A stretch of DNA of 64,000 nt, from assembly GCF_024385505.1 (NCBI RefSeq), contig NZ_JANFLT010000002.1:1-64000 (forward strand). Direction: 5' to 3'. The notes below the pieces were generated by a model. It ran no database searches. It was not told where the DNA came from and saw only the letters and a program-made list of their open reading frames with translations. This document shows, in pieces, positions 1 through 64,000 of the stretch. Source of the stretch: Arthrobacter zhaoxinii (GTDB lineage Bacteria > Actinomycetota > Actinomycetes > Actinomycetales > Micrococcaceae). A program made the translations under genes and the position numbers. Numbering within the stretch: position 1 is the stretch's first letter; every line of letters begins with the position of its first letter.

Positions 1-32
1 AAGCGCCCCGGACCAAGTGGTCCGGGGCGCTT
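1..32. terminator. Bidirectional intrinsic terminator
   Basis: A perfect 14-bp stem (AAGCGCCCCGGACC and its complement) closes on the loop AAGT. It lies 31 bp past the stop codon of the minus-strand BrkB-like gene and could also end a plus-strand gene to the left of the window. A-runs and T-runs at the base are only two long, so the claim rests mainly on the stem. Confidence 0.75.
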
Positions 33-63
33 CTGCGTGCGCGGCTTTACAGTGCGCTAACGG

Positions 64-1137
64 CTACTCGTGCAGGTGGTCGTCATAGTCCTTGCCGGCG
101 TGCTGCTGGCGCAGCTTCCGGCCTTCCTCAATATCCTTCTCTTCCTGCTCCTGGCGCTTCTCCGTCTGGCGGGTGTCACGCGGCGGAAGCTGCACGGATT
201 CCTCTGCCTGGATGCCTGCCTGGAGTTCGCGGCCGCGCTCCACCTCGGCGTCGAACTCTGCGCCGAAGAGCAGGGAAACATTGGCCAGCCAGATCCACAG
301 CAGCAGGACGATGACGCCGCCGATGGCGCCGTAGGTGGCGTTGTAGTTGCCGAAGTTTGCGACGTAGAAGCTGAAGCCAAGGGTCACGATCGCCAGGATC
401 ACGAGGGCAATCAGGGAGCCCATGCTCATCCAGCGGAACTTGGGCTGCTTGACGTTCGGGGTGGCGTAGTAGAGGACGGCGATGATCAGCACGGCGAAGA
501 TCACCATGACCGGCCACTTGGCGATGTTCCAGATGGTCACCGCTTCACTGCCCAGACCGATGACGTTGCCGATGGCTTCGGCGATCGGGCCGGAAATCAC
601 CAGCATCAGCAGCAGTGCGGCCGCCATCAGGACCAGGATCAGGGTCACGAGCAGCTGCGTGGGAAGCAGTTTCCAGGCGGGTCGGCCTTCCTCAACTTCG
701 TAAATCCGGTTCAGTGAACGGCCAAACGCCTTCACGAAGCCGGAGGCGGACCAGAGGGCGCCTACGATACCAATGATCAGCGTGAGGCCGGCAGCACTGG
801 AGGAGGTCAGCTGCTCGATGGGTCCCTGAATGACCTTGGCGGCGTCTTCGGGTGCAAACTGCTTAACGAATTCCAGCAGGGCATTGGTGGTGCTTTCGCC
901 CTGTCCCACGACCCCCAGAATGGAGACCATGGCCAGCAGTGCCGGGAAGATCGCCAGGACTGTGTAGTAGGTCAGTGCTGCGGCAAGGTCGGTGCACTGG
1001 TCCTTGGAAAACTCGCGGACGGTCTTCTTGAGGATGTATTTCCAGTTGGGTTTGGAAACCTCGGTGGGTTTATCCGGCTTGCGTGCGTCGTCCGGACTGG
1101 GTGCTGTCTCGGCTTTGCTGTTCGTTTCCTGCGCCAC
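64..1137 (-). CDS. YihY/BrkB-family integral membrane protein
   Basis: This 357-residue protein fits the YihY/virulence-factor-BrkB family, an inner-membrane family of uncertain biochemical role that was once mis-annotated as ribonuclease BN. Six hydrophobic segments are visible, at about residues 50-75, 115-133, 162-182, 202-224, 239-263 and 272-296. They are flanked by a charged N-terminal tail of about 45 residues and a long Glu/Arg/Gln-rich C-terminal tail, both probably cytoplasmic. I chose the GTG start because AGGAGG sits five bases upstream. The gene stands alone, with a strong hairpin downstream. Family assignment is good; the molecular function is unknown. Confidence 0.85.
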   Translation of the reverse strand: MAQETNSKAETAPSPDDARKPDKPTEVSKPNWKYILKKTVREFSKDQCTDLAAALTYYTVLAIFPALLAMVSILGVVGQGESTTNALLEFVKQFAPEDAAKVIQGPIEQLTSSSAAGLTLIIGIVGALWSASGFVKAFGRSLNRIYEVEEGRPAWKLLPTQLLVTLILVLMAAALLLMLVISGPIAEAIGNVIGLGSEAVTIWNIAKWPVMVIFAVLIIAVLYYATPNVKQPKFRWMSMGSLIALVILAIVTLGFSFYVANFGNYNATYGAIGGVIVLLLWIWLANVSLLFGAEFDAEVERGRELQAGIQAEESVQLPPRDTRQTEKRQEQEEKDIEEGRKLRQQHAGKDYDDHLHE

Positions 1138-1234
1138 TGCGGCCTCCTGCTGGAATGAGTGTTCTGACCCCCATGCTATTAGTAAGCGTTCTTAGCAACA
1201 AAGAGATACCGCTGATGCACCCGGGCCGAGCACT

Positions 1235-1546
1235 TCAGCGCAGACCGTAGTAGTCCATCAGGATGCTCTCTTCACCGGGGCTGAGCGGATTTTCCGGATT
1301 GGCCCCGGGCGAGTGCACTACCTGGTCCTTGGAATAGTTCACGAAGATGTCCTGCCCGTTGCGGCGGGAACTGAGCAGGGGAACATAGTGTTCCTCAGGC
1401 TGGAACAGGCCGAGGTCAACAGTGATCCATACGGGCTCTCCGGTCTTCCGGTCCAGGTGCACTTCCCCCACCAGACCCAGCCGCTCGCCGTCGTTGGCCC
1501 AGACGCTGGAGCCCTGGATTTCATGGAGCACAAAGGCATCGGCCAT
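1235..1546 (-). CDS. PRC-barrel domain protein
   Basis: A 103-residue soluble protein. Residues about 12-60 have the pattern of a PRC-barrel: a short beta-rich segment beginning near SVWANDGERLG and running into GEPVWITVDLG. PRC-barrels occur in the photosynthetic reaction centre H subunit, in RimM and in many small actinobacterial stress proteins. No catalytic residues are expected. The acidic C-terminus (PLSPGEESILMDYYGLR) is typical of actinobacterial PRC proteins. It is transcribed in the same direction as the BrkB-like gene 98 bp downstream, but I see no sign that they work together. The role is unassigned. Confidence 0.75.
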   Translation of the reverse strand: MADAFVLHEIQGSSVWANDGERLGLVGEVHLDRKTGEPVWITVDLGLFQPEEHYVPLLSSRRNGQDIFVNYSKDQVVHSPGANPENPLSPGEESILMDYYGLR

Positions 1547-1655
1547 CTTGTCATCCCTTCGCCGGGCCCGGCCGAACTGCCGGGGTTCTTATTCCCGCCC
1601 TGCGCAGCGCCTCCTGTCAACACTTCCGGGGTGCCGTTCCGCGGGGACCGGCAAG

Positions 1656-2891
1656 TCAGCGGCGCCCGTCGCCGTCGGCGTGTTCTTCCCGTTCGGCGAA
1701 GACGTCCTCGCCGGGGCCGGAGAAATTCGCCCGGCGTCCCACGGCATCCAGGGTGCCGGTGAACAACTGGGAGTCGCTGGTGTCCTCGCTGCGCGGCTGC
1801 GGCGCAGTGCGCGGGCCGCGGTGTGCCTCGCGGGCTGGCTGGCGGACTTCCTCCCAGCGCTGGCGCGGCAGTGCTTCCGGGTGCCATTCCTGGAGGTGGC
1901 TCACCATGGTTTCGCGGATGAGGCAGCGCAGGTCGAAGAGGGTGCCGCTGTCCACCGCGCTCACGAGAATGCGGATCCGCACCATTCCCTTCACCGCTTC
2001 CGTCACCTGCAGGACGCCGGTCCGCTGGTCCCACAGGTCGGTGTCGGCCAGGATCTGTTTCAGCAGGGTGCGCAGCTCCCCGACCGGGACGCGCCAGTCC
2101 AGGTCCAGTTCCACCGTGCCCAGGATGTCCGACTGGCGGCGGGTCCAGTTCTGGAACGGAGTGGTAGTGAAGTAGGTGGAGGGCAGGATCAGGCGCCGGT
2201 CATCCCAGATATGCAGCACCACGTAGGTCATGGTGATTTCCTCGATGGTGCCCCACTCGCCTTCCACCACAACGACGTCGTCCACCCGGATCGCGTCGGT
2301 GAAGGCCAGCTGCATGCCGGCAAAGACGTTGGTCAGGGTGCCCTGCACGGCGAGGCCGGCCACGATGGACAGCACACCGGCGGAGGCGAGGATGCCGGCA
2401 CCCAGGGCGCGGACCTCGGGAATGGTCAGCAGCACGCAGGCCACGGCGAGGCTGATCAGGACGGCAACGCCGACCCGCCGCCCCAGAATGACTTGGGTCT
2501 TGAGCCGGCGGAGCCTGCGGTTGTCCCGCGTATCGGTGCTGTATTTCGTGAGGACCATGGCCTCGATGATCAGCAGGAGCACCACCGCCAGCCACGCCAC
2601 GGCGCCGATCAGTCCCAGCACCAGCACGTAGTCCACCGCCGGCAGCCAGGAGGAACCGGCTGCGGTGGCTCCCAGGGCGATTCTCGCACCGATCAGCGAG
2701 AGGCCCAGCCGCAGCGGATTCCGGGCCTTCACGGTGATCTCCCGAATGCCCGGAATCCTCCGGAATGCCCGATGGACCACGTCCCGCAGGATCCGGGCCA
2801 GGACAAGGGCAATACCCACAGCCACCAGGACGGCAAAGAGCGGTTTGAAGCTGACGGCAAGGGAAAGCAGGTCTTCCATGCCTTCGATCAT
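1656..2891 (-). CDS. MscS-family mechanosensitive ion channel
   Basis: About 411 residues. Hydrophobic helices fill the first 190 residues, followed by the conserved MscS pore-lining and beta-domain region: TLTNVFAGMQLAFTDAIRVD, then VEGEWGTIEEITM and the LPSTYFTTTPFQNW stretch. MscS channels open under membrane tension and release solutes during hypo-osmotic shock. The C-terminus is a charged, low-complexity tail rich in Arg, Gly and Glu. The reading frame extends upstream to a TTG at 2918. I chose the first ATG, but neither start has a clear ribosome-binding site, so the N-terminus is uncertain by about nine residues or more. Confidence 0.85.
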   Translation of the reverse strand: MIEGMEDLLSLAVSFKPLFAVLVAVGIALVLARILRDVVHRAFRRIPGIREITVKARNPLRLGLSLIGARIALGATAAGSSWLPAVDYVLVLGLIGAVAWLAVVLLLIIEAMVLTKYSTDTRDNRRLRRLKTQVILGRRVGVAVLISLAVACVLLTIPEVRALGAGILASAGVLSIVAGLAVQGTLTNVFAGMQLAFTDAIRVDDVVVVEGEWGTIEEITMTYVVLHIWDDRRLILPSTYFTTTPFQNWTRRQSDILGTVELDLDWRVPVGELRTLLKQILADTDLWDQRTGVLQVTEAVKGMVRIRILVSAVDSGTLFDLRCLIRETMVSHLQEWHPEALPRQRWEEVRQPAREAHRGPRTAPQPRSEDTSDSQLFTGTLDAVGRRANFSGPGEDVFAEREEHADGDGRR

Positions 2892-2970
2892 TGCAAACAG
2901 CGGTGGGTGGCTGTCCAATCAGGGTCTCGCGGCGGACCGTGCGGAGCCGGCCCGCCGGGCGGTTAAACAG

Positions 2971-3000
2971 CGGACACCCCGGAGGGATCCGGGGTGTCCG
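2971..3000. terminator. Intrinsic terminator after the siderophore-binding protein gene
   Basis: A perfect 12-bp stem (CGGACACCCCGG with its complement) around a 6-base loop. It lies 34 bp beyond the stop codon of the minus-strand siderophore-binding lipoprotein gene and upstream of the MscS gene. It has no clear T-tract. Confidence 0.7.
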
Positions 3001-3034
3001 CGCGCCTTCCGGAGAAGGCGGAGAAATCGGGGTC

Positions 3035-4084
3035 CTACTTGGCGTCGTCGGCTGCCGTGGCCGCGTCGGCGATCATCGGCACCACGTTGTCGAGGGCGTA
3101 GGGAATGCTGAGCACGTTGATGGCCGAGGTGGAGAAGACGCGCGTCGGGTCGGCGTCGGCCACGAGGCCGCCGTTCTTCACAGCGGGGATCTGCCCAAGC
3201 AGCGGATCGGAGGGGATGCTGTCAGCAACCTCTTCGCTCGCCACCCAGCTGACAAAGATGTCGGAATCCAGCTGGTCGAGGTTTTCATCCGACCACGGGA
3301 TGTAGAACTCGTCTCCCTTGGTGTTCTCCGCTACCACCGGCGCCATGGTGAGGCCGAGGGCTTCAATGAACTTGGGCCGGTTGTCCAGGGCGGTGTAGAC
3401 GGAATTCTCCGCACCCGGGGCGAGGTTGCCGTAGATGAAAGACTTGCCCTCGAGCTGCGGGTATTCGGCAGCCTTGTCGGTGATGGCCTGCTCGGTGTCC
3501 GCCACCAGCTGCTCCGCTTTGTCGCTCTTGCCCAGAGCCTCGCCGATCATGGTGGTGGTGTCCTGCCAGGACGTGCCGTAGGCAGTCTCGGGGTAGGCGA
3601 CCACGGGGGCGATCTTGCTCAGCTTGTCGTAGTCCTCCTGGGACAGGCCGGAGTACGCGGCGATGATGACATCGGGATTGGTGGCGGCGACGTCGTCGAA
3701 GGCAATCCCGTCAGTTTCGGAGTACTGCGCCGGCGCATTCTCCGACCCGATGGGCGCGTCGAGGTCTTCGAGTGCCTCGTCGATCCAGGGCGTGGTGCCG
3801 TGGTCATTGCCGCCGAATTCGATCAGCGGCATCCCCACGGGAACCACATCCAGGGCGAGGGCGGTTTCGGCATTGGCCCAGGCGACAGCGGCCACGCGCT
3901 CCGGCACGCCCTCGATGGTGGTCTCGCCGAAGGCATGCTCAATGGTGACGGGGAACTGGTCTTCAGCGGCGGCAGCACTGCCGGAGGTTTCATTTTCACC
4001 CGTAGCTCCGGTGGAGCAGGCGGAGAGGGACAGAACGGCGACGGCGGCAGCGGCGGCAGCGCGGCGCATCCGGGACAGGGCCAT
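3035..4084 (-). CDS. Iron-siderophore ABC transporter substrate-binding lipoprotein
   Basis: A 349-residue secreted lipoprotein: Arg-rich start, Ala-rich hydrophobic core, and lipobox LSAC with Cys at about residue 23. The mature part has the two lobes of the FepB/FhuD (Peripla_BP_2) family, for example PERVAAVAWANAE near the start of lobe 1, NPDVIIAAYSGLSQEDYDKL, and ADADPTRVFSTSA near the end. It would bind a ferric siderophore outside the membrane and deliver it to a permease. No permease or ATPase gene is nearby, so it must share a transporter encoded elsewhere. AAGGAG lies six bases before the ATG. I looked for an IdeR/DtxR box in the 158-bp upstream region and did not find a convincing one. 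Confidence 0.85.
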   Translation of the reverse strand: MALSRMRRAAAAAAVAVLSLSACSTGATGENETSGSAAAAEDQFPVTIEHAFGETTIEGVPERVAAVAWANAETALALDVVPVGMPLIEFGGNDHGTTPWIDEALEDLDAPIGSENAPAQYSETDGIAFDDVAATNPDVIIAAYSGLSQEDYDKLSKIAPVVAYPETAYGTSWQDTTTMIGEALGKSDKAEQLVADTEQAITDKAAEYPQLEGKSFIYGNLAPGAENSVYTALDNRPKFIEALGLTMAPVVAENTKGDEFYIPWSDENLDQLDSDIFVSWVASEEVADSIPSDPLLGQIPAVKNGGLVADADPTRVFSTSAINVLSIPYALDNVVPMIADAATAADDAK

Positions 4085-4242
4085 GTGGGGCTCCTTGGAT
4101 CACGTAAACGAACGGAACGGACCCGGCGGTCGCGGATCCAAAAATAACGTTATCCCAGGTTCTCCCCTATTACGCAACGCAAACCTTTCGTAATCCCTGC
4201 GCCGACCGGAACTCCTGCAGAACTGGCGTCCGAAGCCTCTGT

Positions 4243-5481
4243 TCAGGCTTTCCCACGGGCCAGCCGGCGCACGTCGACGGCCGGGTCCTGCAGCAGCGCC
4301 GGGTCGAGGACGCGGCCGGATTCGATCAGTTTTCTGGCCGCCCGGACGGCGGTTCCGCCGTCGACGGCGGCCACGCCGGCCAGCCTCCCGTCCAGGCCCA
4401 GCCGGAAGGCCGTGAAACCGGGACCGGGTTCCCCGCGGAGGACGGTCTGCCCGGGGACGACCATGCTGCCGGCCACTTCCAGATGCACGCCGTAGCGGTC
4501 GGACCAGAACCAGTCTGCCGCCCCGGCGGGAGGGTCGATGCCGAGCATCCCGGCCGCTGCCGCCTCGCCCGTGCGGCGTGCCGCGTCCCAGTGTTCAAAG
4601 CGCCGGCCGGGCACCCCGCCGGGGCCGAGCCGGCGGGAGGAGTCGCCGGCGGCGAAAATGCGCGGATGCGAGGTACGCCCGGAGCCGTCCACCAGCACAC
4701 CGCCGTCCACGGAGAGCCCTGCCGCTTCGGCGAGCGCCGTTTCCGGTTCGCTGCCCGCCGCGACCAGGACGGCGGTGGCGGAAAGCCTGCCGCCGGCGGC
4801 CAGTTCCACCCCCAGGGATTGTCCTTCCGCGGTGATTGCCGCCGCGGTGTCCCGTATATGGGCGGTTCCATGCCCGGCGTGGAGCCCCTGCAGGTAGCCG
4901 GCCATTTCGGGGCCCACAACCTTGGCGGAGGGCAGCTCGGCAGGATCCACAAGGGTCACCGCCGCACCCAGTGTCCGGGACGTTCCCGCCACTTCCGCAC
5001 CGACCAGTCCCGCACCGAGGATCACCAGATGCGTGCCGGGGACCAGATGCGCCTGCAGGGCCTGGGCGTCGTCGGCGCTGCGCAGGGTCAATACGCCGGG
5101 CAGATCCATCCCGGGCAGCGGCAGCCGGCGGGCGCGGGCTCCGGTGGCGAGCAGGACGACGTCGGCGGCCAGGTCCCTGCCCGAGCGCAGGAGGAGGACG
5201 GGCGGGGTTGCGTCGTCGCCGGGCTCAAGCTTGTCCACGGTGTCGGCGATAACGGAGGTGTCGTTGTCCTCATACCACTGGGCGGGGGCAAGCTGCAGGC
5301 GGAGCCGGTCCAGGGTTCCGGCGAGGAACGCCTTGCTCAGCGGCGGCCGGTCGTAGGGCAGCCCGGCCGGGTCCACGAGGGACAGGGTGCCTGTGTAACC
5401 CTGCCGGCGGAGTTCGCGGACGGCGCTGAAGCCGGCAATTCCGCCGCCCACCACGGCGATCGACGCGGGGGCAGCAGCCAT
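4243..5481 (-). CDS. FAD-dependent ferredoxin reductase-like oxidoreductase
   Basis: About 412 residues, starting at an ATG whose A is shared with the TGA of the ferredoxin gene (ATGA overlap), which decides the start over a longer frame reaching 5649. It carries two dinucleotide-binding motifs: VVGGGIAGFSAVREL at the N-terminus for FAD and VILGAGLVGAEVAG near residue 150 for NAD(P)H. It also has the late FAD motif PRIFAAGDS and a reductase-type C-terminal domain. This is the architecture of rubredoxin/ferredoxin reductases that feed Rieske oxygenases or P450s. The coupled Rieske ferredoxin gene makes an electron-transfer pair; no oxygenase gene is adjacent. Confidence 0.85.
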   Translation of the reverse strand: MAAAPASIAVVGGGIAGFSAVRELRRQGYTGTLSLVDPAGLPYDRPPLSKAFLAGTLDRLRLQLAPAQWYEDNDTSVIADTVDKLEPGDDATPPVLLLRSGRDLAADVVLLATGARARRLPLPGMDLPGVLTLRSADDAQALQAHLVPGTHLVILGAGLVGAEVAGTSRTLGAAVTLVDPAELPSAKVVGPEMAGYLQGLHAGHGTAHIRDTAAAITAEGQSLGVELAAGGRLSATAVLVAAGSEPETALAEAAGLSVDGGVLVDGSGRTSHPRIFAAGDSSRRLGPGGVPGRRFEHWDAARRTGEAAAAGMLGIDPPAGAADWFWSDRYGVHLEVAGSMVVPGQTVLRGEPGPGFTAFRLGLDGRLAGVAAVDGGTAVRAARKLIESGRVLDPALLQDPAVDVRRLARGKA

Positions 5482-5825
5482 CAGGCGTCGAGCGGACTCA
5501 CGTTGGGGTACAGCCAGACGGCACCGTCGCGTACGTCGACGCGGTGCGCCTTGGTGTTGGTGAGGGCCGGCAGGCACAGGGCCTCGCCTGTGCGAAGGCA
5601 GAACCGCGCGGAATGGACGGGGCATTCCACCTCGTCGCCTTCGATCCACCCGTCGGCAAGGGAGGCATCCTCATGCGTGCAGGTGTCATTGAGCGCATAG
5701 AAGCGTCCGTTATCGCTGTGGAACACTGCTATATCGTCCGCGGTGCCAGCCGTTTCAGCATCCACCGTGAGGGCTTCGCCCTCATCTATCTCGTCGACAT
5801 CGGCAACGCGGATTCCCTCGCTCAT
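5481..5825 (-). CDS. Rieske-type [2Fe-2S] ferredoxin
   Basis: 114 residues with the complete Rieske cluster ligands: CTHEDAS supplies the first Cys-x-His, and CPVHSARF supplies Cys-x2-His 17 residues later. Its size and sequence match ferredoxin components of aromatic-ring dioxygenase systems rather than bc1-complex Rieske proteins. It would carry single electrons from the translationally coupled reductase downstream to an oxygenase encoded elsewhere. It follows a MarR regulator gene by 54 bp, with an inverted repeat in the gap that could be its operator. Confidence 0.88.
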   Translation of the reverse strand: MSEGIRVADVDEIDEGEALTVDAETAGTADDIAVFHSDNGRFYALNDTCTHEDASLADGWIEGDEVECPVHSARFCLRTGEALCLPALTNTKAHRVDVRDGAVWLYPNVSPLDA

Positions 5826-5853
5826 GCCCTTCCTTCCTCCGGCACCAGGCCAA

Positions 5854-5882
5854 TAACGTATTGCTCTTGGGTCAACACGTTA
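5854..5882. promoter_or_regulatory. Inverted repeat, candidate MarR operator
   Basis: TAACGTATTG and CAACACGTTA form 10-bp arms with one mismatch around a 9-bp spacer. The site overlaps the stop codon of the MarR gene and sits about 30 bp upstream of the Rieske ferredoxin start. MarR proteins bind such palindromes, but the link to this MarR is inferred from position only. Confidence 0.4.
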
Positions 5883-6401
5883 CCCTTGCGGGTCGGAAGG
5901 CGCCGCCAGCGGGGACCCGTCGGGCGTACCCGCGAGGAGCGGCTTGCCGGGTGCCCGCTGCTGCTTGCCGTGTTCGAGTCCGCGGATGAGCATGATCAGC
6001 TCCGACCGCAGCTCCGGGCCGATTCCGGCCGTGGACTCATCCTGTTCGAGGTTTTCAGCGTCGGCGAGCAGCTTCTGCCCGCGCTCGGAGATCGCCATCC
6101 ATCGGCCGGACCGGCCAACGGTCTCGGCCGGGACCTCCTCCACGAGGCCCTGCCCGGCCATGCTCACCAGCGCCGTACCCAAGGTCTGGGCGGTGACGCG
6201 GAGACGCCGGGCCAGTTCTGCACGCCTCATGGGACCGTCGGCCAGGAGCACCCGCAGCACGGTCACCCGCTCCTGGGTCAGTCCCACGGCACGCAGTTTG
6301 TTATCTACTTCTCGTCTTACCAGTCTTGCAGCCGTTGAGAGCAGCCGCACGGGTTCCCAGTCCCCCTCGTTCTGCATCTTCCTGCTTCCCTGATACGTCA
6401 T
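5880..6401 (-). CDS. MarR-family transcriptional regulator
   Basis: About 173 residues from the chosen ATG; another ATG lies 24 bp further in at 6377. The winged-helix region is clear: LRAVGLTQERVTVLRVLLAD, then RRAELARRLRVTAQTLGTAL as the recognition helix region, and a wing with VGRSGRWMAISERGQKLL. Dimerisation helices flank it, and the C-terminal 25 residues are a disordered Pro/Gly tail. MarR proteins often respond to phenolic ligands or oxidants. Co-direction with the Rieske ferredoxin/reductase genes suggests it regulates them. The reading frame extends upstream to 6575, but that part has no family homology. Confidence 0.8.
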   Translation of the reverse strand: MTYQGSRKMQNEGDWEPVRLLSTAARLVRREVDNKLRAVGLTQERVTVLRVLLADGPMRRAELARRLRVTAQTLGTALVSMAGQGLVEEVPAETVGRSGRWMAISERGQKLLADAENLEQDESTAGIGPELRSELIMLIRGLEHGKQQRAPGKPLLAGTPDGSPLAAPSDPQG

Positions 6402-6418
6402 TGGTAGGCGGTCCTGCT

Positions 6419-6454
6419 CCGCTGAAACAATCAGTGTGCTTACTATTTCAACGG
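6419..6454. promoter_or_regulatory. Inverted repeat upstream of marR
   Basis: CCGCTGAAA and TTTCAACGG are 9-bp arms with one mismatch and an 18-bp spacer, lying 18 bp before the MarR start in an AT-richer stretch. It could be an autoregulatory site. It does not match the inverted repeat at 5854-5882, so the two may bind different proteins or one may be fortuitous. Confidence 0.3.
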
Positions 6455-6486
6455 CAAAGAGGGGGTACTTGTCAAGCCGGGAGATA

Positions 6487-7116
6487 TTAGTCCGCTGCCC
6501 ACTGCCTGAACATACGGACCGCGTCACCCCCGCCTTCGATGCTGACATTGGCCGCCGCGCGCCGGCCCATGGCATGCAGGGCGAGGTCCACCACGTCCCC
6601 CGAGACCAGCACCGAGGACTTGCCGCCCTTCACCCGGCGCCGTCCGGAACCGGGCAGCGCCAGTTCAACTCCCACGGGGCTGCCGCGGTATCCCATCCGC
6701 GCCATCAGGCCCAGCTGCCTCCACAGCGCCTGCTGCTGTCCGGCGGGGAGTTCGCGCGGCGCAGCCGTACCGTCGCCGCGGCGGATGTCCTCGTGATGGA
6801 TGACATACTCCACGAGGTTCGCCGCATCCAGCCGGTAGGGCGAAAACCGGGCCGGCCCGGCGGCGAACCGGTCCACCAGTGCGGCATATCCCTCCGGTGT
6901 GGACGCCGCCGCGGCCACGGCACCCAGCTGCTTTTCCTGGCCGGGCTTCGGCCGGCGCACCGCATCGGCGGCAATCTTCCAGGGCGCGTGCTCACGGAGC
7001 ACCAGGTGGGCCAGCAGCCGGCGCACGTCCCAGCCTTCACACAGCGTCGGTGCCAGCGGATCAGCCTCCCGCAGCGTCCGGACCAATTCCGCGCGTTCCG
7101 TCTCCACCCATGCCAT
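6487..7116 (-). CDS. TIGR03085-family (mycothiol-dependent isomerase/DinB-like) protein
   Basis: About 209 residues from an ATG with AAGGAG six bases upstream; an upstream in-frame ATG at 7182 lacks that support. The N-terminal part has the four-helix metal-binding fold of mycothiol-dependent maleylpyruvate isomerase relatives: ETERAELVRTL, then LCEGWDVRRLLAHLVLREH with a candidate metal-ligand His, and the VIHHEDIRRG motif further on. The TIGR03085 family is typical of actinobacteria and has no proven reaction. The neighbours on either side face other tasks, so context adds nothing. Confidence 0.75.
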   Translation of the reverse strand: MAWVETERAELVRTLREADPLAPTLCEGWDVRRLLAHLVLREHAPWKIAADAVRRPKPGQEKQLGAVAAAASTPEGYAALVDRFAAGPARFSPYRLDAANLVEYVIHHEDIRRGDGTAAPRELPAGQQQALWRQLGLMARMGYRGSPVGVELALPGSGRRRVKGGKSSVLVSGDVVDLALHAMGRRAAANVSIEGGGDAVRMFRQWAAD

Positions 7117-7326
7117 GAGAATCTCCTTCAGGTTGATACCGCTGCCGGTTTTCCGCCATTTCCAGGCGGTTCCCTCCGGCATTGCAGCCTGCCGCCAACA
7201 TTAGCCACCGAACCCCCTTTACCCCTACCTACTGACGCGTAGCATGGTCCCCACAGTGAGCCGATGCTGCTGCGCCGGTGTCGGCATCCGCACCGGGCAG
7301 CGCGGCCGTGACGGAGGAGAAATCCC

Positions 7327-9297
7327 ATGAGCACCACTGACATTCACGACGCCAGCCGGAACAGAAGCGCCCGCCGAATCAAAGAACGCGTGGTCACGGA
7401 GAAGGACGCACGCAACGCCACCGAAGCCGCCCGCGATACCGGGGAATCCCGTCCGAGTTTCGCTCGGGGAATCTATCTGGGCAGCTACAACCTGGATTTG
7501 CTGGGTTCCCTGCCGCCGGCGGACCCCGACGAAGAGGCCCGTGCCCGGCTGTTCCTGGAGGCATTGACGGATTATTGCCGGACCATGGACGGCCTGGCCA
7601 TCGAGCGCACCGGCGTAATTCCGGATGAGAACCTGCGCGGGCTCGCGGACCTGGGGGTATTCGGCATCAAGATCCCCCAGCAGTACGGCGGCCTGGGCCT
7701 GTCCCTGCTTCACTACGGGCGTGCACTGATGGTCCTGGGCAGCGTGCACCCCAGCCTCGGGGCCCTGGTCTCGGCCCACCAGTCCATCGGCGTGCCGGAG
7801 CCGGTGAAGGTCTTCGGGAACGACGCACAGAAGGAGGAGTACCTGCCGCGCTGCGCCGCCGGCGCAGTGACCGCCTTCCTGCTCACCGAGCCCGACGTCG
7901 GGTCCGACCCGGCGCGGCTGCGCACCACTGCCATCCCCTCCGACGACGGCAGCGAATACGTGATTGACGGCGTCAAGCTGTGGACCACCAACGGCGTAAT
8001 TGCCGAGCTGGTGGTGGTGATGGCCGCCGTTCCCCCGCACGGCGACTCCAAGGGCGGCATCAGCGCGTTCGTGGTGGAAATGGACTCACCGGGCATCTCG
8101 GTGGAGAACCGCAACAACTTCATGGGCCTGCGCGGCATCGAGAACGGCGTCACAAGGTTCACCAATGTCCGCGTTCCGGCAGCCAACCGCTTGGGCCGCG
8201 AGGGCCAGGGCCTGAAGATCGCCCTGACCACGCTGAACACCGGCCGCCTCTCCATTCCGGCCATGTGCGCCGCGTCCGGCAAATGGTCGCTGAAGATCGC
8301 CCGCGGCTGGTCCGGCGCCCGTGAACAGTGGGGCCGGCCGATCGGCAGGCACGAGGCAGTGGCCAAGAAGCTGGCCTACATCGCGGCCACCAGCTTCGCA
8401 CTGGAGGCGGTCTTCGAGCTCTCGGCCGAACTGGCCGACGCCGGCACCAAGGACATCCGCATCGAGGCGGCGCTGGCCAAACTGTGGGCCAGCGAAATGG
8501 CCTACAACGTTGCCGACGAACTGGTCCAGGTGCGCGGCGGACGGGGCTTCGAAACCGCGGACTCCCTCGCCGCCCGCGGCGAACGCGCCGTCCCGGCCGA
8601 GCAGCAGCTGAGGGACCTGCGCATCAACCGGGTATTCGAGGGCTCCACCGAGATCATGCACCTGTTCATTGCCCGTGAGGCAGTGGACGCACATTTGTCC
8701 GCGGCCGGAGACCTGGCGGTGGCGGACGCCCCGGTGGGGGCAAAGGCCCGCGCGGCGCTGAAGGCCAGCGGCTTTTACGGCAAATGGCTGCCGACACTCG
8801 CGGCGGGCAAGGGCAACATGCCTCGGTCCTACGCCGAGTTCGGCGTTCTCGCCCGGCACCTGCGCTACGCCGAGCGGGCCTCCCGCCGGCTCGCCCGCTC
8901 CACCTTCCTCGGTATGGCCCGCTGGCAGGCCGGGCTGGAACAGCACCAGGTCTTCCTGGGCAGGATTGTGGATATCGGTGCGGAAATCTTCGCGATCTCG
9001 GCCTCCTGCGTCCGCGCGGTGAACATCCGGCGGGAGGATCCGGCGGAAGGTGCGGGTGCGTTCGAACTCGCGGATGCCTTCAGCCGGGAGTCCCGGGTGC
9101 GGATCGAGTCCCTGTTCAACGGCCTGTGGCACAACGCGGACGACGCCGACCGGAAGCTCTCCAAGGGGGTGCTGGACGGGCGCTACACCTGGCAGGAGGA
9201 AGGGGTGCTGGATGCGTCCGAGGGCACCGGACCGTGGATCTCCGAGACCGCCCTCGCGTCCGGGCCGAAGGAGAACCTGCACCGCCGGTACCGGTAG
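7327..9297 (+). CDS. Acyl-CoA dehydrogenase, long form
   Basis: A 656-residue FAD enzyme, longer than the usual 380-420 residues, with a C-terminal extension like that of VLCAD/ACAD9-type enzymes. Visible features are an N-terminal leader of about 50 charged residues, then the acyl-CoA dehydrogenase core with GVFGIKIPQQYGGLGLS, TAFLLTEPDVGSDPARL, VIDGVKLWTTNGVIAEL and the late RVFEGSTEIMHLF motif. The last 200 residues form a second helical domain. It should introduce a 2,3 double bond into a long-chain acyl-CoA. GGAGGAG lies seven bases upstream of the ATG. It converges on the TetR gene, which controls the next operon. Confidence 0.85.
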   Translation: MSTTDIHDASRNRSARRIKERVVTEKDARNATEAARDTGESRPSFARGIYLGSYNLDLLGSLPPADPDEEARARLFLEALTDYCRTMDGLAIERTGVIPDENLRGLADLGVFGIKIPQQYGGLGLSLLHYGRALMVLGSVHPSLGALVSAHQSIGVPEPVKVFGNDAQKEEYLPRCAAGAVTAFLLTEPDVGSDPARLRTTAIPSDDGSEYVIDGVKLWTTNGVIAELVVVMAAVPPHGDSKGGISAFVVEMDSPGISVENRNNFMGLRGIENGVTRFTNVRVPAANRLGREGQGLKIALTTLNTGRLSIPAMCAASGKWSLKIARGWSGAREQWGRPIGRHEAVAKKLAYIAATSFALEAVFELSAELADAGTKDIRIEAALAKLWASEMAYNVADELVQVRGGRGFETADSLAARGERAVPAEQQLRDLRINRVFEGSTEIMHLFIAREAVDAHLSAAGDLAVADAPVGAKARAALKASGFYGKWLPTLAAGKGNMPRSYAEFGVLARHLRYAERASRRLARSTFLGMARWQAGLEQHQVFLGRIVDIGAEIFAISASCVRAVNIRREDPAEGAGAFELADAFSRESRVRIESLFNGLWHNADDADRKLSKGVLDGRYTWQEEGVLDASEGTGPWISETALASGPKENLHRRYR

Positions 9298-9306
9298 GTC
9301 CGGCGG

Positions 9307-9918
9307 TTACGGCGCCCCCACCGCGCCGCGGCAGATCTGCACGTAGCGCACCGCCAGTTCCTCCGGGCTGAGCGGACCGCCGGCGCGGTACCACTGGGCC
9401 ACCCCGGTGCACATGGTGGTGACCGCCCGGCTGGCGTCCTTGGGGTAGCCGGTGGCGAAGCGGCCGCTGCGGACTGCTTCCGCCACGACGTCGTCGAGCA
9501 GTTTCTGCTGCCGGTCGCGGGCGGCAATATGCCCGGCCCTGGCGGTGCCTTCCAGGCTGCGGATCTCGCTGGCCGCGATGAATGCATGTTCCCAGCGGTA
9601 GGCGTGGACAAGCACGAGGCACTCGACCAGCAGCGCAAACCGCTCCTCGACGTCGTCCCCTGCCTCCGCCAGGGCGGCGGTGCTGCGGGCATAGAGGTCC
9701 GCCATCGCGGATTCGGCTATCCCCACGAGCAGCGCCTGCTTGGAAGGGTAGTGATGGTAGAGGCCGGGCACCGACAGGCCCGCGCGGGTGGCCACGGTGC
9801 GGATAGCCGTGCCGTGGTAGCCGTGCTCCACGAAGCAGTCCATCGCGGCACGCAGCAGCGGCGGGAGGGCGGGGACGGAGAAGTCCCGCCACCCGGGCTG
9901 CGTATCGTCGGCGGTCAT
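9307..9918 (-). CDS. TetR/AcrR-family regulator of the adjacent acyl-CoA operon
   Basis: 203 residues. The N-terminal helix-turn-helix is intact: FVEHGYHGTAIRTVATRAGL followed by SVPGLYHHYPSKQALL. The C-terminal half is a helical ligand/dimer domain of the kind seen in TetR regulators of acyl-CoA metabolism, such as KstR2-like proteins. The gene is divergent from an SDR/acyl-CoA dehydrogenase/kinase operon, and a nearly perfect 20-bp palindrome lies between them. The natural expectation is repression of that operon, relieved by an acyl-CoA intermediate. The ligand is not predictable. Confidence 0.85.
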   Translation of the reverse strand: MTADDTQPGWRDFSVPALPPLLRAAMDCFVEHGYHGTAIRTVATRAGLSVPGLYHHYPSKQALLVGIAESAMADLYARSTAALAEAGDDVEERFALLVECLVLVHAYRWEHAFIAASEIRSLEGTARAGHIAARDRQQKLLDDVVAEAVRSGRFATGYPKDASRAVTTMCTGVAQWYRAGGPLSPEELAVRYVQICRGAVGAP

Positions 9919-9946
9919 GGTCCCCTCAATGGTGGAAGTGTGACCC

Positions 9947-10000
9947 TTGACACTTTACGGGGTCTGCACCAGACTATCCGTACCGAGCGGTCGCTCGGTA
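9947..10000 (+). promoter_or_regulatory. Promoter with TetR operator for the SDR-ACAD-APH operon
   Basis: A consensus -35, TTGACA at 9947-9952, is followed 17 bp later by a weak -10 (CAGACT). A palindrome at 9981-10000, TACCGAGCG-GT-CGCTCGGTA, has perfect 9-bp arms and a 2-bp centre. It would cover the transcription start, a classical repressor position, and it matches the style of TetR operators (ACCGAGCG half-sites) found near acyl-CoA regulators. Confidence 0.75.
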
Positions 10001-10029
10001 GTACTTGGAAGCGGAAGTTGGCGGAGCAC

Positions 10030-10824
10030 ATGACGGAACAGACGCCGGAGCAGTTTGCGCGCAGACCGCGGCTTGAGGGTAAAACCGCGGTCGTCACCGG
10101 GGCCAGCCGCGGCATCGGCCTCGCCATTGCCCGCCGGCTGGTGGCCGAAGGTGCGAAGGTCTGCATCACGGCCCGCAACATCGGTCCGTTGAAGGAAGCC
10201 GCCGCCGAGTTCCCGGAAGGCACAGTGCTCGCGATGGCCGGCAAGTCCGATGATCCGGACCACCGCGCCGAGGTGCTGGACACCGTGGCCGAAACGTGGG
10301 GCCGGCTGGACATCCTCGTGAACAACGCGGGGGTGAACCCGGTGTACGGCCCGCTGAGCGAACTGGATCCGGAGGCCGCCCGCCGGATCCTGGACGTCAA
10401 CGTGCTCGGCACGCTCGCCTGGGTCTCCGCCGTCTGCGCCCACGAAGCCCTGGACTTCCGGGGGCGCGGCGGCTCCGTGCTGAACCTGTCCTCGGTCTCG
10501 GCCCAGACCCCGGCCACCGGCATCGGCTTCTACGGGATCAGCAAGGCCGCGGTTGAGCAGCTCACCCGGACCCTCGCCGTCGAACTGGCTCCCACCGTCC
10601 GCGTAAACGCGCTGGCACCCGCCGTCGTCAAGACCCAGTTTGCGCGCGCCCTCTATGAGGGCCGCGAGGAAAAGGTCAGCTCCACCTATCCGCTGAAGCG
10701 GCTCGGCACCCCGGAGGACGTTGCCGGGGCGGCCGCCTTCCTGGCTTCCGACGACGCCGCCTGGGTCACCGGGCAGATCATCAACCTCGACGGCGGCCTG
10801 CTCGTGGCCGGCGGCGCGGCCTGA
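10030..10824 (+). CDS. SDR-family NAD(P)-dependent oxidoreductase
   Basis: 264 residues with all classical SDR signatures: cofactor loop VTGASRGIGLAIARRL near residue 22, NNAGVNP in mid-protein, catalytic Ser in NLSSVSAQTP, and the YGISK active-site pair. The C-terminus WVTGQIINLDGGLLV is typical of FabG-like enzymes. It should oxidise or reduce a hydroxyl/keto group on an acyl-CoA or small alcohol. It is first in an operon with an acyl-CoA dehydrogenase and an APH-type kinase, behind a TetR operator. I preferred this ATG because a longer frame from 9529 crosses the divergent TetR gene and the promoter. Confidence 0.88.
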   Translation: MTEQTPEQFARRPRLEGKTAVVTGASRGIGLAIARRLVAEGAKVCITARNIGPLKEAAAEFPEGTVLAMAGKSDDPDHRAEVLDTVAETWGRLDILVNNAGVNPVYGPLSELDPEAARRILDVNVLGTLAWVSAVCAHEALDFRGRGGSVLNLSSVSAQTPATGIGFYGISKAAVEQLTRTLAVELAPTVRVNALAPAVVKTQFARALYEGREEKVSSTYPLKRLGTPEDVAGAAAFLASDDAAWVTGQIINLDGGLLVAGGAA

Positions 10825-10855
10825 CCGTTTCCACCGCCTCCCCTAAGGACCTTTC

Positions 10856-12115
10856 ATGAGCCCCGCGGCCCTCCCCCCGGAAATCGAAGACCTGCGCCTG
10901 CGCACCCGCGAATTCATCCGCGGCACGGTGATGCCCGCGGAACCGCGGCCGGGCGCCGTCGTGCCGGACGAGCTGCTGCAGGACCTGCGCACCGCCGCAA
11001 AGGCAGCCGGGGTGTTCGCCCCGCACGCGCCCCGGGAGTACGGCGGGCAGGGCGTGCCGCTGGAACACTGGTCCCCCATCTTCCAGGAGGCCGGCTACTC
11101 GCTGATCGGCCCCTCGGCGCTGAACTGCATGGCCCCGGACGAGGGGAACATGCACATGCTGCACCTGATCGGCAGCGAGGAGCAGAAGCGCCGCTACCTC
11201 GCCCCGCTCATCGCCGGCGAGGCCCGCTCCTGCTTCGGCATGACCGAACCGCACCCGGGCGCCGGGTCGGATCCCGCCGCCCTGCGCAGCAGCGCCGCGA
11301 AGGTGGACGGCGGCTGGCTGATCAACGGTCACAAACGCTTCACCAGCGGCGCCAACAACGCTGCGTTCTGCATTGCCATGGTGCGCACGGACGCGGTGGA
11401 CGGTGCTCCTGCCGGGGCCACCATGCTGCTGGTGGACATGGATGCCCCCGGGGTGCGGATCGGCGAGCAGCTGCACACCATGGACCGTGCGATCGGCGGC
11501 GGGCATCCGCATCTGCACTTCGACGACGTGTTTGTGCCCGACGGCGCCGTCCTCGGGGCGCCCGGGGAAGGCTTCCGGTACGCGCAGGTCCGGCTGGGTC
11601 CGGCCCGGCTGACCCACTGCATGCGTTGGCTCGGCCTGGCCCGCCGGTCCCTGGACATAGCCCTGGACCGCACCAACAGGCGGGAGATCTTCGGGTCGGT
11701 GATGAACGAACTCGGCCTGGCGCAGGAAATGATCGCGCAGTCCGTCATCGATATTGAAACCTCCGACGCCATCATCACCAAGACCGCTGCCCTGCTGGAA
11801 ACCGATGCCAAGGCCGGTTCGGCCTTGTCCTCAGTGGCCAAGGCCCACACCTCCGAGGCTGTGTACCGGGTGATCGACCGCAGTCTGCAGCTGTGCGGCG
11901 GCGACGGCGTCACCGACCGGCTGCCGCTGGCCTCCTACCTCAATGAGGTCCGTGCCTTCCGCATCTATGACGGTTCCAACGAGACGCATAAGTGGGCCAT
12001 TGCCCGCCGCGCCTCCGCACGCCGCCGCCGCGAGGCGGAGCATGGCGCTCCGGACCTTGCCGATGTCTCCTCCCCGGTGTCCGACGCCGACCTTCCCGCC
12101 GAATCGAAAGCCTGA
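10856..12115 (+). CDS. Acyl-CoA dehydrogenase (ACAD10/11-like)
   Basis: 419 residues with the full acyl-CoA dehydrogenase fold: CFGMTEPHPGAGSDPAALRS in the middle beta domain, INGHKRFTSGANNAAFCI, and CGGDGVTDRLPLASYLNEVR with IYDGSNETHKW at the C-terminus. The NETHKW ending rather than STEIM is typical of the ACAD10/ACAD11 subgroup. In mammals the dehydrogenase domain of that pair removes phosphate from 4-phosphoacyl-CoA made by an attached kinase domain. Here the kinase is the next gene, five bases downstream, which supports the same chemistry. The subgroup call is from memory of motifs, not an alignment. Confidence 0.82.
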   Translation: MSPAALPPEIEDLRLRTREFIRGTVMPAEPRPGAVVPDELLQDLRTAAKAAGVFAPHAPREYGGQGVPLEHWSPIFQEAGYSLIGPSALNCMAPDEGNMHMLHLIGSEEQKRRYLAPLIAGEARSCFGMTEPHPGAGSDPAALRSSAAKVDGGWLINGHKRFTSGANNAAFCIAMVRTDAVDGAPAGATMLLVDMDAPGVRIGEQLHTMDRAIGGGHPHLHFDDVFVPDGAVLGAPGEGFRYAQVRLGPARLTHCMRWLGLARRSLDIALDRTNRREIFGSVMNELGLAQEMIAQSVIDIETSDAIITKTAALLETDAKAGSALSSVAKAHTSEAVYRVIDRSLQLCGGDGVTDRLPLASYLNEVRAFRIYDGSNETHKWAIARRASARRRREAEHGAPDLADVSSPVSDADLPAESKA

Positions 12116-12120
12116 ACCCC

Positions 12121-13218
12121 ATGCACTCCGCCCCTGACGGCATCGAAGTTGTAGCCACCCGTTCCGACGCCGAGGCGCTGGCCTCTCCGCCGCTGCTGAT
12201 CCTGGACGAGGTCACGGCGTTTTTCGACGCGCACGGCCTCGGGTCGGGTCCGCTGTCCTGGACCCAGATCGGGGACGGCCAGTCCAACATCACCTACCGG
12301 ATCCGGCGCGGGCACGAGGACTTTGTGCTGCGCCGCGGGCCGCGCCCGCCGCTGCCGCGCTCCACCCATGACATGGTCCGCGAAGCCCGCATCCAGCAGC
12401 TGCTGCGCGTGCAGGGGGTACCGGTGCCGGAAATCCTGGCGGTCTGCGAGGACGAGTCCGTCCTCGGGGTGCCGTTCTACGTGATGGCGTATCTCGACGG
12501 ACTTGTGATCACCAATACCATCCCGCCGGGCCTGTCCGCGATGGAGGACCGCCGGGCCACCAGCGCCGCCGTCGTCGACGCCCTGGTGCGCATCCACTCC
12601 GTGGACGTGAGCAGCGGGGACCTCGCCTCCTTCGGCAGGCCGGAGGGCTACCTGCAGCGCCAGGTGGCCCGGTTCTCCGGGCTGTGGGACGTCAACACCA
12701 CGCGCAGCCTGCCCGAGGTGGCGCGCATCGGCAGCTGGCTCGCGGACAACGTGCCCGAGAGCTCCGCCGCGGCGGTGCTGCACGGGGATTACCGGCCGGG
12801 CAATCTGATGTTCGCGCCGCAGTCCCCCGCGCGTGTCATTGCCGTCCTGGACTGGGAAATGTCCGCCGTCGGCGATCCGCTCGCCGATCTGGGCTATCTC
12901 ACCGCCACCTATTCCGAACCCGGCAGCGCCTCCACACCCCTGGAGCTGACCGGAGTGACCCGCCACCCGGGCTATTACACCCGGGCAGATGTCATCGAGG
13001 CCTACCGGCAGCGGATGGACCTGGATCTCGGTGCGCTGCCCTGGTACCAGTCCCTGGCACTGTGGAAGGCGTCGATTTTCTGCGAGGCCATCTACACCCG
13101 CTGGCTCAAGGGCGAGCGGCCCAATGACAAGGTGTTCGGTCCGTCGCTGGAAGCAGGGGTGCCGCAGCTGCTGCGCGCCGCCGCCGGGTTCGCCGGGCTG
13201 GCCCCGGCACCGCTGTAA
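12121..13218 (+). CDS. APH-fold phosphotransferase (ACAD10/11 kinase-like)
   Basis: 365 residues with the aminoglycoside-phosphotransferase kinase fold: nucleotide-binding region ITYRIRRGHEDFVLRRGPRP, catalytic loop VLHGDYRPGNLMF with the catalytic Asp, and the metal-binding segment VLDWEMSAVGDPLADLGY. Despite the family name it is unlikely to be a resistance gene. Its place directly behind an ACAD10/11-like dehydrogenase and an SDR suggests a hydroxyacyl-CoA kinase, as in LvaA of levulinate catabolism or the kinase domains of ACAD10/11. It is the last gene of the operon and converges on the alcohol dehydrogenase gene. Confidence 0.82.
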   Translation: MHSAPDGIEVVATRSDAEALASPPLLILDEVTAFFDAHGLGSGPLSWTQIGDGQSNITYRIRRGHEDFVLRRGPRPPLPRSTHDMVREARIQQLLRVQGVPVPEILAVCEDESVLGVPFYVMAYLDGLVITNTIPPGLSAMEDRRATSAAVVDALVRIHSVDVSSGDLASFGRPEGYLQRQVARFSGLWDVNTTRSLPEVARIGSWLADNVPESSAAAVLHGDYRPGNLMFAPQSPARVIAVLDWEMSAVGDPLADLGYLTATYSEPGSASTPLELTGVTRHPGYYTRADVIEAYRQRMDLDLGALPWYQSLALWKASIFCEAIYTRWLKGERPNDKVFGPSLEAGVPQLLRAAAGFAGLAPAPL

Positions 13219-13236
13219 CTGCCGCTTGTTACGGGG

Positions 13237-14274
13237 TTACGGTACGACGACGGCGCGGCCGAGCAGCTGGTTGTTCTTCAGCTTCTCGTAGGCCGCGGGA
13301 GCTTCGTCCAGGCTGAAGACTTCGGTGTGGACGTTGATGCCTTCACCCCGGGCCAGGTCCAGCACCTCGAAAAGCTCCGACCGGGAGCCCCAGTACGGGG
13401 CGCGGATGGAGGTTTCCCACGCCGCGGTGGCACCCAGACCCACCGGAAGGGTGCCGGCGCCGACGCCCACCAGCACCTGGTCGCCCTGGGAACCCACCAT
13501 CGCCTGGCCCATATCCAGTGTGGCCTGGTTGGTCACGAAGTCGAAGAGGGCATCCACGCCCCGGCCGCCGGTCAGATCCCGGACCAGGTCCACAGCCCCG
13601 GGCTCGGATGGGAAGGTGTAGTGCGCGCCGACGTCGGTGGCCAGGTTCAGCTTCGCCTCGTCAATGTCCAGCGCCACGACGGTGGCCGCGGTCATGGCCC
13701 GCAGGATCTGCACGGCTACGTGCCCCAGCCCGCCGACGCCGATGACGACGGCGGTGGCGCCGGAGGGCAGTTTCTCCAGCGAACCCTTGATCGCGTGGTA
13801 CGGCGTGAGTCCGGCGTCCGTCAGGGACACGTTCTGCACGGGATCCAGGTCCCCGAGCGGGAGCAGGTGCCGGGGACTGTCCACGATCAGGTATTCGGCC
13901 ATGGCTCCGGGAGCGCCGAGCCCGGGCGGGACTATGCCGAATTTCGCCGCGTTCCGGCAGTAGTTTTCCCGGCCGCTGGAACACTCGTAGCAAAGTCCGC
14001 AGCCCCACGGGCCGTAGACGGCCATGGACGTGCCCTCTTCGATGTACTGCACGCCGTCGCCCACCCGGTCCACGACGCCGGCGCCCTCGTGTCCCAGGGT
14101 CAGGGGCAGCCCGTAAATGTACTCGTTCTCGGGCAGGCTCATGATGAATTCGTCGGAGTGGCAGACACCCGCAGCAGTGACTTTCAGGCGCACCTGGCCG
14201 GGGCCGGGCTCCGGGGTGTCGATTTCCACCACTTCGGGCGGCTGGCCGATGGCGCGGTATTGAAGGGCCTTCAT
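13237..14274 (-). CDS. Zinc-dependent NAD(P) alcohol dehydrogenase
   Basis: 345 residues from an ATG with AGGAG six bases upstream. It shows the medium-chain dehydrogenase layout: catalytic zinc ligands in GVCHSDEFI and LGHEGAGVVD, the four-Cys structural zinc lobe in CGLCYECSSGRENYC, and the Rossmann motif VIGVGGLGHVAVQIL. It would interconvert an alcohol and an aldehyde or ketone with NAD(H). It converges with the SDR-ACAD-kinase operon but has its own start, so a shared pathway is only a possibility. Confidence 0.88.
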   Translation of the reverse strand: MKALQYRAIGQPPEVVEIDTPEPGPGQVRLKVTAAGVCHSDEFIMSLPENEYIYGLPLTLGHEGAGVVDRVGDGVQYIEEGTSMAVYGPWGCGLCYECSSGRENYCRNAAKFGIVPPGLGAPGAMAEYLIVDSPRHLLPLGDLDPVQNVSLTDAGLTPYHAIKGSLEKLPSGATAVVIGVGGLGHVAVQILRAMTAATVVALDIDEAKLNLATDVGAHYTFPSEPGAVDLVRDLTGGRGVDALFDFVTNQATLDMGQAMVGSQGDQVLVGVGAGTLPVGLGATAAWETSIRAPYWGSRSELFEVLDLARGEGINVHTEVFSLDEAPAAYEKLKNNQLLGRAVVVP

Positions 14275-14396
14275 GGCATGCTCCTGCTCTCCGCACCGGC
14301 GCAGATCCACGGCACGGGTGGATGGACTTTGCCCCTTAAGCGTGCACCCGTGTCCGGAGTTCCCACAGCCCTCCGGCGGCAGGTACGGTGTGGGCC

Positions 14397-14897
14397 ATGA
14401 AGAATGTTCCGCTTTCGCTTGCCCTTGCTGCTTCCTCGGGTCTGTTTACCCTGCAGCGTCCGGCCGACTGGTCTCCGCGGGCACGCCGTAGCTTTGTGCT
14501 CATTCCGGGGGCCGCCCTGGGTGCCATCAGCATCCTGGCTGTCCGGAGGGGTTATCGGATCGGGCGGGAACCGGCGGCCGCCGGGACAGGGACCTTCGTC
14601 GCTCCGGTGACGGCCGGGACTCTCGGCGCTGCGGCCGACGCCGACGCCGCGACCGCCGCCGCATCCCCCGCGCGGAAAACCGTCGTCGCCGTGGCGGGTG
14701 CAGTGATCGCCGGCACAACCGCAAGCGGAGTGCTGGCGCTAAGCCTGGTACTGGATGAACGAATCGAAATCTGGCTGGTCCGGCGCGGTGTGGCCCGGCC
14801 GCGGCGGGTGATGGCGGTGGTCGCGGCGCTTAGCTCGCTGCTCCTGGACGTAATTATGGATTCGAAGGAAGCCAAGGATTCAAAGCCCCGTCAGTAG
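14397..14897 (+). CDS. Small membrane protein of unknown function
   Basis: 166 residues from the ATG; an in-frame GTG lies nine bases earlier. Hydrophobic segments occur near residues 3-18, 32-50, 97-120 and 135-150, with an Ala-rich linker between the second and third. The C-terminus is charged and lysine-rich (DSKEAKDSKPRQ). I recognise no family. It is followed by an unusually long hairpin terminator. Confidence 0.6.
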   Translation: MKNVPLSLALAASSGLFTLQRPADWSPRARRSFVLIPGAALGAISILAVRRGYRIGREPAAAGTGTFVAPVTAGTLGAAADADAATAAASPARKTVVAVAGAVIAGTTASGVLALSLVLDERIEIWLVRRGVARPRRVMAVVAALSSLLLDVIMDSKEAKDSKPRQ

Positions 14898-14922
14898 AGC
14901 CGGCGGATAGCCGGCACCAGAA

Positions 14923-14973
14923 AGGAACAGCCGGCAAACGGAAGCTGCATGCTTCCGTTTGCCGGCTGTTCCT
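14923..14973. terminator. Very long bidirectional terminator hairpin
   Basis: The arms are a perfect 23-bp inverted repeat (left arm 14923-14945, right arm 14951-14973) around the 5-base loop TGCAT. It sits between convergent genes and can end transcription from both sides. The stem is far longer than termination needs. Confidence 0.85.
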
Positions 14974-15037
14974 GCGGCAGAACCGGGATGTCGTCCCAGC
15001 TGGACGTCTTCATCCCCGCAGTCCATTCGGACCGGGT

Positions 15038-15139
15038 CTAGCCGAAGAGCGCCGAAGCCTTGGTCAGGGTCTGAAAAATCCCGTAGGCCAGCGGAGCTCC
15101 CACCAGCACCCAGCTCACTGTCAGCTTTGCCTTAGTCAT
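15038..15139 (-). CDS. 33-residue small partner of the OFA-type MFS transporter
   Basis: The frame reads MTKAKLTVSWVLVGAPLAYG followed by IFQTLTKASALFG: one predicted membrane helix with a basic N-terminus. It starts inside the stop of the transporter gene (TAATG, one shared base), so it is translationally coupled to it. Small single-helix proteins in this position beside OFA-family transporters are annotated in actinobacteria as an MFS transporter small subunit, and the length and helix fit. It is short enough for standard gene finders to miss. The stop is TAG at 15038-15040. Confidence 0.75.
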   Translation of the reverse strand: MTKAKLTVSWVLVGAPLAYGIFQTLTKASALFG

Positions 15140-16542
15140 TAGCGTTCTCCGTTTACGGTAGCGGTCTGTTGCGGAGCCGCCGGTGAAGACGTCGGCTCGT
15201 GGTAGCGGGATGACACCGGTGTCACCAGCAGGTTGGCGATAAAGCCCACCACCAGCAGGCCCACCATGGTCAGGAGCGCGGGCTGGTACGCCGCGGCCGT
15301 GAGTTCACCGGGGGTGCCCTGGGAATCCAGGAATGAGTTGACGATCAGCGGACCGGCAATGCCGGCGGCAGACCATGCAGTGAGCAGTCGGCCGTGGATC
15401 GCGCCGACCTGGTAGGTGCCAAAGAGATCCCGCAGGTAGGCCGGTGCCGTGGCGAATCCGCCTCCGTAGAAGGAGATGATGATGAACGCCAAAGCTACGT
15501 AGAGGAAGGTGGAACCGCCCCCGAACAGGGACAGCAGGATGTACAAGGTGGCACCGAGGCCGAGGTAGACCATATAGATGCGCTTGCGGCCCACCAGGTC
15601 CGACGTGGCGGACCAGACAAAACGCCCGCCCATATTTCCAATGGAAAGCAGGCCCACAAACCCACCGGCAACGGCGGCGGAGACCAGGGAGACGCCGTCG
15701 GGCTGGCGGAAGAAGTCTTGGATCATCGGGGCAGCCTGCTCCAGGATGCCGATGCCGGCGGTGACGTTGCAGAACAGCACAACCCAGACCAGCCAGAACT
15801 GCTTTGTCTTGATGGCGTTAGCCGCGGAGACGTGGTTCGTGGTGACCATGGCCTTGGCCTTGACCTTGGAGGGGTCGAAGCCTTCGGGCTTCCAGTCTGC
15901 CGCCGGCACGCGGATGCTCCACGCTCCGTAAAGCATGTAGACCAGGTACACCAGCCCCAGGGTCAGGAACAGTTTGCCCACGGCGTCGCCGCTGGCCACC
16001 CATCCTTCGGTTCCGGACTCCGGATCAAAGAAGCCCAGGAGGGCCGAGGACAGCGGGCTGGCGACCAGCGCGCCGCCGCCGAAGCCCATGATGGCCATGC
16101 CCGTGGCGAGTCCCGGACGGTCCGGGAACCACTTCATCAGGGTGGAGACCGGGGAAATGTAACCGATGCCCAGTCCAATGCCGCCGATGACGCCGTAGCC
16201 CAGGTACAGCAGCCAAAGCTGTCCGGTAAAGATGCCCAGGGCACCGATGAGGAAACCGCCCGCCCAGAAAACGGCGGAGACAAACATCGCCTTGCGGGGG
16301 CCGTTGCGGTCCACCCAGGTGCCCATGACTGCCGCGGAGAGCCCGAGCATCACGATGGCGATCGAGAAGATGACGCCAATCTGCGTGAGACTGGCGTCGA
16401 AGTACTCCACCAGAGCCGTCTTATACACGCTCGTTGCATACACCTGGCCAATACACAGGTGCACTGCTAGCGCCGCGGGCGGGATCAGCCACCGGTTAAA
16501 TCCGGGCGGCGCGATGGTTCGGTCGCGGTCCAGCCAACTCAT
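15139..16542 (-). CDS. OFA-family MFS transporter (oxalate/formate antiporter type)
   Basis: 467 residues with 12 predicted membrane helices. The start region PAALAVHLCIGQVYATSVYK and the long GYVIG/GIGYISPVSTLMKWFPD segment fit the oxalate:formate antiporter (OFA) branch of the major facilitator superfamily. Substrates in this branch are small carboxylates, so oxalate, formate or another monocarboxylate is likely but unproven. GAGGAG lies five bases before the ATG. The 33-residue gene behind it is coupled by TAATG. A 305-bp divergent region separates it from the heptad-repeat protein gene. Confidence 0.85.
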   Translation of the reverse strand: MSWLDRDRTIAPPGFNRWLIPPAALAVHLCIGQVYATSVYKTALVEYFDASLTQIGVIFSIAIVMLGLSAAVMGTWVDRNGPRKAMFVSAVFWAGGFLIGALGIFTGQLWLLYLGYGVIGGIGLGIGYISPVSTLMKWFPDRPGLATGMAIMGFGGGALVASPLSSALLGFFDPESGTEGWVASGDAVGKLFLTLGLVYLVYMLYGAWSIRVPAADWKPEGFDPSKVKAKAMVTTNHVSAANAIKTKQFWLVWVVLFCNVTAGIGILEQAAPMIQDFFRQPDGVSLVSAAVAGGFVGLLSIGNMGGRFVWSATSDLVGRKRIYMVYLGLGATLYILLSLFGGGSTFLYVALAFIIISFYGGGFATAPAYLRDLFGTYQVGAIHGRLLTAWSAAGIAGPLIVNSFLDSQGTPGELTAAAYQPALLTMVGLLVVGFIANLLVTPVSSRYHEPTSSPAAPQQTATVNGER

Positions 16543-16847
16543 AAAAACTCCTCTATTTAGCTAAAAAATGTTTCTACAATCCACGATGCCCCATATGGGC
16601 CCGGTTACCCCGGCCGACACGCATCTATACCGCGCAACCTACTCGCCGGTAACTAATTTTGAAAAAGCCTTGCTTTGTTACCGGCGGGTAGCTTAGATGT
16701 AACAGACATCACACCTATTCCGGCCGGCGGCGTCTCGATGTGGCGGCGGACCCGGTCGCTTGCACCCCGCGCAGGCTACGCCCACAGGCATATTGGTTGC
16801 CTCGTAGCGGTCTCAAAAATCCGTAAGAAGCAGAAAAAGGACATTCA
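16543..16847. promoter_or_regulatory. Divergent intergenic region with inverted repeat
   Basis: This AT-richer gap holds the promoters of the OFA transporter (minus) and the heptad-repeat gene (plus). Its main structure is an inverted repeat of 15-bp arms with one mismatch, CTACTCGCCGGTAAC at 16639-16653 and GTTACCGGCGGGTAG at 16677-16691, separated by 23 bp. A weak plus-strand promoter candidate, TTGCTT (16670) and TTAGAT (16693) 17 bp apart, overlaps the right arm. The arms are plausible regulator sites. I see no RNA gene here. Confidence 0.45.
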
Positions 16848-18980
16848 ATGACGAGTTCCACGTCCGGGCGCACCACTAACCGCCCGCATACACTTTTAAC
16901 CGTACTTTTGGCGTTGTTCCTCATCCTCTTGCTTGCCTTCTTCGTGCTCTTTACGGGCAAGGTTGCCAGCGGAGCAGCGGAGCTGAGCGACGGCGCCGAG
17001 CGGGCGTCCACCGGCGCCGGCGACCTCAAGGACGGAGCCGCCCGGGCGCAGACCGGCGCCGCCGACCTCACCGACGGCACCGAGCAGGTCGACGCCGGCG
17101 CCAATACCCTGGCCAAGGGCATCGGCTCCGCGAAAGCGGGTGTGACCACGTTGAAGGAAGGCGCCACCACCTTGGATGAGGGTGCCGTTAAGCTCCTCAC
17201 CGGTGCCGAGGCTGCCAACACCGGCGCCAACAAGCTCGCCACCGGTGCCACCAACGCCCGGACCGGTGCGGGCACGCTGGCCGCCGGCGGCTACACCTTG
17301 GCGACCGGCGCCGGAACGCTGGCTGACGGCGGTGCCGCCCTCCAGAGCGGCGCAGTCCGGATCCAGGACGGCACCAAACAGCTGGCCGGTGGAACCGCAG
17401 AACTCAAGAAGGGCGCAGGGGACGCCACGTCCGGCGCCGGGCAGATTGCCGCCGGTGCAGACCAACTGGCAGCAGGTGCGGCAAAGCTAAACGATCCCGA
17501 CAAAGGTGTGCCGTACCTCGCCGCCGGGGCCCAACAATTGAAGGCAGGCACCGACGAGGCTGTCATCGGCTCGAAGAGCCTGGAAGCCGGTGCGCTCCGG
17601 ATCAAGAACGGTGCAGCCCGGCTGCAGGCAGGCGTCAATGACCTGGCCGCTCCTACAGCCGCACCTGCACTGGCAACCGGTGCAAACGGCCTTGAAGCCG
17701 GCATCAACCAGATCATCGCCGCTCCCGAGGCACTCAACAAGGGTTCCAGGGACCTGGCTGCCGGATTGCCCCGGCTTCAGGCTGGCGCTGGATCCCTTTC
17801 GGATAGTGCCGCCGGCCTGGCAGCCGCAAACGGGCAATCGGCAGCTGCCTCACAACAGACAGTTGAGACTCTGACGGCCCTTCAGAACTCCGCAGGAACC
17901 ATGACCCCGGCCGAGCTCAACGCTGCATTGGCCGATGCCCTGCGCACCGCCACAGTGGCGAAGGAAAATGTTGACGGAATTTCCACTTACGCCACCGCCT
18001 TTAACACCGGTTACGGCCAGGTGGGCCCCGGCCTGGACGCATTTGTTACCGGAGCCGGCCAGTACTCTGCAGGTGCAACCGCGTACAGCCAAGGACTGAC
18101 CAATGTGAAGGATGGTGCCGCGCAGGTTGCCGCGGGTGCCACTGCAGTAAATGACGGCATTCTGCAGGTCCAGGCGGGGTTCAACGTCGGTGACGGAACA
18201 AATCCCGGCCTCGTCGAGGGAACCGAAGACCTGCATGACGGGACCGTAGAGCTGTCGACGGGCGCTGCGGAACTCCAAGCAGGCGCAAAGCTGGTTGCGG
18301 GTGGAACTACCGAGGTCAAGGGCGGCGTCAAGCAGCTTTCAGACGGTATCCAGGTTCTGCGGCAGGGTGCAAAGGCCCTCGAAGCGGGTAACGGCAAGAT
18401 TGAAGCCGGAGCCATCCAACTGGATGCGGGCGCCAATGAGCTGGCTTCAAAGTCGCCGGAGCTCACGGCTGGAGCCGGCAAGCTTGCTGCTGGTGCAGGA
18501 GAACTCAGCACCGGAGCCGGCAAGCTCGCCACCGGCGCAGGAACCCTGGCCACCGGCCTGGACACCCTGGAAACCGGCGCTTACTCGCTGGCCGACGGCA
18601 ACTACAAGATCTACGAAGGCACCATCAGCCTCTCCGACGGCACCAGCCGCCTGGTCACCGGCACCGAGTCCCTGGACGAGGGCGTGGTGAAGCTCAACGA
18701 CGGCGGCAAGACGCTGACAGCCGGCACGGGCAAGCTGAAGGAAGGCGCCGAGAAGCTGGCCGCCGGCAACACCGAACTGGCCGAAGGCAGCACGACCCTG
18801 GCAGACGGCAACGTCAAGATCTCCGAAGGTGCCGACACCATGCGGGCCAGCACTACGGCGCTGACCCCCGGCGAAATCTTCACCTCACCGAAGATCCTGG
18901 CCGTGCTCATCCCGCTGCTCCTGCTGCTGGTTCCGATCGGCATGCTGATTGCCGGCGCCCGCCGCGGGACCCAGCACTAG
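16848..18980 (+). CDS. Heptad-repeat protein anchored by N- and C-terminal membrane helices
   Basis: 710 residues. A membrane helix lies at about residues 10-35 (LLALFLILLLAFFVLFTG) and another at about 680-702 (AVLIPLLLLLVPIGMLIAG). Almost everything between follows a seven-residue pattern of the type L-x-x-G-A-x-x, for example TGAGTLADGGAALQSGA, repeated roughly 80 times with one less regular stretch around residues 325-390. Similar x-x-L-x-x-G-A repeats occur in the extracytoplasmic part of YhgE/Pip-type proteins, but the multi-helix C-terminal membrane domain of those is absent. It probably forms a long extracytoplasmic helical rod. AAAGGA precedes the ATG by six bases. The function is unknown. 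Confidence 0.75.
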   Translation: MTSSTSGRTTNRPHTLLTVLLALFLILLLAFFVLFTGKVASGAAELSDGAERASTGAGDLKDGAARAQTGAADLTDGTEQVDAGANTLAKGIGSAKAGVTTLKEGATTLDEGAVKLLTGAEAANTGANKLATGATNARTGAGTLAAGGYTLATGAGTLADGGAALQSGAVRIQDGTKQLAGGTAELKKGAGDATSGAGQIAAGADQLAAGAAKLNDPDKGVPYLAAGAQQLKAGTDEAVIGSKSLEAGALRIKNGAARLQAGVNDLAAPTAAPALATGANGLEAGINQIIAAPEALNKGSRDLAAGLPRLQAGAGSLSDSAAGLAAANGQSAAASQQTVETLTALQNSAGTMTPAELNAALADALRTATVAKENVDGISTYATAFNTGYGQVGPGLDAFVTGAGQYSAGATAYSQGLTNVKDGAAQVAAGATAVNDGILQVQAGFNVGDGTNPGLVEGTEDLHDGTVELSTGAAELQAGAKLVAGGTTEVKGGVKQLSDGIQVLRQGAKALEAGNGKIEAGAIQLDAGANELASKSPELTAGAGKLAAGAGELSTGAGKLATGAGTLATGLDTLETGAYSLADGNYKIYEGTISLSDGTSRLVTGTESLDEGVVKLNDGGKTLTAGTGKLKEGAEKLAAGNTELAEGSTTLADGNVKISEGADTMRASTTALTPGEIFTSPKILAVLIPLLLLLVPIGMLIAGARRGTQH

Positions 18981-19031
18981 GGTTCGGGCACCACACAGCC
19001 AGACAGCACCACATCACCTCGCATCACTGAG

Positions 19032-19069
19032 AAAAGGGCAGGGACCGCAGCCGCGGCACCTGCCCTTTT
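19032..19069. terminator. Bidirectional intrinsic terminator
   Basis: An 11-bp perfect stem (AAAAGGGCAGG with CCTGCCCTTTT) encloses a 16-base loop with a small inner GC hairpin. It lies between the convergent heptad-repeat gene and the IclR gene and gives a U-run on either strand. Confidence 0.85.
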
Positions 19070-19090
19070 CCGTGCCCGGGAAAGAACGTC

Positions 19091-19849
19091 CTAGCGGTTC
19101 AGCTCGGCGGAGATCTTCGCCGCGGCTTCGCGCAGCAGCGGCACCGCTCGGTCCGCGAAGGCCTCGTCCACGCGCGAGACCGGACCGGAGACGGAGACCG
19201 CCGTGGGGGTGGGGGCGTCGGGAACGGCCATGGCGAAGCAGCGCACCCCAAGTTCCTGTTCCTGTTCGTCCACCGAGTAACCGCGGTCCCGGATCCGGCC
19301 CAGATCCTCCAGCAACGCCTCGGCACTGCCCAGGCTGTAGCCGGTGGGGGTAGGCATCCCGGCCCGGCCCACGATGCCGCGGACCTGTTCATCCGGCAGC
19401 TGTGCCAGGATCGCCTTGCCGACGCCGGTGTCATGGGTGTGCACCCGCCGGCCCACTTCGGTGAACATCCGCATGGAGTGCCGTGACGGAACCTGCGCAA
19501 TGTAAACCACCATGTCGGCGTCGAGCACGGCCATGTTGGAGGTCTCCCCCAGCTCGTCCGCGAGACGTTTCAGCTGCGGCATTGCCAACGCGCCCAACTG
19601 CAGGTTGGCGCCTTCGCCCAGCCGGATCAGTTTCGGTCCGAGTGCGTAGCGCCGGTTGGGCAACTGCCTGGCATAACCCAGGCCCACGAGTGTGCGCAGG
19701 AGACGGTGAATGGTGGGCAGGGGCAGGGCTGCGGCGGCGGCAAGTTCACTCAGCGTCACTGCCCCGCCGGCGTCGGCGATCAGTTCCAGCAGGTCAAAGA
19801 CGCGTTCCACCGACTGCACGCCGGATCCGGCAGCACGCTCAGCCATCAT
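19091..19849 (-). CDS. IclR-family transcriptional regulator
   Basis: 252 residues. The N-terminal winged helix is visible in VERVFDLLELIADAGGAVTL through LPLPTIHRLLRTLVGLGYA, and the C-terminal effector domain shows ETSNMAVLDADMVVYIAQV, THDTGVGKAILAQLPDEQVR and the GVRCFAMAVPD stretch. IclR proteins often control small-acid catabolism such as glyoxylate, allantoin or aromatic acids. The nearest catabolic-type gene is the OFA carboxylate transporter about 2.5 kb away, with another gene between, so a link is speculative. Confidence 0.88.
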   Translation of the reverse strand: MMAERAAGSGVQSVERVFDLLELIADAGGAVTLSELAAAAALPLPTIHRLLRTLVGLGYARQLPNRRYALGPKLIRLGEGANLQLGALAMPQLKRLADELGETSNMAVLDADMVVYIAQVPSRHSMRMFTEVGRRVHTHDTGVGKAILAQLPDEQVRGIVGRAGMPTPTGYSLGSAEALLEDLGRIRDRGYSVDEQEQELGVRCFAMAVPDAPTPTAVSVSGPVSRVDEAFADRAVPLLREAAAKISAELNR

Positions 19850-19927
19850 TGAACCTTCCCGACGATTTGCCCCAACTTTATCGCAGGGCGGAAACTTTCT
19901 TCCTTATCCCGTGCAACTGCACCGGCG

Positions 19928-20545
19928 TCAGGGGGTGAATCTCGATCCCGTTCCGGCCCGCAGCACCGTGGGGTGCAACGTCACCGAGATGGCCCCGGAC
20001 CGCGTGGTCTGCGGCTGGGAGATGCTGTAGGAGGCAGCCTCGCGGATGTCTTCGAAGAGCCGCTTGCCCTGGCCAACCACCACCGGAAAAATCAGCAGGC
20101 GGTACGCGTCCACCAGTCCTGCCGCCGCCAGCGCCTGGACCAGCTGATAGCTGCCGTGCACCTGCACCTCGCCGCCGTGCCGGGCTTTCACCCGTTCGAC
20201 GCTGGCCACCACCTCGCCCTCGAGCAAATGGGTGTTGTGCCAGGGCACCGGCGGCATGGTTGTGGAGACCAGATACTTCGGCAGCCCGTTCAGTGCCGCG
20301 GCTATGGAGTCTCCGGGATCGGTCACTGCCTCCCAGTAGGGCTGCATCATGTCGTAGGTGTTGCGCCCCAGCAGTAGTGCATCCGCCATGCCGTACCACT
20401 CGGAAACAATCTGTTCCAGGTCGGGATCCGCGTGCGGGGTCAGCCAGCCGCCGCCGGTGAACCCCCCGGACGCGTCTTCCTCGTTGCTTCCCGGCGCCTG
20501 CATGACGCCGTTCAACGTCAGGAAAGTGTTGACCGTCAGCTTCAC
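19928..20545 (-). CDS. Dihydrofolate reductase-fold (RibD C-terminal) protein
   Basis: 205 residues with the RibD_C/DHFR-like fold: start MKLTVNTFLTLNGVMQAPGS, then MADALLLGRNTYDMMQPYW, VHGSYQLVQALAAAGLVDAY and LIFPVVVGQGKRLF. These are hallmarks of the small YyaP/YwjB-type proteins common in actinobacteria. They bind NADPH-like cofactors, but the physiological reaction is unknown and they do not replace folA. The gene stands alone between the IclR regulator and a thioesterase. Confidence 0.85.
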   Translation of the reverse strand: MKLTVNTFLTLNGVMQAPGSNEEDASGGFTGGGWLTPHADPDLEQIVSEWYGMADALLLGRNTYDMMQPYWEAVTDPGDSIAAALNGLPKYLVSTTMPPVPWHNTHLLEGEVVASVERVKARHGGEVQVHGSYQLVQALAAAGLVDAYRLLIFPVVVGQGKRLFEDIREAASYSISQPQTTRSGAISVTLHPTVLRAGTGSRFTP

Positions 20546-20640
20546 CGAGCACCCCGTTCCTAGGTCCCCCTGCTTCTAGGTTCGGCCCGGCATCCGGGGG
20601 TGTCAACGGTCCCGGAGAACGCCCGGGGCGGCAGCGACGC

Positions 20641-21189
20641 TTAGGCCCAGGTGTGCGGCGCGGGCCGGCGGGTGCTTGGCAGGGCGACGGCGGCACGCCA
20701 CTCGCTGATCCACTCCGGCAGTTCCAGGTCCGACGGCGGGACGGCGCCCACTGCCTCGAAGATCTCCTCGTTGCTTACCGGGCCGCTCTTGGACACCAGC
20801 CGGGTGCAGATGACGGCACTGGCGTAGATTTCCCCATCGGCCACCATGCGCTGCTCGATGTAGATGGCACGCTCGTCGAAGCCGATGACCCGGGTTTCGA
20901 TGCTGTACCGCTGGTGCAGCTGCAGGGATTTGCGGAAGCTGATGGTCTCGTTGTTCGCCACCGGGCTCCAGCCGCGCTTCTTCATGACGTCCCAGACGCC
21001 GCTGCGGACCAGCAGGTCAAAGCGGCCCAGATCCATCAGTGAGAAGTACATGCCGTTGTTCAGGTGCATCGCGAAGTCGATGTCCGTCACCAGGACCTTC
21101 AGCGGCACTGAGGAGGTATCGAAGAAACCGAGCTTGGGCCGGCGTCGGGCACGGAAGAGGATCAGGATGGTGCGCAGAATCAGGTGCAT
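20641..21189 (-). CDS. Hotdog-fold acyl-CoA thioesterase family protein
   Basis: About 182 residues from the second in-frame ATG; nine more residues are possible from 21216. After a basic, hydrophobic N-terminus it shows the 4HBT hotdog core: VLVTDIDFAMHLNNGMYFSL with the active-site-region Asp and Asn, then ISFRKSLQLHQRYSIETRVI. The family includes thioesterases related to human THEM6/mesenchymal stem cell protein and bacterial FcoT-like enzymes, many without known substrates. No neighbour suggests a specific acyl group. Confidence 0.75.
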   Translation of the reverse strand: MHLILRTILILFRARRRPKLGFFDTSSVPLKVLVTDIDFAMHLNNGMYFSLMDLGRFDLLVRSGVWDVMKKRGWSPVANNETISFRKSLQLHQRYSIETRVIGFDERAIYIEQRMVADGEIYASAVICTRLVSKSGPVSNEEIFEAVGAVPPSDLELPEWISEWRAAVALPSTRRPAPHTWA

Positions 21190-21362
21190 GTGCGCTATAT
21201 TACCGCTCAGTAACATAGTGTCCAGATGCGACGCGGAAGTTTCTCATCCCCGGGCGCCGGGATGCTTACGCCGCCCTCTTCCCGAGACGCGCATGGTGTC
21301 CGGCAGGTCCGGCGTCGGCGGCACCCTGTCCCGCCGCCGCCGGCCGCGCTACGTTGTCCGGC

Positions 21363-21659
21363 ATGCACACCCTCGTTGTTCTGTTTGGCCATCCCCGAAA
21401 CCCTGAGGCCTTCCGCCGGCACTACCGCAACGTGCACCTGCCGCTGGTGCGCAACATTCCCGGGATCCGCGCTCTGCGGGCCTCGCAGGAGCTGGGCTCC
21501 TCGGCGGCCACACCCCCGTTTTTCGCGCTGTTCGAAGCCGATTTCGACGACGAACCGGCCATGCAGGAGGCCCTCACCACCGCCGAGGGCCAGGCCGCCA
21601 ATGCCGACATCCCGAACTTCGCCAGCGGCGGGCTGACCGTGTTCACCTACCGGCAGTAA
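21363..21659 (+). CDS. EthD-family protein
   Basis: 98 residues with the ferredoxin-like dimeric alpha-beta barrel of the EthD family: VLFGHPRNPEAFRRHYRNVH followed by LPLVRNIPGIRALRASQELG and a C-terminal GGLTVFTYRQ. The family is named for a protein needed with the EthABC P450 system for ether degradation; other members act in quinone or polyketide chemistry. I chose ATG at 21363; an in-frame TTG lies three codons earlier. It stands alone on the plus strand. Confidence 0.8.
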   Translation: MHTLVVLFGHPRNPEAFRRHYRNVHLPLVRNIPGIRALRASQELGSSAATPPFFALFEADFDDEPAMQEALTTAEGQAANADIPNFASGGLTVFTYRQ

Positions 21660-21685
21660 GGCACCGTCCGGCAGCTCCTTCAGGC

Positions 21686-22381
21686 TCAATCGTCGTCGCC
21701 CGGCGCCTCCCGGAACCCGCGCTGCTTCGCGTCCATCCACAGGATCACGTCCATGGCCCGCAGGGTGGAAACCCGCACCGGCAGCGCGGCCCGGTCCTGG
21801 ACGGCGGCCAGGTGCCGGACCAAGTGCCGGTCGTCCGCGGTCAGCAGCGCATGCCATTCCTCCCACTGGGTGAGGGAGGTGCCCGCCCCGATGCTGCGGG
21901 CCACCAGCGGATCCCAGATCGGAATCAGTTTCGGGCGTTTGCGGGCCAGCAGCTTGCTGGTTTTCGTGGCGCCCATCCTCCACTGGCCGCCCCGGTAGCC
22001 GCGGAAGATGTCCCAGAGCAGCCACGCCGGGCTTTCCTTGCCGAGCACGTGGACGTATTCGACGCCGGTGACATCCGCCAGCTCCAGGGTCACCGGAATC
22101 AGTTCCAGCAGTTCGCCGATTTCCGGCGCCTTGGTTTCGAGCAGGCCCACCACCGCAGGTCCCTTGATGTCCTCGCCCAGGAGGGACAGCGCCAGCAGAT
22201 CATCCGCGGTGATCCGGTTGGCGGCCCCCGGCGAATCTCCGCCGCCGGCCCAGGTGTCGAATCTCGCCCCGGTCCGCACATGCCCGGAGTTCAGCTTCTG
22301 CGTGTAGTAGCGGTGCAGCAGGTCCGCGGCGGCGTCGGCCCGGCCGGCGTCGAGAATGGCTGGCAGGTCCACGGTGTCCAC
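21686..22381 (-). CDS. DUF6308-family protein
   Basis: 231 residues, soluble, with the segments SGHVRTGARFDTWAGGGD near the start, KLLARKRPKLIPIWDPLVA in mid-protein and LRAMDVILWMDAKQRG at the end. These fit DUF6308, a family widespread in actinobacteria with no assigned function. It lies two bases upstream of the OpuC-type binding-protein gene on the same strand, so the two may be co-transcribed with this gene last. A broken second copy of the same family lies at 26876-27119. Confidence 0.7.
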   Translation of the reverse strand: MDTVDLPAILDAGRADAAADLLHRYYTQKLNSGHVRTGARFDTWAGGGDSPGAANRITADDLLALSLLGEDIKGPAVVGLLETKAPEIGELLELIPVTLELADVTGVEYVHVLGKESPAWLLWDIFRGYRGGQWRMGATKTSKLLARKRPKLIPIWDPLVARSIGAGTSLTQWEEWHALLTADDRHLVRHLAAVQDRAALPVRVSTLRAMDVILWMDAKQRGFREAPGDDD

Positions 22382-22382
22382 C

Positions 22383-23384
22383 TCACTCGGGAGCGGTGAT
22401 CAGGCCCTTCCCAACCATCCAGTCGAACGCGACGTCGGCGGGTTCCTGGCCGTTGACATCCACGGCAAGGTTCATCTTCCGCAGTTCCTCGTCGGTAAGC
22501 AACGGAGATACCTGCGCGAAGATGTCCACCAGCTCCGGATACTCCTCCAGCGCCTCGGTGTTGAAGACCGGAGCCGCGTTGTACGCGGGGAAGTATGCCA
22601 GGTCATCCTCGAGCACGGTCAACTCCAGCGAATCGATGCGTCCGTCCGTGGCGAAGACCTCGCCGAAGTTGCATTCGCCGGCGTCGGTGGCCGAATACAC
22701 CGCACCGGTGTCATAGATCCCCACGTTGGCGTCCGGCACCCCGTTGGGGTCACCGCGTGGCATGCCGTACTTTTCCAGCATCGGGTTCATGCCGTCGGGG
22801 CGGGAGTTGAATTCCGCCTCCAGGCAGAAGGTGCGTTCCTCCACCGGCAGGGCAGCGATGTCGGAGATGCTGTCCACCCCCAGCTCTTCGGCGGCTTCAC
22901 TACGGATGGCGAAGGCGTAGGTGTTGTTCAGCGGTGCCGGGTCTCCCCAGGTGACGCCGTTGGCCAGGTCCGCGTCATGCACGGCCTGCCACTGTTCCTG
23001 CTTGTCGGGGATGCCAGCGCTCTGGCCGAGGTAGGCGATCCATCCGGTGCCGGTGTATTCCCAGGTCATGCCGGCCTGTCCGGAGAGCAGCAGTTCCCGC
23101 GCCGGCTGGCTACCGGGCACGTTGGTGAGATCGGTGACCTCGAAACCGGCAACCTTGGTGGCCAGCACGGCGATCTTGCCCAGGATTAGCTGCTCGGTGA
23201 AGTTCTTACTCGTAACGGTGAGTTTCGCGTCGTCGGGCAGGCCCTCGACGGGCTGGATCAGCCCGGGATCCGCCTCCGGCACGTAGGAGGCGGCGGGCTG
23301 CAGGCCGCAGCCCGCAAGCAGCAGGCCGACGGCGGCGGCTCCGGTGGCAGCGAGGCGGACACGTGCGTTTGGCTGCTTTTTCAT
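22383..23384 (-). CDS. opuCC: Osmoprotectant (glycine betaine/choline-type) ABC transporter binding lipoprotein
   Basis: 333 residues. A signal peptide ends in the lipobox LLAGC, followed by the OpuAC/ProX-type fold: LTVTSKNFTEQLILGKIAVL, GMTWEYTGTGWIAYLG and DLAYFPAYNAAPVFNTEALE. It would bind a quaternary-ammonium osmoprotectant outside the membrane. Its ATG overlaps the stop of the permease gene (TAATG), placing it last among the four transporter genes. The symbol follows the OpuC naming by analogy; the ligand could be betaine, carnitine, choline or a related compound. Confidence 0.85.
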   Translation of the reverse strand: MKKQPNARVRLAATGAAAVGLLLAGCGLQPAASYVPEADPGLIQPVEGLPDDAKLTVTSKNFTEQLILGKIAVLATKVAGFEVTDLTNVPGSQPARELLLSGQAGMTWEYTGTGWIAYLGQSAGIPDKQEQWQAVHDADLANGVTWGDPAPLNNTYAFAIRSEAAEELGVDSISDIAALPVEERTFCLEAEFNSRPDGMNPMLEKYGMPRGDPNGVPDANVGIYDTGAVYSATDAGECNFGEVFATDGRIDSLELTVLEDDLAYFPAYNAAPVFNTEALEEYPELVDIFAQVSPLLTDEELRKMNLAVDVNGQEPADVAFDWMVGKGLITAPE

Positions 23385-24163
23385 TAGAGTCCCTTCGGCC
23401 GGGCGATGTGCTCGACCAGGCGGCCGATCCAGTCGACCACCAGGGCCAGCAGGGCCACCAGCAGCGCGCCGGCCACCAGTACGGTGGTGAGGTTCAGGTT
23501 CACGCCGGTGGTAATGAGGATGCCCAGCCCGCCGCCGTTGACGAACGTGGCCAGGGTGGCGGTGCCCACCAGGAGCACCAGTGCGGTCCGGACGCCGGAG
23601 AGCATCACGGGCACGGCGAGCGGCAGTTCCAGCTTAAACAGCACCTGGGAGTTGCTCATGCCCACGCCGCGTCCCGCCTCCACAATGCGCGGGTCCACCT
23701 GTTGCAGGCCGACCATCGTGTTCCGCATAACCGGCAGGAGGGCGTAGACCACCAGCGCGCCGATGGCGGCCCAGAAGCCGAAGCCGACCCAGAAGGCCAG
23801 CAGCACCAGCAGGCCGATGGCCGGGGCGGCCTGGCCGATGTTGGCCAGGGCCATGATCGGGCCGGTGAAGCGGCGCATCCGTCCGCGGGTCAGCAGGACG
23901 CCCAGCGGGATGGCGATGACCAGCACAATCACCGCGGACACGCCGGTAAGCAGCAGGTGCTGCACGGTGTACTCCCAGAGGGCTGCGGGGTCCAGCGTGG
24001 TGCGCTCGGTGACGCTGAGCTCGGCGGTGGTCAGCCAGAGCATCAGGAGCCCGAAGGCCACCGCGATGCCGGCCAGCTGCAGCAGCAGCGGCCGCCAGGA
24101 TGTCGGGCCGGCGCCGCTCCCGGCTTCGGTCCGGGCCTGGGCGGCCGTGGAAACGGCGGTCAT
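23384..24163 (-). CDS. opuCD: Osmoprotectant ABC transporter permease (second)
   Basis: 259 residues with about six membrane helices and the inner-membrane-component signature region (MSNSQVLFKLELPLAVPVML) that contacts the ATPase. It carries a hydrophilic N-terminus of about 30 residues. Start and stop overlap the ATPase gene (ATGA) and the binding-protein gene (TAATG), indicating tight translational coupling. Confidence 0.87.
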   Translation of the reverse strand: MTAVSTAAQARTEAGSGAGPTSWRPLLLQLAGIAVAFGLLMLWLTTAELSVTERTTLDPAALWEYTVQHLLLTGVSAVIVLVIAIPLGVLLTRGRMRRFTGPIMALANIGQAAPAIGLLVLLAFWVGFGFWAAIGALVVYALLPVMRNTMVGLQQVDPRIVEAGRGVGMSNSQVLFKLELPLAVPVMLSGVRTALVLLVGTATLATFVNGGGLGILITTGVNLNLTTVLVAGALLVALLALVVDWIGRLVEHIARPKGL

Positions 24164-25455
24164 CGGGTGCCCTGGCCGGCGGCAGCACCGGCGTCGTCCT
24201 GCACCGGGACCTCCGTTTCGGTGCGCCGGATGACACCGCTGTTAATCCCGACCGGTGCGCCGGAGGACCCCAGCTGCGCGGCGTCGTTCGCCGCCGTGAT
24301 GGCCTCCATGACGGTCTGGACGGTGACCGTCCCGAGGAAACGGTCACGCTGACCCGTCACCAGGGCTGCACCGGTGCTGGAGACCAGCATGGTGTCCAGG
24401 GCGTCGTTGAGCGTGGAATGTTCGCTGATCACCGGAAGTTTGGAATCAACGGTGTCGCTGTGCCGGTCCAGCCGGCTGAGCTGGCGGCGGGAGAGCCACT
24501 GGATGGGCCGCTCCCTTTCGTCCAGCACCACGGCGTTCTGCTCGCCTGCACCCTGCAGGCGGGAGAGCGTGTCGCTGGCGAGGTCCCCGATGCCGGCCGT
24601 TATGGGGGACGTCAGCTCCACCTCGTTCACGCGGGTCAGGGTGAGCTGCTTCAGGCCGGCGCCGGAGCCGATGAAGTTTTCCACAAACTCGTTGGCGGGG
24701 TTGGCCAGGATGCGTTCCGGGGAGTCATACTGCACCAGCTGGGCACCCTCGTCGAAGATGGCAATCCAGTCCCCGAGCTTCACCGCTTCGTCGAAGTCGT
24801 GCGTCACGCAGACGATGGTTTTGTGCAGCTCGGACTGGATGTGCAGCAGTTCGTCCTGCAGCCGCTGGCGGGTGATTGGGTCCACGGCGCCGAACGGTTC
24901 GTCCATAAGCAGCACGGGCGGATCGGCGGCCAGGGCGCGGGCCACGCCCACGCGCTGCTGCTGCCCGCCGGACAGCTCCTTCGGGTAGCGGTCCCGGTAC
25001 AGGGCAGGGTCCAGGGAAACCAATTCGAGCAGTTCGTCCACCCGGGCCTGGATGCGGTCCTTGTCCCAGTTGAGCATCTTGGGCACGACGGCGATGTTCG
25101 CCGCCACGGTCATGTGCGGAAAGAGCCCGCCGGCCTGGATGACGTAGCCGATCCCGCGGCGCAGCTGGTCGCCGTCGATCCCGGTGACGTCTTCGCCGTC
25201 GAGGATGATCCGCCCGCTGGTGGGCTCGATGAGCCGGTTGATCATTTTCAGCGTGGTGGTTTTGCCGCAGCCGGACGGGCCGACCAGCATCACAATGCTG
25301 CCCCGCGGAATCTCCATGGTCAGGCCGCCGACCGCCGGTTTGTCCTGCCCGGGGTAGCGCTTGGTGACGTCCTCCAGCAGGATGCCGGTGGCTTTGGTTA
25401 CGGTGCCGGTTTCGGTGGCTTCGGCGCCGGTGATTGGGGTGGGAGTCTCAGACAC
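24160..25455 (-). CDS. opuCA: Osmoprotectant ABC transporter ATP-binding protein with CBS domains
   Basis: About 431 residues. The nucleotide-binding domain has Walker A GPSGCGKTT, signature LSGGQQQRVGVARAL and Walker B LLMDEPFGAVD. The C-terminal 150 residues contain CBS-like repeats (SEHSTLNDALDTMLVSSTGA and neighbours), which in OpuCA/OpuA proteins sense ionic strength or nucleotides. I chose a GTG start at 25455 because GAGG precedes it and it gives a short overlap with the permease gene; an ATG at 25506 would overlap by 59 bases. It energises the two permeases. Confidence 0.87.
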   Translation of the reverse strand: MSETPTPITGAEATETGTVTKATGILLEDVTKRYPGQDKPAVGGLTMEIPRGSIVMLVGPSGCGKTTTLKMINRLIEPTSGRIILDGEDVTGIDGDQLRRGIGYVIQAGGLFPHMTVAANIAVVPKMLNWDKDRIQARVDELLELVSLDPALYRDRYPKELSGGQQQRVGVARALAADPPVLLMDEPFGAVDPITRQRLQDELLHIQSELHKTIVCVTHDFDEAVKLGDWIAIFDEGAQLVQYDSPERILANPANEFVENFIGSGAGLKQLTLTRVNEVELTSPITAGIGDLASDTLSRLQGAGEQNAVVLDERERPIQWLSRRQLSRLDRHSDTVDSKLPVISEHSTLNDALDTMLVSSTGAALVTGQRDRFLGTVTVQTVMEAITAANDAAQLGSSGAPVGINSGVIRRTETEVPVQDDAGAAAGQGTR

Positions 25456-26089
25456 GGATACCTCGCGGGGTTGTGAGCCGGCCGAGGCCGACCAGGAGAA
25501 GGTCAAGGATCAAGGCCAGCAGGATGACGCCGACGACGCCGACCACCACGGACTCGAGGGAGTTGGCACCGCCTAGACGGGAGAGGCCAGTGAAGATGAA
25601 GCCGCCCAGGCCCGGGCCGAGGGCGTAGGCAGCGATGGCGGCGATGCCCATCACCATCTGGGCGGACACCCGGACTCCGGCCAGGATGACCGGCCAGGCA
25701 AGCGGCAGTTCAATGCGCAGCAGCGTGCGCATCCGACTCATGCCGACGCCGCGGGCGGATTCGACGACGGTCGGGGAAATCCCCGCCAGGCCCACCACGG
25801 CGTTACGCAGAATGGGCAGGGTGGCATAGAACGCCACCACGATCACGGCCGGAAGCGCACCGAACCCGAAGGGAGCGATCAGCAGGCCGATCAGAGCGAA
25901 GGACGGCAGCGTCAGCCCGACCGCGGAGACGCCGTTGGCCACGCCGCTGAGGGTCTTGTTGCGGTACACCAGGGCCGCGATGACCACGGCAATCACCGTG
26001 GCCAGGACCAGGCACTGAAGAACCAGGCTGAAGTGCTGCCATCCGGCGAACAGGATCTGTTGATACCGGTCCGCTACGAATTCCCACAC
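25448..26089 (-). CDS. opuCB: Osmoprotectant ABC transporter permease (first)
   Basis: 213 residues with five or six membrane helices and the ATPase-contact motif GMSRMRTLLRIELPLAWPVI. It is the first gene of the permease-ATPase-permease-binding-protein operon, the usual OpuC/ProU-like order in Gram-positives. Upstream lies an intergenic stretch of more than 1 kb that begins the scar zone of the accessory region. Confidence 0.86.
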   Translation of the reverse strand: MWEFVADRYQQILFAGWQHFSLVLQCLVLATVIAVVIAALVYRNKTLSGVANGVSAVGLTLPSFALIGLLIAPFGFGALPAVIVVAFYATLPILRNAVVGLAGISPTVVESARGVGMSRMRTLLRIELPLAWPVILAGVRVSAQMVMGIAAIAAYALGPGLGGFIFTGLSRLGGANSLESVVVGVVGVILLALILDLLLVGLGRLTTPRGIRV

Positions 26090-26408
26090 ATCAAGACCTC
26101 TTCACTTTGGTTACGTATGTTTGGTCGACGCCCGGCCTCACTTAGCCTCCGGGCGAAAACTACCAAGCAACCTTACCGTTACCTCCCTCACATTAAGCGC
26201 CGAAAAGAGCCCAACCGGAACAACGTGACGCTTTCGCAACGGTTCGGGGCCGGGGTTTGCTGAGTCTTTGCGGGGAGACCGGGCAGGGTTTCGGGGTGGG
26301 CCGGGAGGGTTCGTGGTTGTCTGGACGGTTCGGGGTGACGGGGGGGTCGGGGTGAGGGGCGACGGGGGCGTCGGGCTCTCGTGCTTTCAGAGCTGCCGGG
26401 CTCCCCCT

Positions 26409-26526
26409 CTGTATCGCTGATGCTGTCCGCCGCGCTTCGGGGGCGACGGGACGACCCGCCTTCTGTGCAGGTGGTGCTGTCCGCCGCTGCCGGAATCTCG
26501 CCTTCTGTACAGCAGATGCTGCTTGG
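26409..26526. repeat. Three degenerate direct repeats
   Basis: Three related units start at 26409, 26463 and 26505, each of the form CTGTnnnGnnGrTGCTG. The first two continue identically with TCCGCCGC. The third forms the left arm of the first hairpin. A similar unit (GCAGCTGATGCTG) recurs at about 47484 at the other edge of the accessory region. Confidence 0.55.
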
Positions 26527-26554
26527 TGGGTTTCCAGGCGACATCAGCTGTACA
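26506..26554. repeat. Hairpin 1
   Basis: TGTACAGCAGATG at 26506-26518 pairs with CATCAGCTGTACA at 26542-26554 (12 of 13 bp) around a 23-base loop. Its arm ends share the CAGnAGATG core with hairpins 3 and 4. Confidence 0.6.
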
Positions 26555-26599
26555 TTAGCGCCATCCACCGGGCTACGCCGGGCACAGTGTCCCACGAAT

Positions 26600-26636
26600 T
26601 GTTACAGGTGGGTCTGGGGTGGTTCCACCTGTAACA
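26600..26636. repeat. Hairpin 2
   Basis: TGTTACAGGTGG at 26600-26611 pairs perfectly with CCACCTGTAACA at 26625-26636 around a 13-base loop. It has no T-tract and there is no gene end nearby, so it does not look like a terminator. Confidence 0.65.
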
Positions 26637-26673
26637 CCAGCACCGCCGGCCGGCATGTTCGGCCCTAATGGAG

Positions 26674-26745
26674 GGCTCCGGTGCGTTCATAGTGCAGTAG
26701 ATGTCCCCCAGCCGGCTGGCAGCCAGCATCTACTGCACTATGAAC
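26674..26745. repeat. Hairpin 3 and left copy of the 35-bp boundary repeat
   Basis: A perfect 19-bp inverted repeat, GTTCATAGTGCAGTAGATG at 26685-26703 and its complement at 26727-26745, with a 23-base loop. The 35 bases 26674-26708, which include the left arm, recur at 47604-47638 with one difference, next to the intact doxX gene. Confidence 0.85.
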
Positions 26746-26756
26746 CTGCGGTGCGG

Positions 26757-26853
26757 CATCTAGTGAGCAGAAAACGGGGCTTAGCTGCATCTACTGAGCA
26801 GATAACGCGGCTATTCAGTAGGGATAGGCCCGTTAGCTGCTCAGTAGATGCAG
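26757..26853. repeat. Hairpin 4 with tandem units
   Basis: CTGCATCTACTGAGCAG at 26785-26801 pairs perfectly (17 bp) with 26837-26853. A related unit of about 30 bp (GCATCTAnTGAGCAGnnAACG) begins at 26757 and at 26787, and a third copy lies inverted in the right arm. All share the CAGTAGATG core seen in hairpin 3. Confidence 0.7.
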
Positions 26854-26875
26854 GCAGAGGCTAAGCTGCCCGTTA

Positions 26876-27119
26876 TCACCGGCCGGGGGCTGGGGGCGTC
26901 CCGCCGCCGGTGCCGTGCATCCACAGGACCACGTCCATGGCGCGGAGCCGGGAAATCCGGTGGGGTAGTTCCGCCCGACGCTGGATTTCGTCGAGGCGGA
27001 GGGCGAGCACCCTGCTGTCCTCGGTGAGCGCCGTGTGCCAATCAAGTCACCGGGTCAGGGAGTCCTTCAGCTTCGTCTCGCTTTTCGCCACCGAATCCCC
27101 CGATGGGGATCAAGCGATT
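26876..27119 (-). pseudogene. Broken DUF6308-family gene
   Basis: The minus strand encodes the C-terminal third of a DUF6308 protein: RLIPIG, then a frameshift, VAKSETKLKDSLTR, an in-frame TGA where the intact copy has Trp, and then LDWHTALTED through SRLRAMDVVLWMH to a stop. It aligns throughout with the intact gene at 21686-22381 (LIPIWDPLVA, SLTQWEEWHALLTADD, STLRAMDVILWMD). The 5' two thirds are missing. The remnant borders the hairpin zone and suggests that older DNA was cut up at this locus. Confidence 0.8.
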
Positions 27120-27170
27120 CCCGCACACCAATCCCGGCCGCCCCGCACCCCGTCCCCTAGAGTGATCGCC

Positions 27171-27719
27171 ATGGACACTCCGACCCAGTTTGCCGTCATT
27201 GCGTTCACTGCCTTCGTAATATGCGTCGGTCCCGCCCTGCTCGTGCCGGGTGTTCTCGCATATTCCGGCCGTTGGACCTCTTGGGTAGGTCCGTCCGGCT
27301 CCCAGTCGACGGCGAAGCACTCCCGGCTGGGCTTCATGATGTTCTGGGCCGGTGCACCGATGACCGTGATGGATGTTCTCCTCGGCCTTGAGGCGCTGGG
27401 GGTGGACGCATCGCTGACAAGGGAGCTCGTCCTGGCACCCATGATTCTCTGCATGCCCATAGTGATGATGCACATCTTCTTCCTCCCGAAGCTCCTCCGG
27501 CCCCTCCTGCTGCCTCAGTGGTACCGGGACTGGGAGGACCCGATCAACGAGCGCGATGATCAGGAGACCGAGCTGCGCCGGGCCAGGCGGAAACGCCTCC
27601 GGAAACTGCCCCGGGCTGAAAGACGCCGGGTTCGGCTCCAGGAAAAGGGTGCGGCTGGCCGCCTGATCGTCGTCGAGGTTGATCAGAAGGTCATCTGGGA
27701 GAAAACCTCGCGCTACTAG
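27171..27719 (+). CDS. Membrane protein of unknown function
   Basis: 182 residues. Three hydrophobic segments are visible near residues 6-32, 58-82 and 88-110, followed by a strongly basic cytoplasmic-type tail (RRARRKRLRKLPRAERRRVR). I recognise no family. The reading frame extends upstream to 26910, but that part lies over the broken DUF6308 gene, so the ATG at 27171 is preferred. Its stop codon touches the doxX fragment on the opposite strand. Confidence 0.6.
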   Translation: MDTPTQFAVIAFTAFVICVGPALLVPGVLAYSGRWTSWVGPSGSQSTAKHSRLGFMMFWAGAPMTVMDVLLGLEALGVDASLTRELVLAPMILCMPIVMMHIFFLPKLLRPLLLPQWYRDWEDPINERDDQETELRRARRKRLRKLPRAERRRVRLQEKGAAGRLIVVEVDQKVIWEKTSRY

Positions 27720-27808
27720 CCCTTCAGCCCGCCCCGCAGCGCCTTCCACGCACCGGTGGACCAGAGTGCCCTACACAGCACCAGCAGCGGCTGGAAGAAC
27801 AGCTGGGC
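27718..27808 (-). pseudogene. 3' fragment of a doxX gene, left flank of the accessory region
   Basis: These 91 bases match 47653-47740, the 3' end of the intact doxX gene, with three substitutions and one 3-base insertion. The encoded tail keeps LWSTGAWKALRGGLKG. Nothing further upstream in doxX is present here. The two copies lie in the same orientation at either end of the 20-kb catabolic region. Confidence 0.88.
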
Positions 27809-27882
27809 ACGGACCCCGCATCCCTGCTCGATTTGCCGGAAGACGGAGAAATTAATACGCGAACCTCAGGGCCGGGTTAGGG

Positions 27883-27918
27883 TTATGCGAGACTGAACTG
27901 GTACGTACAGTATAGTTC
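27883..27918 (+). promoter_or_regulatory. Shared promoter/operator element, copy 1
   Basis: TTATGC at 27883-27888 stands 17 bp before TACAGT at 27906-27911. TACAGT lies in CGTACAGTA, the core shared by four units of the region. GAACT at 27895 and AGTTC at 27914 bracket it as an outer inverted repeat. The first monooxygenase gene starts 38 bp after TACAGT. Confidence 0.6.
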
Positions 27919-27949
27919 GGTTATCACGTCACCCACGAGAGGTATACCG

Positions 27950-29137
27950 ATGTCGATGACGACAACGACCGCCCCCACAGCAAGCGAGCTCATCGCCCGC
28001 GCGGAAAAGCTGGTCCCGCTGTTGCGGGAGCGCGCATCCCAGGCCGAGAACCTCCGACGGCAGCCTGATGAGACCATCGAGGATTACAGATCAGCCGGGT
28101 TCTTCACAGCGATGGTGCCCGCGGAACACGGAGGCTCCGCACTCGGCCTCAGCGAGTTCGCCGACCTCGTCCGCGTCCTCTCGCGGGGCGACGCCTCTGC
28201 CGGATGGATCGCCGCATTCCTCATCTCGCACTCGACCCTCCTCTACCGCTACGGCGCGGAGGCACAGGGTGAGTTCTTCGCGGAGAAACCGTACGGCCTG
28301 ACCGTCGCCGCTGCGGGCCCTCCCGGAGCCGCAACCCCTGTGGAGGGCGGATATAACGTCTCCGGCACCTGGCGCTTCGGTTCCGGTGTTCTCCACGCCG
28401 AGTGGGCCGCGCTCAGTGCGATGTCACCCGATGGTCCTCTCAGTGTTGTGGTACCCGTCAATGCGACCGAGATCGTCGACACCTGGCACGTCCCCGGGAT
28501 GAAGGCGACGGGCTCCAACGACATCAAGGTAGAGGGACTCTTCGTTCCGCGCCACCGCACGGTTTCCTTCCCCACGTACTCGTCTGAGCACAACGAGGGT
28601 GCGGCCCTGACTGACTACCCGCTCATCGGCTACCCCATGAACCGCACGCTCAACCTCATCCATTCCGCCGTGGCCATCGGCACCGCGGACGCGGCCCTCG
28701 AGTTGTTCGCGGCCGGTCTCGGTAAGCGGGTCCGGATGCAGACACAGCAGAAGCAGATCGACGAGCCGATCACCCGCCAGACCTACGGCAAGGCATGGGA
28801 TCTCGTACAGGTCGCGGGCCTCCAGCTGCACGACGCACTTGCGCACACTGACCGGGTTTACGGCAGGCACTCGACCGATCCCGCGACGCTCGCAGACCGC
28901 GCCCGCATCAATCTGGGGCTGACCGGATCCGGGCAGAAAGCCTTCCAGGCCGTCGACCTCGTGGTGCGGGCAGCCGGCGCCTCCATCTTCCGCACCGGGG
29001 ACCCCCTGGAACGGATCGTCCGCGACACGCAGGTCATGCGCAATCACGCCGCAGTCGACTTCGAGACCATGGCATCGGTCGCCGGCGGAGCGCTGCTCGG
29101 CGTTGGCATCGGCGACTACGCCGAGCCCATGTTCTAA
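27950..29137 (+). CDS. Group-D-type flavin-dependent monooxygenase (HsaA/acyl-CoA dehydrogenase fold)
   Basis: 395 residues, the size of HsaA, the FMNH2-dependent phenol hydroxylase of steroid catabolism. It has the acyl-CoA dehydrogenase-like fold: TAMVPAEHGGSALGLSEFAD, GTWRFGSGVLHAEWAALSAM, GMKATGSNDIKVEGLFVPRH and GASIFRTGDPLERIVRDTQV. Such two-component enzymes use reduced flavin from a partner reductase to hydroxylate a ring. Two flavin reductase candidates lie within the region. It is the paralogue of the gene at 37524-38711, and both are followed by an NTF2-like gene. GAGAGG precedes the ATG by seven bases. The substrate is unknown. Confidence 0.8.
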   Translation: MSMTTTTAPTASELIARAEKLVPLLRERASQAENLRRQPDETIEDYRSAGFFTAMVPAEHGGSALGLSEFADLVRVLSRGDASAGWIAAFLISHSTLLYRYGAEAQGEFFAEKPYGLTVAAAGPPGAATPVEGGYNVSGTWRFGSGVLHAEWAALSAMSPDGPLSVVVPVNATEIVDTWHVPGMKATGSNDIKVEGLFVPRHRTVSFPTYSSEHNEGAALTDYPLIGYPMNRTLNLIHSAVAIGTADAALELFAAGLGKRVRMQTQQKQIDEPITRQTYGKAWDLVQVAGLQLHDALAHTDRVYGRHSTDPATLADRARINLGLTGSGQKAFQAVDLVVRAAGASIFRTGDPLERIVRDTQVMRNHAAVDFETMASVAGGALLGVGIGDYAEPMF

Positions 29138-29178
29138 GTCGATCCGACTGCCCGCCACCAACTGAAAAGGAAGACCGC

Positions 29179-29832
29179 ATGACCGACATTGCTGCACTTG
29201 AACGCCGGATTTCCCGAACCGAGGCCTACATCGAGATCTCGAACATCATGGGAAGGATCGAGTTCCTCCACTCGGCCTACGCGAACGAGCCGATTGTGCC
29301 GTACTTCAGCACACGGCCCGACACCGTAATCGAGCTCCCCTTCGGCCGCTACACCGGCTCCGACGCCGCGCAGCGCTGCTTCGTCGGCGCGCTCGACGAG
29401 GGCCTGCCGCCCCGCGACCTCAGCGGTGAGTACGTCGAGCACCTCTTGTCCACGCCCGTCATCGAGGTTGCCGATGACCTCGAAACGGCGAAGGCCGCGT
29501 GGATCACGCCGGGTGCCGAGGCGCACCACCTCGGCTGGGTCGAGGGCAATCCCCTCCACGGGTTCTGGTACTGGGGTCGCTACCATCTGGTCTTCCGCAA
29601 GGAGGAAGGTGCTTGGAAGATCTGGAAGTACCGGAACTCCCTCACGTTCGTTGCCGACTACTACAAGAGCTTCACGGACGGCAGCCTCCCCCGTCCCCCC
29701 GCCCCGATCGGCAACGGTGGACCGGACAGCGCTCCGCGGTTCCAGGTCGAGTACACCCCGTCGTGGGATCCCAAGGAACTCGTGCATGCGCCCGAGCCCT
29801 ATGCCACTTTCGTCGACGAGGACGAGTTCTAG
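29179..29832 (+). CDS. NTF2/SnoaL-like protein
   Basis: 217 residues of the NTF2-like cone fold (SnoaL-like domain): ALERRISRTEAYIEISNIMG at the start, ELPFGRYTGSDAAQ, and the strongly conserved ITPGAEAHHLGWVEGNPLHG, where a His pair sits in the likely pocket. NTF2-like proteins serve as isomerases, cyclases, dehydratases or small subunits of oxygenases. It follows the monooxygenase gene by 41 bp, and the pair is duplicated at 36826-38711, which suggests that monooxygenase and NTF2-like protein act together. Confidence 0.78.
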   Translation: MTDIAALERRISRTEAYIEISNIMGRIEFLHSAYANEPIVPYFSTRPDTVIELPFGRYTGSDAAQRCFVGALDEGLPPRDLSGEYVEHLLSTPVIEVADDLETAKAAWITPGAEAHHLGWVEGNPLHGFWYWGRYHLVFRKEEGAWKIWKYRNSLTFVADYYKSFTDGSLPRPPAPIGNGGPDSAPRFQVEYTPSWDPKELVHAPEPYATFVDEDEF

Positions 29833-29849
29833 GCACGCAGGAACACCAA

Positions 29850-29884
29850 AAAGCGGCCGGGTGAACAATTCACCCGGCCGCTTT
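29850..29884. terminator. Bidirectional intrinsic terminator
   Basis: A perfect 16-bp stem, AAAGCGGCCGGGTGAA with its complement, around the loop CAA, lying between the convergent NTF2-like gene and the thiolase gene. Confidence 0.88.
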
Positions 29885-29896
29885 CCGTTCTGCTGA

Positions 29897-31117
29897 TCAG
29901 CTGAGGCGTTCCAGCACGATTGCCATTCCCTGCCCGCCGCCCACGCACAGCGTGGCCATGCCAAGCGTCTTGTCCTCGGTGGACAGGCCGTTGATCAGCG
30001 TGCCGATCAGTCGGGTGCCGGTCGCACCGAACGGATGCCCGATGGCGATCGCCCCGCCGTGCGTGTTGAGCTGACGGTCCACGTCGATCCCGAGCTCCCT
30101 CGCAGAAGCAACGACCTGGACGGCGAATGCCTCATTGATCTCGATCAGGTCGAGGTCAGCGATGGTCAGGCCGGCCCGGCGAAGCGCCCGCCGCGACGAC
30201 TCGACGGGTCCGAGCCCCATGATCTCCGGCGACAGACCCGAGACAGCGGTAGAGACGATGCGCGCCAGTGGCTGCAGACCGTGCGCCTTCGCATACCGTC
30301 CGGAGACAACCACTGCGGCAGATGCACCGTCATTGAGCGGGCAGGCATTGCCTGCCGTGACCGTTCCGACGGGCGAGAACACGGGCTTAAGCTCGGCCAG
30401 CACCTCCGCGGTGGTTCCCGGACGGAGCGAGTCATCCTGATCGAAGATCGACCCGTCCGGCCGCACCACGGGCACGATCTCCCGCGCCAGGTAGCCGCTG
30501 GCCTGCGCTTCCCCCGCCAGACGCTGCGAGCGCGCAGCAAAGGCGTCCTGCTCCGCGCGGCTGACTCCGGTCAGCCGCGCCACATACTCCGCCGTGTGAC
30601 CCATCTGAATATAGGCGTCGGGCATCCCGCCGTCGGCGCGTGGGTCGTGCCACGGCGCCCCCGACAGCATCGCCTGTGCCGTGCGTTCGGCAGCTGCGTC
30701 GAACGCGGCATTACCCGCCCCGGCCGGCGGTGCCGCGTGGGATGTCGACTCGGTGCCTCCGACGAGGAACGCATCCCCTTCGCCGGCCTTAATGGCGTGG
30801 AACGCCATCCGGGTGGTTTGGATCGAGGACGCGCAGAAGCGGTTCACGGTTGTGCCCGGCAGCGTGTCGTAGTTGAGCAGCGTTGCCACGACGCGGGCCA
30901 TGTTGAACCCCTGTTCACCGTCGGGTGCCGCCGTGCCGAGCATCAGGTCGTCGACGTCGTCGATTGACAACCCAGGTACACGGTCGATGACGCCGGCGAA
31001 GACCTGGCGCGCGAGTTCGTCGCCGCGCACATCGGCCAGACCACCCTTGCGGGCACGGCCGATGGCGGTACGGGCGATGGAGACGATGACGGCGTCGTCG
31101 TCGGTAAGAGTGGTCAT
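29897..31117 (-). CDS. Thiolase (acetyl-CoA C-acyltransferase)
   Basis: 406 residues with every thiolase landmark: nucleophile Cys in TVNRFCASSIQTTRMAFHAI, His in NTHGGAIAIGHPFGATGTRL, and the second Cys in LCVGGGQGMAIVLERL. It would cleave a 3-ketoacyl-CoA with CoA, acetoacetyl-CoA being the simplest candidate. It is the last gene of a run coupled by ATGA overlaps behind the MhpA-like hydroxylase and acetoacetyl-CoA synthetase genes, which fits a terminal step to acetyl-CoA. Confidence 0.9.
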   Translation of the reverse strand: MTTLTDDDAVIVSIARTAIGRARKGGLADVRGDELARQVFAGVIDRVPGLSIDDVDDLMLGTAAPDGEQGFNMARVVATLLNYDTLPGTTVNRFCASSIQTTRMAFHAIKAGEGDAFLVGGTESTSHAAPPAGAGNAAFDAAAERTAQAMLSGAPWHDPRADGGMPDAYIQMGHTAEYVARLTGVSRAEQDAFAARSQRLAGEAQASGYLAREIVPVVRPDGSIFDQDDSLRPGTTAEVLAELKPVFSPVGTVTAGNACPLNDGASAAVVVSGRYAKAHGLQPLARIVSTAVSGLSPEIMGLGPVESSRRALRRAGLTIADLDLIEINEAFAVQVVASARELGIDVDRQLNTHGGAIAIGHPFGATGTRLIGTLINGLSTEDKTLGMATLCVGGGQGMAIVLERLS

Positions 31118-32691
31118 GCGGACTCCCGTAGGTGGGTTGTTTCAAGGGCTGCCATGAGGTTTACGGCGTCGTCAACGGTCTTTGCCGAGGCGAACCCGTG
31201 GAAGTCGGGACGGTAGACGACGGCAACGGCCGTATCGAAGACCTCACCGTATCGGCCGTCGACGTCGCTGCCGCTGTGCCGGTTGCGGGCCGCGGTATCG
31301 GCGGGCATGACCTCGATGACCTTGCACGGGAATCCGGCGGGTCTGGCCGCACGGATACGCTCCGCATCGTCCTCGCTGACCACGCGCCCGTCGACGAAGG
31401 CCACGAACTCACCCCAGGTAATCCGGTCTGCGGCCGTCTCGCTGCCGTCGAGGCCGCGCAACCGTCCCTGCACGCCGATTCGGCCGGCGACCGGATCGGT
31501 CCCGGGCGCACCTCCGGGGAAGAAGCCCGGCCCGAGGATCTCCGGCGGCATGGGGGGAAGTGCGTTCCAGGGGAACGGCCCGGTACTGAGGAAGTGGGCG
31601 TCCCGCGCCTCGACCTTGGCGGGGTCGGTCTCGCAGATCATCCGGCCGAGTTCGAGTGACATCATCAGCGCATGCTGCACGTGTGCACCCCGCTCGCTCC
31701 CATAGGTGTCGAGCAGGCTGAGCGGTGCGAGCCCGCTCAGCACGTGGTCAATCTTCCACACCAAGTTCGCGACATCGCGGACCCCCGACACCATCCCCCG
31801 CCCGAAGAAGGGCGGCATTTGGTGCGCGGCGTCGCCGGCGACGAACACGCGCCCGCGGCTCCATTCGGTGACGCAGCGCGCGTTGAACCTGTACATCGCC
31901 AGACGCTCGAGGTCCGCGTTCTCGGGAGTGACCTCCCAGGGAGCGACGAGTCCCCAGGCGTTCTCCGTGCTGGTGAATGCCGCAGCGTCCTCGCCGGGCA
32001 TCAGCATGAATTCGAAGCGACGCCGGCCAGGACCGCCGGAGACGACAGACGTCGGACGCAGGGGGTCGCAGATCTGGCCGTTCTCGGGCGTCCATTCACG
32101 CTCGGCCATCCGGAGATCCATCACCAGCCAGTCCGAGCTGAAGGCCAGATCCGTCATCGCCAGCCCGGCGAGTTCCCGCACGGCCGAGTTGGCGCCGTCG
32201 CATCCCACGAGGAATTTGGCCCGGACCGTGGCCCCGCCGGCAGGTCCGTTGACGACCGCCGACACCCCCTCGGCATCCTGGTCAAACCCGGTAAGAGCGG
32301 TTCCCCAGCGAATCTCGAGCCCTTCGGCCAGCTCCTGGTGCCGCCGCAGCGCGGCTTCGAGGTCGGGCTGGGCGAACATCGTGGACTCCGGCCAGCCCTG
32401 CGGCCCGTCGAGGGGTGCCGGGAAGGTCAGCAGGAGCTTCCGATCGGCGTTGAGCCAGTCGTAGCTCAGGGCAGGCTCGCTGAACGTGGCCTGCTCCTCC
32501 GCATCCAGGCCCACTCCGCCTAGGAAGCGGTTGACGTCCGGGTCGTAGTGGACCGCCCGAGGCAGAGAATACGGCTCGCGGTGCTGCTCAACGGCCAGCA
32601 CCCGGTACCCGCGCTGTGCAAGGTAGAGCGAGGTCAGTTGCCCCACCACACCCTGTCCCACAACAAGCACATCGACATCGTTGTCGCTCAT
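31114..32691 (-). CDS. MhpA-like FAD-dependent aromatic hydroxylase
   Basis: 525 residues of the class-A flavoprotein monooxygenase family: FAD motif VVGQGVVGQLTSLYLAQRGY, the DG motif FLVGCDGANSAVRELAG, and VFVAGDAAHQMPPFFGRGM. The thioredoxin-like C-terminal domain typical of phenol hydroxylases and MhpA is present. Such enzymes use NAD(P)H and oxygen to hydroxylate phenols, often making the diol for ring cleavage. It overlaps the thiolase and AcsA genes by ATGA. The exact phenol is unknown; MhpA itself uses 3-(3-hydroxyphenyl)propionate. Confidence 0.87.
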   Translation of the reverse strand: MSDNDVDVLVVGQGVVGQLTSLYLAQRGYRVLAVEQHREPYSLPRAVHYDPDVNRFLGGVGLDAEEQATFSEPALSYDWLNADRKLLLTFPAPLDGPQGWPESTMFAQPDLEAALRRHQELAEGLEIRWGTALTGFDQDAEGVSAVVNGPAGGATVRAKFLVGCDGANSAVRELAGLAMTDLAFSSDWLVMDLRMAEREWTPENGQICDPLRPTSVVSGGPGRRRFEFMLMPGEDAAAFTSTENAWGLVAPWEVTPENADLERLAMYRFNARCVTEWSRGRVFVAGDAAHQMPPFFGRGMVSGVRDVANLVWKIDHVLSGLAPLSLLDTYGSERGAHVQHALMMSLELGRMICETDPAKVEARDAHFLSTGPFPWNALPPMPPEILGPGFFPGGAPGTDPVAGRIGVQGRLRGLDGSETAADRITWGEFVAFVDGRVVSEDDAERIRAARPAGFPCKVIEVMPADTAARNRHSGSDVDGRYGEVFDTAVAVVYRPDFHGFASAKTVDDAVNLMAALETTHLRESA

Positions 32692-34643
32692 TTTGCTTCG
32701 ATTCCGTTCTGTTCGTTGAACACTCGGGCGCGCTGGACGAACCAGTCGACCGTGCCTGGGTTCTGCAGCGATCCGCGGTTGACCGCCTTGGCCTGGTCAT
32801 ACCCCAGAAACACCTTCTTCAAGGGCACCTCGATCCGTTTACCGGAGTACGTGACGGGGATGCCCGGCGCTGCCTCGATCGCGTCGGGAACGTGCCGTGC
32901 CGTGGCCCGGGAGCGGATCGCGGTCCGGATCCGTGCCACCAGGTCGTCGCTGAGGTCGACGCCGTCGGCCAGTTCGACGAACAGCGGCATCCAGTACCGC
33001 CCGCCCGGCATTTCGATCCCCAGAACGACGCCGTTACGCACCTCGTCCAGCGTCTGCAGCGCCGCGTAGATCTCCGCGCTGCCGAGCCGCACACCGTCGC
33101 GGTTGAGCGTCGCGTCGGATCTTCCGTGCACCACCACACCCCCGCGCGGGGTGCGGCTGATCCAGTCGCCGTGCGTCCAGACGGAGGGATCGGCCTCAAA
33201 GTACGCCGCGCGGTACTTGGCGCCATCCTCATCGCCCCAGAAGCGGACCGGCATCGACGGCATCGGCCCGGTCAGCACGAGCTCGCCCACTTCGTCGTCC
33301 GCCGCCTCGCGGCCGTCCTCGGCGCGGACCTGGACGGGAGTTCCCAGCGTCGGCCCCTGCAGTTCACCGAGGTGCACGCGCTGCCAGGGGTTGCCCCCGA
33401 TGAAACCGCTACAGATATCGGTGCCGCCGGAATCGCTTGAGAGATGGACATCGGCCTTGACCGCCGCGTGGACCCAGCGCCAGGTCGAGGGGGCGAGAAC
33501 CGATCCCGTTGACATGATCGTGTCCAGGCACGCGAGGTCGTAACGATCCCCCGGGCGCAGCCCGGACTTCTCCACGAGGGCGAGATATGCGGCACCGGTC
33601 GCGAGCATCGTCGCCTGCGTCTGAGCGACGAGGGCGAACTGGCGGTCGGCATCCGGCCACATGGACGCACCGGGGAAAGTGACCACGGATGCCCCGACGC
33701 TGAGCGTGTTCGGAAGAGTGTTCCACACCATCCAGGAGGTGTTCGCGGCGGTGAAGTAGCGATCACCCGGACCAAGGTCGAACTGCAGCCCGATTCCCTT
33801 GGCGGATTCCAGCAGCATTCCGCCGTGTCCGTGCACGATCCCCTTCGGTATGCCCGTGGTTCCGGAGGAGAAGAGAACCCACAAAGGGTGGTCAAACGGG
33901 AGGCGCCGGTAGTCCGCGGGTGCAGGCGGCAAGGCATCGAGGCCGTCGAGGTACACGACGTCGGTCACCGTAGGCAGCGCGGAGCCGACCGAATCGACCA
34001 GTGGCCGGGAGTCGACCGCGCGGCCCTTGAACGTGTAGCCGGAGAAACCCAACAGCACGCGGGGCTCCAGCGGTGCGAGCCTGTCGACGATGGCGGGTTT
34101 AGCGAAGTCGGGTGAGCACACCGACCAGATGGCGCCGAGGGATGCGGTCGCGAGCATCGCAGCGATCGCCTCGGGGATATTCGGAAAGATACCCGCGACG
34201 ACATCGCCCTGCTCGACGCCGAGGCCGCGGAGGCGGGCGGAGAGGGCCGCGACACGATCACGGAGACCGGCCCAGGTCCACTCGATGCGCCCGTCCTCGG
34301 CCAGTCCGACGATCGCCACCTCGTCCGGCCTTGTGTCCGCATGCCGCAGGACATTCTCGGCATAGTTCAGCCGCGCCTCCGGGTACCAGACCGCACCGGG
34401 CATGCGGCGCTCCGAAAGGGCAGGTCCCACCAGCCCGTCGCCTATCAGGCCTGCATGCTCACGTACGAGATCCCAGAATGCCCCGGGCTCCTCGACCGAC
34501 CACCGCCAGAAGACAGGGTAGTCGTCGAGGAGCACGCCGTGGCGTTCCAGGGCCAGCTCACGGAGGGACCACAGCTGGGTCTGCCGGATACTCTCCTCGG
34601 TCGGAGCCCAGGTGACCTCGGGCGCCGCAGACGTCTCGGTCAC
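32688..34643 (-). CDS. Acetoacetyl-CoA synthetase (acetoacetate-CoA ligase)
   Basis: 651 residues, the usual length of the AacS/AcsA-type family. The AMP-binding P-loop reads VLFSSGTTGIPKGIVHGHGG, the acyl-pocket region is HLSSDSGGTDICSGFIGGNP, and the C-terminal catalytic lysine lies in TYSGKRIEVPLKKVFLG. These motifs match acetoacetyl-CoA synthetases more than acetyl-CoA synthetases. It would activate acetoacetate, or a similar 3-oxo acid, released by the FAH-family hydrolase encoded just upstream. Coupling to both neighbours is by ATGA overlap. Confidence 0.85.
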   Translation of the reverse strand: MTETSAAPEVTWAPTEESIRQTQLWSLRELALERHGVLLDDYPVFWRWSVEEPGAFWDLVREHAGLIGDGLVGPALSERRMPGAVWYPEARLNYAENVLRHADTRPDEVAIVGLAEDGRIEWTWAGLRDRVAALSARLRGLGVEQGDVVAGIFPNIPEAIAAMLATASLGAIWSVCSPDFAKPAIVDRLAPLEPRVLLGFSGYTFKGRAVDSRPLVDSVGSALPTVTDVVYLDGLDALPPAPADYRRLPFDHPLWVLFSSGTTGIPKGIVHGHGGMLLESAKGIGLQFDLGPGDRYFTAANTSWMVWNTLPNTLSVGASVVTFPGASMWPDADRQFALVAQTQATMLATGAAYLALVEKSGLRPGDRYDLACLDTIMSTGSVLAPSTWRWVHAAVKADVHLSSDSGGTDICSGFIGGNPWQRVHLGELQGPTLGTPVQVRAEDGREAADDEVGELVLTGPMPSMPVRFWGDEDGAKYRAAYFEADPSVWTHGDWISRTPRGGVVVHGRSDATLNRDGVRLGSAEIYAALQTLDEVRNGVVLGIEMPGGRYWMPLFVELADGVDLSDDLVARIRTAIRSRATARHVPDAIEAAPGIPVTYSGKRIEVPLKKVFLGYDQAKAVNRGSLQNPGTVDWFVQRARVFNEQNGIEAK

Positions 34644-35491
34644 GGTGCCGCGGTGAACTCGTTCGTAAACGAGCCGAAGCCGTCGAGGGTGCTGGTGAGG
34701 CGATAGCCCGGCCGCATCAGGATCCCCCGCGAGAGTCCCACACCCGCGGGCGTGCCCGTGAAGATGATGTCCCCGGGCAGCAGCGTCACGATCTGCGAGA
34801 GCCGGTGGATGCTCTCGTCAATCGGGAAGAAGAGCTGATCCGTGTCACCATCCTGAAGGGTAATCGTCTCTTCTCCCGGGCGCTCCAGCACCGCGTGGAA
34901 GGAGATGGAGTCCCGGTCCGGGAATTCGTCCGGGGTGACCACGAACGGTCCGAACGGTCCGAAGTTCGGGAAGGACTTGCCCATCGAGAACTGCGGTACG
35001 GGGGGACGACGCTGCACCGTGCGTTCCGAGTAATCCTGCCCGACGGCCATGCCGGCCACGTGCTGCCACGCATCGGCCTTCGGGATCCTGCGGCCTCCCT
35101 TACCGATAACCACGACAATCTCGGTTTCGTAATCGACGTCGTCGCTCGGCAGTTCGACCTGCGCGTTGGGGGCTGCGAGGCAGGATTGGAACTTCGTGAA
35201 GACGATCAGGTCTTCAGGTGCCGGGATGTTCGCCTCCGCGGCGTGGTCCTTGTAATTCACACCGATGGCGAGCACCTGCGGCGGCCTCGGGACCGGGATG
35301 CCGAGATCGGCCGGTTCGAAGGGCACAGCCGCCGGCAGGGTCGCCGCAGAAGCCCAGGCAACGAAGTCACTCCAGCGCTCGTACACATCCATCGGGTCGG
35401 GCCCGAAAGCGCCGTCGGAGGCTTTCGCGACGTCGACTGCTCCCCCCTCGGTAACGAGGGAGGCGCGGCCGTTCAGGTTGGCAATGCGCAT
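34640..35491 (-). CDS. Fumarylacetoacetate-hydrolase (FAH) family hydrolase
   Basis: 283 residues with the FAH catalytic core: IGVNYKDHAAEANIPAPEDL, VFTKFQSCLAAPN, metal ligands in DYETEIVVVIGKGGRRI and the terminal FTGTPAGVGLSRG. The family cleaves C-C bonds of beta-diketo acids or isomerises or hydrates ring-cleavage products. Its place between the VOC dioxygenase gene and the acetoacetyl-CoA synthetase gene suggests hydrolysis of the ring-cleavage product with acetoacetate or a similar acid leaving. It overlaps the synthetase gene by four bases. Confidence 0.87.
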   Translation of the reverse strand: MRIANLNGRASLVTEGGAVDVAKASDGAFGPDPMDVYERWSDFVAWASAATLPAAVPFEPADLGIPVPRPPQVLAIGVNYKDHAAEANIPAPEDLIVFTKFQSCLAAPNAQVELPSDDVDYETEIVVVIGKGGRRIPKADAWQHVAGMAVGQDYSERTVQRRPPVPQFSMGKSFPNFGPFGPFVVTPDEFPDRDSISFHAVLERPGEETITLQDGDTDQLFFPIDESIHRLSQIVTLLPGDIIFTGTPAGVGLSRGILMRPGYRLTSTLDGFGSFTNEFTAAP

Positions 35492-35494
35492 GTG

Positions 35495-36184
35495 TCAGGC
35501 CTCCGCTGCGACCGGGAAGGGAACTCCGCGCAGGAGTTCGGGATTCGCCGCGATCTTCTCTGCCCAGCGGTCGGGGAATGACGGGTTGGGCACTTCGACG
35601 GCGGGACGGAACTCGCCGGCATACGCCCGGCGGTGGATCTCGTCGTGGTCCATCCCCGCCTCGCGTGCGGCAACCAGCTTGTCCGGGTCGAACTGCGGTC
35701 CGAGCTGGTCCTCCGCGAACTCGCGGGAGGCCCACATCCACTCGCTCGACTTGCCCCAGTCATGGAAGTTGTCCACCTGGATCTCGATGCCGTTCCCGTC
35801 CGGGTCGGTGTAGTACATGGACATCGTCATGCCGTGGTCCATGTTGAAGGCGGGAAGGATGTCCTGGTCGCGCAGGCGGACGTAGTTGTCCAGCCACGAA
35901 TCGAAGTCGGGGTACTCGAACGCCGTGTGGTGGATCCCGGCCGAGTGGGGTTTGTTCACAGGCGGGACCGTGCCGGGAATCCGGAGAAGCGCGATGCGGT
36001 GGTTCGCCTCATCGTTGACCAGCCAGGCGGCGTTCTCCGAGTAGAAGATCGGCTGCAAGCCGCAGACTGCCTCGTAGAACTTCACCATGGGGTCGATCTC
36101 CATGGTCATGAAGGTCGCGTGGTGGAGCTTCGGGGCCCGGATAGGGCGCGGTTTCGGCGTGGTGGCGTAGACGGACTGGGACAT
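35495..36184 (-). CDS. VOC-family extradiol-dioxygenase-like protein
   Basis: About 229 residues from an ATG with AAAGGA six bases upstream. It has one vicinal-oxygen-chelate module with the expected metal triad: His in KLHHATFMTMEID, His in AGIHHTAFEYPDF and Glu in PDGNGIEIQVDNF. The C-terminal 75 residues are an extra helical segment. Two-domain extradiol enzymes such as BphC or HsaC are near 300 residues, so this is a short, single-module type; ring cleavage is likely from context but not certain. The reading frame runs on upstream to 36346 without homology. Confidence 0.78.
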   Translation of the reverse strand: MSQSVYATTPKPRPIRAPKLHHATFMTMEIDPMVKFYEAVCGLQPIFYSENAAWLVNDEANHRIALLRIPGTVPPVNKPHSAGIHHTAFEYPDFDSWLDNYVRLRDQDILPAFNMDHGMTMSMYYTDPDGNGIEIQVDNFHDWGKSSEWMWASREFAEDQLGPQFDPDKLVAAREAGMDHDEIHRRAYAGEFRPAVEVPNPSFPDRWAEKIAANPELLRGVPFPVAAEA

Positions 36185-36260
36185 CATTGTTCCTTTACTC
36201 AGCGGCTGCGCTGCAGCCGATTCATTGCTGTACTTACGACTCAGTTTTGTAAGGAGGCCC

Positions 36261-36761
36261 TCAGGCGGCCGGCTCCACCGGGGTGAAGTGACCGAACCGG
36301 CGGTGCTGATAAACGAGGCCGGCAACATCGAAGCTGTCCGCAGCACCGACGAGTCCCGTCACGATCGTGTGATCGCCCGCCCGCACCAGGTCCACGACCT
36401 GGCACGCTGCCCACGACGCGATGCCGGCAATACGCGGCAATCCCTGATCCATCACCCAATTCACGCCGGCGAACCGATCGAGCCCACGCCTTGCGAAGGT
36501 CGAGGCGATCCCCGCCTGGTCGAAGGCAAGGACATTGAGACCAAACCGCCCGGACCGCGTGATCAACTCGAGCAGGTCCGAGTCGTGTTGAAGCGATACG
36601 AGGACCATCGGCGGATCGAGCGACAACGACGCGAACGCACTGACCGTTGTCCCATGCGGGACACCGAGAGTGGTCGTCACGATGGAGACGGGTGTGGCGA
36701 CGGCTCCCATAGCTGCACGGAATGCCTGTGGATCAACGGAAACTTCTGCGTGCGTATCCAC
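36261..36761 (-). CDS. HpaC/HsaB-type flavin reductase
   Basis: About 166 residues, the normal length of this family, from a GTG preceded by GAGGAGG with a 5-base gap. An ATG at 36785 is rejected because it has no ribosome-binding site and falls at the predicted transcription start. Motifs: RAAMGAVATPVSIVTT, TTVSAFASLSLDPPMVLVSL for flavin binding, and GLNVLAFDQAGIASTFA. It should reduce FMN or FAD with NAD(P)H and supply the group-D-type monooxygenases. It is first in the run of six genes ending with thiolase. Confidence 0.83.
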   Translation of the reverse strand: MDTHAEVSVDPQAFRAAMGAVATPVSIVTTTLGVPHGTTVSAFASLSLDPPMVLVSLQHDSDLLELITRSGRFGLNVLAFDQAGIASTFARRGLDRFAGVNWVMDQGLPRIAGIASWAACQVVDLVRAGDHTIVTGLVGAADSFDVAGLVYQHRRFGHFTPVEPAA

Positions 36762-36788
36762 CGGTACCTCCTCATTGAGATTCATAGT

Positions 36789-36820
36789 CGTACTGTACGG
36801 TGTAGTGCAGGTAAGCGCAA
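36789..36820 (-). promoter_or_regulatory. Shared promoter/operator element, copy 2
   Basis: On the minus strand TTGCGC (36820-36815) stands 17 bp before TACAGT (36797-36792), within CCGTACAGTACG, a GTAC-A-GTAC palindrome. It lies in the gap between the NTF2-like gene and the flavin reductase, with the predicted start about 24 bases before the GTG. Confidence 0.65.
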
Positions 36821-36825
36821 TGGGT

Positions 36826-37482
36826 TTACTGCTGCGACCCGGGGAACGTGTCGTACGGCTCCGGGGCGAGCGTGAGCTCACGGGGGTCCCAGACCGGTGA
36901 GTACGGCACCTGCCCGCGGGGCGGAGCATCCGGTCCGTTCCCGTCGACCGGCGGCAACGGCGGAGGGCTCAGCTGCGCAGCGACATCCGTGAAGCTGGCG
37001 CTGTAGTCCGTGATGAAGGTGGCCGAGAGCCGGAAGTGCCAGAGCCGCCAGGCATCGTCTTCACGGACGAAATCCGCCGAGTAACGTCCCCAGTACCAAA
37101 GCGCCCGAAGCGGGTTGCCTTCAACCCAGCCGAGGTGATGCGCCTCGGCGCCCGGTGAGATCCATGCCGCCCGAGCGGTGCGCCCGTCCTGGGCAACTTC
37201 CACCACCGGAGTCGTGAGCAGGTGCTCAACGTACTCACCGGTCAGATCACGCGAGGGCGCCTTCATGGGGGGCGGCACCCACGCTCTCCGTGCGGCATCC
37301 CGCCCGGTGAACGTACCGAACGGCATCTCCACGACCAGGTCCTCCCGGTCCGCGAACAGCGGTGGAATCAGGTCATCCCGGTAGGCCGAGTGGTAGAACG
37401 CATAGCGCCCCATGAGGTTTTCGATTTCATGAACAGCTTCGAGGCGCTCCAGTCGGCGGGTGATATCTGCGAGTTCGGACAT
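36826..37482 (-). CDS. NTF2/SnoaL-like protein (second copy)
   Basis: 218 residues, clearly paralogous to the protein at 29179-29832. Shared blocks include GAEAHHLGWVEGNPL, SGEYVEHLL/TGEYVEHLL and the MPFGTFTGRDAAR region. It follows the 395-residue monooxygenase gene by 41 bp, the same gap as in the left pair, so the two-gene unit was duplicated. As there, it may act on the hydroxylated product or assist the oxygenase. Confidence 0.78.
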   Translation of the reverse strand: MSELADITRRLERLEAVHEIENLMGRYAFYHSAYRDDLIPPLFADREDLVVEMPFGTFTGRDAARRAWVPPPMKAPSRDLTGEYVEHLLTTPVVEVAQDGRTARAAWISPGAEAHHLGWVEGNPLRALWYWGRYSADFVREDDAWRLWHFRLSATFITDYSASFTDVAAQLSPPPLPPVDGNGPDAPPRGQVPYSPVWDPRELTLAPEPYDTFPGSQQ

Positions 37483-37523
37483 GATGCCCTTTCGTAACGG
37501 AGGGGATGGAGGGGCGGTGTCGA

Positions 37524-38711
37524 TTAAAAGAGGGGCTCGGGGAAGTCGCCGAGATCCTGCCCGAGAAGGACACCGCCGGCAACAGCGCTCATGGTCATGA
37601 AGTCTGCGGACGCATGATTGCGGATGACCTGCACGTCCCTGCAGATGCGCTCCAGCGGGTCACCCGTGCGGAAGATAGAGGCCCCCGACGAGCGCACCAC
37701 AAGGTCCACTGCAGCGAATGCCTTGGTGCCCGCCCCGGTGAGACCCAGGTTGATCACGGCGCGATTCTCAAGGCTTGCCTCCTGCGAGCGCTCAGGCCCG
37801 TAGATGGCGGCCGTCATTTCGAGCGCGTCCTTCATCTGCAGCTGCGCGACGTGCAGCAGATCCCACGCGTGGGCGTATGCCGACCGCACGAGGGGCTCGT
37901 CCACGATTCGCTGCCCGGTCTGCATGCGGACACGCTTACCGGCGTTTGTGCGGAACAGCTCCAGGGCCGCATCCGCGGTGCCGAGCGCAACGGCAGCCTG
38001 GATGACGGGCAGAATGCGGTTGACGGGGTACGCAGCGAGCGGGTAACCGGGGTGCAGCGCAGCAGCCCGTTCCGAGTCTGCGGAGAACAACGCGAACTCA
38101 ATCGTTCGGTGCGCGGGAACGAAGACGTCCTGTGCCTCTACATCGTTGCTCCCGGTGCCCTTCATACCGGGGACCTGCCACGTGTCGATCACCGTCACGT
38201 CCTCAATGGGCACCGCCACCGAGAGCGGCCCGGTTGGAGAAACGGCGCTGACCATCACCCATTGGGCGTGCATCACGGCGGAGGCGAAGCGCCACCGACC
38301 GCTGACCAGGTAGCCGCCCTCAGTCGCCACCGCCGTTCCGGGAGGGGTAGCCGCCGCCGCTGCCAGCGCGTACGTGCCGCCCTGGAAGAAGTCGGCCTGC
38401 GCCTGGGCACCATAACGAGCGAGCAGGAGATTGTGGGCCATGAGGAATGCGCCGACCCACCCGGCCGACGCGTCGCCCCGGGACAGGGTCCGGACGATGT
38501 CCACATACTCGATGAGGTCGATCTGGGAACCGCCCAGTGTGGCCGGGAGCATCGCGCTGAACAGGCCGGCCTTCTCGAAGTCGGAGATCGTTTCGTCCGG
38601 GAGGCGGCGAAGCTCCTCGGTCTCGGCCGCACGCTCCCTCAGCAGGGGCACCAGCGCTTCGGCATTCGACAGGAGTTCGGCAGGGAGGGGGGCGGTAAGC
38701 AGAGGGGACAT
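37524..38711 (-). CDS. Group-D-type flavin-dependent monooxygenase (second 395-residue copy)
   Basis: 395 residues, the same length as the paralogue at 27950-29137, with matching motifs: SAMLPATLGGSQIDLIEYVD, GRWRFASAVMHAQWVMVSAV, GMKGTGSNDVEAQDVFVPAH and GASIFRTGDPLERICRDVQV. The fold is that of acyl-CoA dehydrogenases, but the catalytic context and neighbours point to reduced-flavin hydroxylation as in HsaA. The two copies may hydroxylate successive positions or related substrates. Confidence 0.8.
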   Translation of the reverse strand: MSPLLTAPLPAELLSNAEALVPLLRERAAETEELRRLPDETISDFEKAGLFSAMLPATLGGSQIDLIEYVDIVRTLSRGDASAGWVGAFLMAHNLLLARYGAQAQADFFQGGTYALAAAAATPPGTAVATEGGYLVSGRWRFASAVMHAQWVMVSAVSPTGPLSVAVPIEDVTVIDTWQVPGMKGTGSNDVEAQDVFVPAHRTIEFALFSADSERAAALHPGYPLAAYPVNRILPVIQAAVALGTADAALELFRTNAGKRVRMQTGQRIVDEPLVRSAYAHAWDLLHVAQLQMKDALEMTAAIYGPERSQEASLENRAVINLGLTGAGTKAFAAVDLVVRSSGASIFRTGDPLERICRDVQVIRNHASADFMTMSAVAGGVLLGQDLGDFPEPLF

Positions 38712-38775
38712 GACGGGGAACCTTTTCTTAGTGATGGGACGTGGGCGTTGTGAAGGGTACTGCCGGAGGATGCGG

Positions 38776-40182
38776 CTACGGCCGCGGCGGGGCCCCGGAC
38801 GGGGACCCGGACGGGGACCCAGGCGGGGGCGACCCCTGCGGCGGGGTCGCCGGGGAGCTGAGAGCAGCCATCATCGGGAACGGCGGGAGCCCAAACAGGT
38901 CCCGGCCGTTGATCTCGGCCATCGGATCGATCCGGAACGCCCCATGCGTGGCCAGGACATGAATCTCCCGCACCGCGCGCTGGAGCGGGTTCGAGAGCGC
39001 AACCGCCGACGATCCCAGGGCGAGGAGGAGTCCGTCCACAGTATGAAGGCACTGATGGATCAGGTGGACGAGGTCCATGGTGATCTCGGGCTCTTCCGAC
39101 GGCAGATAGTCCTCTCCCGCGAGCGCCCGCCGATCGGCCTCGTCCATGTGCCGGGCGAGAACGGCGTCCGCCGCGTTGATGACCGCACGCGCTTTGCCGG
39201 CGACCATCTGGATCGAGGCCATCTCCGACATAGTCGGGTAGGGCAGATTGAACGGCGGACGCTTCGCGGCCTGCGCCAGGAACGAGTCCAGTGCCCCCTG
39301 TGCGATCCCGATGGCCAAGGCGGCGAACGCCCCGCTGCTGCCGATCATCATCCCGAACGCTCCGTGCTTGAAGCCCAACCCCGAGTAGGCGCCGCGAAGG
39401 GCATCGCTCAGACGCGGAAGGTCAGCGGTGTGGACGACGCGGTAGTCGGGGACGAAGATCTCCTCGTCCGCCCGGATGCTGTTCGAGTTCGTTGCCTGAA
39501 GCCCCATGACATGCCAGTCGTCGACGATCGAGTACTGGTCTCTGGACAGGACCCCCATCGCGCGTCGCCGCTCGCCGCTTGCCGGGTCGTCATATTCGAA
39601 ACCAACGGAGCCCCAGGCAGCGTGCTTGCTGCCGCTGCCGAACGACCACTTGCCCTTCACCTGGTAGCCGCCGGCCACCTTGCGGCCGTCGCCGACCTTC
39701 GGAGCGAAGACGGTCGCCCCGAACACGAGCGGACCGACCCATTCGTCGATTCCAGCAAGTACTTCGTCGCGGAGCTTCGCATCGAATCCAAGGATGTTCC
39801 GGGTCGCGCTCGAGACGATGACCAGCCAGGCGGCTGCCGCATCGCCCTTGCCGAGTGTCCGCACGACCTCCGCAGTGTCGCGGGCCCCGAGTGCGTAGCC
39901 GCCCAACTCTGTAGGGATCGTGATTTTGAAGGCACCGACCCGATTCACCGCCTCCAGGGTGGCAGGAGCCAGTGCGCCGAGCGCTTCCCCCTCGGCGGCC
40001 TGTTGGCGCAGCAACGGGAGGAGCTGGACAATCTCGTCCCGCATTCGGCGACCCTCATCACTCAGGTACGGCGACTCGGGAAACTTCGCCCTGGCGGCGG
40101 ACGGCCCGTCCGGCAGGATCGGCTCTCCGTTGGGGAAACCTGCCGGCGGCATTGTGCGTGATGTTGTCATCGAGGGATCCAT
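38776..40182 (-). CDS. Group-D-type flavin monooxygenase, long form with Pro/Gly/Ser tail
   Basis: About 468 residues from the ATG at 40182, with another ATG four codons in. The acyl-CoA dehydrogenase-like fold is seen in KITIPTELGGYALGARDTAE, GKWSFGSGSKHAAWGSVGFE and GLQATNSNSIRADEEIFVPD, with SNPLQRAVREIHVLATHGAF near the end. It is paralogous to the protein at 43097-44416. The last 27 residues are a Pro/Gly/Ser tail that its paralogue lacks, partly encoded by a 12-bp tandem repeat. The FMN reductase gene begins 23 bp upstream. Confidence 0.78.
   Translation of the reverse strand: MDPSMTTSRTMPPAGFPNGEPILPDGPSAARAKFPESPYLSDEGRRMRDEIVQLLPLLRQQAAEGEALGALAPATLEAVNRVGAFKITIPTELGGYALGARDTAEVVRTLGKGDAAAAWLVIVSSATRNILGFDAKLRDEVLAGIDEWVGPLVFGATVFAPKVGDGRKVAGGYQVKGKWSFGSGSKHAAWGSVGFEYDDPASGERRRAMGVLSRDQYSIVDDWHVMGLQATNSNSIRADEEIFVPDYRVVHTADLPRLSDALRGAYSGLGFKHGAFGMMIGSSGAFAALAIGIAQGALDSFLAQAAKRPPFNLPYPTMSEMASIQMVAGKARAVINAADAVLARHMDEADRRALAGEDYLPSEEPEITMDLVHLIHQCLHTVDGLLLALGSSAVALSNPLQRAVREIHVLATHGAFRIDPMAEINGRDLFGLPPFPMMAALSSPATPPQGSPPPGSPSGSPSGAPPRP
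38794..38829. repeat. Three 12-bp tandem repeats in a coding tail
   Basis: Two identical units CCCGGACGGGGA and a third diverged unit CCCAGGCGGGGG lie in frame and encode part of the Pro/Gly/Ser C-terminus of the monooxygenase. Slippage here would change tail length without shifting the frame. Confidence 0.8.
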
Positions 40183-40205
40183 TCTCTTCTTTGAGGCTTC
40201 CGTGA

Positions 40206-40817
40206 TTAGGGGCGGGGCGCCGGGGAGCCCGACGGCAGCGTCGGGGGCGGCGGGCCTTCGGCACGGAGCGGCCCCAGCGCATGCGTCCACCGCAGCAGTT
40301 CCGTCAGCATCGGTGCGACGGCACCCTGGGCGGAAGGCGGCGGCACGAAGTCGCCTTCCTCAAAGTTCTGCATAACAAGCGGCAGTACGACGCCGTCCGG
40401 CAGCGGCATCATGCGAACAGTCGTGACGATCTGTTTCATGACCTGGACTGCACGGAGACCTCCCGCGATGCCGCCGTAGCTGACGAAGGCGACGGGAGCA
40501 TACATCCACTCGCGCCCGAGGTAGTCGAAAGCATTCAGCAGGGCGGCCGACGGCCCGTAGTTGTACTCCGGTGAAACGAAGATGAACGCGTCCGCTTCCC
40601 TGATTTTCGCGGCCCACCGCTGCGTGTGCCCATGCTCGTAGCGTCCCAGGACAGGGTGGTGGCGTTCGTCGAGGACGGGCAGTTCATACTCCGCGATGTC
40701 GACGAGCTCTACCTCGAATCTTCCATCCGCCTCCGCTCGCTCGAAGGCCCACTGCGCTATGGGTCCGGCGAGGCGGCCGGGGCGAGTACTGCCGACAATG
40801 ATCTGCAGTTTCGGCAT
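40206..40817 (-). CDS. NAD(P)H-dependent FMN reductase
   Basis: 203 residues of the flavodoxin-like NADPH-dependent FMN reductase family: QIIVGSTRPGRLAGPIAQW binds the flavin phosphate, and FIFVSPEYNYGPSAALLNAF follows. Together with the HpaC-type reductase it offers a second source of reduced flavin for the four monooxygenases. It ends in a Pro-rich tail (PPPPTLPSGSPAPRP) resembling the tail of the neighbouring monooxygenase. It lies three bases after the NTF2-like gene upstream, so the two are co-transcribed. Confidence 0.83.
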   Translation of the reverse strand: MPKLQIIVGSTRPGRLAGPIAQWAFERAEADGRFEVELVDIAEYELPVLDERHHPVLGRYEHGHTQRWAAKIREADAFIFVSPEYNYGPSAALLNAFDYLGREWMYAPVAFVSYGGIAGGLRAVQVMKQIVTTVRMMPLPDGVVLPLVMQNFEEGDFVPPPSAQGAVAPMLTELLRWTHALGPLRAEGPPPPTLPSGSPAPRP

Positions 40818-40820
40818 CGG

Positions 40821-41342
40821 TCAGTCCCCCAGCGGATCCTGGCCGGGGACTGCCTTGCGGAAAGTGCTCCAATGCTCGGCAAGCTTGCCGTTGTGCACCC
40901 GAAAAACGGTGAGGATGTTCCAGTCGTAGGAGGCCTCCGGAATGACAGGATCCGGGACGACCTCGCGCATCATGAGGCACGCAACCTCGCCATCAAGAAT
41001 GACACTCACCACCGGCGGCGGAACGACCCCGGTGACCGGGACATGCCGGAAGTGCTCGATAAGGTTCCCGAGGCCGTTACCGGCCGCGTTCGGGTCGTGC
41101 TGGACATAGTCTTCGGCGGCGTATCTGGTCATCACCTCGACAACCTGTTCCTGCACCTTGTCGTCGCGGACCATACGGGCCAGGTCTGCTTCGAAGTCGA
41201 TAAGCAGGCGCTTGACCGCGGTGCGTTCCGGCGAAGAATCAGCAGCGACCGCCGCCTTGAACTCCTCATTGTCGAGCCAGTTCTGATAAATCGCGGGATC
41301 ACTGATCTCTGCGATTCCATTGATGACGGTAAATCCAGCCAT
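40821..41342 (-). CDS. SnoaL-like (NTF2-fold) protein, third type
   Basis: About 173 residues from an ATG with AGAGGA eight bases upstream. Unlike the other two NTF2-like proteins it resembles the predicted SnoaL-like aldol-condensation or cyclase group: MTRYAAEDYVQHDPNAAGNG, IEHFRHVPVTG and HNGKLAEHWSTFRKAVPGQD. In that group an Asp/His pair in VQHDP is typical. It is the first gene after a promoter and palindrome at 41394-41457 and seems to lead the run of reductase, two monooxygenases and an NTF2-like gene. Confidence 0.75.
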   Translation of the reverse strand: MAGFTVINGIAEISDPAIYQNWLDNEEFKAAVAADSSPERTAVKRLLIDFEADLARMVRDDKVQEQVVEVMTRYAAEDYVQHDPNAAGNGLGNLIEHFRHVPVTGVVPPPVVSVILDGEVACLMMREVVPDPVIPEASYDWNILTVFRVHNGKLAEHWSTFRKAVPGQDPLGD

Positions 41343-41393
41343 GGTGCGGATCCTCTCTGCAGCTGTCGGCGTCGTGTCAGGGGCAGACACCGC

Positions 41394-41457
41394 ATCGAAA
41401 CGCCATCGTTTCGATCAGCTCGAGGGTCACGCTACTGCCACGCCGCAGGGAGCGCAA
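41394..41457 (-). promoter_or_regulatory. Promoter with 22-bp palindrome for the SnoaL-led run
   Basis: On the minus strand TTGCGC (41457-41452) is 17 bp before TAGCGT (41434-41429). Just beyond the predicted start lies ATCGAAACG-CCAT-CGTTTCGAT (41394-41415), with perfect 9-bp arms. This is a good repressor-operator position; a TetR protein encoded next door is the natural candidate. Confidence 0.6.
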
Positions 41458-41469
41458 CCCCCCCCCCCC
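41458..41469. repeat. Run of 12 cytosines
   Basis: A C12 homopolymer directly upstream of the -35 element of the SnoaL-led run (G12 on the transcribed strand). Length changes here could alter promoter spacing to upstream sites, or the run may be an assembly error. Confidence 0.9.
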
Positions 41470-41621
41470 TCACATTCGCAGCCTGCTCCCGGTGCAGGAG
41501 CTCAGTGGCTTGGCCGGTCGGTTCCGGCATGGTTTGCCGCCGATGACCCGTGTGCGTAGAGGGGTTGCCGCCGGAGCCGATGTGGCGCGCGTGGGCGACG
41601 TCGGGGCGCGAGCGTGAAGTG

Positions 41622-42218
41622 TCAGCGGTGCGAGAGCACCGGGATCAGAATCGTGTCGACAAAGCCGGCCAAGTACTCGCGGTCCGGAAATGTCCCCTCC
41701 GCCAGGTGTTTGGCGAGCGGCATGGATAAGAACGCATGATGGCAGTACCGCCGAACGGTCGCATCGACGGAGATTTCCCGCCGCTCGACGGCGCGGTCGA
41801 TGGCGCGGTCGAGCGGGGAACCCGCGGGAGCCGAGAGCTGCTCACGCATCGTCTCCGCAAGTGCCTCATCGCGCATCGACGCGTGGGCGAGGGCCGCGAG
41901 GAGCGTCATCTCGGATTCAGCCACATGGGCGACCTGCTCCATGACGGCGAGTAGATCGCCGCGTAACGTGCCGGTGTCTACATCGGCCGGCTCCCCTAGC
42001 TGGGAGTGTGAACGGAGGGCGGCCATCACTAGGCCCGGCTTGCCGTGCCACTGGCGATAGATCGTCGCCGTGCTGCATTTGGAGCGTTTCGCCACGGCGG
42101 GCATGGCCAGACCTTCATAACCGACCTCTTCGAGGAGGCCAAGGGTCTCGGCGAGGATCTCCGCCTCACGGTGCGGCGAGAGCCGGCTGTGCCGAGGCCG
42201 TTCAGCGGGATCGCTCAC
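41622..42218 (-). CDS. TetR/AcrR-family regulator 1 of the catabolic region
   Basis: 198 residues. The helix-turn-helix is LEEVGYEGLAMPAVAKRSKC with recognition helix STATIYRQWHGKPGL. The C-terminal half is helical with no close match I can name. It is encoded just upstream of the SnoaL-led run, whose promoter carries a 22-bp palindrome, so it may control that run. A second TetR gene lies 25 bp upstream on the same strand, so the pair is probably co-transcribed. Confidence 0.83.
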   Translation of the reverse strand: MSDPAERPRHSRLSPHREAEILAETLGLLEEVGYEGLAMPAVAKRSKCSTATIYRQWHGKPGLVMAALRSHSQLGEPADVDTGTLRGDLLAVMEQVAHVAESEMTLLAALAHASMRDEALAETMREQLSAPAGSPLDRAIDRAVERREISVDATVRRYCHHAFLSMPLAKHLAEGTFPDREYLAGFVDTILIPVLSHR

Positions 42219-42243
42219 CGTTGCACCCTTTCCACAATCATCC

Positions 42244-42942
42244 TTAGCCCAGCGCCGGGCCCCACGGATAGTCGTAGCCGGGCTTCAGCACCAGGTCCTG
42301 CTCCCCCGCAATCGGACGCAGCCCGCGCAGGAAGACACGCACAATGTAGTCAACATGGGCTTCGAGCAGCTCGTCGGAGACGTCGACGTCTGAGATCAGT
42401 GCATCGAACTCGATGCCGGACACCGTCATCCGCAGGAGCATTGAGGCGTGCGCCTCCGGCCGATCTACTTCGAAGCCGTGCTCGGAGCCATAATCAACGA
42501 GCAGCTGCGCGATGATGCTGATGATGTCCGAGACGTCAGGCATTGCAATGGTCGTGAACGCTGCCTGGATCTCTCGCCGCCGGTTGTGCTCAGCGATCAT
42601 CACGCGGAAGTACGCGATCGCCTGTGCGCCCGTGCCGGCCCTGGTAGCCGCGACCAGCGCGCCTACCAGCCGATCCTCAGCGGACCCCTCTCCGGATCCG
42701 TCGCGCTGTCGAAGCTCGCGCAACCGCTGCCCGAGCTCCATGCTTCCATGCTGCAGAACAGCTTTGAAGAGCTCAAGCTTGTCCGCGAAGTGCGCATAGA
42801 CCGTCGTCTTGGACACTCCTGCCCGAGCCGCCACCGCATCCATGGATGTGCCGTCATACCCATTGAGCAACAACAGTTCAACGGCGGCGTCGAGCACCGC
42901 GTCGCGCTTGCTGCGCCTGCCGCTTGGTTTTGCCCGTGGCAT
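42244..42942 (-). CDS. TetR/AcrR-family regulator 2 of the catabolic region
   Basis: 232 residues with an N-terminal basic stretch, then a clear helix-turn-helix: LLLNGYDGTSMDAVAARAGV followed by SKTTVYAHFADKLELFKAVL. The C-terminal domain resembles the AefR-type group. It is divergent from the monooxygenase gene at 43097, and the 154-bp gap holds a perfect 7-bp inverted repeat next to its own start and the shared promoter element near the other gene. It is the best candidate for the regulator of the four-copy element. Confidence 0.83.
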   Translation of the reverse strand: MPRAKPSGRRSKRDAVLDAAVELLLLNGYDGTSMDAVAARAGVSKTTVYAHFADKLELFKAVLQHGSMELGQRLRELRQRDGSGEGSAEDRLVGALVAATRAGTGAQAIAYFRVMIAEHNRRREIQAAFTTIAMPDVSDIISIIAQLLVDYGSEHGFEVDRPEAHASMLLRMTVSGIEFDALISDVDVSDELLEAHVDYIVRVFLRGLRPIAGEQDLVLKPGYDYPWGPALG

Positions 42943-42972
42943 TCGGCTCTCCTCTGTTTACGCTCCGACTCG

Positions 42973-42988
42973 ACTCGCACCTGCGAGT
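42973..42988. promoter_or_regulatory. Inverted repeat in front of TetR gene 2
   Basis: ACTCGCA-CC-TGCGAGT, perfect 7-bp arms with a 2-bp centre, 31 bp upstream of the regulator's start codon. It could be an autoregulatory operator. Confidence 0.45.
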
Positions 42989-43012
42989 TGCCGCTCATCG
43001 CCATCTTATGCT

Positions 43013-43025
43013 CTGGACCGACCAG
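43013..43025. promoter_or_regulatory. ACCGACCAGTA motif, first copy
   Basis: CTGGACCGACCAG at 43013-43025 is a near-palindrome, and the sequence continues TACGG. Its ACCGACCAGTA core recurs at 47408-47418, upstream of the ABC transporter operon. It looks like a TetR-type half-site, and it lies just upstream of the -35 of the shared promoter. Confidence 0.4.
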
Positions 43026-43040
43026 TACGGAAAGAGGGCA

Positions 43041-43074
43041 TGGACAAGGGGCGCACTGATCCGTACAGTACAGG
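43041..43074 (+). promoter_or_regulatory. Shared promoter/operator element, copy 3
   Basis: TGGACA at 43041-43046 (five of six to the -35 consensus) stands 17 bp before TACAGT at 43064-43069, inside CCGTACAGTACAGG. The predicted transcript starts about 20 bases before the ATG of the monooxygenase gene. Confidence 0.68.
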
Positions 43075-43096
43075 CCACCCAACGGACGGAGATAAT

Positions 43097-44416
43097 ATGA
43101 CTGACACGATTCCCCAGCACTCTGACGAACTGAGTCCCGGGCTCCCCCCTGAGCGGTCGAGCCCCCTGGATGCACCGGCGTCGAGATATCTCAGTGCGGA
43201 GGGGAAACGGCTCGCCGACGGGGTGCGCGACCTCCAGCACCGCATTCGGGAGCTCGCCCCCGAGGCCGAGCGCCGCGGCCGTCTCAGCACGGAGATTGTC
43301 GAGGCCTTTACCGAACTTGGCCTCTACCGCGCCTGTGCCCCCATCGAGTACGGCGGATCCGCTCTGGGTGCTCGCGATATCGCTGAGATTGCGCGGGCAC
43401 TCGGACGAGGCGACGCCGCGGCAAGCTGGACCTTCTTCGTGGGCACCAGCCTCCGCATGGTCAGCACCTTCCCGAAGCCCTTGGTGGACGAGCTCTACAG
43501 CCGTCAGCAGGGCCACATCGGCCCGCTCGCCGCCGGGGGGTCGACGTTTGCCGCCGTGACGGGCAAGGCGGTCAGGGTGGAAGGGGGATGGAGCATCGAG
43601 GGGAAATGGACCTACGTATCGGGGAATCACGACGCCGCCTGGCTCTTCGGCGGTGCCGCCTGGGTTGATGGAGACCGCAGCGGTCATGCACTTTTCATGA
43701 TGGACCCGGCCGACGTCCAGCCGGTTGATGACTGGCATGTGGCCGGCATGATGGCATCCGACTCCAACTCCATCATCACAACGAAGCCGATGTTCGTGCC
43801 CGACCATCGCTTCATCGATATGGCAGAGTTCCCGATGCACCTGGACAGTGCGGCGGAACGGTTCGCAGGCCTTGCCTACCGGGCGAAGACACGGGCATCC
43901 ATGATGACCGCCACGGTATTGAACATGGCCACCCTGGTCGGCATGGGCGAGGGCGCCTTGGAGGTGTTCCAGGAGCTCGCGCCGAAACGGAAGCCGTTCA
44001 GCCCGCCGTATGACACGGTTGCCGAAATGGCGTCCAGCCAGGTTGCAGCCGGTAAGGCAAAGGCGCTTCTCGGCGTTGCGGGCGCGGCCGTACTCCAGTA
44101 CGCGGACGAGATCGACCATCTCGCGGTTCGCGGTGAAGACTACACCGGCGATGAGGAGGCGCAGGGCTGCACGGATCTCGCCTTCGCCGGCCAGCTTGCG
44201 AAGGACGCAATCGACCTCCTCCTGCGCATCCTGGGTTCGTCGGGTATGGCACTGTCCAACCCGCTCCAGCGTTACTCGCGCGACGCCGGCGTCATACTCT
44301 CCCACGGCGCAATGCGGCTCGAATCGCTTGCAGAGATCAGTGGGCGTCGCCTCCTCGGACAGCCCCCGTTCAAGATGTTCGCGGGTGGGCTGCAGGACAA
44401 GGGTGCGCAGAAGTAA
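43097..44416 (+). CDS. Group-D-type flavin monooxygenase, long form (second copy)
   Basis: 439 residues from an ATG with GGAG five bases upstream; a longer frame reaches 42809 but crosses the promoter. Paralogue of the protein at 38776-40182: shared blocks include ALGARDIAEIARALGRGDAA, GKWTYVSGNHDAAWLFGGAA, DDWHVAGMMASDSNSI and SNPLQRYSRDAGVILSHGAM with a GQPPFKMFAGG end. The fold is that of acyl-CoA dehydrogenases and the expected chemistry is reduced-flavin hydroxylation. It is transcribed alone and ended by a strong terminator. Confidence 0.78.
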   Translation: MTDTIPQHSDELSPGLPPERSSPLDAPASRYLSAEGKRLADGVRDLQHRIRELAPEAERRGRLSTEIVEAFTELGLYRACAPIEYGGSALGARDIAEIARALGRGDAAASWTFFVGTSLRMVSTFPKPLVDELYSRQQGHIGPLAAGGSTFAAVTGKAVRVEGGWSIEGKWTYVSGNHDAAWLFGGAAWVDGDRSGHALFMMDPADVQPVDDWHVAGMMASDSNSIITTKPMFVPDHRFIDMAEFPMHLDSAAERFAGLAYRAKTRASMMTATVLNMATLVGMGEGALEVFQELAPKRKPFSPPYDTVAEMASSQVAAGKAKALLGVAGAAVLQYADEIDHLAVRGEDYTGDEEAQGCTDLAFAGQLAKDAIDLLLRILGSSGMALSNPLQRYSRDAGVILSHGAMRLESLAEISGRRLLGQPPFKMFAGGLQDKGAQK

Positions 44417-44433
44417 CCGGCGCGAAAGACGCT

Positions 44434-44473
44434 GAGGATCATGGGTGGAGCTTTCGTTCCACCCATGATCCTC
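44434..44473. terminator. Bidirectional intrinsic terminator
   Basis: A perfect 16-bp stem, GAGGATCATGGGTGGA with its complement, and an 8-base loop followed by TTTT, between the convergent monooxygenase and ABC ATPase genes. Confidence 0.92.
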
Positions 44474-44545
44474 TTTTCAGAGCTAGCCGTGAAAAAGGGG
44501 GAGGTAGAGGCGCTGGTCGCCCCGCCTCCCCCCTCTGCGTGCAGC

Positions 44546-45322
44546 TCAGGAGGCCAGCATGCCCTCTTGGACGGAGGCTCCCGTAATCCAGCCGATGACG
44601 CTTTCCTTGTCGACTGACTGCGTCGCGATATCTGCCACCTTGCGCCCGCGGTTGAGGACGACGGTGCGATTGGACACGGCGAAGGCGAGGGGAAGGTTAT
44701 GCGTGACCACGACGATCGAGGTGCCTCGCGCCGCGAGGGTCTTGATGAGCTCCTCGACGAGTTCGGTCTGCTCGTGTCCGAGCGCAGCCGTCGGCTCATC
44801 CATGAGGAGGATGCCCTGCTCGGGCAGGCGCGCGCTTGCCCGAGCGATGGCGATTACCTGGCGCTGCCCACCGGACAGCATCTCGACGGGGCGAGTCACC
44901 GGCGCCGTCCGGATTCCCAGTTCGTCGAGTTCGCGCTCCGACTCGCGCCGCATCGCCTTGTGGTCGAGAAAGCCGAGCCATCCGAGAGGACCACGCTTGA
45001 GTTGCTCCCGGCCCAGGGTGAGGTTCCCGGCAATATCCATCGCCTCCACCAGTGCGAGATCCTGGTACACCATCTGGACCCCTGCCCCGGAAGCATCCCG
45101 CGGCGACTTGAAATCCACCGGGCGCCCGTGCACCAGGATCTCCCCGGAACTGGGGCTATGCGCACCCGACATGACCTTCAGAAGCGTCGACTTGCCGGCA
45201 CCGTTGTCGCCCAACAGCGCGACGACCTCGCCTGGCCGGACAGCCAGGGATACTCGCTCCAGGGCGCGCGCATATCCGTAGTGAACAGAGATGTCTTTCA
45301 GTTCCAGTGCGGCGTCGCTCAT
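44546..45322 (-). CDS. Sugar-type ABC importer ATP-binding protein, single domain
   Basis: 258 residues with one ATPase domain: Walker A LLGDNGAGKSTLLKVMSGAH, signature LSGGQRQVIAIARA and Walker B ILLMDEPTAALG. It belongs with RbsA/XylG-type import ATPases, but those usually have two fused domains of about 500 residues; this short form resembles FrcA. It should dimerise to drive the RbsC-like permease. The start overlaps the permease stop (ATGA), and AGAGGA precedes it by five bases. Confidence 0.85.
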   Translation of the reverse strand: MSDAALELKDISVHYGYARALERVSLAVRPGEVVALLGDNGAGKSTLLKVMSGAHSPSSGEILVHGRPVDFKSPRDASGAGVQMVYQDLALVEAMDIAGNLTLGREQLKRGPLGWLGFLDHKAMRRESERELDELGIRTAPVTRPVEMLSGGQRQVIAIARASARLPEQGILLMDEPTAALGHEQTELVEELIKTLAARGTSIVVVTHNLPLAFAVSNRTVVLNRGRKVADIATQSVDKESVIGWITGASVQEGMLAS

Positions 45323-46365
45323 CGTGTTCCTCTTTTCGCGCCGTCGTCGCTGCTGGCGAGAAGGAGCTTTGACGTTGTGTTTGTCGTCCACATGTTGAGG
45401 CCGAGACCGCCGACCAGCAGCACGCCCGTCACCACGGAAGACCAGTCCGCCGGCACCTTCGCCAGCAGCAGTCCGGCGGAGATTGTCGCTACCACGATCA
45501 CGCCGAGTCCGACTCGAGGGAGGCTCCCCCGCCCACCGACGAACGGCACCCCGGCAAGCGCAACAGCTGTCATTGCGGTGAAGACGGTGCCCACGCTGGC
45601 GCTCGGGACCGCGGTCGTAATGTAGGCCGCCGTCACGATTCCTCCGAGGGCTGCGCACAGACCCGAGATCGCGAAGCCGAGGATGCGGTACCAGTTAACC
45701 GCGATGCCGACGCGGCGGGCGGCCTCGGCGCTGCCGCCGACGGCCAGCAGACGCGTCCCCCCGCGGGTGAACTTGAGGAACACAGTGAGGATGATGAAGA
45801 GGACCACCGCGATGTACACCGGTGCGGGAATGCCGAAATATGTCCGCGTTCCCATGAACACCAGCTGGGTGAGCCCCGAGATGTTGTAGCTGCCGGCGAT
45901 CAGGAGCGATGCACCACTGAGCACGCTGAGCATGGCGATGGTGACGATGAGGGGATTGAACCCCCGGAGCACGACCACGGCGTTGACAAGACCCACGACG
46001 AGTCCCGTCAGCAAGCCGAACATGATCGCCGCCCCCACCGGCAGCCCCTCCTGAAGGAGGCGCCCGGTGACGACGCCGGCCAATGCGGCTGTGCCAGGCA
46101 CCGAGAGGTCCAGCACTCCCGTCATAATCCCCACAGCGACACCCGCGGCGAAGATGCTCGCGATCGCTGCCGCGTTCAATATCGAGATAGCGGTGGGGAG
46201 GGTGAGGAAGTACGGTGCCCCCCAGAACGCGAAGACGATGATGATCGCGATGAAGAGTGCCAGGAGGCCTTGGTCACGGATCAGGAGCAGACCACGGATC
46301 TTCCACGGCAGGGCGTTGTTCGGCGAAAGCTGACTCACCGTGTCGGCCCGGGTAACCAGCGCCAT
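45319..46365 (-). CDS. RbsC-like ABC importer permease
   Basis: 348 residues with eight to ten membrane helices and the features of the branched-chain/ribose permease family: LPTAISILNAAAIASIFAAG, GVLDLSVPGTAALAGVVTGR and GGSAEAARRVGIAVNWYRIL. It would form the channel for the ligand caught by the binding lipoprotein encoded two bases upstream. Family members carry sugars, nucleosides, autoinducer-2 or other small polar molecules. Confidence 0.87.
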   Translation of the reverse strand: MALVTRADTVSQLSPNNALPWKIRGLLLIRDQGLLALFIAIIIVFAFWGAPYFLTLPTAISILNAAAIASIFAAGVAVGIMTGVLDLSVPGTAALAGVVTGRLLQEGLPVGAAIMFGLLTGLVVGLVNAVVVLRGFNPLIVTIAMLSVLSGASLLIAGSYNISGLTQLVFMGTRTYFGIPAPVYIAVVLFIILTVFLKFTRGGTRLLAVGGSAEAARRVGIAVNWYRILGFAISGLCAALGGIVTAAYITTAVPSASVGTVFTAMTAVALAGVPFVGGRGSLPRVGLGVIVVATISAGLLLAKVPADWSSVVTGVLLVGGLGLNMWTTNTTSKLLLASSDDGAKRGTR

Positions 46366-46367
46366 AT

Positions 46368-47339
46368 TCAGTTACCGCCCGTAGCCTTAACCGGAGTCTC
46401 GATGATCCCGCCCTTGGAGGTGGGGTCAGACATCAGGCGAATGAGGTCTGCTCCGGCCTCGTCAACGGCGGTGGAGTAGTCCCAGCTGACGACCGCCGTG
46501 ATGTCTCCGGCCTCCTGCGCGGCCACGGCCGCGTCACCGCCGCCTCCGGCCACGATGCAGGCCGGAGTCTTGTTGGCAGCCTTGAAGGCACCCGCCGCAC
46601 CGAGCGCGGTCTCGTCGCTCGCCGCAATGATGACGTTCGCATCGGGGTTGGCGATGAGGAGCTGCGAGACGGTGGTCTGTGCACTCGAAATGTCCGCAGC
46701 CTCGCCGGTCGCGACGATGGGGACGTCCGGGGCTCCGGCTGCAAAGGAATCTTCGATGGCACCGATGACCTGCTCTGTGCCGCCGGCGGCATCAGGCGGC
46801 ATCAGGAACAGCGCCTCGCGCCCTTCGCCGTCAACGGCGCACGTCGCTGCGGTGTCGCCGATCATCGTCCCGTACTTCATGAAGTCCGGCTCGTCGAACG
46901 CGATTCCCGGCTGAGGTCCCTCTAATCCGACCGACATGGGCGGACCCTCCACAACCACGGGAATCTTCGCCGCCTGCAGCGCCGCGATGCTCTGAGCAGC
47001 GGTCTCAGGCGCCACGGGCATGATCCACGCCCCCACGATGCTGCGCGTGTCGATGGCCTGCTGGATCTGCTGGGCCTGCTTCACCGCGTCGAAGCCAGCG
47101 TCCTGGATGGTGACGGTGTACCCCTCACCCTCGAAGTACTCGACCACGCCGTCGGCTAGCGCCGCGACGACGTCGATCTGGGAGGACGGAGTGAAGAAGG
47201 CGATCTCTCCCTTCGACTCCGCGCCGGCGGAACCGGCGGGCTTGGCAGCCGCTTCCTCGGAGGCGGCACATCCGGGTAGGGTCAACAGGCTGACCGCGAG
47301 CGCGGTGCCTGCGATTGCGAGGGAGCGAGTATTCTTCAT
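46368..47339 (-). CDS. RbsB-type ABC importer substrate-binding lipoprotein
   Basis: About 323 residues from an ATG with AAGGAG five bases upstream. The signal peptide ends with LPGCAAS, giving a lipid-anchored Cys. The mature protein is a type-I periplasmic binding fold: GEIAFFTPSSQIDVVAALAD, then GAWIMPVAPETAAQSIAALQ and ANVIIAASDETALGAAGAFK, which is the hinge and pocket layout of RbsB. It heads the importer operon behind the shared promoter element, so uptake appears co-regulated with the catabolic genes. Confidence 0.87.
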   Translation of the reverse strand: MKNTRSLAIAGTALAVSLLTLPGCAASEEAAAKPAGSAGAESKGEIAFFTPSSQIDVVAALADGVVEYFEGEGYTVTIQDAGFDAVKQAQQIQQAIDTRSIVGAWIMPVAPETAAQSIAALQAAKIPVVVEGPPMSVGLEGPQPGIAFDEPDFMKYGTMIGDTAATCAVDGEGREALFLMPPDAAGGTEQVIGAIEDSFAAGAPDVPIVATGEAADISSAQTTVSQLLIANPDANVIIAASDETALGAAGAFKAANKTPACIVAGGGGDAAVAAQEAGDITAVVSWDYSTAVDEAGADLIRLMSDPTSKGGIIETPVKATGGN

Positions 47340-47398
47340 TGAATCTCCTTGTGCACGGGGCAGCATTGCCTGCGAAAGACACCAGACATTATCGGTTT

Positions 47399-47431
47399 CT
47401 GCACTGTACCGACCAGTAGCCTAATGCGCAA
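47399..47431 (-). promoter_or_regulatory. Shared promoter/operator element, copy 4
   Basis: On the minus strand TTGCGC (47431-47426) stands 17 bp before TACAGT (47408-47403), within GGTACAGTGCAG. The -35 hexamer is identical to copy 2. The ACCGACCAGTA motif at 47408-47418 overlaps the spacer. The binding-protein gene starts 64 bp downstream. Confidence 0.65.
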
Positions 47432-47603
47432 TACCCCCGGCGCCCGCGGCTTTCCTCCCTAAACCCGTAGGACGCGACCGTGCGCAGCTGATGCTGCCTG
47501 CAGGGGGTTCCGGCGCGGTTTTCCCGCACTGTGTGACGACAGGGGCGCGTGTTGTTACAACGGGAAGCGGACACCAGTGGCTGGATGTTGCGCCGGATTC
47601 GAA

Positions 47604-47638
47604 GGCTCCGGCGCGTTCATAGTGCAGTAGATGTCCCC
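47604..47638. repeat. Right copy of the 35-bp boundary repeat
   Basis: Identical to 26674-26708 at 34 of 35 positions, in the same orientation. Only the left arm of the hairpin is present here. It ends 12 bp before the doxX stop codon. Confidence 0.88.
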
Positions 47639-47650
47639 GCTCCCTGAGAG

Positions 47651-48109
47651 TCAGCCCTTCAGCCCGCCCCGCAGCGCCTTCCATGCACCGGTGGACCAGA
47701 GTGCCCACAGCACCAGCGGCGGCTGGAAGAACAGCCGGGCCAGCCGGGCGCCGTCGGACTCCAGGCCGAACGCGTCCGTATGCGTGACGTACTGGGAAAT
47801 GTTGCCCGGGAAGATCGCGATGAAGAAGGCAGCCGCGGCCAGGCCCACCGGCACCCGCCGCTTCGGCAGCAGGATCAGCGCCGCGCCGAGGCTGATCTCG
47901 GCGACGCCGGAGAGCAGCACCACGGCGTCCTCCCCCAGCGGTACCCATTCGGGCACCTGCGCCTGGAACTCCTGCCGGGCGAAGGTCAGGTGCGAGGTGC
48001 CGGCAAAGGCCAGGAACGTCCCGAGGCCGACGGCGGCCCAGCGGCGGGGTTTCGACGTCGGCGGTGCGGGGCGGGCGGCAAGGGCAAGGACCTTCGAGAA
48101 GGGAGACAT
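47651..48109 (-). CDS. DoxX-like membrane protein
   Basis: 152 residues with four hydrophobic helices: AAVGLGTFLAFAGTSHLTFA, VLLSGVAEISLGAALILLP, VGLAAAAFFIAIFPGNISQY and FFQPPLVLWALW. The family includes DoxX/MauE-type membrane proteins linked to quinone or thiosulfate metabolism in other organisms; the role in actinobacteria is unknown. The last 29 codons (47653-47740) are duplicated as a fragment at 27718-27808. Confidence 0.8.
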   Translation of the reverse strand: MSPFSKVLALAARPAPPTSKPRRWAAVGLGTFLAFAGTSHLTFARQEFQAQVPEWVPLGEDAVVLLSGVAEISLGAALILLPKRRVPVGLAAAAFFIAIFPGNISQYVTHTDAFGLESDGARLARLFFQPPLVLWALWSTGAWKALRGGLKG

Positions 48110-48123
48110 GCTCCCGACGCTAA

Positions 48124-48151
48124 CACCCCCGCCCCGGCCGGGGCAGGGGTG
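48124..48151. terminator. GC-rich hairpin, possible terminator
   Basis: CACCCCCGCCCCGG and CCGGGGCAGGGGTG form 14-bp arms with one mismatch and no loop beyond the inner bases. It lies between the M20 gene and doxX on the minus strand. The lack of a T-tract makes termination doubtful. Confidence 0.4.
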
Positions 48152-48170
48152 CGGTCAACGGCAGGTGTGC

Positions 48171-49346
48171 TCAGGTGAGCCGGTTGTAGGCCAGCTGCGC
48201 CAGGGCGGCGGCCTGGTCCCCCAGCACCGCGTCGTCGAAGACCACCCGCGGGGAATGGTTCCAGGCGGCGGTGACCGGATTGACTTCCGGCGGCGTCGCT
48301 CCCAGGAAGAGGAAGGTGCCGGGAACCTCATTGAGTATCAGCGAGAAATCCTCGGAACCCATCAGCGGATCCCGGGATTCGAGCACCCGGTCCTCGCCGA
48401 AGATCTCCCGCAGTCCGGTGACGGCCTCGCGAGTCCGGTCCGCGTCGTTGCGGGTGACCGGGTACCGGATGGTGAAGTCCACCTCCGCGGTGCACCCGTG
48501 TGCGGAGGCAATTCCCTCGGCGAGCGCCTTGGACTCCACGATCACCCGGTCCAGGGATTCCTCCGAGAGGGTGCGGACCGAGGCGCCGAGGCTGGCGGTA
48601 TCGGGAATAACGTTGATCGCCTCCCCGGCGGAAAGCTGTGTAACGGTGAGCACAATCGGATCGAACGCGGAAAACCGGCGCGTGGCCATAATCTGCAGCG
48701 CCGTCGCGATTTCGGTCAGGGCGGGCACCGGATCGATGGCTGTCTGCGGCTGCGAGCTGTGCCCGCCGGATCCCTTCACCGTAATCCTCAATTCGTTCGC
48801 TCCGGCCATCAGCGTGCCGGGCTTGGTCCGGAAGACCCCCAGCGGACCGGGACGCACATGGATGCCGTAGGCGGCGACGGGACGTTCCCCGGCGGCGTCG
48901 AGCACTCCCTCGTCCAGCATCAGGCTCGCACCGTCGTGCCCCTCCTCCCCCGGCTGGAACATAAAGATCACGTTGCCGGAGAGGTCCTGCTGCTGGGCAC
49001 AGAGCAGGCGGGCGGCACCCACGAGGCCGGCCACATGCAGGTCGTGTCCGCAGGCGTGCATGGCGCCGTTGGTGGAGGCATAGTCCAGATCGGTCAGTTC
49101 ACTCACCGGCAGTGCGTCCATGTCGCCGCGCAGCAGGACCGTCGGGCCGGGTTCGGCTCCGCGCAGTACGGCGACCACGGAGGTGGTCTTGACCCCCAAA
49201 GTGATGTCCAGGTCCAGCCCCTCCAGGGCGGCAAGGACTTTTTCCTGCGTCCGGGGCAGGTTGATTCCGGTCTCCGGGTCCCGGTGCAGCTCCCGCCGCA
49301 GGGCCACCAGTTCAGGCAGGATCGCCTGTGCTTCCTGTACAAACAT
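48171..49346 (-). CDS. M20-family amidohydrolase (IAA-amino-acid hydrolase/HipO type)
   Basis: 391 residues with M20D metal-centre motifs: LRGDMDALPVSEL, HACGHDLHVAGLVGAARLLC and MFQPGEEGHDGASLMLDEG. A bacterial exopeptidase dimerisation domain sits in the middle (GSGGHSSQPQTAIDP). The family hydrolyses N-acyl or N-aroyl amino acids such as hippurate or indoleacetyl amino acids, or N-acetyl-diaminopimelate-like compounds. It probably has two metal ions. The preferred substrate is not predictable. Confidence 0.88.
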   Translation of the reverse strand: MFVQEAQAILPELVALRRELHRDPETGINLPRTQEKVLAALEGLDLDITLGVKTTSVVAVLRGAEPGPTVLLRGDMDALPVSELTDLDYASTNGAMHACGHDLHVAGLVGAARLLCAQQQDLSGNVIFMFQPGEEGHDGASLMLDEGVLDAAGERPVAAYGIHVRPGPLGVFRTKPGTLMAGANELRITVKGSGGHSSQPQTAIDPVPALTEIATALQIMATRRFSAFDPIVLTVTQLSAGEAINVIPDTASLGASVRTLSEESLDRVIVESKALAEGIASAHGCTAEVDFTIRYPVTRNDADRTREAVTGLREIFGEDRVLESRDPLMGSEDFSLILNEVPGTFLFLGATPPEVNPVTAAWNHSPRVVFDDAVLGDQAAALAQLAYNRLT

Positions 49347-49621
49347 GCTGTAAGTCCTGTCATCTACGCTGATGGCCGGCTGCCGTCCGGGCTGCCTCTA
49401 CTACGCAGTAAATCACTCCTTTCGCTCCAGCACAGCGGTGCGGGTCCCTCCCGGGCCGTTTCCGGTACGACGACGGCGGCAGACTGGGCAGCCCACCGGC
49501 ACCCGGGGCATCCCCGGGCGCCGGGCTCGAGCCGCACCCCAGCGGCAGACTCTCTCATCCCCCGGTCGCTCATCCCCGCGGCGGAGCCCCCGCGCACCGT
49601 GCGGCTCCTAGACTGGGCACC

Positions 49622-51019
49622 ATGATCGAGACCATGGCCTTCGACCGGGCCAACGCCGCCGCAGAGCAGCACCAGAAGACGCGGCCGCGCTGGCTCACCC
49701 GCCTCCCCTGGCGGACCGGCGAGGACTGGGAACGCCCGGGGCCCACCCGCGACCAGCAGCGCCACGACGTCGTCGGAACCCTGGTCCTGCTGCTGGCCTC
49801 CGCGTTCATTTTGGAGGTGAGCCGCGGAATCGGCGCCCTGGCCGGGGAAACCGAGCCCATCTGGATCCAGCACCTGGCGCTGGCTCTGATCATCCTGCCC
49901 TTGGTGGTGCGCCGACGTTACCCGGTGGCGGTCATGCTGGTCTGCAGCGCCGTGTTCCTGGGCCTGGGACTGCTGGTGCCCATGGTCGCCACCCAGATGA
50001 CCTTCCAGGCGGCCTATTTCGCCTCGCTCTACACCGCCGTGGCATGGGCGAAGGACCGAAGGATGCTCTGGCTCGGCACCACCGTGGTTATTGCGGTGAT
50101 GGCCTTGTGGGTCATCCTCTCCTTCACCGTCTCGTCCTCCTATGACGGCATGCTGGAACGGATCACGGAAGGCGATGACACCTACCGCGGATTCCTGCCG
50201 CCGCTGGTTTCCCTGGCCCTGTACAACCTGGCGATCAACGCGGCGTTCTTCGGCGGAGCCATCATGTTCGGCATGAGTGCCTGGCGCAGCGCGCACCAGC
50301 GTGAACTTCTTGTCCGGCAGTCCGCACAGCTGGAACTCCAGGCGACGGAACTGGCCCGGCAGGCGGTGCTGGACGAGCGGCTGCGCATTGCACGGGAGTT
50401 GCACGACGTCGTCGCGCACCACATCTCGGTGATCGGCGTCCAGGCCGGCGCGGCACGGCGCGTGCTGGAGAAAAAGCCGGAAGCTACGGCGGGCGCCCTG
50501 CAGACCATTGAGGCCTCCTCCCGGGAGGCGGTCGAGCAGATGCGCTCCCTGCTGGGCGTGCTCCGCGCCGGCGAGGACCCGGGCCCAGAGTCCGACGGCG
50601 GTGCGCGGCGCAGTCCGGAGCCCGGCCTGGCGGACCTCCCCGAACTGGTGCAGGAGCAACCGGGACTGTCGGTGTCCTACCACCGGTCCGAGGACGCTCC
50701 CGGCGCCCTGGACCGGGTCCCCGCACCCATGGGCCTCTCCATTTACCGCACCGTTCAGGAGTCCCTCGCCAACGTCCGCAGGCACTCCACCGCAGGGGCC
50801 GCCGTCGTGGCGCTCCGGACCGGCACCACGGAGACAGGGAACCGCTGGGTGGAAGTCGAAACCGTGGACAACGGCAGGCCGCGCGCCGGGGACACTGCGG
50901 GGTCCGGCTTCGGCATCCGGGGCATCCGTGAGCGTGCTGACCTGCACGGCGGCATCGCCGAAATAGGTCCGCGGTCCGGCGGCGGCTGGCGCGTCAGGGT
51001 CCGCTTTCCGGTGCGTTGA
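49622..51019 (+). CDS. NarL-type sensor histidine kinase
   Basis: 465 residues. Several membrane helices fill residues about 55-225, followed by a HisKA_3 dimerisation and phosphoacceptor helix, RIARELHDVVAHHISVIGVQ, with the phosphorylated His. A HATPase_c domain follows, ending in GFGIRGIRERADLHGGI. It lacks a large extracellular sensor domain, as in DesK/LiaS-like kinases that read membrane state or a partner membrane protein. The partner response regulator gene follows 77 bp downstream, and an ABC exporter comes next. Confidence 0.9.
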   Translation: MIETMAFDRANAAAEQHQKTRPRWLTRLPWRTGEDWERPGPTRDQQRHDVVGTLVLLLASAFILEVSRGIGALAGETEPIWIQHLALALIILPLVVRRRYPVAVMLVCSAVFLGLGLLVPMVATQMTFQAAYFASLYTAVAWAKDRRMLWLGTTVVIAVMALWVILSFTVSSSYDGMLERITEGDDTYRGFLPPLVSLALYNLAINAAFFGGAIMFGMSAWRSAHQRELLVRQSAQLELQATELARQAVLDERLRIARELHDVVAHHISVIGVQAGAARRVLEKKPEATAGALQTIEASSREAVEQMRSLLGVLRAGEDPGPESDGGARRSPEPGLADLPELVQEQPGLSVSYHRSEDAPGALDRVPAPMGLSIYRTVQESLANVRRHSTAGAAVVALRTGTTETGNRWVEVETVDNGRPRAGDTAGSGFGIRGIRERADLHGGIAEIGPRSGGGWRVRVRFPVR

Positions 51020-51096
51020 CCGCTACCGTGGGTGCCGGGGGCGGTACCGTGCCGTGGGCTGGGGCATGCCCCTGCGAAAAGGAGAGACACAAGTCG

Positions 51097-51837
51097 ATGG
51101 AACCGATCCGGGTCCTGCTGGCCGATGACCAGGCCCTGCTGCGGGCGGGGTTTGCCATGATGCTTTCAGTTGAAGACGAAATCGAGGTGGTGGGGCAGGC
51201 CGCCAACGGCCGCGAAGCGGTGGACTTCGCTGCGGCGCATCCCGTGGACATCATCCTCATGGACGTGCAGATGCCGGTGCTCGACGGCATCCGGGCCACC
51301 GAACAGGTGGTGCAGGCCGGCACCGCGAAGGTCATCATCCTCACCACCTTTGAACGCGACGACTACCTGTTTGACGCCATCAGTGCCGGGGCGAGCGGCT
51401 TCCTGCTCAAGAACTCCGATCCGGATGACCTGGTCGCAGCGGTCCATGCGGTGGCCTCCGGCCATGCCCTGCTGGCACCGGAGATGACCGTCCGGGTGAT
51501 CGAGCGATTCGCCCGGCAGCTGCATGCCGAGGCCGCGGGGTCGCCGACAAATCCGGCGGACACCCCGGCTGCCGGGATGCGTCCGCCGGCCGGCTCCAGC
51601 CAGCAGCGGAAACTGCTGGCTTCGCTCACCTCCCGCGAGCGCGAAGTGCTGGTGAACGTGGCCGCCGGGCGCAGCAATGCCGAGATTGCCGCGGGCATGT
51701 TTGTGGCCGAAGCGACCGTCAAAACCCACGTCTCCAACCTGCTGGGCAAGATCCAGGTCCGGGACCGGGTGCAGGCCGTGGTGTTCGCGTACGAGTCCGG
51801 CCTCATCCTCCCGGGGGATAAGCCCGCCGCCGGCTGA
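51097..51837 (+). CDS. NarL/FixJ-family response regulator
   Basis: 246 residues. The receiver domain has the acidic pair LLADDQALLRAGF and the phosphorylation Asp in DIILMDVQMPVLDG. A linker of about 50 residues rich in Pro and Gly precedes a LuxR-type helix-turn-helix: LTSREREVLVNVAAGRSNAE followed by EATVKTHVSNLLGKIQVRDR. It is partnered with the histidine kinase upstream and probably controls the ABC exporter downstream. AGGAG lies about 13 bases before the ATG, wider than usual. Confidence 0.9.
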   Translation: MEPIRVLLADDQALLRAGFAMMLSVEDEIEVVGQAANGREAVDFAAAHPVDIILMDVQMPVLDGIRATEQVVQAGTAKVIILTTFERDDYLFDAISAGASGFLLKNSDPDDLVAAVHAVASGHALLAPEMTVRVIERFARQLHAEAAGSPTNPADTPAAGMRPPAGSSQQRKLLASLTSREREVLVNVAAGRSNAEIAAGMFVAEATVKTHVSNLLGKIQVRDRVQAVVFAYESGLILPGDKPAAG

Positions 51838-51942
51838 GCCCCGCAGGTTCCACCCCGCGGCCGATCCGCTCCGGCGCCCTTCTGCCTAAGCTCGAAGCAG
51901 AAAACAACCGCCAGGCCCGGCTTCCGCTGAAAGGAACAGCCC

Positions 51943-52824
51943 ATGTTGCAGGTCCGCAACCTCACCCGACGCTTCGGGGACAAGACCGCCGTCGACGACG
52001 TCACGTTCGACATTCCGTCCGGCCGCATGACCGGCTTCGTCGGCGCGAACGGCGCCGGCAAGACCACCACCATGCGCATGATCATGGGCGTGCTGACCGC
52101 CACCTCCGGCGACGTGCTGCTGGACGGTTCCCCGGTGACCGCCGCGCAGCGGGCACAGTTCGGGTACATGCCCGAAGAGCGCGGCCTCTACCCCAAGCAG
52201 CCCATCATCGACCAGCTGGTCTACCTCGGCCAGCTGCACCGGATGAGCCAGTCCTCCGCCCGGCGCGAGGCACTGGCACTGCTGGACCGGTTTAATCTGG
52301 CCGACCGGAGCAAGGACAAGCTCGAATCGCTCTCCCTGGGCAACCAGCAGCGCGTGCAGATCGCCGCCTCGCTGCTGCACCGGCCCACCGCCCTGATCCT
52401 GGACGAGCCGTTTTCCGGACTGGATCCGATCGCGGTCGACTCCATGGTGGAGCTGCTGCGCGAACGGACCGCGGCCGGCGTGCCGGTGCTGTTCTCCAGC
52501 CACCAGCTGGACCTGGTGGACCGGCTCTGCGACAACCTCGTGGTCCTGCAGAATGGCCGCCTGATGGCCGCCGGCACCGGCGACGATCTGCGCGCCACGG
52601 CACCCCGGCGGCACCGCATCACGGTCTCCCCCGACGCCGGCTGGCTGCGCGAGGAAACCGGGCTCACCGTCATCGATGTGGCCGGTCCCTCCGCACTCGT
52701 GGAGTTCGACGACGACGTACACGCCCAGCGCACCCTGGCCGCCGCGCTCTCCCGCGGCACGGTGCAGGAATTCGCCCCCATCCGTCCTTCCCTGAGCGAC
52801 ATCTACCGTGAGGTGACAGCATGA
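51943..52824 (+). CDS. NatA-type ABC transporter ATP-binding protein
   Basis: 293 residues: Walker A VGANGAGKTTTMRMIMGVLT, signature LSLGNQQRVQIAASLLHRP and Walker B LILDEPFSGLDPIAVDSMVE. The signature has LSLGN rather than LSGGQ, as in the NatA/EcsA type. It works with the ABC-2-type permease overlapping by four bases (ATGA). Following the two-component genes, it is a likely target of that system, in the style of actinobacterial sensor/ABC export modules for sodium or membrane-active compounds. Confidence 0.9.
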   Translation: MLQVRNLTRRFGDKTAVDDVTFDIPSGRMTGFVGANGAGKTTTMRMIMGVLTATSGDVLLDGSPVTAAQRAQFGYMPEERGLYPKQPIIDQLVYLGQLHRMSQSSARREALALLDRFNLADRSKDKLESLSLGNQQRVQIAASLLHRPTALILDEPFSGLDPIAVDSMVELLRERTAAGVPVLFSSHQLDLVDRLCDNLVVLQNGRLMAAGTGDDLRATAPRRHRITVSPDAGWLREETGLTVIDVAGPSALVEFDDDVHAQRTLAAALSRGTVQEFAPIRPSLSDIYREVTA

Positions 52825-54050
52825 GCACCGAAATCCGCACCCCCGTCGCTACGCCCGGGCAGACTCCGGAAGCCCCGGACAACACCCCGGCCTGGGCAAT
52901 CGTGACGCTGCGCGAAGTCATGGTCAAAATGCGCGACCGCACCTACCTGCTTTCCACCCTGGTGACCCTGCTGCTGATCGGTGGCACCGTTTTCTTCAAC
53001 GCCTACATGTCCGCCCGCGGCTCGGACCACACGGTGGCCGTGGCCGATTCCGCCGCCACCGAAATCATCGCCGCCGCGGACGCCGCCGGCTCTGAAAATG
53101 ACGGCAATACCTCCTTCGAAGCCGTGACAGCTGACTCCCCGGAGGCTGCCCTGCAGCTGGTCCGCGACGAAGAGGCCGACGCCGCGCTGCTGCAGGAGGA
53201 GAACGGCAACTGGACCCTGACCGGGAAGGACGAGATCGATTCCGGGCTGCGCGGGCCGGTCTCCGAAGCCCTGACCGGCTATGTCATCAGTGCCAATGCC
53301 GCCGCCGCGGGTACCACGGCCGCGGAACTGACGGCAGGCAGCGAGCTGGACGAAGCCCTGCTGGAAGGCGACGCCGAGCAGGCCGTCATCGCCTCCGTCA
53401 TTGGCTTCGCGTTCAGTTTCCTTTTCTACATGGCCACGATCCTGTTCGGCATGGCCATTGCCACCTCCGTGCTCGAAGAAAAGCAGAACCGGGTGGTGGA
53501 GATCCTGGCCACCGCCATCCCCATCCGCCAGCTCCTCTACGGCAAGGTCATCGGCAACACCATCCTGGCCGTGGTGCAGCTGGCACTCTACGGCGGGGTG
53601 GCCCTGCTGACGCTGAACCTCACCGGAACCGCGGATATGGTGGGATCCATCATTCCGGTGTCCGGCTGGTTCCTGGTCTTCTTCCTGGTCGGGTTCCTGA
53701 TCCTCGCCGCCGGCTGGGCGATGCTCGGCGCCATGGCCAGCCGTTCCGAGGACCTGAACAGCAGCTCCACTCCGGTGATGGCCATCATTTTCGCGGCACT
53801 CTTCGCCGGTCTGTTCGCCAAGGGACAGCTGCTGGTCATCGCCTCGTTCGTGCCGGTCATTTCCTCCGTAGCCATGCCCATCCGGATGCTCAACTCGGAC
53901 GTGCCGCTGTGGCAGACCCTCGCGTCGCTGGCCCTTGCGCTGGCCGCGGCCTACGCGCTGCTGTCCTTCGCCGCCAGGATCTACCGGCGGGCCGTCCTGC
54001 AGAGCGGAGGCGCACTGACCATGCGCAAGGCCATGAAGCTGGAGCAGTAG
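52821..54050 (+). CDS. NatB-type ABC exporter permease
   Basis: 409 residues. One membrane helix lies near residues 40-60 (LSTLVTLLLIGGTVFFNAYM), then an extracytoplasmic domain of about 130 residues rich in acidic and Ala residues, and then five further helices in the C-terminal half, ending before an Arg/Lys-rich tail. This is the ABC-2 (NatB/YhaP) layout. The motif SVLEEKQNRVVEILATAIPI is strongly conserved in the family. It is coupled to the ATPase by ATGA. Confidence 0.88.
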   Translation: MSTEIRTPVATPGQTPEAPDNTPAWAIVTLREVMVKMRDRTYLLSTLVTLLLIGGTVFFNAYMSARGSDHTVAVADSAATEIIAAADAAGSENDGNTSFEAVTADSPEAALQLVRDEEADAALLQEENGNWTLTGKDEIDSGLRGPVSEALTGYVISANAAAAGTTAAELTAGSELDEALLEGDAEQAVIASVIGFAFSFLFYMATILFGMAIATSVLEEKQNRVVEILATAIPIRQLLYGKVIGNTILAVVQLALYGGVALLTLNLTGTADMVGSIIPVSGWFLVFFLVGFLILAAGWAMLGAMASRSEDLNSSSTPVMAIIFAALFAGLFAKGQLLVIASFVPVISSVAMPIRMLNSDVPLWQTLASLALALAAAYALLSFAARIYRRAVLQSGGALTMRKAMKLEQ

Positions 54051-54075
54051 CCCCGGAAGGGATCATCACAAATGG

Positions 54076-54103
54076 CAGGCGGGGAGCATCGGCTCCCCGC
54101 CTG
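54076..54103. terminator. Bidirectional intrinsic terminator
   Basis: A perfect 12-bp stem, CAGGCGGGGAGC with its complement, and a 4-base loop, with AAATG on one side and CATTT on the other. It sits between the convergent exporter and acyl-CoA ligase genes. Confidence 0.85.
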
Positions 54104-54120
54104 TTTCATTTGTGCCGCAC

Positions 54121-55695
54121 TCAACCCGAATACTGCCGGCGCAGCTCAGCCTTGCGGATCTTTCCGCTCGCCGTTCGGGGAAAGTCCTCCACCATCGTCA
54201 CGGTGCGCGGCACTTTGTACCGGGCCAGCCGGCCGAAGAGGTGTTGCTGTACTTCTTCGGCCGTCAGCCCGTATCCCTTCCGCAGGCTGATGACCGCACG
54301 GGGCACTTCGCCCCATCTGCTGTCCGGCACTCCGATCACGGCAACGGCAGCCACGGCCTCCAGTTCCGCAATGGCCTGCTCAACCTCGGCCGGATAAATG
54401 TTCTCCCCGCCGGAAATGATCATGTCCTTCAGCCGGTCGGAAATGAACAGGTATCCGTCGTCGTCGAAATAGCCCATGTCCCCCGACCGGAACCATGCAT
54501 CCTCCGCGTAGGCCTCCGCGGTGGCGTCGGGCCGGTTCCAGTAGGAGCGGATGACGTTGGGGCCGGAAATCTGGATCTCCCCCACCTCCCCCGCCGGGAG
54601 CACCCCGCCGTCCGGGCCCGCGACCCGCACGTCGGTGAAAAAGTGCGGCAGTCCGGCGGAGCCGGCCTTTTCCCGGGACCGCGCGGCGGGAAGCGCCGTG
54701 GCGCCCGGAGCCGTTTCCGTCATTCCGTAGCCGTTGGAGAAGGACAGGCCGCGGGCTTCGTAGGCCTCCAGGACGCGCAGGGGCACTGCGGATCCGCCGC
54801 AGGTAATGGTGGTCAGCGAGCTGATGTCCCGCTTGTCCCAGTCCGGATGTTCGCACAGCATCTGGTACGTGGTGGGCACGCCGCTGATGTAGGTAGCCGC
54901 ATACTGTTCAATCGCGGCCAGCGTGCGGCCCGGTTCGAACCTGGTTTCCAGCACCACCGTTCCGCCCTTGAGGAGCACCGGCAGCACGCCCATGTCCAGG
55001 GAGGCGACGTGGAACATCGGGGAGATCATCAGGGCGACCTCGGTCCCGGACACGTCATAGTCCACCAGCACGTTGTAGCAGTTCCAGGCCAGGTTCGCGT
55101 GGGACAGCAGGGCGCCTTTGGGCTGGCCGGTGGTGCCGGAGGTGTAGAGGATCATCGCCCCGTCCTCTCCCCGGACGGGCAGGTCCAGCCGGTCCGGGGA
55201 CGCCCCGGCAATCACGGCGTCGAAGTCGGACACGGGCTCCCCGCCCGACTCGTCCACTGTCGCCTCGTCCGCGGCCGGACCGACCTCCGGCGCGGCGCCG
55301 TCGGCGACCTCCAGCCGCACCGCCACCGCGGTGCCGGCCGATCCCAGCCGCGCCAGCCGGGCCAGCGCACCGGTGTACGCCAGGACCGTGCTGCCCGAAT
55401 CCTGCAGCGCAAACCGGATCTCGGGCGGTGCCAGGCGGGTGTTCAGCGGAACAAAGACGGCGCCCAGGGTTCCGGCGGCGAAAAACGTCTCCAGGAAGGC
55501 GGGATGGTTATCCCCGAGGAAGGCCACCCGGGAGCCGTGGTCCACGCCGGAGGCCCGCAGTGCCTGTGCCAGCCGGTTGATCCGCTCGTCCAGCTCCGTG
55601 TAGCTGATGCCCCGGCCCTGGAAGACCAGTGCCGTCCGGCCGGCGGACTTCAGGCGCCGGCGGTGTATCCATGATCCCAGCCCCTGGTTTTCCAT
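54121..55695 (-). CDS. AMP-forming acyl-CoA ligase (FadD-like)
   Basis: 524 residues of the ANL superfamily: P-loop MILYTSGTTGQPKGALLSHA, then NGYGMTETAPGATAL, hinge GYLFISDRLKDMIISGGENI and the C-terminal lysine region FPRTASGKIRKAELRRQ. It should activate a fatty or aromatic carboxylic acid to its CoA thioester. It lies four bases after an orphan binding lipoprotein gene, an unusual pairing since no permease or ATPase is present. The ATG at 55695 is the first of the conserved frame. Confidence 0.87.
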   Translation of the reverse strand: MENQGLGSWIHRRRLKSAGRTALVFQGRGISYTELDERINRLAQALRASGVDHGSRVAFLGDNHPAFLETFFAAGTLGAVFVPLNTRLAPPEIRFALQDSGSTVLAYTGALARLARLGSAGTAVAVRLEVADGAAPEVGPAADEATVDESGGEPVSDFDAVIAGASPDRLDLPVRGEDGAMILYTSGTTGQPKGALLSHANLAWNCYNVLVDYDVSGTEVALMISPMFHVASLDMGVLPVLLKGGTVVLETRFEPGRTLAAIEQYAATYISGVPTTYQMLCEHPDWDKRDISSLTTITCGGSAVPLRVLEAYEARGLSFSNGYGMTETAPGATALPAARSREKAGSAGLPHFFTDVRVAGPDGGVLPAGEVGEIQISGPNVIRSYWNRPDATAEAYAEDAWFRSGDMGYFDDDGYLFISDRLKDMIISGGENIYPAEVEQAIAELEAVAAVAVIGVPDSRWGEVPRAVISLRKGYGLTAEEVQQHLFGRLARYKVPRTVTMVEDFPRTASGKIRKAELRRQYSG

Positions 55696-55699
55696 GGCG

Positions 55700-56710
55700 C
55701 TACTGCACCGTCATGGCATCGACGTCCGGTTCCTTTGCCACAAACTCGTACTTCAGCATGAGGGCACCCATATCGTCCAGCTGGTCGCTTCGAAGTTCGG
55801 CATCGAACTCCTCCATGGCCAGGTTCTCGGCGACTGCCGGGTCCATATCCATGAACGCCGGAAGGGTGGCGCGGACGTCGTCGATGTTGGCCTGCGCCTG
55901 GGTGAGCGTTTCGGTGACGGCTTCCTTGAACGCCGTGACGGTTTCCGCGTTTTCCTCCGCGTACCGGCCGGAGGTAAACGTGACCATCGTAGGCATCCCG
56001 GGGACCGCTTCCTGGTTCGGATAGCCCACCAGGACATAGTCGGGATTGGCCAGGGCGCGGCTCAGGAAAGGCTCGGGCAGCCAGATTGCATCCGTGTTGC
56101 CGAGCTCGAGCTGGGCTTCCATATCCGGGAAGGGCAGCTCGTTGAACTTGATCTGCTCCGGATCGGCGCCGGCCAGGGCGGCGCTTTCCATGATGGTCAG
56201 ATCACCCTGGGTATTGACCGCGTTGACGGTAGTGGTTTTGCCTTCCAGATCCGCGAAGGACGTGATCCCGGAGTCCGCGCGGGCCACCACGCCGTTGATG
56301 TCATTGCCCTCGGAGAGGGAATTCGAGTACCCGGAGACGATCTGCATATCCAGGCCCTTGTCCTTGGCCACCATGACCGACAGCGGGTTACCCACGGCAA
56401 AATGGATATCACCGGTGGAGACCGCGGGCAGCATGGCCGCACCGCCCTGGCCCCGCTGGAGCTCTATTTCCAGCCCGTGCTTCTCGAAAATCCCTTCGTC
56501 AATGCCGTACTGCATGGCTGAGGACGGCGCGATGGACAGCACCCCCACCACTACCTGCTGCATTTCACCGGTACCGGAACTTTCACTGCCCGACGGCGAC
56601 GACTCGGCCTCGGAGCCGCCAGTCGAACCGGAGCAGCCGGTCAGTGCCAGTGCCAGCAGCACGCCGCCTGCCGCAGCGGTGGACAGTTTCCTGGTGATCG
56701 TGTTCCTCAT
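55700..56710 (-). CDS. NitT/TauT-type ABC transporter substrate-binding lipoprotein (orphan)
   Basis: 336 residues. The signal peptide ends with lipobox LTGCSGS, then a Ser/Gly/Glu linker and a type-II binding domain of the SsuA/ThiY/TauA group: VVVGVLSIAPSSAMQYGIDE, GQGGAAMLPAVSTGDIHFAV and ADSGITSFADLEGKTTTVNA. Ligands in this group include sulfonates, nitrate, aromatic acids and pyrimidine precursors. No transporter genes accompany it, but an acyl-CoA ligase is in the same operon, hinting at an organic acid ligand. GAGGTAGGTC precedes the ATG. Confidence 0.85.
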   Translation of the reverse strand: MRNTITRKLSTAAAGGVLLALALTGCSGSTGGSEAESSPSGSESSGTGEMQQVVVGVLSIAPSSAMQYGIDEGIFEKHGLEIELQRGQGGAAMLPAVSTGDIHFAVGNPLSVMVAKDKGLDMQIVSGYSNSLSEGNDINGVVARADSGITSFADLEGKTTTVNAVNTQGDLTIMESAALAGADPEQIKFNELPFPDMEAQLELGNTDAIWLPEPFLSRALANPDYVLVGYPNQEAVPGMPTMVTFTSGRYAEENAETVTAFKEAVTETLTQAQANIDDVRATLPAFMDMDPAVAENLAMEEFDAELRSDQLDDMGALMLKYEFVAKEPDVDAMTVQ

Positions 56711-56879
56711 GACCTACCTCTTCATTGTGGTGGTAAGAGTGGTGCCCTGGCCGTGACCCCGGACGGTGGCTCCATGAACCCGTGACGGCGGCTGGCTCCA
56801 TGCCACCCCGGATCGTTGAGAATGTCAACAGTATTATTTTTCCCATACCGGCAGGGACCCCGGGAAGCGCACAAAAAAG

Positions 56880-56914
56880 CGGTGCGGTGGTCCGCAAGGC
56901 AGACCACCGCACCG
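56880..56914 (-). terminator. Intrinsic terminator of malQ
   Basis: A perfect 13-bp stem (CGGTGCGGTGGTC and its complement) around a 9-base loop. On the minus strand it is followed closely by six T residues, 52 bp after the malQ stop codon. Confidence 0.9.
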
Positions 56915-56965
56915 GTGCTGAGACGAAATCTCCGCAACGCCCGGAGGCGAGGGCGGAGTGGAACC

Positions 56966-59134
56966 CTAGATCCCCTTCTGCATCAGGGCTGCCAGGGAGC
57001 GGAACCTTTCGTTCTGCTCCAGGTCATCCAGCAGCACCGCCTCGCCGTCGGGACCGCAGAGGGGGATCCGCCAGTTCGGATACTCATCGGCCGTCCCCGG
57101 CTGGTTTTGGGTCTTTTTCTCGCCCACCAGATCCGCCAGGGCCACTCCCAGGAGCACAGAGGGAGTCTGCAGGATGAATTCGTGCAGCGCCTCCACGGTC
57201 TGCTGCACTTCCTCGCCGTGCATTTGCCCGGCCACCTGATCCGAGGCGGACTCCGGCAGCAGTCCGCGCTGCCGGAGCGCGTCCAGCACGGCCTCCTGCG
57301 CCTCGCTGTCCGCCTTCCGCTCTTCCTCCACCGGCCGGTTGAGCAGGCCCAGGGATTCGCGCAGGTTCACGTGTTCGCCGGCCAGGTAGCCGGCAGTCGG
57401 CGGGAGGTCATGGGTGTTGACGCTGGTCAGCGCGCCCACCCGGTATTCCTCGGGTGCCCGGGGGCCGTCCTCGGTCTGCTCGAACCACAGGATGGAGGTG
57501 CCCAGCACCCCGCGCTCGGCGAGGTATTCCTGGACCCACGGCTCGAATACGCCCAGGTCTTCGCCGATGACGACGGCGCCGGCCCGCTGGGCTTCCAGCG
57601 CCAGGATGCCGATCATCGCCTCGTGGTCGTAGTAGACGTACGCGCCCTCGCCCGGCGACCCGGCCTCCTGCGGGATCCACCAGAGCCGGATCAGGCCCAG
57701 GATGTGGTCCACGCGGATACCGCCGGCATGCCGGAGGATGGTGCGGATCATGTCCCGGTAAGCGGCATAGCCGGACTCGGCCAGGCGTCCCGGATGCCAC
57801 GGCGGCTGGCTCCAGTCCTGGCCGCGCTGGTTGAACATGTCCGGCGGAGCGCCCACGGAAATGCCGGAGGTCAGCACATCGCGGAGCATCCAGGCGTCGG
57901 CGCCGCTGGGGTGCACCCCCACGGCGAGGTCATGAATGACGCCGATTCCCATGCCGGCCTTCTTTGCGGCCCGCTGGACGGCTTCGAGCTGCTCGTCGCA
58001 GATCCACTGCAGCCACTTGAAGAAGTCAATCCGTTCCTGCAGCCGGGGCAGCTGCCGGATCACGTAGTCGCTGTCCGGGCCGGTGGCCTCGGCCCATTCC
58101 GGGGCGCCGGGGGCCAGTTCCTCGGCCAGGGCACACCAGCGGGCGAAGTTTTCCAGGCCCTGCCCGGCGTCGGCCTTGAAGGCGTCGAACTGCTTCTGCC
58201 GGCCCGGGCTGCGCTCCACCTGGTACACATCCTGCAGTGCCTGCAGTTTGGCGGCATAGCTGGCGTTGCGGTCCAGTTCCGCCGCGGAGGTGTTGGCCGG
58301 GTACAGCGATCGGGCCGCTTCTTCGGCCGCCTGGCGCCGGTCGTCGGTGAGGTAGGCGTATTCGGGTACTGCTTCCACCCGGATGTACAGCGGGTTGAAG
58401 AACCGCCGAGTGGTGGGGAGGTACGGGGAAGGCTCGATGGGGGGAACGGGCTCCGCAGCGTGGAGCGGGTTGATCAGGACGAACCCGGCGTCGTAATCCG
58501 TGCCCGCAACGGCGGCAAGGTCCGCCAAATCGGTAAGGTCTCCGATCCCCCAGGACCGGGAGGAGCGGACGGAGTACAGCTGCGCCTGCACGCCCCAGGC
58601 GCGGTCGGCTTCCAGCGCGTCCGCAGTGTCGAGTCGGTCCGGGGTGACCACCAGCACGGCGCTGCCGGAGGTGCCGCCGCTTACCGCTTCCAGGCGGTGC
58701 CAGCCCAGTTCCAGTCCCTTGGGCAGGGGAACCATGGTGCGTGCCACGGCTGAGCCGTCCACGTCGCGTTCCTCCTCGGGCGTGGAAGGCCAGTCCAGTT
58801 CCTGCTCCGAGCCGTCTTCCAGGCGGAGGGTCAGCTGCGCGGAGCTGCCCGGCGGCAGGTGGACCGGCACGCTGCCGGGCTGACCCTGGCGGACGACGAC
58901 GGTGGGCGGCAGCGGGCGCTTCCATGCGGCTGCCTTTGACTCGGTCAGGGACCGCTCCAAGTCCTGCTCTGAATCGGTGGCCAGGCCCATGGCGGAAAGG
59001 ACGCTGCGCAGCGTGGAGTCCGAAACCGGTTGCTCGGAACCGTCCCATCCGGTGAAGGTGGTGGCTACCTTGTGAAAATCGGCAAGCTGATGGAGAAGAT
59101 CCGGGGTGGACGGGGCTTTGGGCTTTTCACTCAT
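56966..59134 (-). CDS. malQ: 4-alpha-glucanotransferase (amylomaltase)
   Basis: 722 residues, the long actinobacterial and enterobacterial form with an N-terminal beta-rich domain of about 165 residues. The GH77 barrel follows: WGIGDLTDLADLA, the nucleophile Asp in IRVDHILGLIRLWW, the acid-base Glu in VVIGEDLGVFEPWVQEYLAE and the stabilising Asp in SVNTHDLPPTAGYLAGE. It transfers glucan segments between maltodextrins in glycogen and maltose metabolism. No other maltose gene is nearby. A clear terminator follows. Confidence 0.93.
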   Translation of the reverse strand: MSEKPKAPSTPDLLHQLADFHKVATTFTGWDGSEQPVSDSTLRSVLSAMGLATDSEQDLERSLTESKAAAWKRPLPPTVVVRQGQPGSVPVHLPPGSSAQLTLRLEDGSEQELDWPSTPEEERDVDGSAVARTMVPLPKGLELGWHRLEAVSGGTSGSAVLVVTPDRLDTADALEADRAWGVQAQLYSVRSSRSWGIGDLTDLADLAAVAGTDYDAGFVLINPLHAAEPVPPIEPSPYLPTTRRFFNPLYIRVEAVPEYAYLTDDRRQAAEEAARSLYPANTSAAELDRNASYAAKLQALQDVYQVERSPGRQKQFDAFKADAGQGLENFARWCALAEELAPGAPEWAEATGPDSDYVIRQLPRLQERIDFFKWLQWICDEQLEAVQRAAKKAGMGIGVIHDLAVGVHPSGADAWMLRDVLTSGISVGAPPDMFNQRGQDWSQPPWHPGRLAESGYAAYRDMIRTILRHAGGIRVDHILGLIRLWWIPQEAGSPGEGAYVYYDHEAMIGILALEAQRAGAVVIGEDLGVFEPWVQEYLAERGVLGTSILWFEQTEDGPRAPEEYRVGALTSVNTHDLPPTAGYLAGEHVNLRESLGLLNRPVEEERKADSEAQEAVLDALRQRGLLPESASDQVAGQMHGEEVQQTVEALHEFILQTPSVLLGVALADLVGEKKTQNQPGTADEYPNWRIPLCGPDGEAVLLDDLEQNERFRSLAALMQKGI

Positions 59135-59193
59135 AAAACCAATCTATGGCCCCGGCCCCGCCGAACGCACCTCCGGGGTCCGCCGCCCGCCCG

Positions 59194-59520
59194 CTAGGGG
59201 TGTTCCTGCGTGAGGCGCCAATTGTCCTGAAAATCCGGATGGTCTTCGTGGACGGCAGCGAGGGCGGAGAGCGCCAGCCGCGTCCACTCCAGCTCCTCGC
59301 GGAACTGGGGATCCTCGTCGGGGTCCACCACCATGCGCGAAAGGGCATGGCGGCGGGCGCCCCCGATGATCTCGATGAGCATGAGCTTCGTTTCGCATTC
59401 CTTCAGCAACCGTTCCTCATACCAGCGGTCGGAGAGTGAAACGTCGGAGGATGCGAGTAGTTTGCGGGCTTCGGAAATGTCTTCCTGGAAACGGGTGACC
59501 AGGAAATCGACGATATCCAT
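59194..59520 (-). CDS. DUF6221-family small protein
   Basis: 108 residues from the ATG that begins MDIVDFLVTRFQEDISEARK, the conserved start of DUF6221; an upstream in-frame ATG at 59613 lacks homology. The family ending, VHEDHPDFQDNWRL, is also clear. The middle part, ERLLKECETKLMLIEI, is helical. DUF6221 proteins are small, abundant in actinobacteria and prophages, and without known function. It lies between malQ and a tiny divergent gene. Confidence 0.72.
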   Translation of the reverse strand: MDIVDFLVTRFQEDISEARKLLASSDVSLSDRWYEERLLKECETKLMLIEIIGGARRHALSRMVVDPDEDPQFREELEWTRLALSALAAVHEDHPDFQDNWRLTQEHP

Positions 59521-59631
59521 GGCCGAATCGTACCTGTCCGGCGCCCTCCGGTCAGGAGTCCATGCGTGAACGGGAATATTTAACAGCCAAGCCGTGGTTA
59601 CTGTAAGCATCAACTAAACAGGAGACGCATT

Positions 59632-59865
59632 TTGCCGGTAGCTAACGCCCACTCCCAATCCACGACGTCGCGCGCCAGGCGCGTGCGCAGCATCCGTTCC
59701 CTTCGTCGCGGCGACACCATTGAAGCCCGCAGCGGCGGCACCACGTATTTGCGCGGCGAGGTCCAGGACACCGCCCCCGGCCTGTCCACGGTCTGGATCC
59801 GCGACGAGTCCACCGGTCAGCGGACGGCGGCCAGCATGGACGATTTCAGCCTCTGGAAAGAGTAG
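59632..59865 (+). CDS. Small basic protein of unknown function
   Basis: 77 residues from a TTG start with GGAG seven bases upstream. The first 30 residues are rich in Arg and Ser (SRARRVRSIRSLRRGD); the rest has short alternating strands (YLRGEVQDTAPGLSTVWIRD) that could form a small barrel. I recognise no family. The unusual start and the small size make it easy to miss. An upstream AT-rich stretch could hold its promoter. Confidence 0.55.
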   Translation: MPVANAHSQSTTSRARRVRSIRSLRRGDTIEARSGGTTYLRGEVQDTAPGLSTVWIRDESTGQRTAASMDDFSLWKE

Positions 59866-59886
59866 GGGTTCCCCTCCCGGGCGGAA

Positions 59887-60645
59887 TCAGCGGTCAATCA
59901 GGGCACCGGCGCTGATGTTCAGCGTCGCCGCTGTCATGCTGGCGGCACGGTCCGAGGCGGCGAAGGCCGCCACGTTGCCGACGTCGTCCAGGGTGGCCGC
60001 GCGGCCCAGCATCGTGGAGCGGACCATGGCGTCGGCAATCTCGCCGGCGCCTTCCATGTTTTCCGGCAGTGTTTCCGGAACCCCGCCGCTGCGCAGGGTC
60101 AGCACCCGGATCCCGTAGGACCCCAGCTCGCTGGAGAGCTGGCGGCGCATGGACTCCATCGCCTCAAAAGCTGTCTGCAGCCCGCCCAGGAACAGGCCGG
60201 GCACCGGATCCCCCGAGCCGCCGAACACCAGAATCACCCCTGACCGCTGGCGCATCATATGCCGTGCTGCGGCCTGCGAGGTTAGGAAAAAGGTCTCGAC
60301 GGCGGTGGCGACCGGCCGGAGATAATCAGCCACGGACATTTCGGCCATGGGCGTCCCCTGCACATCCCCGTGCTGGATCACGTTCATGGAGATGTCCAGG
60401 CTGCCGGCTGCCGCCACCACGTCGTCGGCATGCTCGTTAACCGCCCGCTCGTTCGTGGCATCCAGCAGGGCCGTGTCCGCCGTTCCCCCGGCCTGCCGGA
60501 TCCGATCCGCCACCGCTTCGAGCGGTCCGGGCGTGCGGCCGGCGAGGAACACCCGCGCCCCCTCCCGTGCGAAGGCCTGCGCCACGGCTGAGCCAATGCC
60601 GCCGCCCCCGCCGTAAATCACCGCATTCTTTCCACTGAGGTCCAT
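59887..60645 (-). CDS. SDR-family oxidoreductase
   Basis: 252 residues from an ATG with GGGAGG seven bases upstream; a longer frame to 60951 overlaps the divergent ligase gene. The cofactor loop is VIYGGGGGIGSAVAQAFARE. The later part is unusual: where an SDR has the Y-x-x-x-K active site this protein reads GLQTAFEAMESMRRQLSSEL, so the catalytic Tyr and Lys appear to be missing. The Ser position is in VFGGSGDPVPG. It may bind NAD(P) without classical dehydrogenase activity. It is divergent from the ligase at 60839. Confidence 0.75.
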   Translation of the reverse strand: MDLSGKNAVIYGGGGGIGSAVAQAFAREGARVFLAGRTPGPLEAVADRIRQAGGTADTALLDATNERAVNEHADDVVAAAGSLDISMNVIQHGDVQGTPMAEMSVADYLRPVATAVETFFLTSQAAARHMMRQRSGVILVFGGSGDPVPGLFLGGLQTAFEAMESMRRQLSSELGSYGIRVLTLRSGGVPETLPENMEGAGEIADAMVRSTMLGRAATLDDVGNVAAFAASDRAASMTAATLNISAGALIDR

Positions 60646-60838
60646 GGTCCCGCCTCCCGGTTGCCCTGCCTGCCCTGCCGGCCCCGCCTCGCTCCGGCTC
60701 GGCCCGCATACGGTCCCCATCATGGGCCGCTGCCCGGCGAGGACACAATGTCCCCGGCTAAGCCGGCGTCGGCCTAGCATGGAGACTACGGCCGCGGGAG
60801 TGATCCACGGCACACTTGATGGAACGGAGCCGCACAAC

Positions 60839-62455
60839 ATGTTCAACGCCCTCACTGTCCAGGAACCGGTGGCGCCCGCCGCACTGCTGTGCGACCGGCA
60901 TCCCGCCGACTCGGTGGCCTTTACCGTCATTGAGCAGGACCTCTCGGCCACGGACCTGACCTACGGGGAACTACGGGAAAGCTCGGAGCGGGCAGCAGCT
61001 GCGCTTGCCCGGCTGGGGGTACGCCGCGGGGACCGGGTGGCAACGCTGATGGGCAAGAGCGGCGACCTGGTGACAGTGCTGCTGGGCCTGTGGCGGCTGG
61101 GGGCGGTCCATGTGCCGCTGTTCACCGCGTTTGCCACGCCTGCCGTTTCCGTCCGGCTGGCCGCCAGCGGAGCCCGGGTGGTGGTCGCCGACGCAAACCA
61201 GCTGGACAAGGTTTCACCGCTGGTTTCCGACCTTGGACTCACGGTCCTGGCCGCCGGGACCGCCGGGGATGCAGCCGCCGGGGTTCAAGACTGGCTTCAG
61301 CTGCTGTCCGCCGAGCAGCCCGGAATGCCCCCGGCAGTCCTGGACCCGGAGGACCTGCTGGTGGAAATCTTCACGTCGGGCACCACCGGGGCGCCCAAGG
61401 GAGTTCCCGTGCCGGTGTCAGCGCTCGAAGCGTTTTCCGCGTACTTCTCCTACGGATTGGATGTGCGGGAGGAGGACGTGTTCTGGAACGCTGCAGATCC
61501 GGGCTGGGCCTACGGCCTGTACTACGGGATCCTGGCGCCGCTGGCTGCGGGCCGCCGGAACCTGCTGCTGCGCGGCAGTTTCAGCGCGAAGCTGTGCTGG
61601 CAGGTCCTGGAGCGGTTCGGCGTCACGAACTTCGCCGCGGCGCCCACCATTTTCCGTTCGCTGCGGGCCGAGGCGCCCGACGGCGTCGGCCCCCTGGTGC
61701 TGCAGCGCGCCTCCAGTGCGGGCGAACCCCTGGACGCGGAAACCATCAGCTGGGCCACCCGCTGCCTGGGCACTCCCGTCCGGGACCACTACGGGCAGAC
61801 GGAAATGGGGATGTGCATTGTGAACGGCTGGGAGGAATCGGTGTCCCGCGAGATCCGCCCCGGCTCGATGGGCCACGCCCTGCCCGGCTACCGCACCGAA
61901 GTGCTGTCGCTGGAAGAAGACTCTCCGGCCGCGCCGGGCGAGAAGGGACGGGTGGCCGTTGACGTTCCGGCCAGCCCGTTGATGTGGTTCCGCGGCTACA
62001 CGGACAATCCGCAGAAGACCGCCGAACGCTACAGCAGCGACGGCCGCTGGTACTACACCGGAGACACCGGGTCACGCGACGCCGAAGGCTACACCTACTT
62101 CTCCGCCCGGGATGACGATGTGATCATCATGGCCGGTTACCGGATCGGCCCGTTCGAGGTCGAATCCGTCCTGGCCACGCATCCGGAGGTGGCGGAGAGC
62201 GCCGTGATCGGCGTGCCGGACGAGCTGCGCGGGGAACGGCTCGAAGCGTACGTGGTGCTCCGCTCCGGCTCCGGCTCCCCCGAGCTGGCGGCGGAACTGC
62301 AGCAGCTGGTCAAGACGCAGTATGCCGCCCATGCATATCCGCGGGCGGTGCACTTTGTGGAGGAGCTGCCAAAAACGCCGAGCGGAAAGCTGCAGCGTTT
62401 CCTGCTGCGTGCTTCCCGCCCGGCGTCGGAGTCCGAGCCTCCGGTGAACGCCTAG
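60839..62455 (+). CDS. AMP-forming acyl-CoA/acetyl-CoA synthetase-like ligase
   Basis: 538 residues from an ATG with GGAG about ten bases upstream; an in-frame ATG at 60779 has no ribosome-binding site. Motifs: EIFTSGTTGAPKGVPVPVSA for AMP binding, VRDHYGQTEMGMCIVNGWEE, then YFSARDDDVIIMAGYRIGPF and the C-terminal lysine LPKTPSGKLQRFLLRASR. The length is that of medium-chain acyl-CoA synthetases. It converges with the putA-type gene with a 4-base overlap of the two stops. Confidence 0.87.
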   Translation: MFNALTVQEPVAPAALLCDRHPADSVAFTVIEQDLSATDLTYGELRESSERAAAALARLGVRRGDRVATLMGKSGDLVTVLLGLWRLGAVHVPLFTAFATPAVSVRLAASGARVVVADANQLDKVSPLVSDLGLTVLAAGTAGDAAAGVQDWLQLLSAEQPGMPPAVLDPEDLLVEIFTSGTTGAPKGVPVPVSALEAFSAYFSYGLDVREEDVFWNAADPGWAYGLYYGILAPLAAGRRNLLLRGSFSAKLCWQVLERFGVTNFAAAPTIFRSLRAEAPDGVGPLVLQRASSAGEPLDAETISWATRCLGTPVRDHYGQTEMGMCIVNGWEESVSREIRPGSMGHALPGYRTEVLSLEEDSPAAPGEKGRVAVDVPASPLMWFRGYTDNPQKTAERYSSDGRWYYTGDTGSRDAEGYTYFSARDDDVIIMAGYRIGPFEVESVLATHPEVAESAVIGVPDELRGERLEAYVVLRSGSGSPELAAELQQLVKTQYAAHAYPRAVHFVEELPKTPSGKLQRFLLRASRPASESEPPVNA

Positions 62456-64000
62456 ATCAGCGCGTCCGAGAGGAAGTTCGGCGTTCCGAAGCGGTGCGCG
62501 GTGATGCTGACGGCCTGCTCGTGCAGGAACGGCAGCAGCTCCAGGCGGCCGGATTCGGTGACGGGCTGGGCGTAGACCGCGATGTCCGGGGTGCCGCCGG
62601 TGGCTTCGGCCAGCGCCGGGGCGGAGCCGCCGATGAGCCGGACCCGACCGGAGGTCAGCGAGGCAGCCGAAGCCAGCCAGGCGGCGTCGTCCTGAATCTT
62701 GAACTCAAGTCCGAGTTCGGTCAGGACGGCCCGCACTCCGGCGGGGAGGTCGACGGCGGCGGACACGGACACGTTCGATCCTGCGGTCAGCGCTGCGGCC
62801 AGGACCCGGACGAGCCGGGCTGCGGGCTGACCTTCGGCGAGGCGCACGGTGACCGGAACGGGAACGTACCGGAACACGTTGCGCTCGGCGGACAGGGCGG
62901 ACACGTCCTTCGCGGTGCCGAATTCACTGTTCCAGGCACGCGCGTCGCTGTTCGCAGCGCGGCGGAGGAAGGCGGCGTCGTCGGCAGTGAAGACCGAGCC
63001 GGCCGATTCTGCGGCGGCGACCAGGCGTGCTGCCGGCGCTGCTGCGGGCAGTTCAACGGCTGCTTCGGAGCTGCCGTTTACGGCTTCCCAGTTGCCCAGG
63101 CCGATCAGGTAGTTCGGACCGCCGGCCTTGGTGCCCGCACCCACGGCGGACTTCTTCCAGCCGCCGAACGGCTGGCGGCGGACGATGGCGCCGGTGATGC
63201 CGCGGTTCACGTACAGGTTGCCCGCCTGGATGCGGTTCAGCCAGACGTCCATTTCCGCGGGCTCAAGGGAGTGCAGGCCCGCGGTGAGGCCGTAGTCGAT
63301 GTCATTGGCCATGTCGATGGCCTCTTCGAGGGTAGCGGCGGTCATAACGCCCAGGATCGGGCCAAAGTACTCGGTGAGGTGGTACTCCGAGCCGCGGCGG
63401 ACACCGGTGCGGATGCCCGGGCTCCACAGCCGGCCGCTCTCATCGAGCTGTTCCGGCTGCAGCAGCCAGGTTTCGCCCTCGCCCAGTTCGGTAAGGCCCC
63501 GAAGGAGCTTGCCGGCGGCGGGCTCGATGACCGGGCCCATCTGCGTGGTGGGGTCTTCGGGGTAGCCGACCTTCAGTGACTGGACGGCGTCCACGAGCTG
63601 GTTCCGGAAGCGCTGGGACCGAGCCACGGAACCGACCAGGATCACCAGCGACGCGGCGGAGCACTTCTGCCCGGCGTGCCCGAAGGCGGACGCGGCGACG
63701 TCGCGGGCGGCGAGGTCGAAGTCCGCACTCGGGGTGACGATCACGGTGTTCTTGCCCGAGGTTTCGGCCAGGAGCGGCAGATCGGGGCGGAAGGAGCGGA
63801 ACAGTTCGGCGGTCTCGTAGCCGCCGGTCAGGATCACGCGGTCCACGGCCGGGTGGGAGATCAGCTGGCGGCCGAGTTCCTTTTCACCCAGCTGGACGAG
63901 CTGCAGGACGTCGCGCGGAACACCGGCTTCCCAGAGGGCTTCCACCATGACCGCACCGCTGCGGGCGGACTGGCGGGCGGGTTTGATGACGACGGCGGAC
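62452..64000 (-). CDS. putA: Proline/delta-1-pyrroline-5-carboxylate dehydrogenase (PutA-type), 3' part
   Basis: The frame is open to the window's end, so only the C-terminal 515 residues are seen. They contain the aldehyde-dehydrogenase domain: VVIKPARQSARSGAVMVEAL, VDRVILTGGYETAELFRSFR, the general-base region LLAETSGKNTVIVTPSADFD, the nucleophile Cys in AFGHAGQKCSAASLVILV and the late motif YVNRGITGAIVRRQPFGGWK. This is the P5C-dehydrogenase part of PutA-type enzymes, which converts P5C/glutamate semialdehyde to glutamate. About 190 residues beyond the catalytic core form a C-terminal domain common in actinobacterial PutA. The proline-dehydrogenase part would lie outside the window. Confidence 0.87.
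   Translation of the reverse strand, partial: SAVVIKPARQSARSGAVMVEALWEAGVPRDVLQLVQLGEKELGRQLISHPAVDRVILTGGYETAELFRSFRPDLPLLAETSGKNTVIVTPSADFDLAARDVAASAFGHAGQKCSAASLVILVGSVARSQRFRNQLVDAVQSLKVGYPEDPTTQMGPVIEPAAGKLLRGLTELGEGETWLLQPEQLDESGRLWSPGIRTGVRRGSEYHLTEYFGPILGVMTAATLEEAIDMANDIDYGLTAGLHSLEPAEMDVWLNRIQAGNLYVNRGITGAIVRRQPFGGWKKSAVGAGTKAGGPNYLIGLGNWEAVNGSSEAAVELPAAAPAARLVAAAESAGSVFTADDAAFLRRAANSDARAWNSEFGTAKDVSALSAERNVFRYVPVPVTVRLAEGQPAARLVRVLAAALTAGSNVSVSAAVDLPAGVRAVLTELGLEFKIQDDAAWLASAASLTSGRVRLIGGSAPALAEATGGTPDIAVYAQPVTESGRLELLPFLHEQAVSITAHRFGTPNFLSDALI

Follow-up and report, generated by a model that had tools for sequence, protein, structure and literature searches.

A 20-kb laterally exchanged gene block in Arthrobacter zhaoxinii that probably encodes the uptake and breakdown of a phenolic compound

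A 20-kb exchangeable gene block in Arthrobacter zhaoxinii, lying within the window (the whole 64,000-nucleotide stretch of DNA analysed), is an accessory, laterally exchanged island. In our preferred reading, to which we give a probability of about 0.6, this accessory catabolic island imports a phenolic natural compound, hydroxylates it repeatedly and opens its ring to yield pyruvate and acetyl-CoA. The initial annotation had proposed uptake and breakdown of an aromatic or polycyclic natural product, an interpretation that is partly upheld: the genes are best read as a dedicated system by which a phenolic compound is taken up and broken down. The genes it had listed were recovered in Pfam/NCBIfam scans: four oxygenases (two of 395 aa and two longer), three NTF2-like proteins, two flavin reductases, an MhpA-like hydroxylase, VOC and FAH proteins, a thiolase, an importer and two TetR regulators. 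The island is a conserved, apparently switch-controlled pathway that links two little-studied facts, an acetoacetate-CoA ligase used after extradiol cleavage has taken place and group D monooxygenases paired with NTF2-like proteins; once its substrate is named, several enzyme families would gain a function together, and its presence or absence inside one species offers natural comparison strains.

The island is carried by 8 of the 29 genus genomes, the window's included, and is not present in one genome of the same species. Its gene order, for which the initial annotation had suggested a comparison across genomes, is the same in seven further genus genomes with two exceptions, the FMN reductase of genome G003, where no match was found, and the permease of G008, which matches in two pieces; this conserved set and order indicates that the grouping of the genes is more than chance. 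In the window, the island is bounded by a direct repeat of 91/88 bp (27718..27808 and 47653..47740, unstranded), the copies of which differ in the alignment by three substitutions and one 3-bp gap; the right copy lies within a full-length MauE-like gene (47651-48109), and the left one is a copy of the 3′ end of that gene. The repeat is single-copy in all of the eight empty loci examined (8 of the 21 non-carriers), and among the eight carriers it is double in two (the window and G018), single in five and without any copy seen in the 38 kb of G023. This pattern, together with a weaker MauE-like piece left of the G003 island, indicates that the left island ends differ among carriers. An integrase-borne element was rejected because the island genes scanned include no integrase, and the repeat therefore shows the boundary, not the mechanism. 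Silent-site divergence is lower in the island than in its flanks in 6/6 carriers compared (G023 has no flank genes for this comparison). The island genes are under purifying selection, the median dN/dS over the compared genes being 0.09-0.12 in 7/7 carriers and the highest single value 0.65 (SNO_B in G008); of the 19 island genes entered for each carrier, ACAD_C and ABCA were left out throughout because their shortened coordinates were out of frame, the G008 permease failed the coverage filter, and G003 lacks a value for the FMN reductase, which had no match there. Scanning the window for Rfam families and tRNAs gave no hit, and a defence-gene scan of two flank ORFs found none.

Two TetR regulators were identified by profile matches (41622..42218 and 42244..42942, both minus strand), and an operator-like palindrome, ATCGAAACG-N4-CGTTTCGAT, stands before the main operon (41394..41415, unstranded). 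This palindrome arose in 0 of 100 shuffles and is specific to carriers, occurring once per genome in 8/8 of them and in 0/21 non-carriers, whereas a second one (window 42973) recurs with at most two mismatches in only 3/8 carriers (exact in the window and G008, two mismatches in G018). The first palindrome and a TetR protein are likely to form the island's own genetic switch, through which the pathway would be induced and which could act as a sensor.

The proposed pathway would begin with import through a CUT2-type ABC system, whose gene set is present as a sugar/ribose-type substrate-binding protein (PF13407; 46368..47366), a permease (PF02653; 45319..46365) and an ATPase (44546..45658, start uncertain, its ORF overlapping the permease gene), all on the minus strand. 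The RbsABC label of the initial annotation holds for the presence of the three importer genes and for PF13407 and PF02653; RbsA carries a double ATPase domain, however, and a single ABC_tran stretch was found in the 370-aa ORF. The binding protein resembles ribose-binding proteins, which is odd for an aromatic cargo and counts against our reading. An MFS carrier gene is also present in four other carriers of the island.

Several hydroxylations would follow, carried out by the group D oxygenases. ACAD_A (395 aa; 27950..29137, plus strand) is an HsaA-like enzyme of the Pfam Acyl-CoA_dh_2 family, and ACAD_B (395 aa; 37524..38711, minus strand), likewise Acyl-CoA_dh_2/HsaA-like, is its paralogue (60%). 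ACAD_C (up to 504 aa, true start uncertain; 38776..40290, minus strand) and ACAD_D (up to 535 aa; 42809..44416, plus strand) are longer, and the part of ACAD_D common to its relatives begins near 43070. Against the HsaA equivalog NF045629 (cut-off 450 bits), ACAD_A, ACAD_B and ACAD_C score 217.6, 227.1 and 143.5 bits, ACAD_D having been left out of the NCBIfam scan; with these three at a third to half of the cut-off, true HsaA was rejected. The oxygenases would be supplied by two flavin reductases of different families, one of HsaB/HpaC type (PF01613; NF045630 HsaB 105.6 bits, cut-off 230; 36261..36929, minus strand) and one flavodoxin-like, NADPH-dependent FMN reductase (PF03358, 129.1 bits; 40206..40817, minus strand).

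The ring itself would be opened by the products of one tight run of five minus-strand genes, in which three junctions overlap by 4 bp and one has a gap of 3 bp. The MhpA-like FAD aromatic hydroxylase (NF004829 474.1 bits, cut-off 390; 31114..32691) would carry out the final hydroxylation to a trihydroxy aromatic, and the VOC protein (Pfam Glyoxalase; 35495..36346, the gene probably starting near 36250) is a probable extradiol dioxygenase that would cleave this triol to a 2,4,6-trioxo-type acid. His44, His108 and Glu156 of the VOC protein, invariant in 6/6 aligned sequences (the window's and five relatives), are its putative metal ligands (2-His-1-Glu). The FAH-family hydrolase (Pfam FAA_hydrolase; 34640..35491), probably of acylpyruvase type and with 6v77 and 8gsr (L-2,4-diketo-3-deoxyrhamnonate hydrolase) as solved relatives, would release pyruvate and a beta-keto acid. 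The latter would be activated with CoA by a ligase that the initial annotation had named AcsA (32688..34643); this gene is instead an acetoacetate-CoA ligase (AACS), scoring above the cut-offs of NF002937 and TIGR01217 (690.6 bits against a curated 520.9), and the AcsA identity was rejected at 232 bits against a cut-off of 725 for TIGR02188. The thiolase (NF005890 592.3 bits, cut-off 580; 29897..31117) would finally yield acetyl-CoA and an acyl-CoA, so that, as read from gene families, the run fits an orcinol-type ending. Similar uncharacterised cassettes occur elsewhere, among others in an actinomycete genome: FAH (52%), VOC (58%) and MhpA-like genes lie together in G080, and FAH, VOC and AACS stand alongside an oxygenase and a reductase in G231. 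Three observations count against our reading. The association of AACS with FAH is uncommon, 1/30 FAH loci having an AACS match and 7/30 an MhpA match in a survey in which the view of 24/30 loci reached only about 1.5 kb to either side; the plasmid sequences that best match the window VOC (Priestia, Agrobacterium) sit outside such cassettes; and the window VOC gave no tblastn match with the VOC of the Streptomyces, rhizobial or G231 clusters. Intradiol dioxygenase genes (PF00775), present in 27/29 genus genomes including the window's, could take a second ring of the substrate, and LigB-type dioxygenases (PF02900) were found in 12/29 (6/8 carriers and 6/21 non-carriers).

The same genes could serve an fde/ifc-type breakdown of the flavonoid or isoflavonoid A ring, in which the flavin hydroxylase and the VOC enzyme would open the A ring, the FAH enzyme would cut the product and the group D enzymes would process the rest, a reading that we consider possible though unlikely. 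In the passages of PMC11069340 on A-ring breakdown, the FAD monooxygenases are IfcA/FdeE, and IfcB/FdeC belong to the glyoxalase type. In our searches, a flavin reductase, an oxygenase 46-47% identical to ACAD_C, and NTF2, VOC, MhpA-like and FAH genes were found on plasmids of Rhizobium leguminosarum bv. trifolii WSM1325 and of Agrobacterium vitis; a Variovorax plasmid of legume-root origin also brings together a FAD monooxygenase, VOC (37%), FAH (34%), NTF2 and an FMN-reductase-like gene (44%). However, the likeness draws on descriptions of the Fde/Ifc proteins, not on their sequences, IfcA homologues are reported in those passages from Proteobacteria only (PMC11069340), and FdeD is a Rieske protein, a type not seen among the island genes scanned. 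In addition, the rhizobial cluster has an acetoacetate-decarboxylase-like gene in place of AACS, and the VOC of that cluster gave no tblastn match with the window VOC.

In our preferred reading, the oxygenases would be accompanied by NTF2-like proteins that rearrange or cleave the hydroxylated intermediates without a cofactor. SNO_A (NTF2/SnoaL_4 by Pfam; 29179..29832, plus strand), with a dN/dS of 0-0.025 in five comparisons (5/7 other genus carriers), and SNO_B (NTF2/SnoaL_4 by Pfam; 36826..37482, minus strand) are paralogues (57%), and the ACAD_A/SNO_A and ACAD_B/SNO_B pairs are a duplicated unit. SNO_C (SnoaL_2/NTF2-like; 40821..41390, minus strand), at 25.9 bits just below the PF12680 cut-off of 27, has a relative in the NTF2 protein that the rhizobial plasmid cluster encodes, and a solved-structure search with it gave no convincing match. 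In draft genome G056 (82% complete), ACAD_B matches in two pieces, no ACAD_A lies beside SNO_A, and the contigs retrieved showed no gene for a VOC protein, a flavin reductase or an ABC importer. A more speculative and distinctly doubtful proposal makes each pair a team that opens rings: the group D enzyme would hydroxylate a ring, and its NTF2 partner, the equivalent in catabolism of the SnoaL polyketide cyclases, would open the product by a cofactor-free retro-aldol or retro-Claisen reaction, so that a polycyclic aromatic polyketide would be dismantled ring by ring to an orcinol-like core for the VOC/FAH/AACS/thiolase module.

Catabolism of lignin dimers (diarylpropane or phenylcoumaran), with the NTF2 proteins as LdpA/PcfL-type formaldehyde lyases, appears very unlikely. 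LdpA (8abv) is matched by SNO_B at 1.7e-11 and more remotely by SNO_A (2.3e-4; 8abt 1.3e-5), and in G056 the ACAD_C/MFS genes are adjoined by a gene resembling glutathione-independent formaldehyde dehydrogenase; of the Asp-His pair of NTF2 lyases and dehydratases, however, only the His is kept (His87 in SNO_B), the LdpA Asp being replaced by Ser in both SNO_A and SNO_B (Ser32 in the latter), and the island genes scanned include neither a lignostilbene dioxygenase nor an O-demethylase. A plain LdpA-type lyase was rejected on the missing Asp, whose catalytic role in LdpA we infer from what a passage of PMC11476836 says of NTF2 proteins. The predicted SNO_B structure is poor (mean pLDDT 49).

A biosynthetic or antibiotic-modifying cluster is a shade less credible again: the best solved match of ACAD_D is XiaF, and group D oxygenases and SnoaL proteins are also known in aromatic polyketide tailoring, but the island genes scanned include no scaffold enzyme, whether polyketide synthase, NRPS or another, and the AACS, thiolase, FAH and extradiol-type enzymes, along with the importer, indicate catabolism. 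A steroid-like substrate, hydroxylated by HsaA/HsaB-type enzymes ahead of ring cleavage, is scarcely credible despite the best solved match of ACAD_B, a 3-HSA hydroxylase (2rfq, 1.3e-53), given the low HsaA scores and a scan of the island genes that showed no further steroid gene.

Among known systems, the orcinol pathway reportedly described by Chapman and Ribbons in 1976 converts a triol to 2,4,6-trioxoheptanoate, which resembles the chemistry predicted for the island when compared by steps, not genes; it is said to end in acetate and acetopyruvate, not in acetoacetate as proposed here. Two uncharacterised plasmid cassettes, both without oxygenase/NTF2 pairs, unlike the island, are FAH-VOC-MhpA-AACS of Streptomyces sp. 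NBC_00015 (FAH 48%, AACS 42%, MhpA 43%, no VOC match, the nearest ACAD-type gene noted lying about 16 kb from the cassette) and AACS-FAH-VOC-FMO of Rhodococcus koreensis R85 (FAH 43%, AACS 44%, VOC 35%, FMO only 26% over part of the protein). The likewise uncharacterised cluster of Rhizobium leguminosarum WSM1325 and Agrobacterium vitis T60/94 shares the gene kinds given above and adds MFS genes, but a GST and the decarboxylase-like gene replace AACS and thiolase, and its VOC is not detectably related. To the LdpA/PcfL lyases, as presented in passages of PMC12997858 and PMC11323797, the island is tied by the remote relationship of SNO_A and SNO_B to LdpA, and it differs from those systems in the missing lignostilbene dioxygenase. 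The statement that no characterised pathway has this combination stands for the whole gene set, for which keyword searches of open-access literature gave no described match, and fails for the ring-cleaving half, whose gene kinds occur in the ipp cluster of Rhodococcus sp. D-6, which acts on 2-isopropylphenol and is induced by a phenol (PMC12442392, passages on the cluster). Likened by gene kinds, not sequence, that cluster has an HsaA-like group D oxygenase with a reductase, a 211-aa extradiol dioxygenase, an FAH-domain protein and an acetoacetyl-CoA synthetase, and the island correspondingly holds group D oxygenases with flavin reductases, and FAH and AACS adjoining a VOC with putative 2-His-1-Glu residues. 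The ipp cluster nevertheless has one oxygenase against four; one of its eight genes (421 aa) has no assignment, those passages name neither an NTF2 protein nor an MhpA-like hydroxylase, a thiolase or an importer, and its RibBA-like and nitroreductase-like genes have no equivalent among the island genes scanned (PMC12442392). The new part is the upstream half, with four group D oxygenases, three NTF2-like proteins and an importer for which no characterised counterpart was found, while the ring-cleaving half appears, by analogy with the ipp cluster, to be already known in kind.

At 27.9–47.4 kb lies the island, whose content agrees with the initial annotation in comprising four group D oxygenases of the acyl-CoA-dehydrogenase fold (ACAD_A to ACAD_D), three NTF2/SnoaL-like proteins (SNO_A to SNO_C), two flavin reductases, an MhpA-like FAD aromatic hydroxylase (MhpA), a probable extradiol dioxygenase (VOC), an FAH-family hydrolase (FAH), a thiolase, two TetR regulators and importer genes. 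The acyl-CoA synthetase had been named AcsA, an identity now rejected, since the protein falls below the AcsA cut-off and passes both cut-offs for acetoacetate-CoA ligase (AACS). Sequence relatives in three named genomes (Arthrobacter sp. zg-Y238, zg-Y769 and A. yangruifuii 785) identify the genome as Arthrobacter-type. Judged from its sequence, the island is best read as a dedicated, exchangeable catabolic system for one phenolic natural compound, which would end in an orcinol-type cleavage.

Close SNO_A/SNO_B genes occur in 8/29 genus genomes (the carriers, the window's included) and in G056, a draft genome of another genus, with only weak matches in nine further genomes among the 395 searched in the family; among 394 sampled class genomes, the window's own genome was the sole match (E ≤ 1e-20). 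G689, assigned to the same species, is without the island, its left flank being continuous with the right flank, with one copy of the 91/88-bp direct repeat that bounds the island in the window (27718–27808 and 47653–47740). This repeat is single in all eight empty loci examined; among carriers, it is double in the window and G018 and single in five, and no copy was detected in the sequence retrieved for G023, where the island lies at another location. In 6/6 carriers with flanks, the island genes compared have a median silent divergence between one third and two thirds as high as the median for 6–8 flanking genes (0.09/0.28 in G008, 0.29/0.43 in G018, and 0.27/0.70 in G019), with overlapping ranges in some carriers. 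The patchy presence, the empty sites with a single repeat, and the lower silent divergence suggest that the island appears to move between species; no integrase was seen within it. The island of G023 (L031–L032) is a mosaic, with SNO_B and ACAD_B close to those of the window (dS 0.12–0.23) and a much greater divergence, at dS of about 0.9–1.4, in the TetR, importer, and ACAD_D genes. Another stretch of ~12 kb, including a 1065-aa ORF, is found at the island's locus in G689 (L081, about 2735–14917), and the locus may be a hot spot for insertions. Both island ends have short repeat and palindromic elements nearby (26655–26708, 26785–26853, and 47585–47638), with similar stretches in relatives.

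The VOC, FAH, AACS, MhpA, and thiolase genes form a single run, in which three junctions overlap by 4 bp and the fourth has a 3-bp gap. Extradiol enzymes require metal ligands of the His, His, Glu kind, and His44, His108, and Glu156 of VOC are invariant in 6/6 aligned sequences (the window's protein and five chosen relatives). The solved-structure relatives of FAH include L-2,4-diketo-3-deoxyrhamnonate hydrolase, which acts on 2,4-dioxo acids. With AACS and thiolase behind FAH, the simplest predicted chemistry, of orcinol type, would be the ring opening of a trihydroxy aromatic to a 2,4,6-trioxo acid, cleavage of this acid into pyruvate plus a beta-keto acid, and the CoA activation and thiolysis of the latter. 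Trihydroxytoluene and 2,4,6-trioxoheptanoate are among the compounds in a figure on degradation (PMC8571283). A second FAH gene (57% identity to that of the island) lies on contig 5 of the window's own genome (L127, 550000–568000), where a GntR gene, an FAD aromatic hydroxylase gene, and a pair of MFS genes are found nearby; this locus is probably another aromatic pathway. LigB-type extradiol dioxygenase genes (PF02900) occur in 6/8 carriers and 6/21 non-carriers of the genus.

In the upstream half, ACAD_A/SNO_A and ACAD_B/SNO_B share an identical gene order and a gap of 41 bp, and the paralogues are 60% (ACAD_A vs. ACAD_B) and 57% (SNO_A vs. SNO_B) identical, which makes a duplication of the pair as one unit probable. 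G056 has an ACAD_B/SNO_B pair and a SNO_A, each nearer its own paralogue, which places the duplication before the split of G056 from the genus. Upstream of this SNO_A is a TetR 2-like piece and not ACAD_A; the lone SNO_A weakens the idea of an obligate oxygenase/NTF2 pair and speaks against a catabolic island. SNO_A and SNO_B are distantly related by sequence to the lyase LdpA, whose Asp position is Ser in SNO_B, His alone being retained; this Ser is invariant across both SNO_A and SNO_B. The missing Asp also counts against the catabolic reading, and a chemistry related, yet not identical, to that of LdpA is expected. SNO_A is almost frozen among carriers (99–100% identity in 7/7 further genus carriers; dN/dS 0–0.025 in the five compared). 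LdpA-type lyases release formaldehyde. In the G056 cluster, a formaldehyde dehydrogenase-like ORF of the glutathione-independent type (L034, 84–893) lies close to the MFS gene and matches the model over its C-terminal two thirds, with 502.8 bits against a cut-off of 637. A tandem of four SNO-like NTF2 genes is present on a plasmid of Streptomyces sp. NBC_01450 (L038, 9882–12703), with no match to the island oxygenases beside it in the 30 kb read.

The substrate-binding protein of the importer is of the ribose type, which makes a glycoside or polyol-like feature of the substrate possible; as a sugar-type protein, it is a further point against the catabolic reading. An MFS carrier gene lies between ACAD_B and ACAD_C in 4/29 genus genomes, all carriers (G026, G011, G008, and G023) in which the ABC importer genes are present too; G056 has a 53% identical MFS gene downstream of its ACAD_C, and none was found at E ≤ 1e-60 in the window or in the remaining three carriers. 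In G008 (L023–L024), the match to the permease gene falls into two pieces, and the FMN reductase gene was without a match in G003 (L025–L026). Directly before the main operon (SNO_C to thiolase), at 41394–41415, stands the palindrome ATCGAAACG-N4-CGTTTCGAT, found once in the window and never in 100 shuffles when three mismatches are allowed. With at most one mismatch, there is one site per genome in 8/8 carriers and none in the 21 genus non-carriers; the arms are exact in 7/8 carriers, the spacer is variable, and the diverged copy of G056, with three mismatches to the pattern, keeps its arms paired save at one position. The palindrome thus looks like an operator, and we infer its binding by one of the two TetR proteins.

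FAH homologues (E ≤ 1e-60) occur in 78/396 phylum genomes, and the 30 FAH loci read, mostly short, gave an AACS match in one and an MhpA match in seven; the combination of ring-cleaving genes is not common. In the actinomycete G231, reductase, oxygenase, FAH, VOC, and AACS genes are consecutive, with a SnoaL_4 gene on the opposite strand; in another, G080, FAH (52%), VOC (58%), and MhpA-like genes are near one another. The sister cassettes encode VOC proteins with no detectable relationship to that of the window, which also argues against the reading as a catabolic island. Cassettes similar to the ring-cleaving half are carried by plasmids of Streptomyces sp. NBC_00015 and Rhodococcus koreensis R85, a rhizobial plasmid cluster has relatives of ACAD_C and SNO_C together with reductase, VOC, MhpA-like, and FAH genes, and a Variovorax plasmid of legume root origin joins FAD monooxygenase, VOC, FAH, NTF2, and FMN-reductase-like genes. 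The ring-cleaving half is not new in kind, because the ipp cluster of Rhodococcus sp. D-6, an induced cluster described in PMC12442392, has like genes, namely, a group D oxygenase, a reductase, a 211-aa dioxygenase, an FAH protein, and an acetoacetyl-CoA synthetase.
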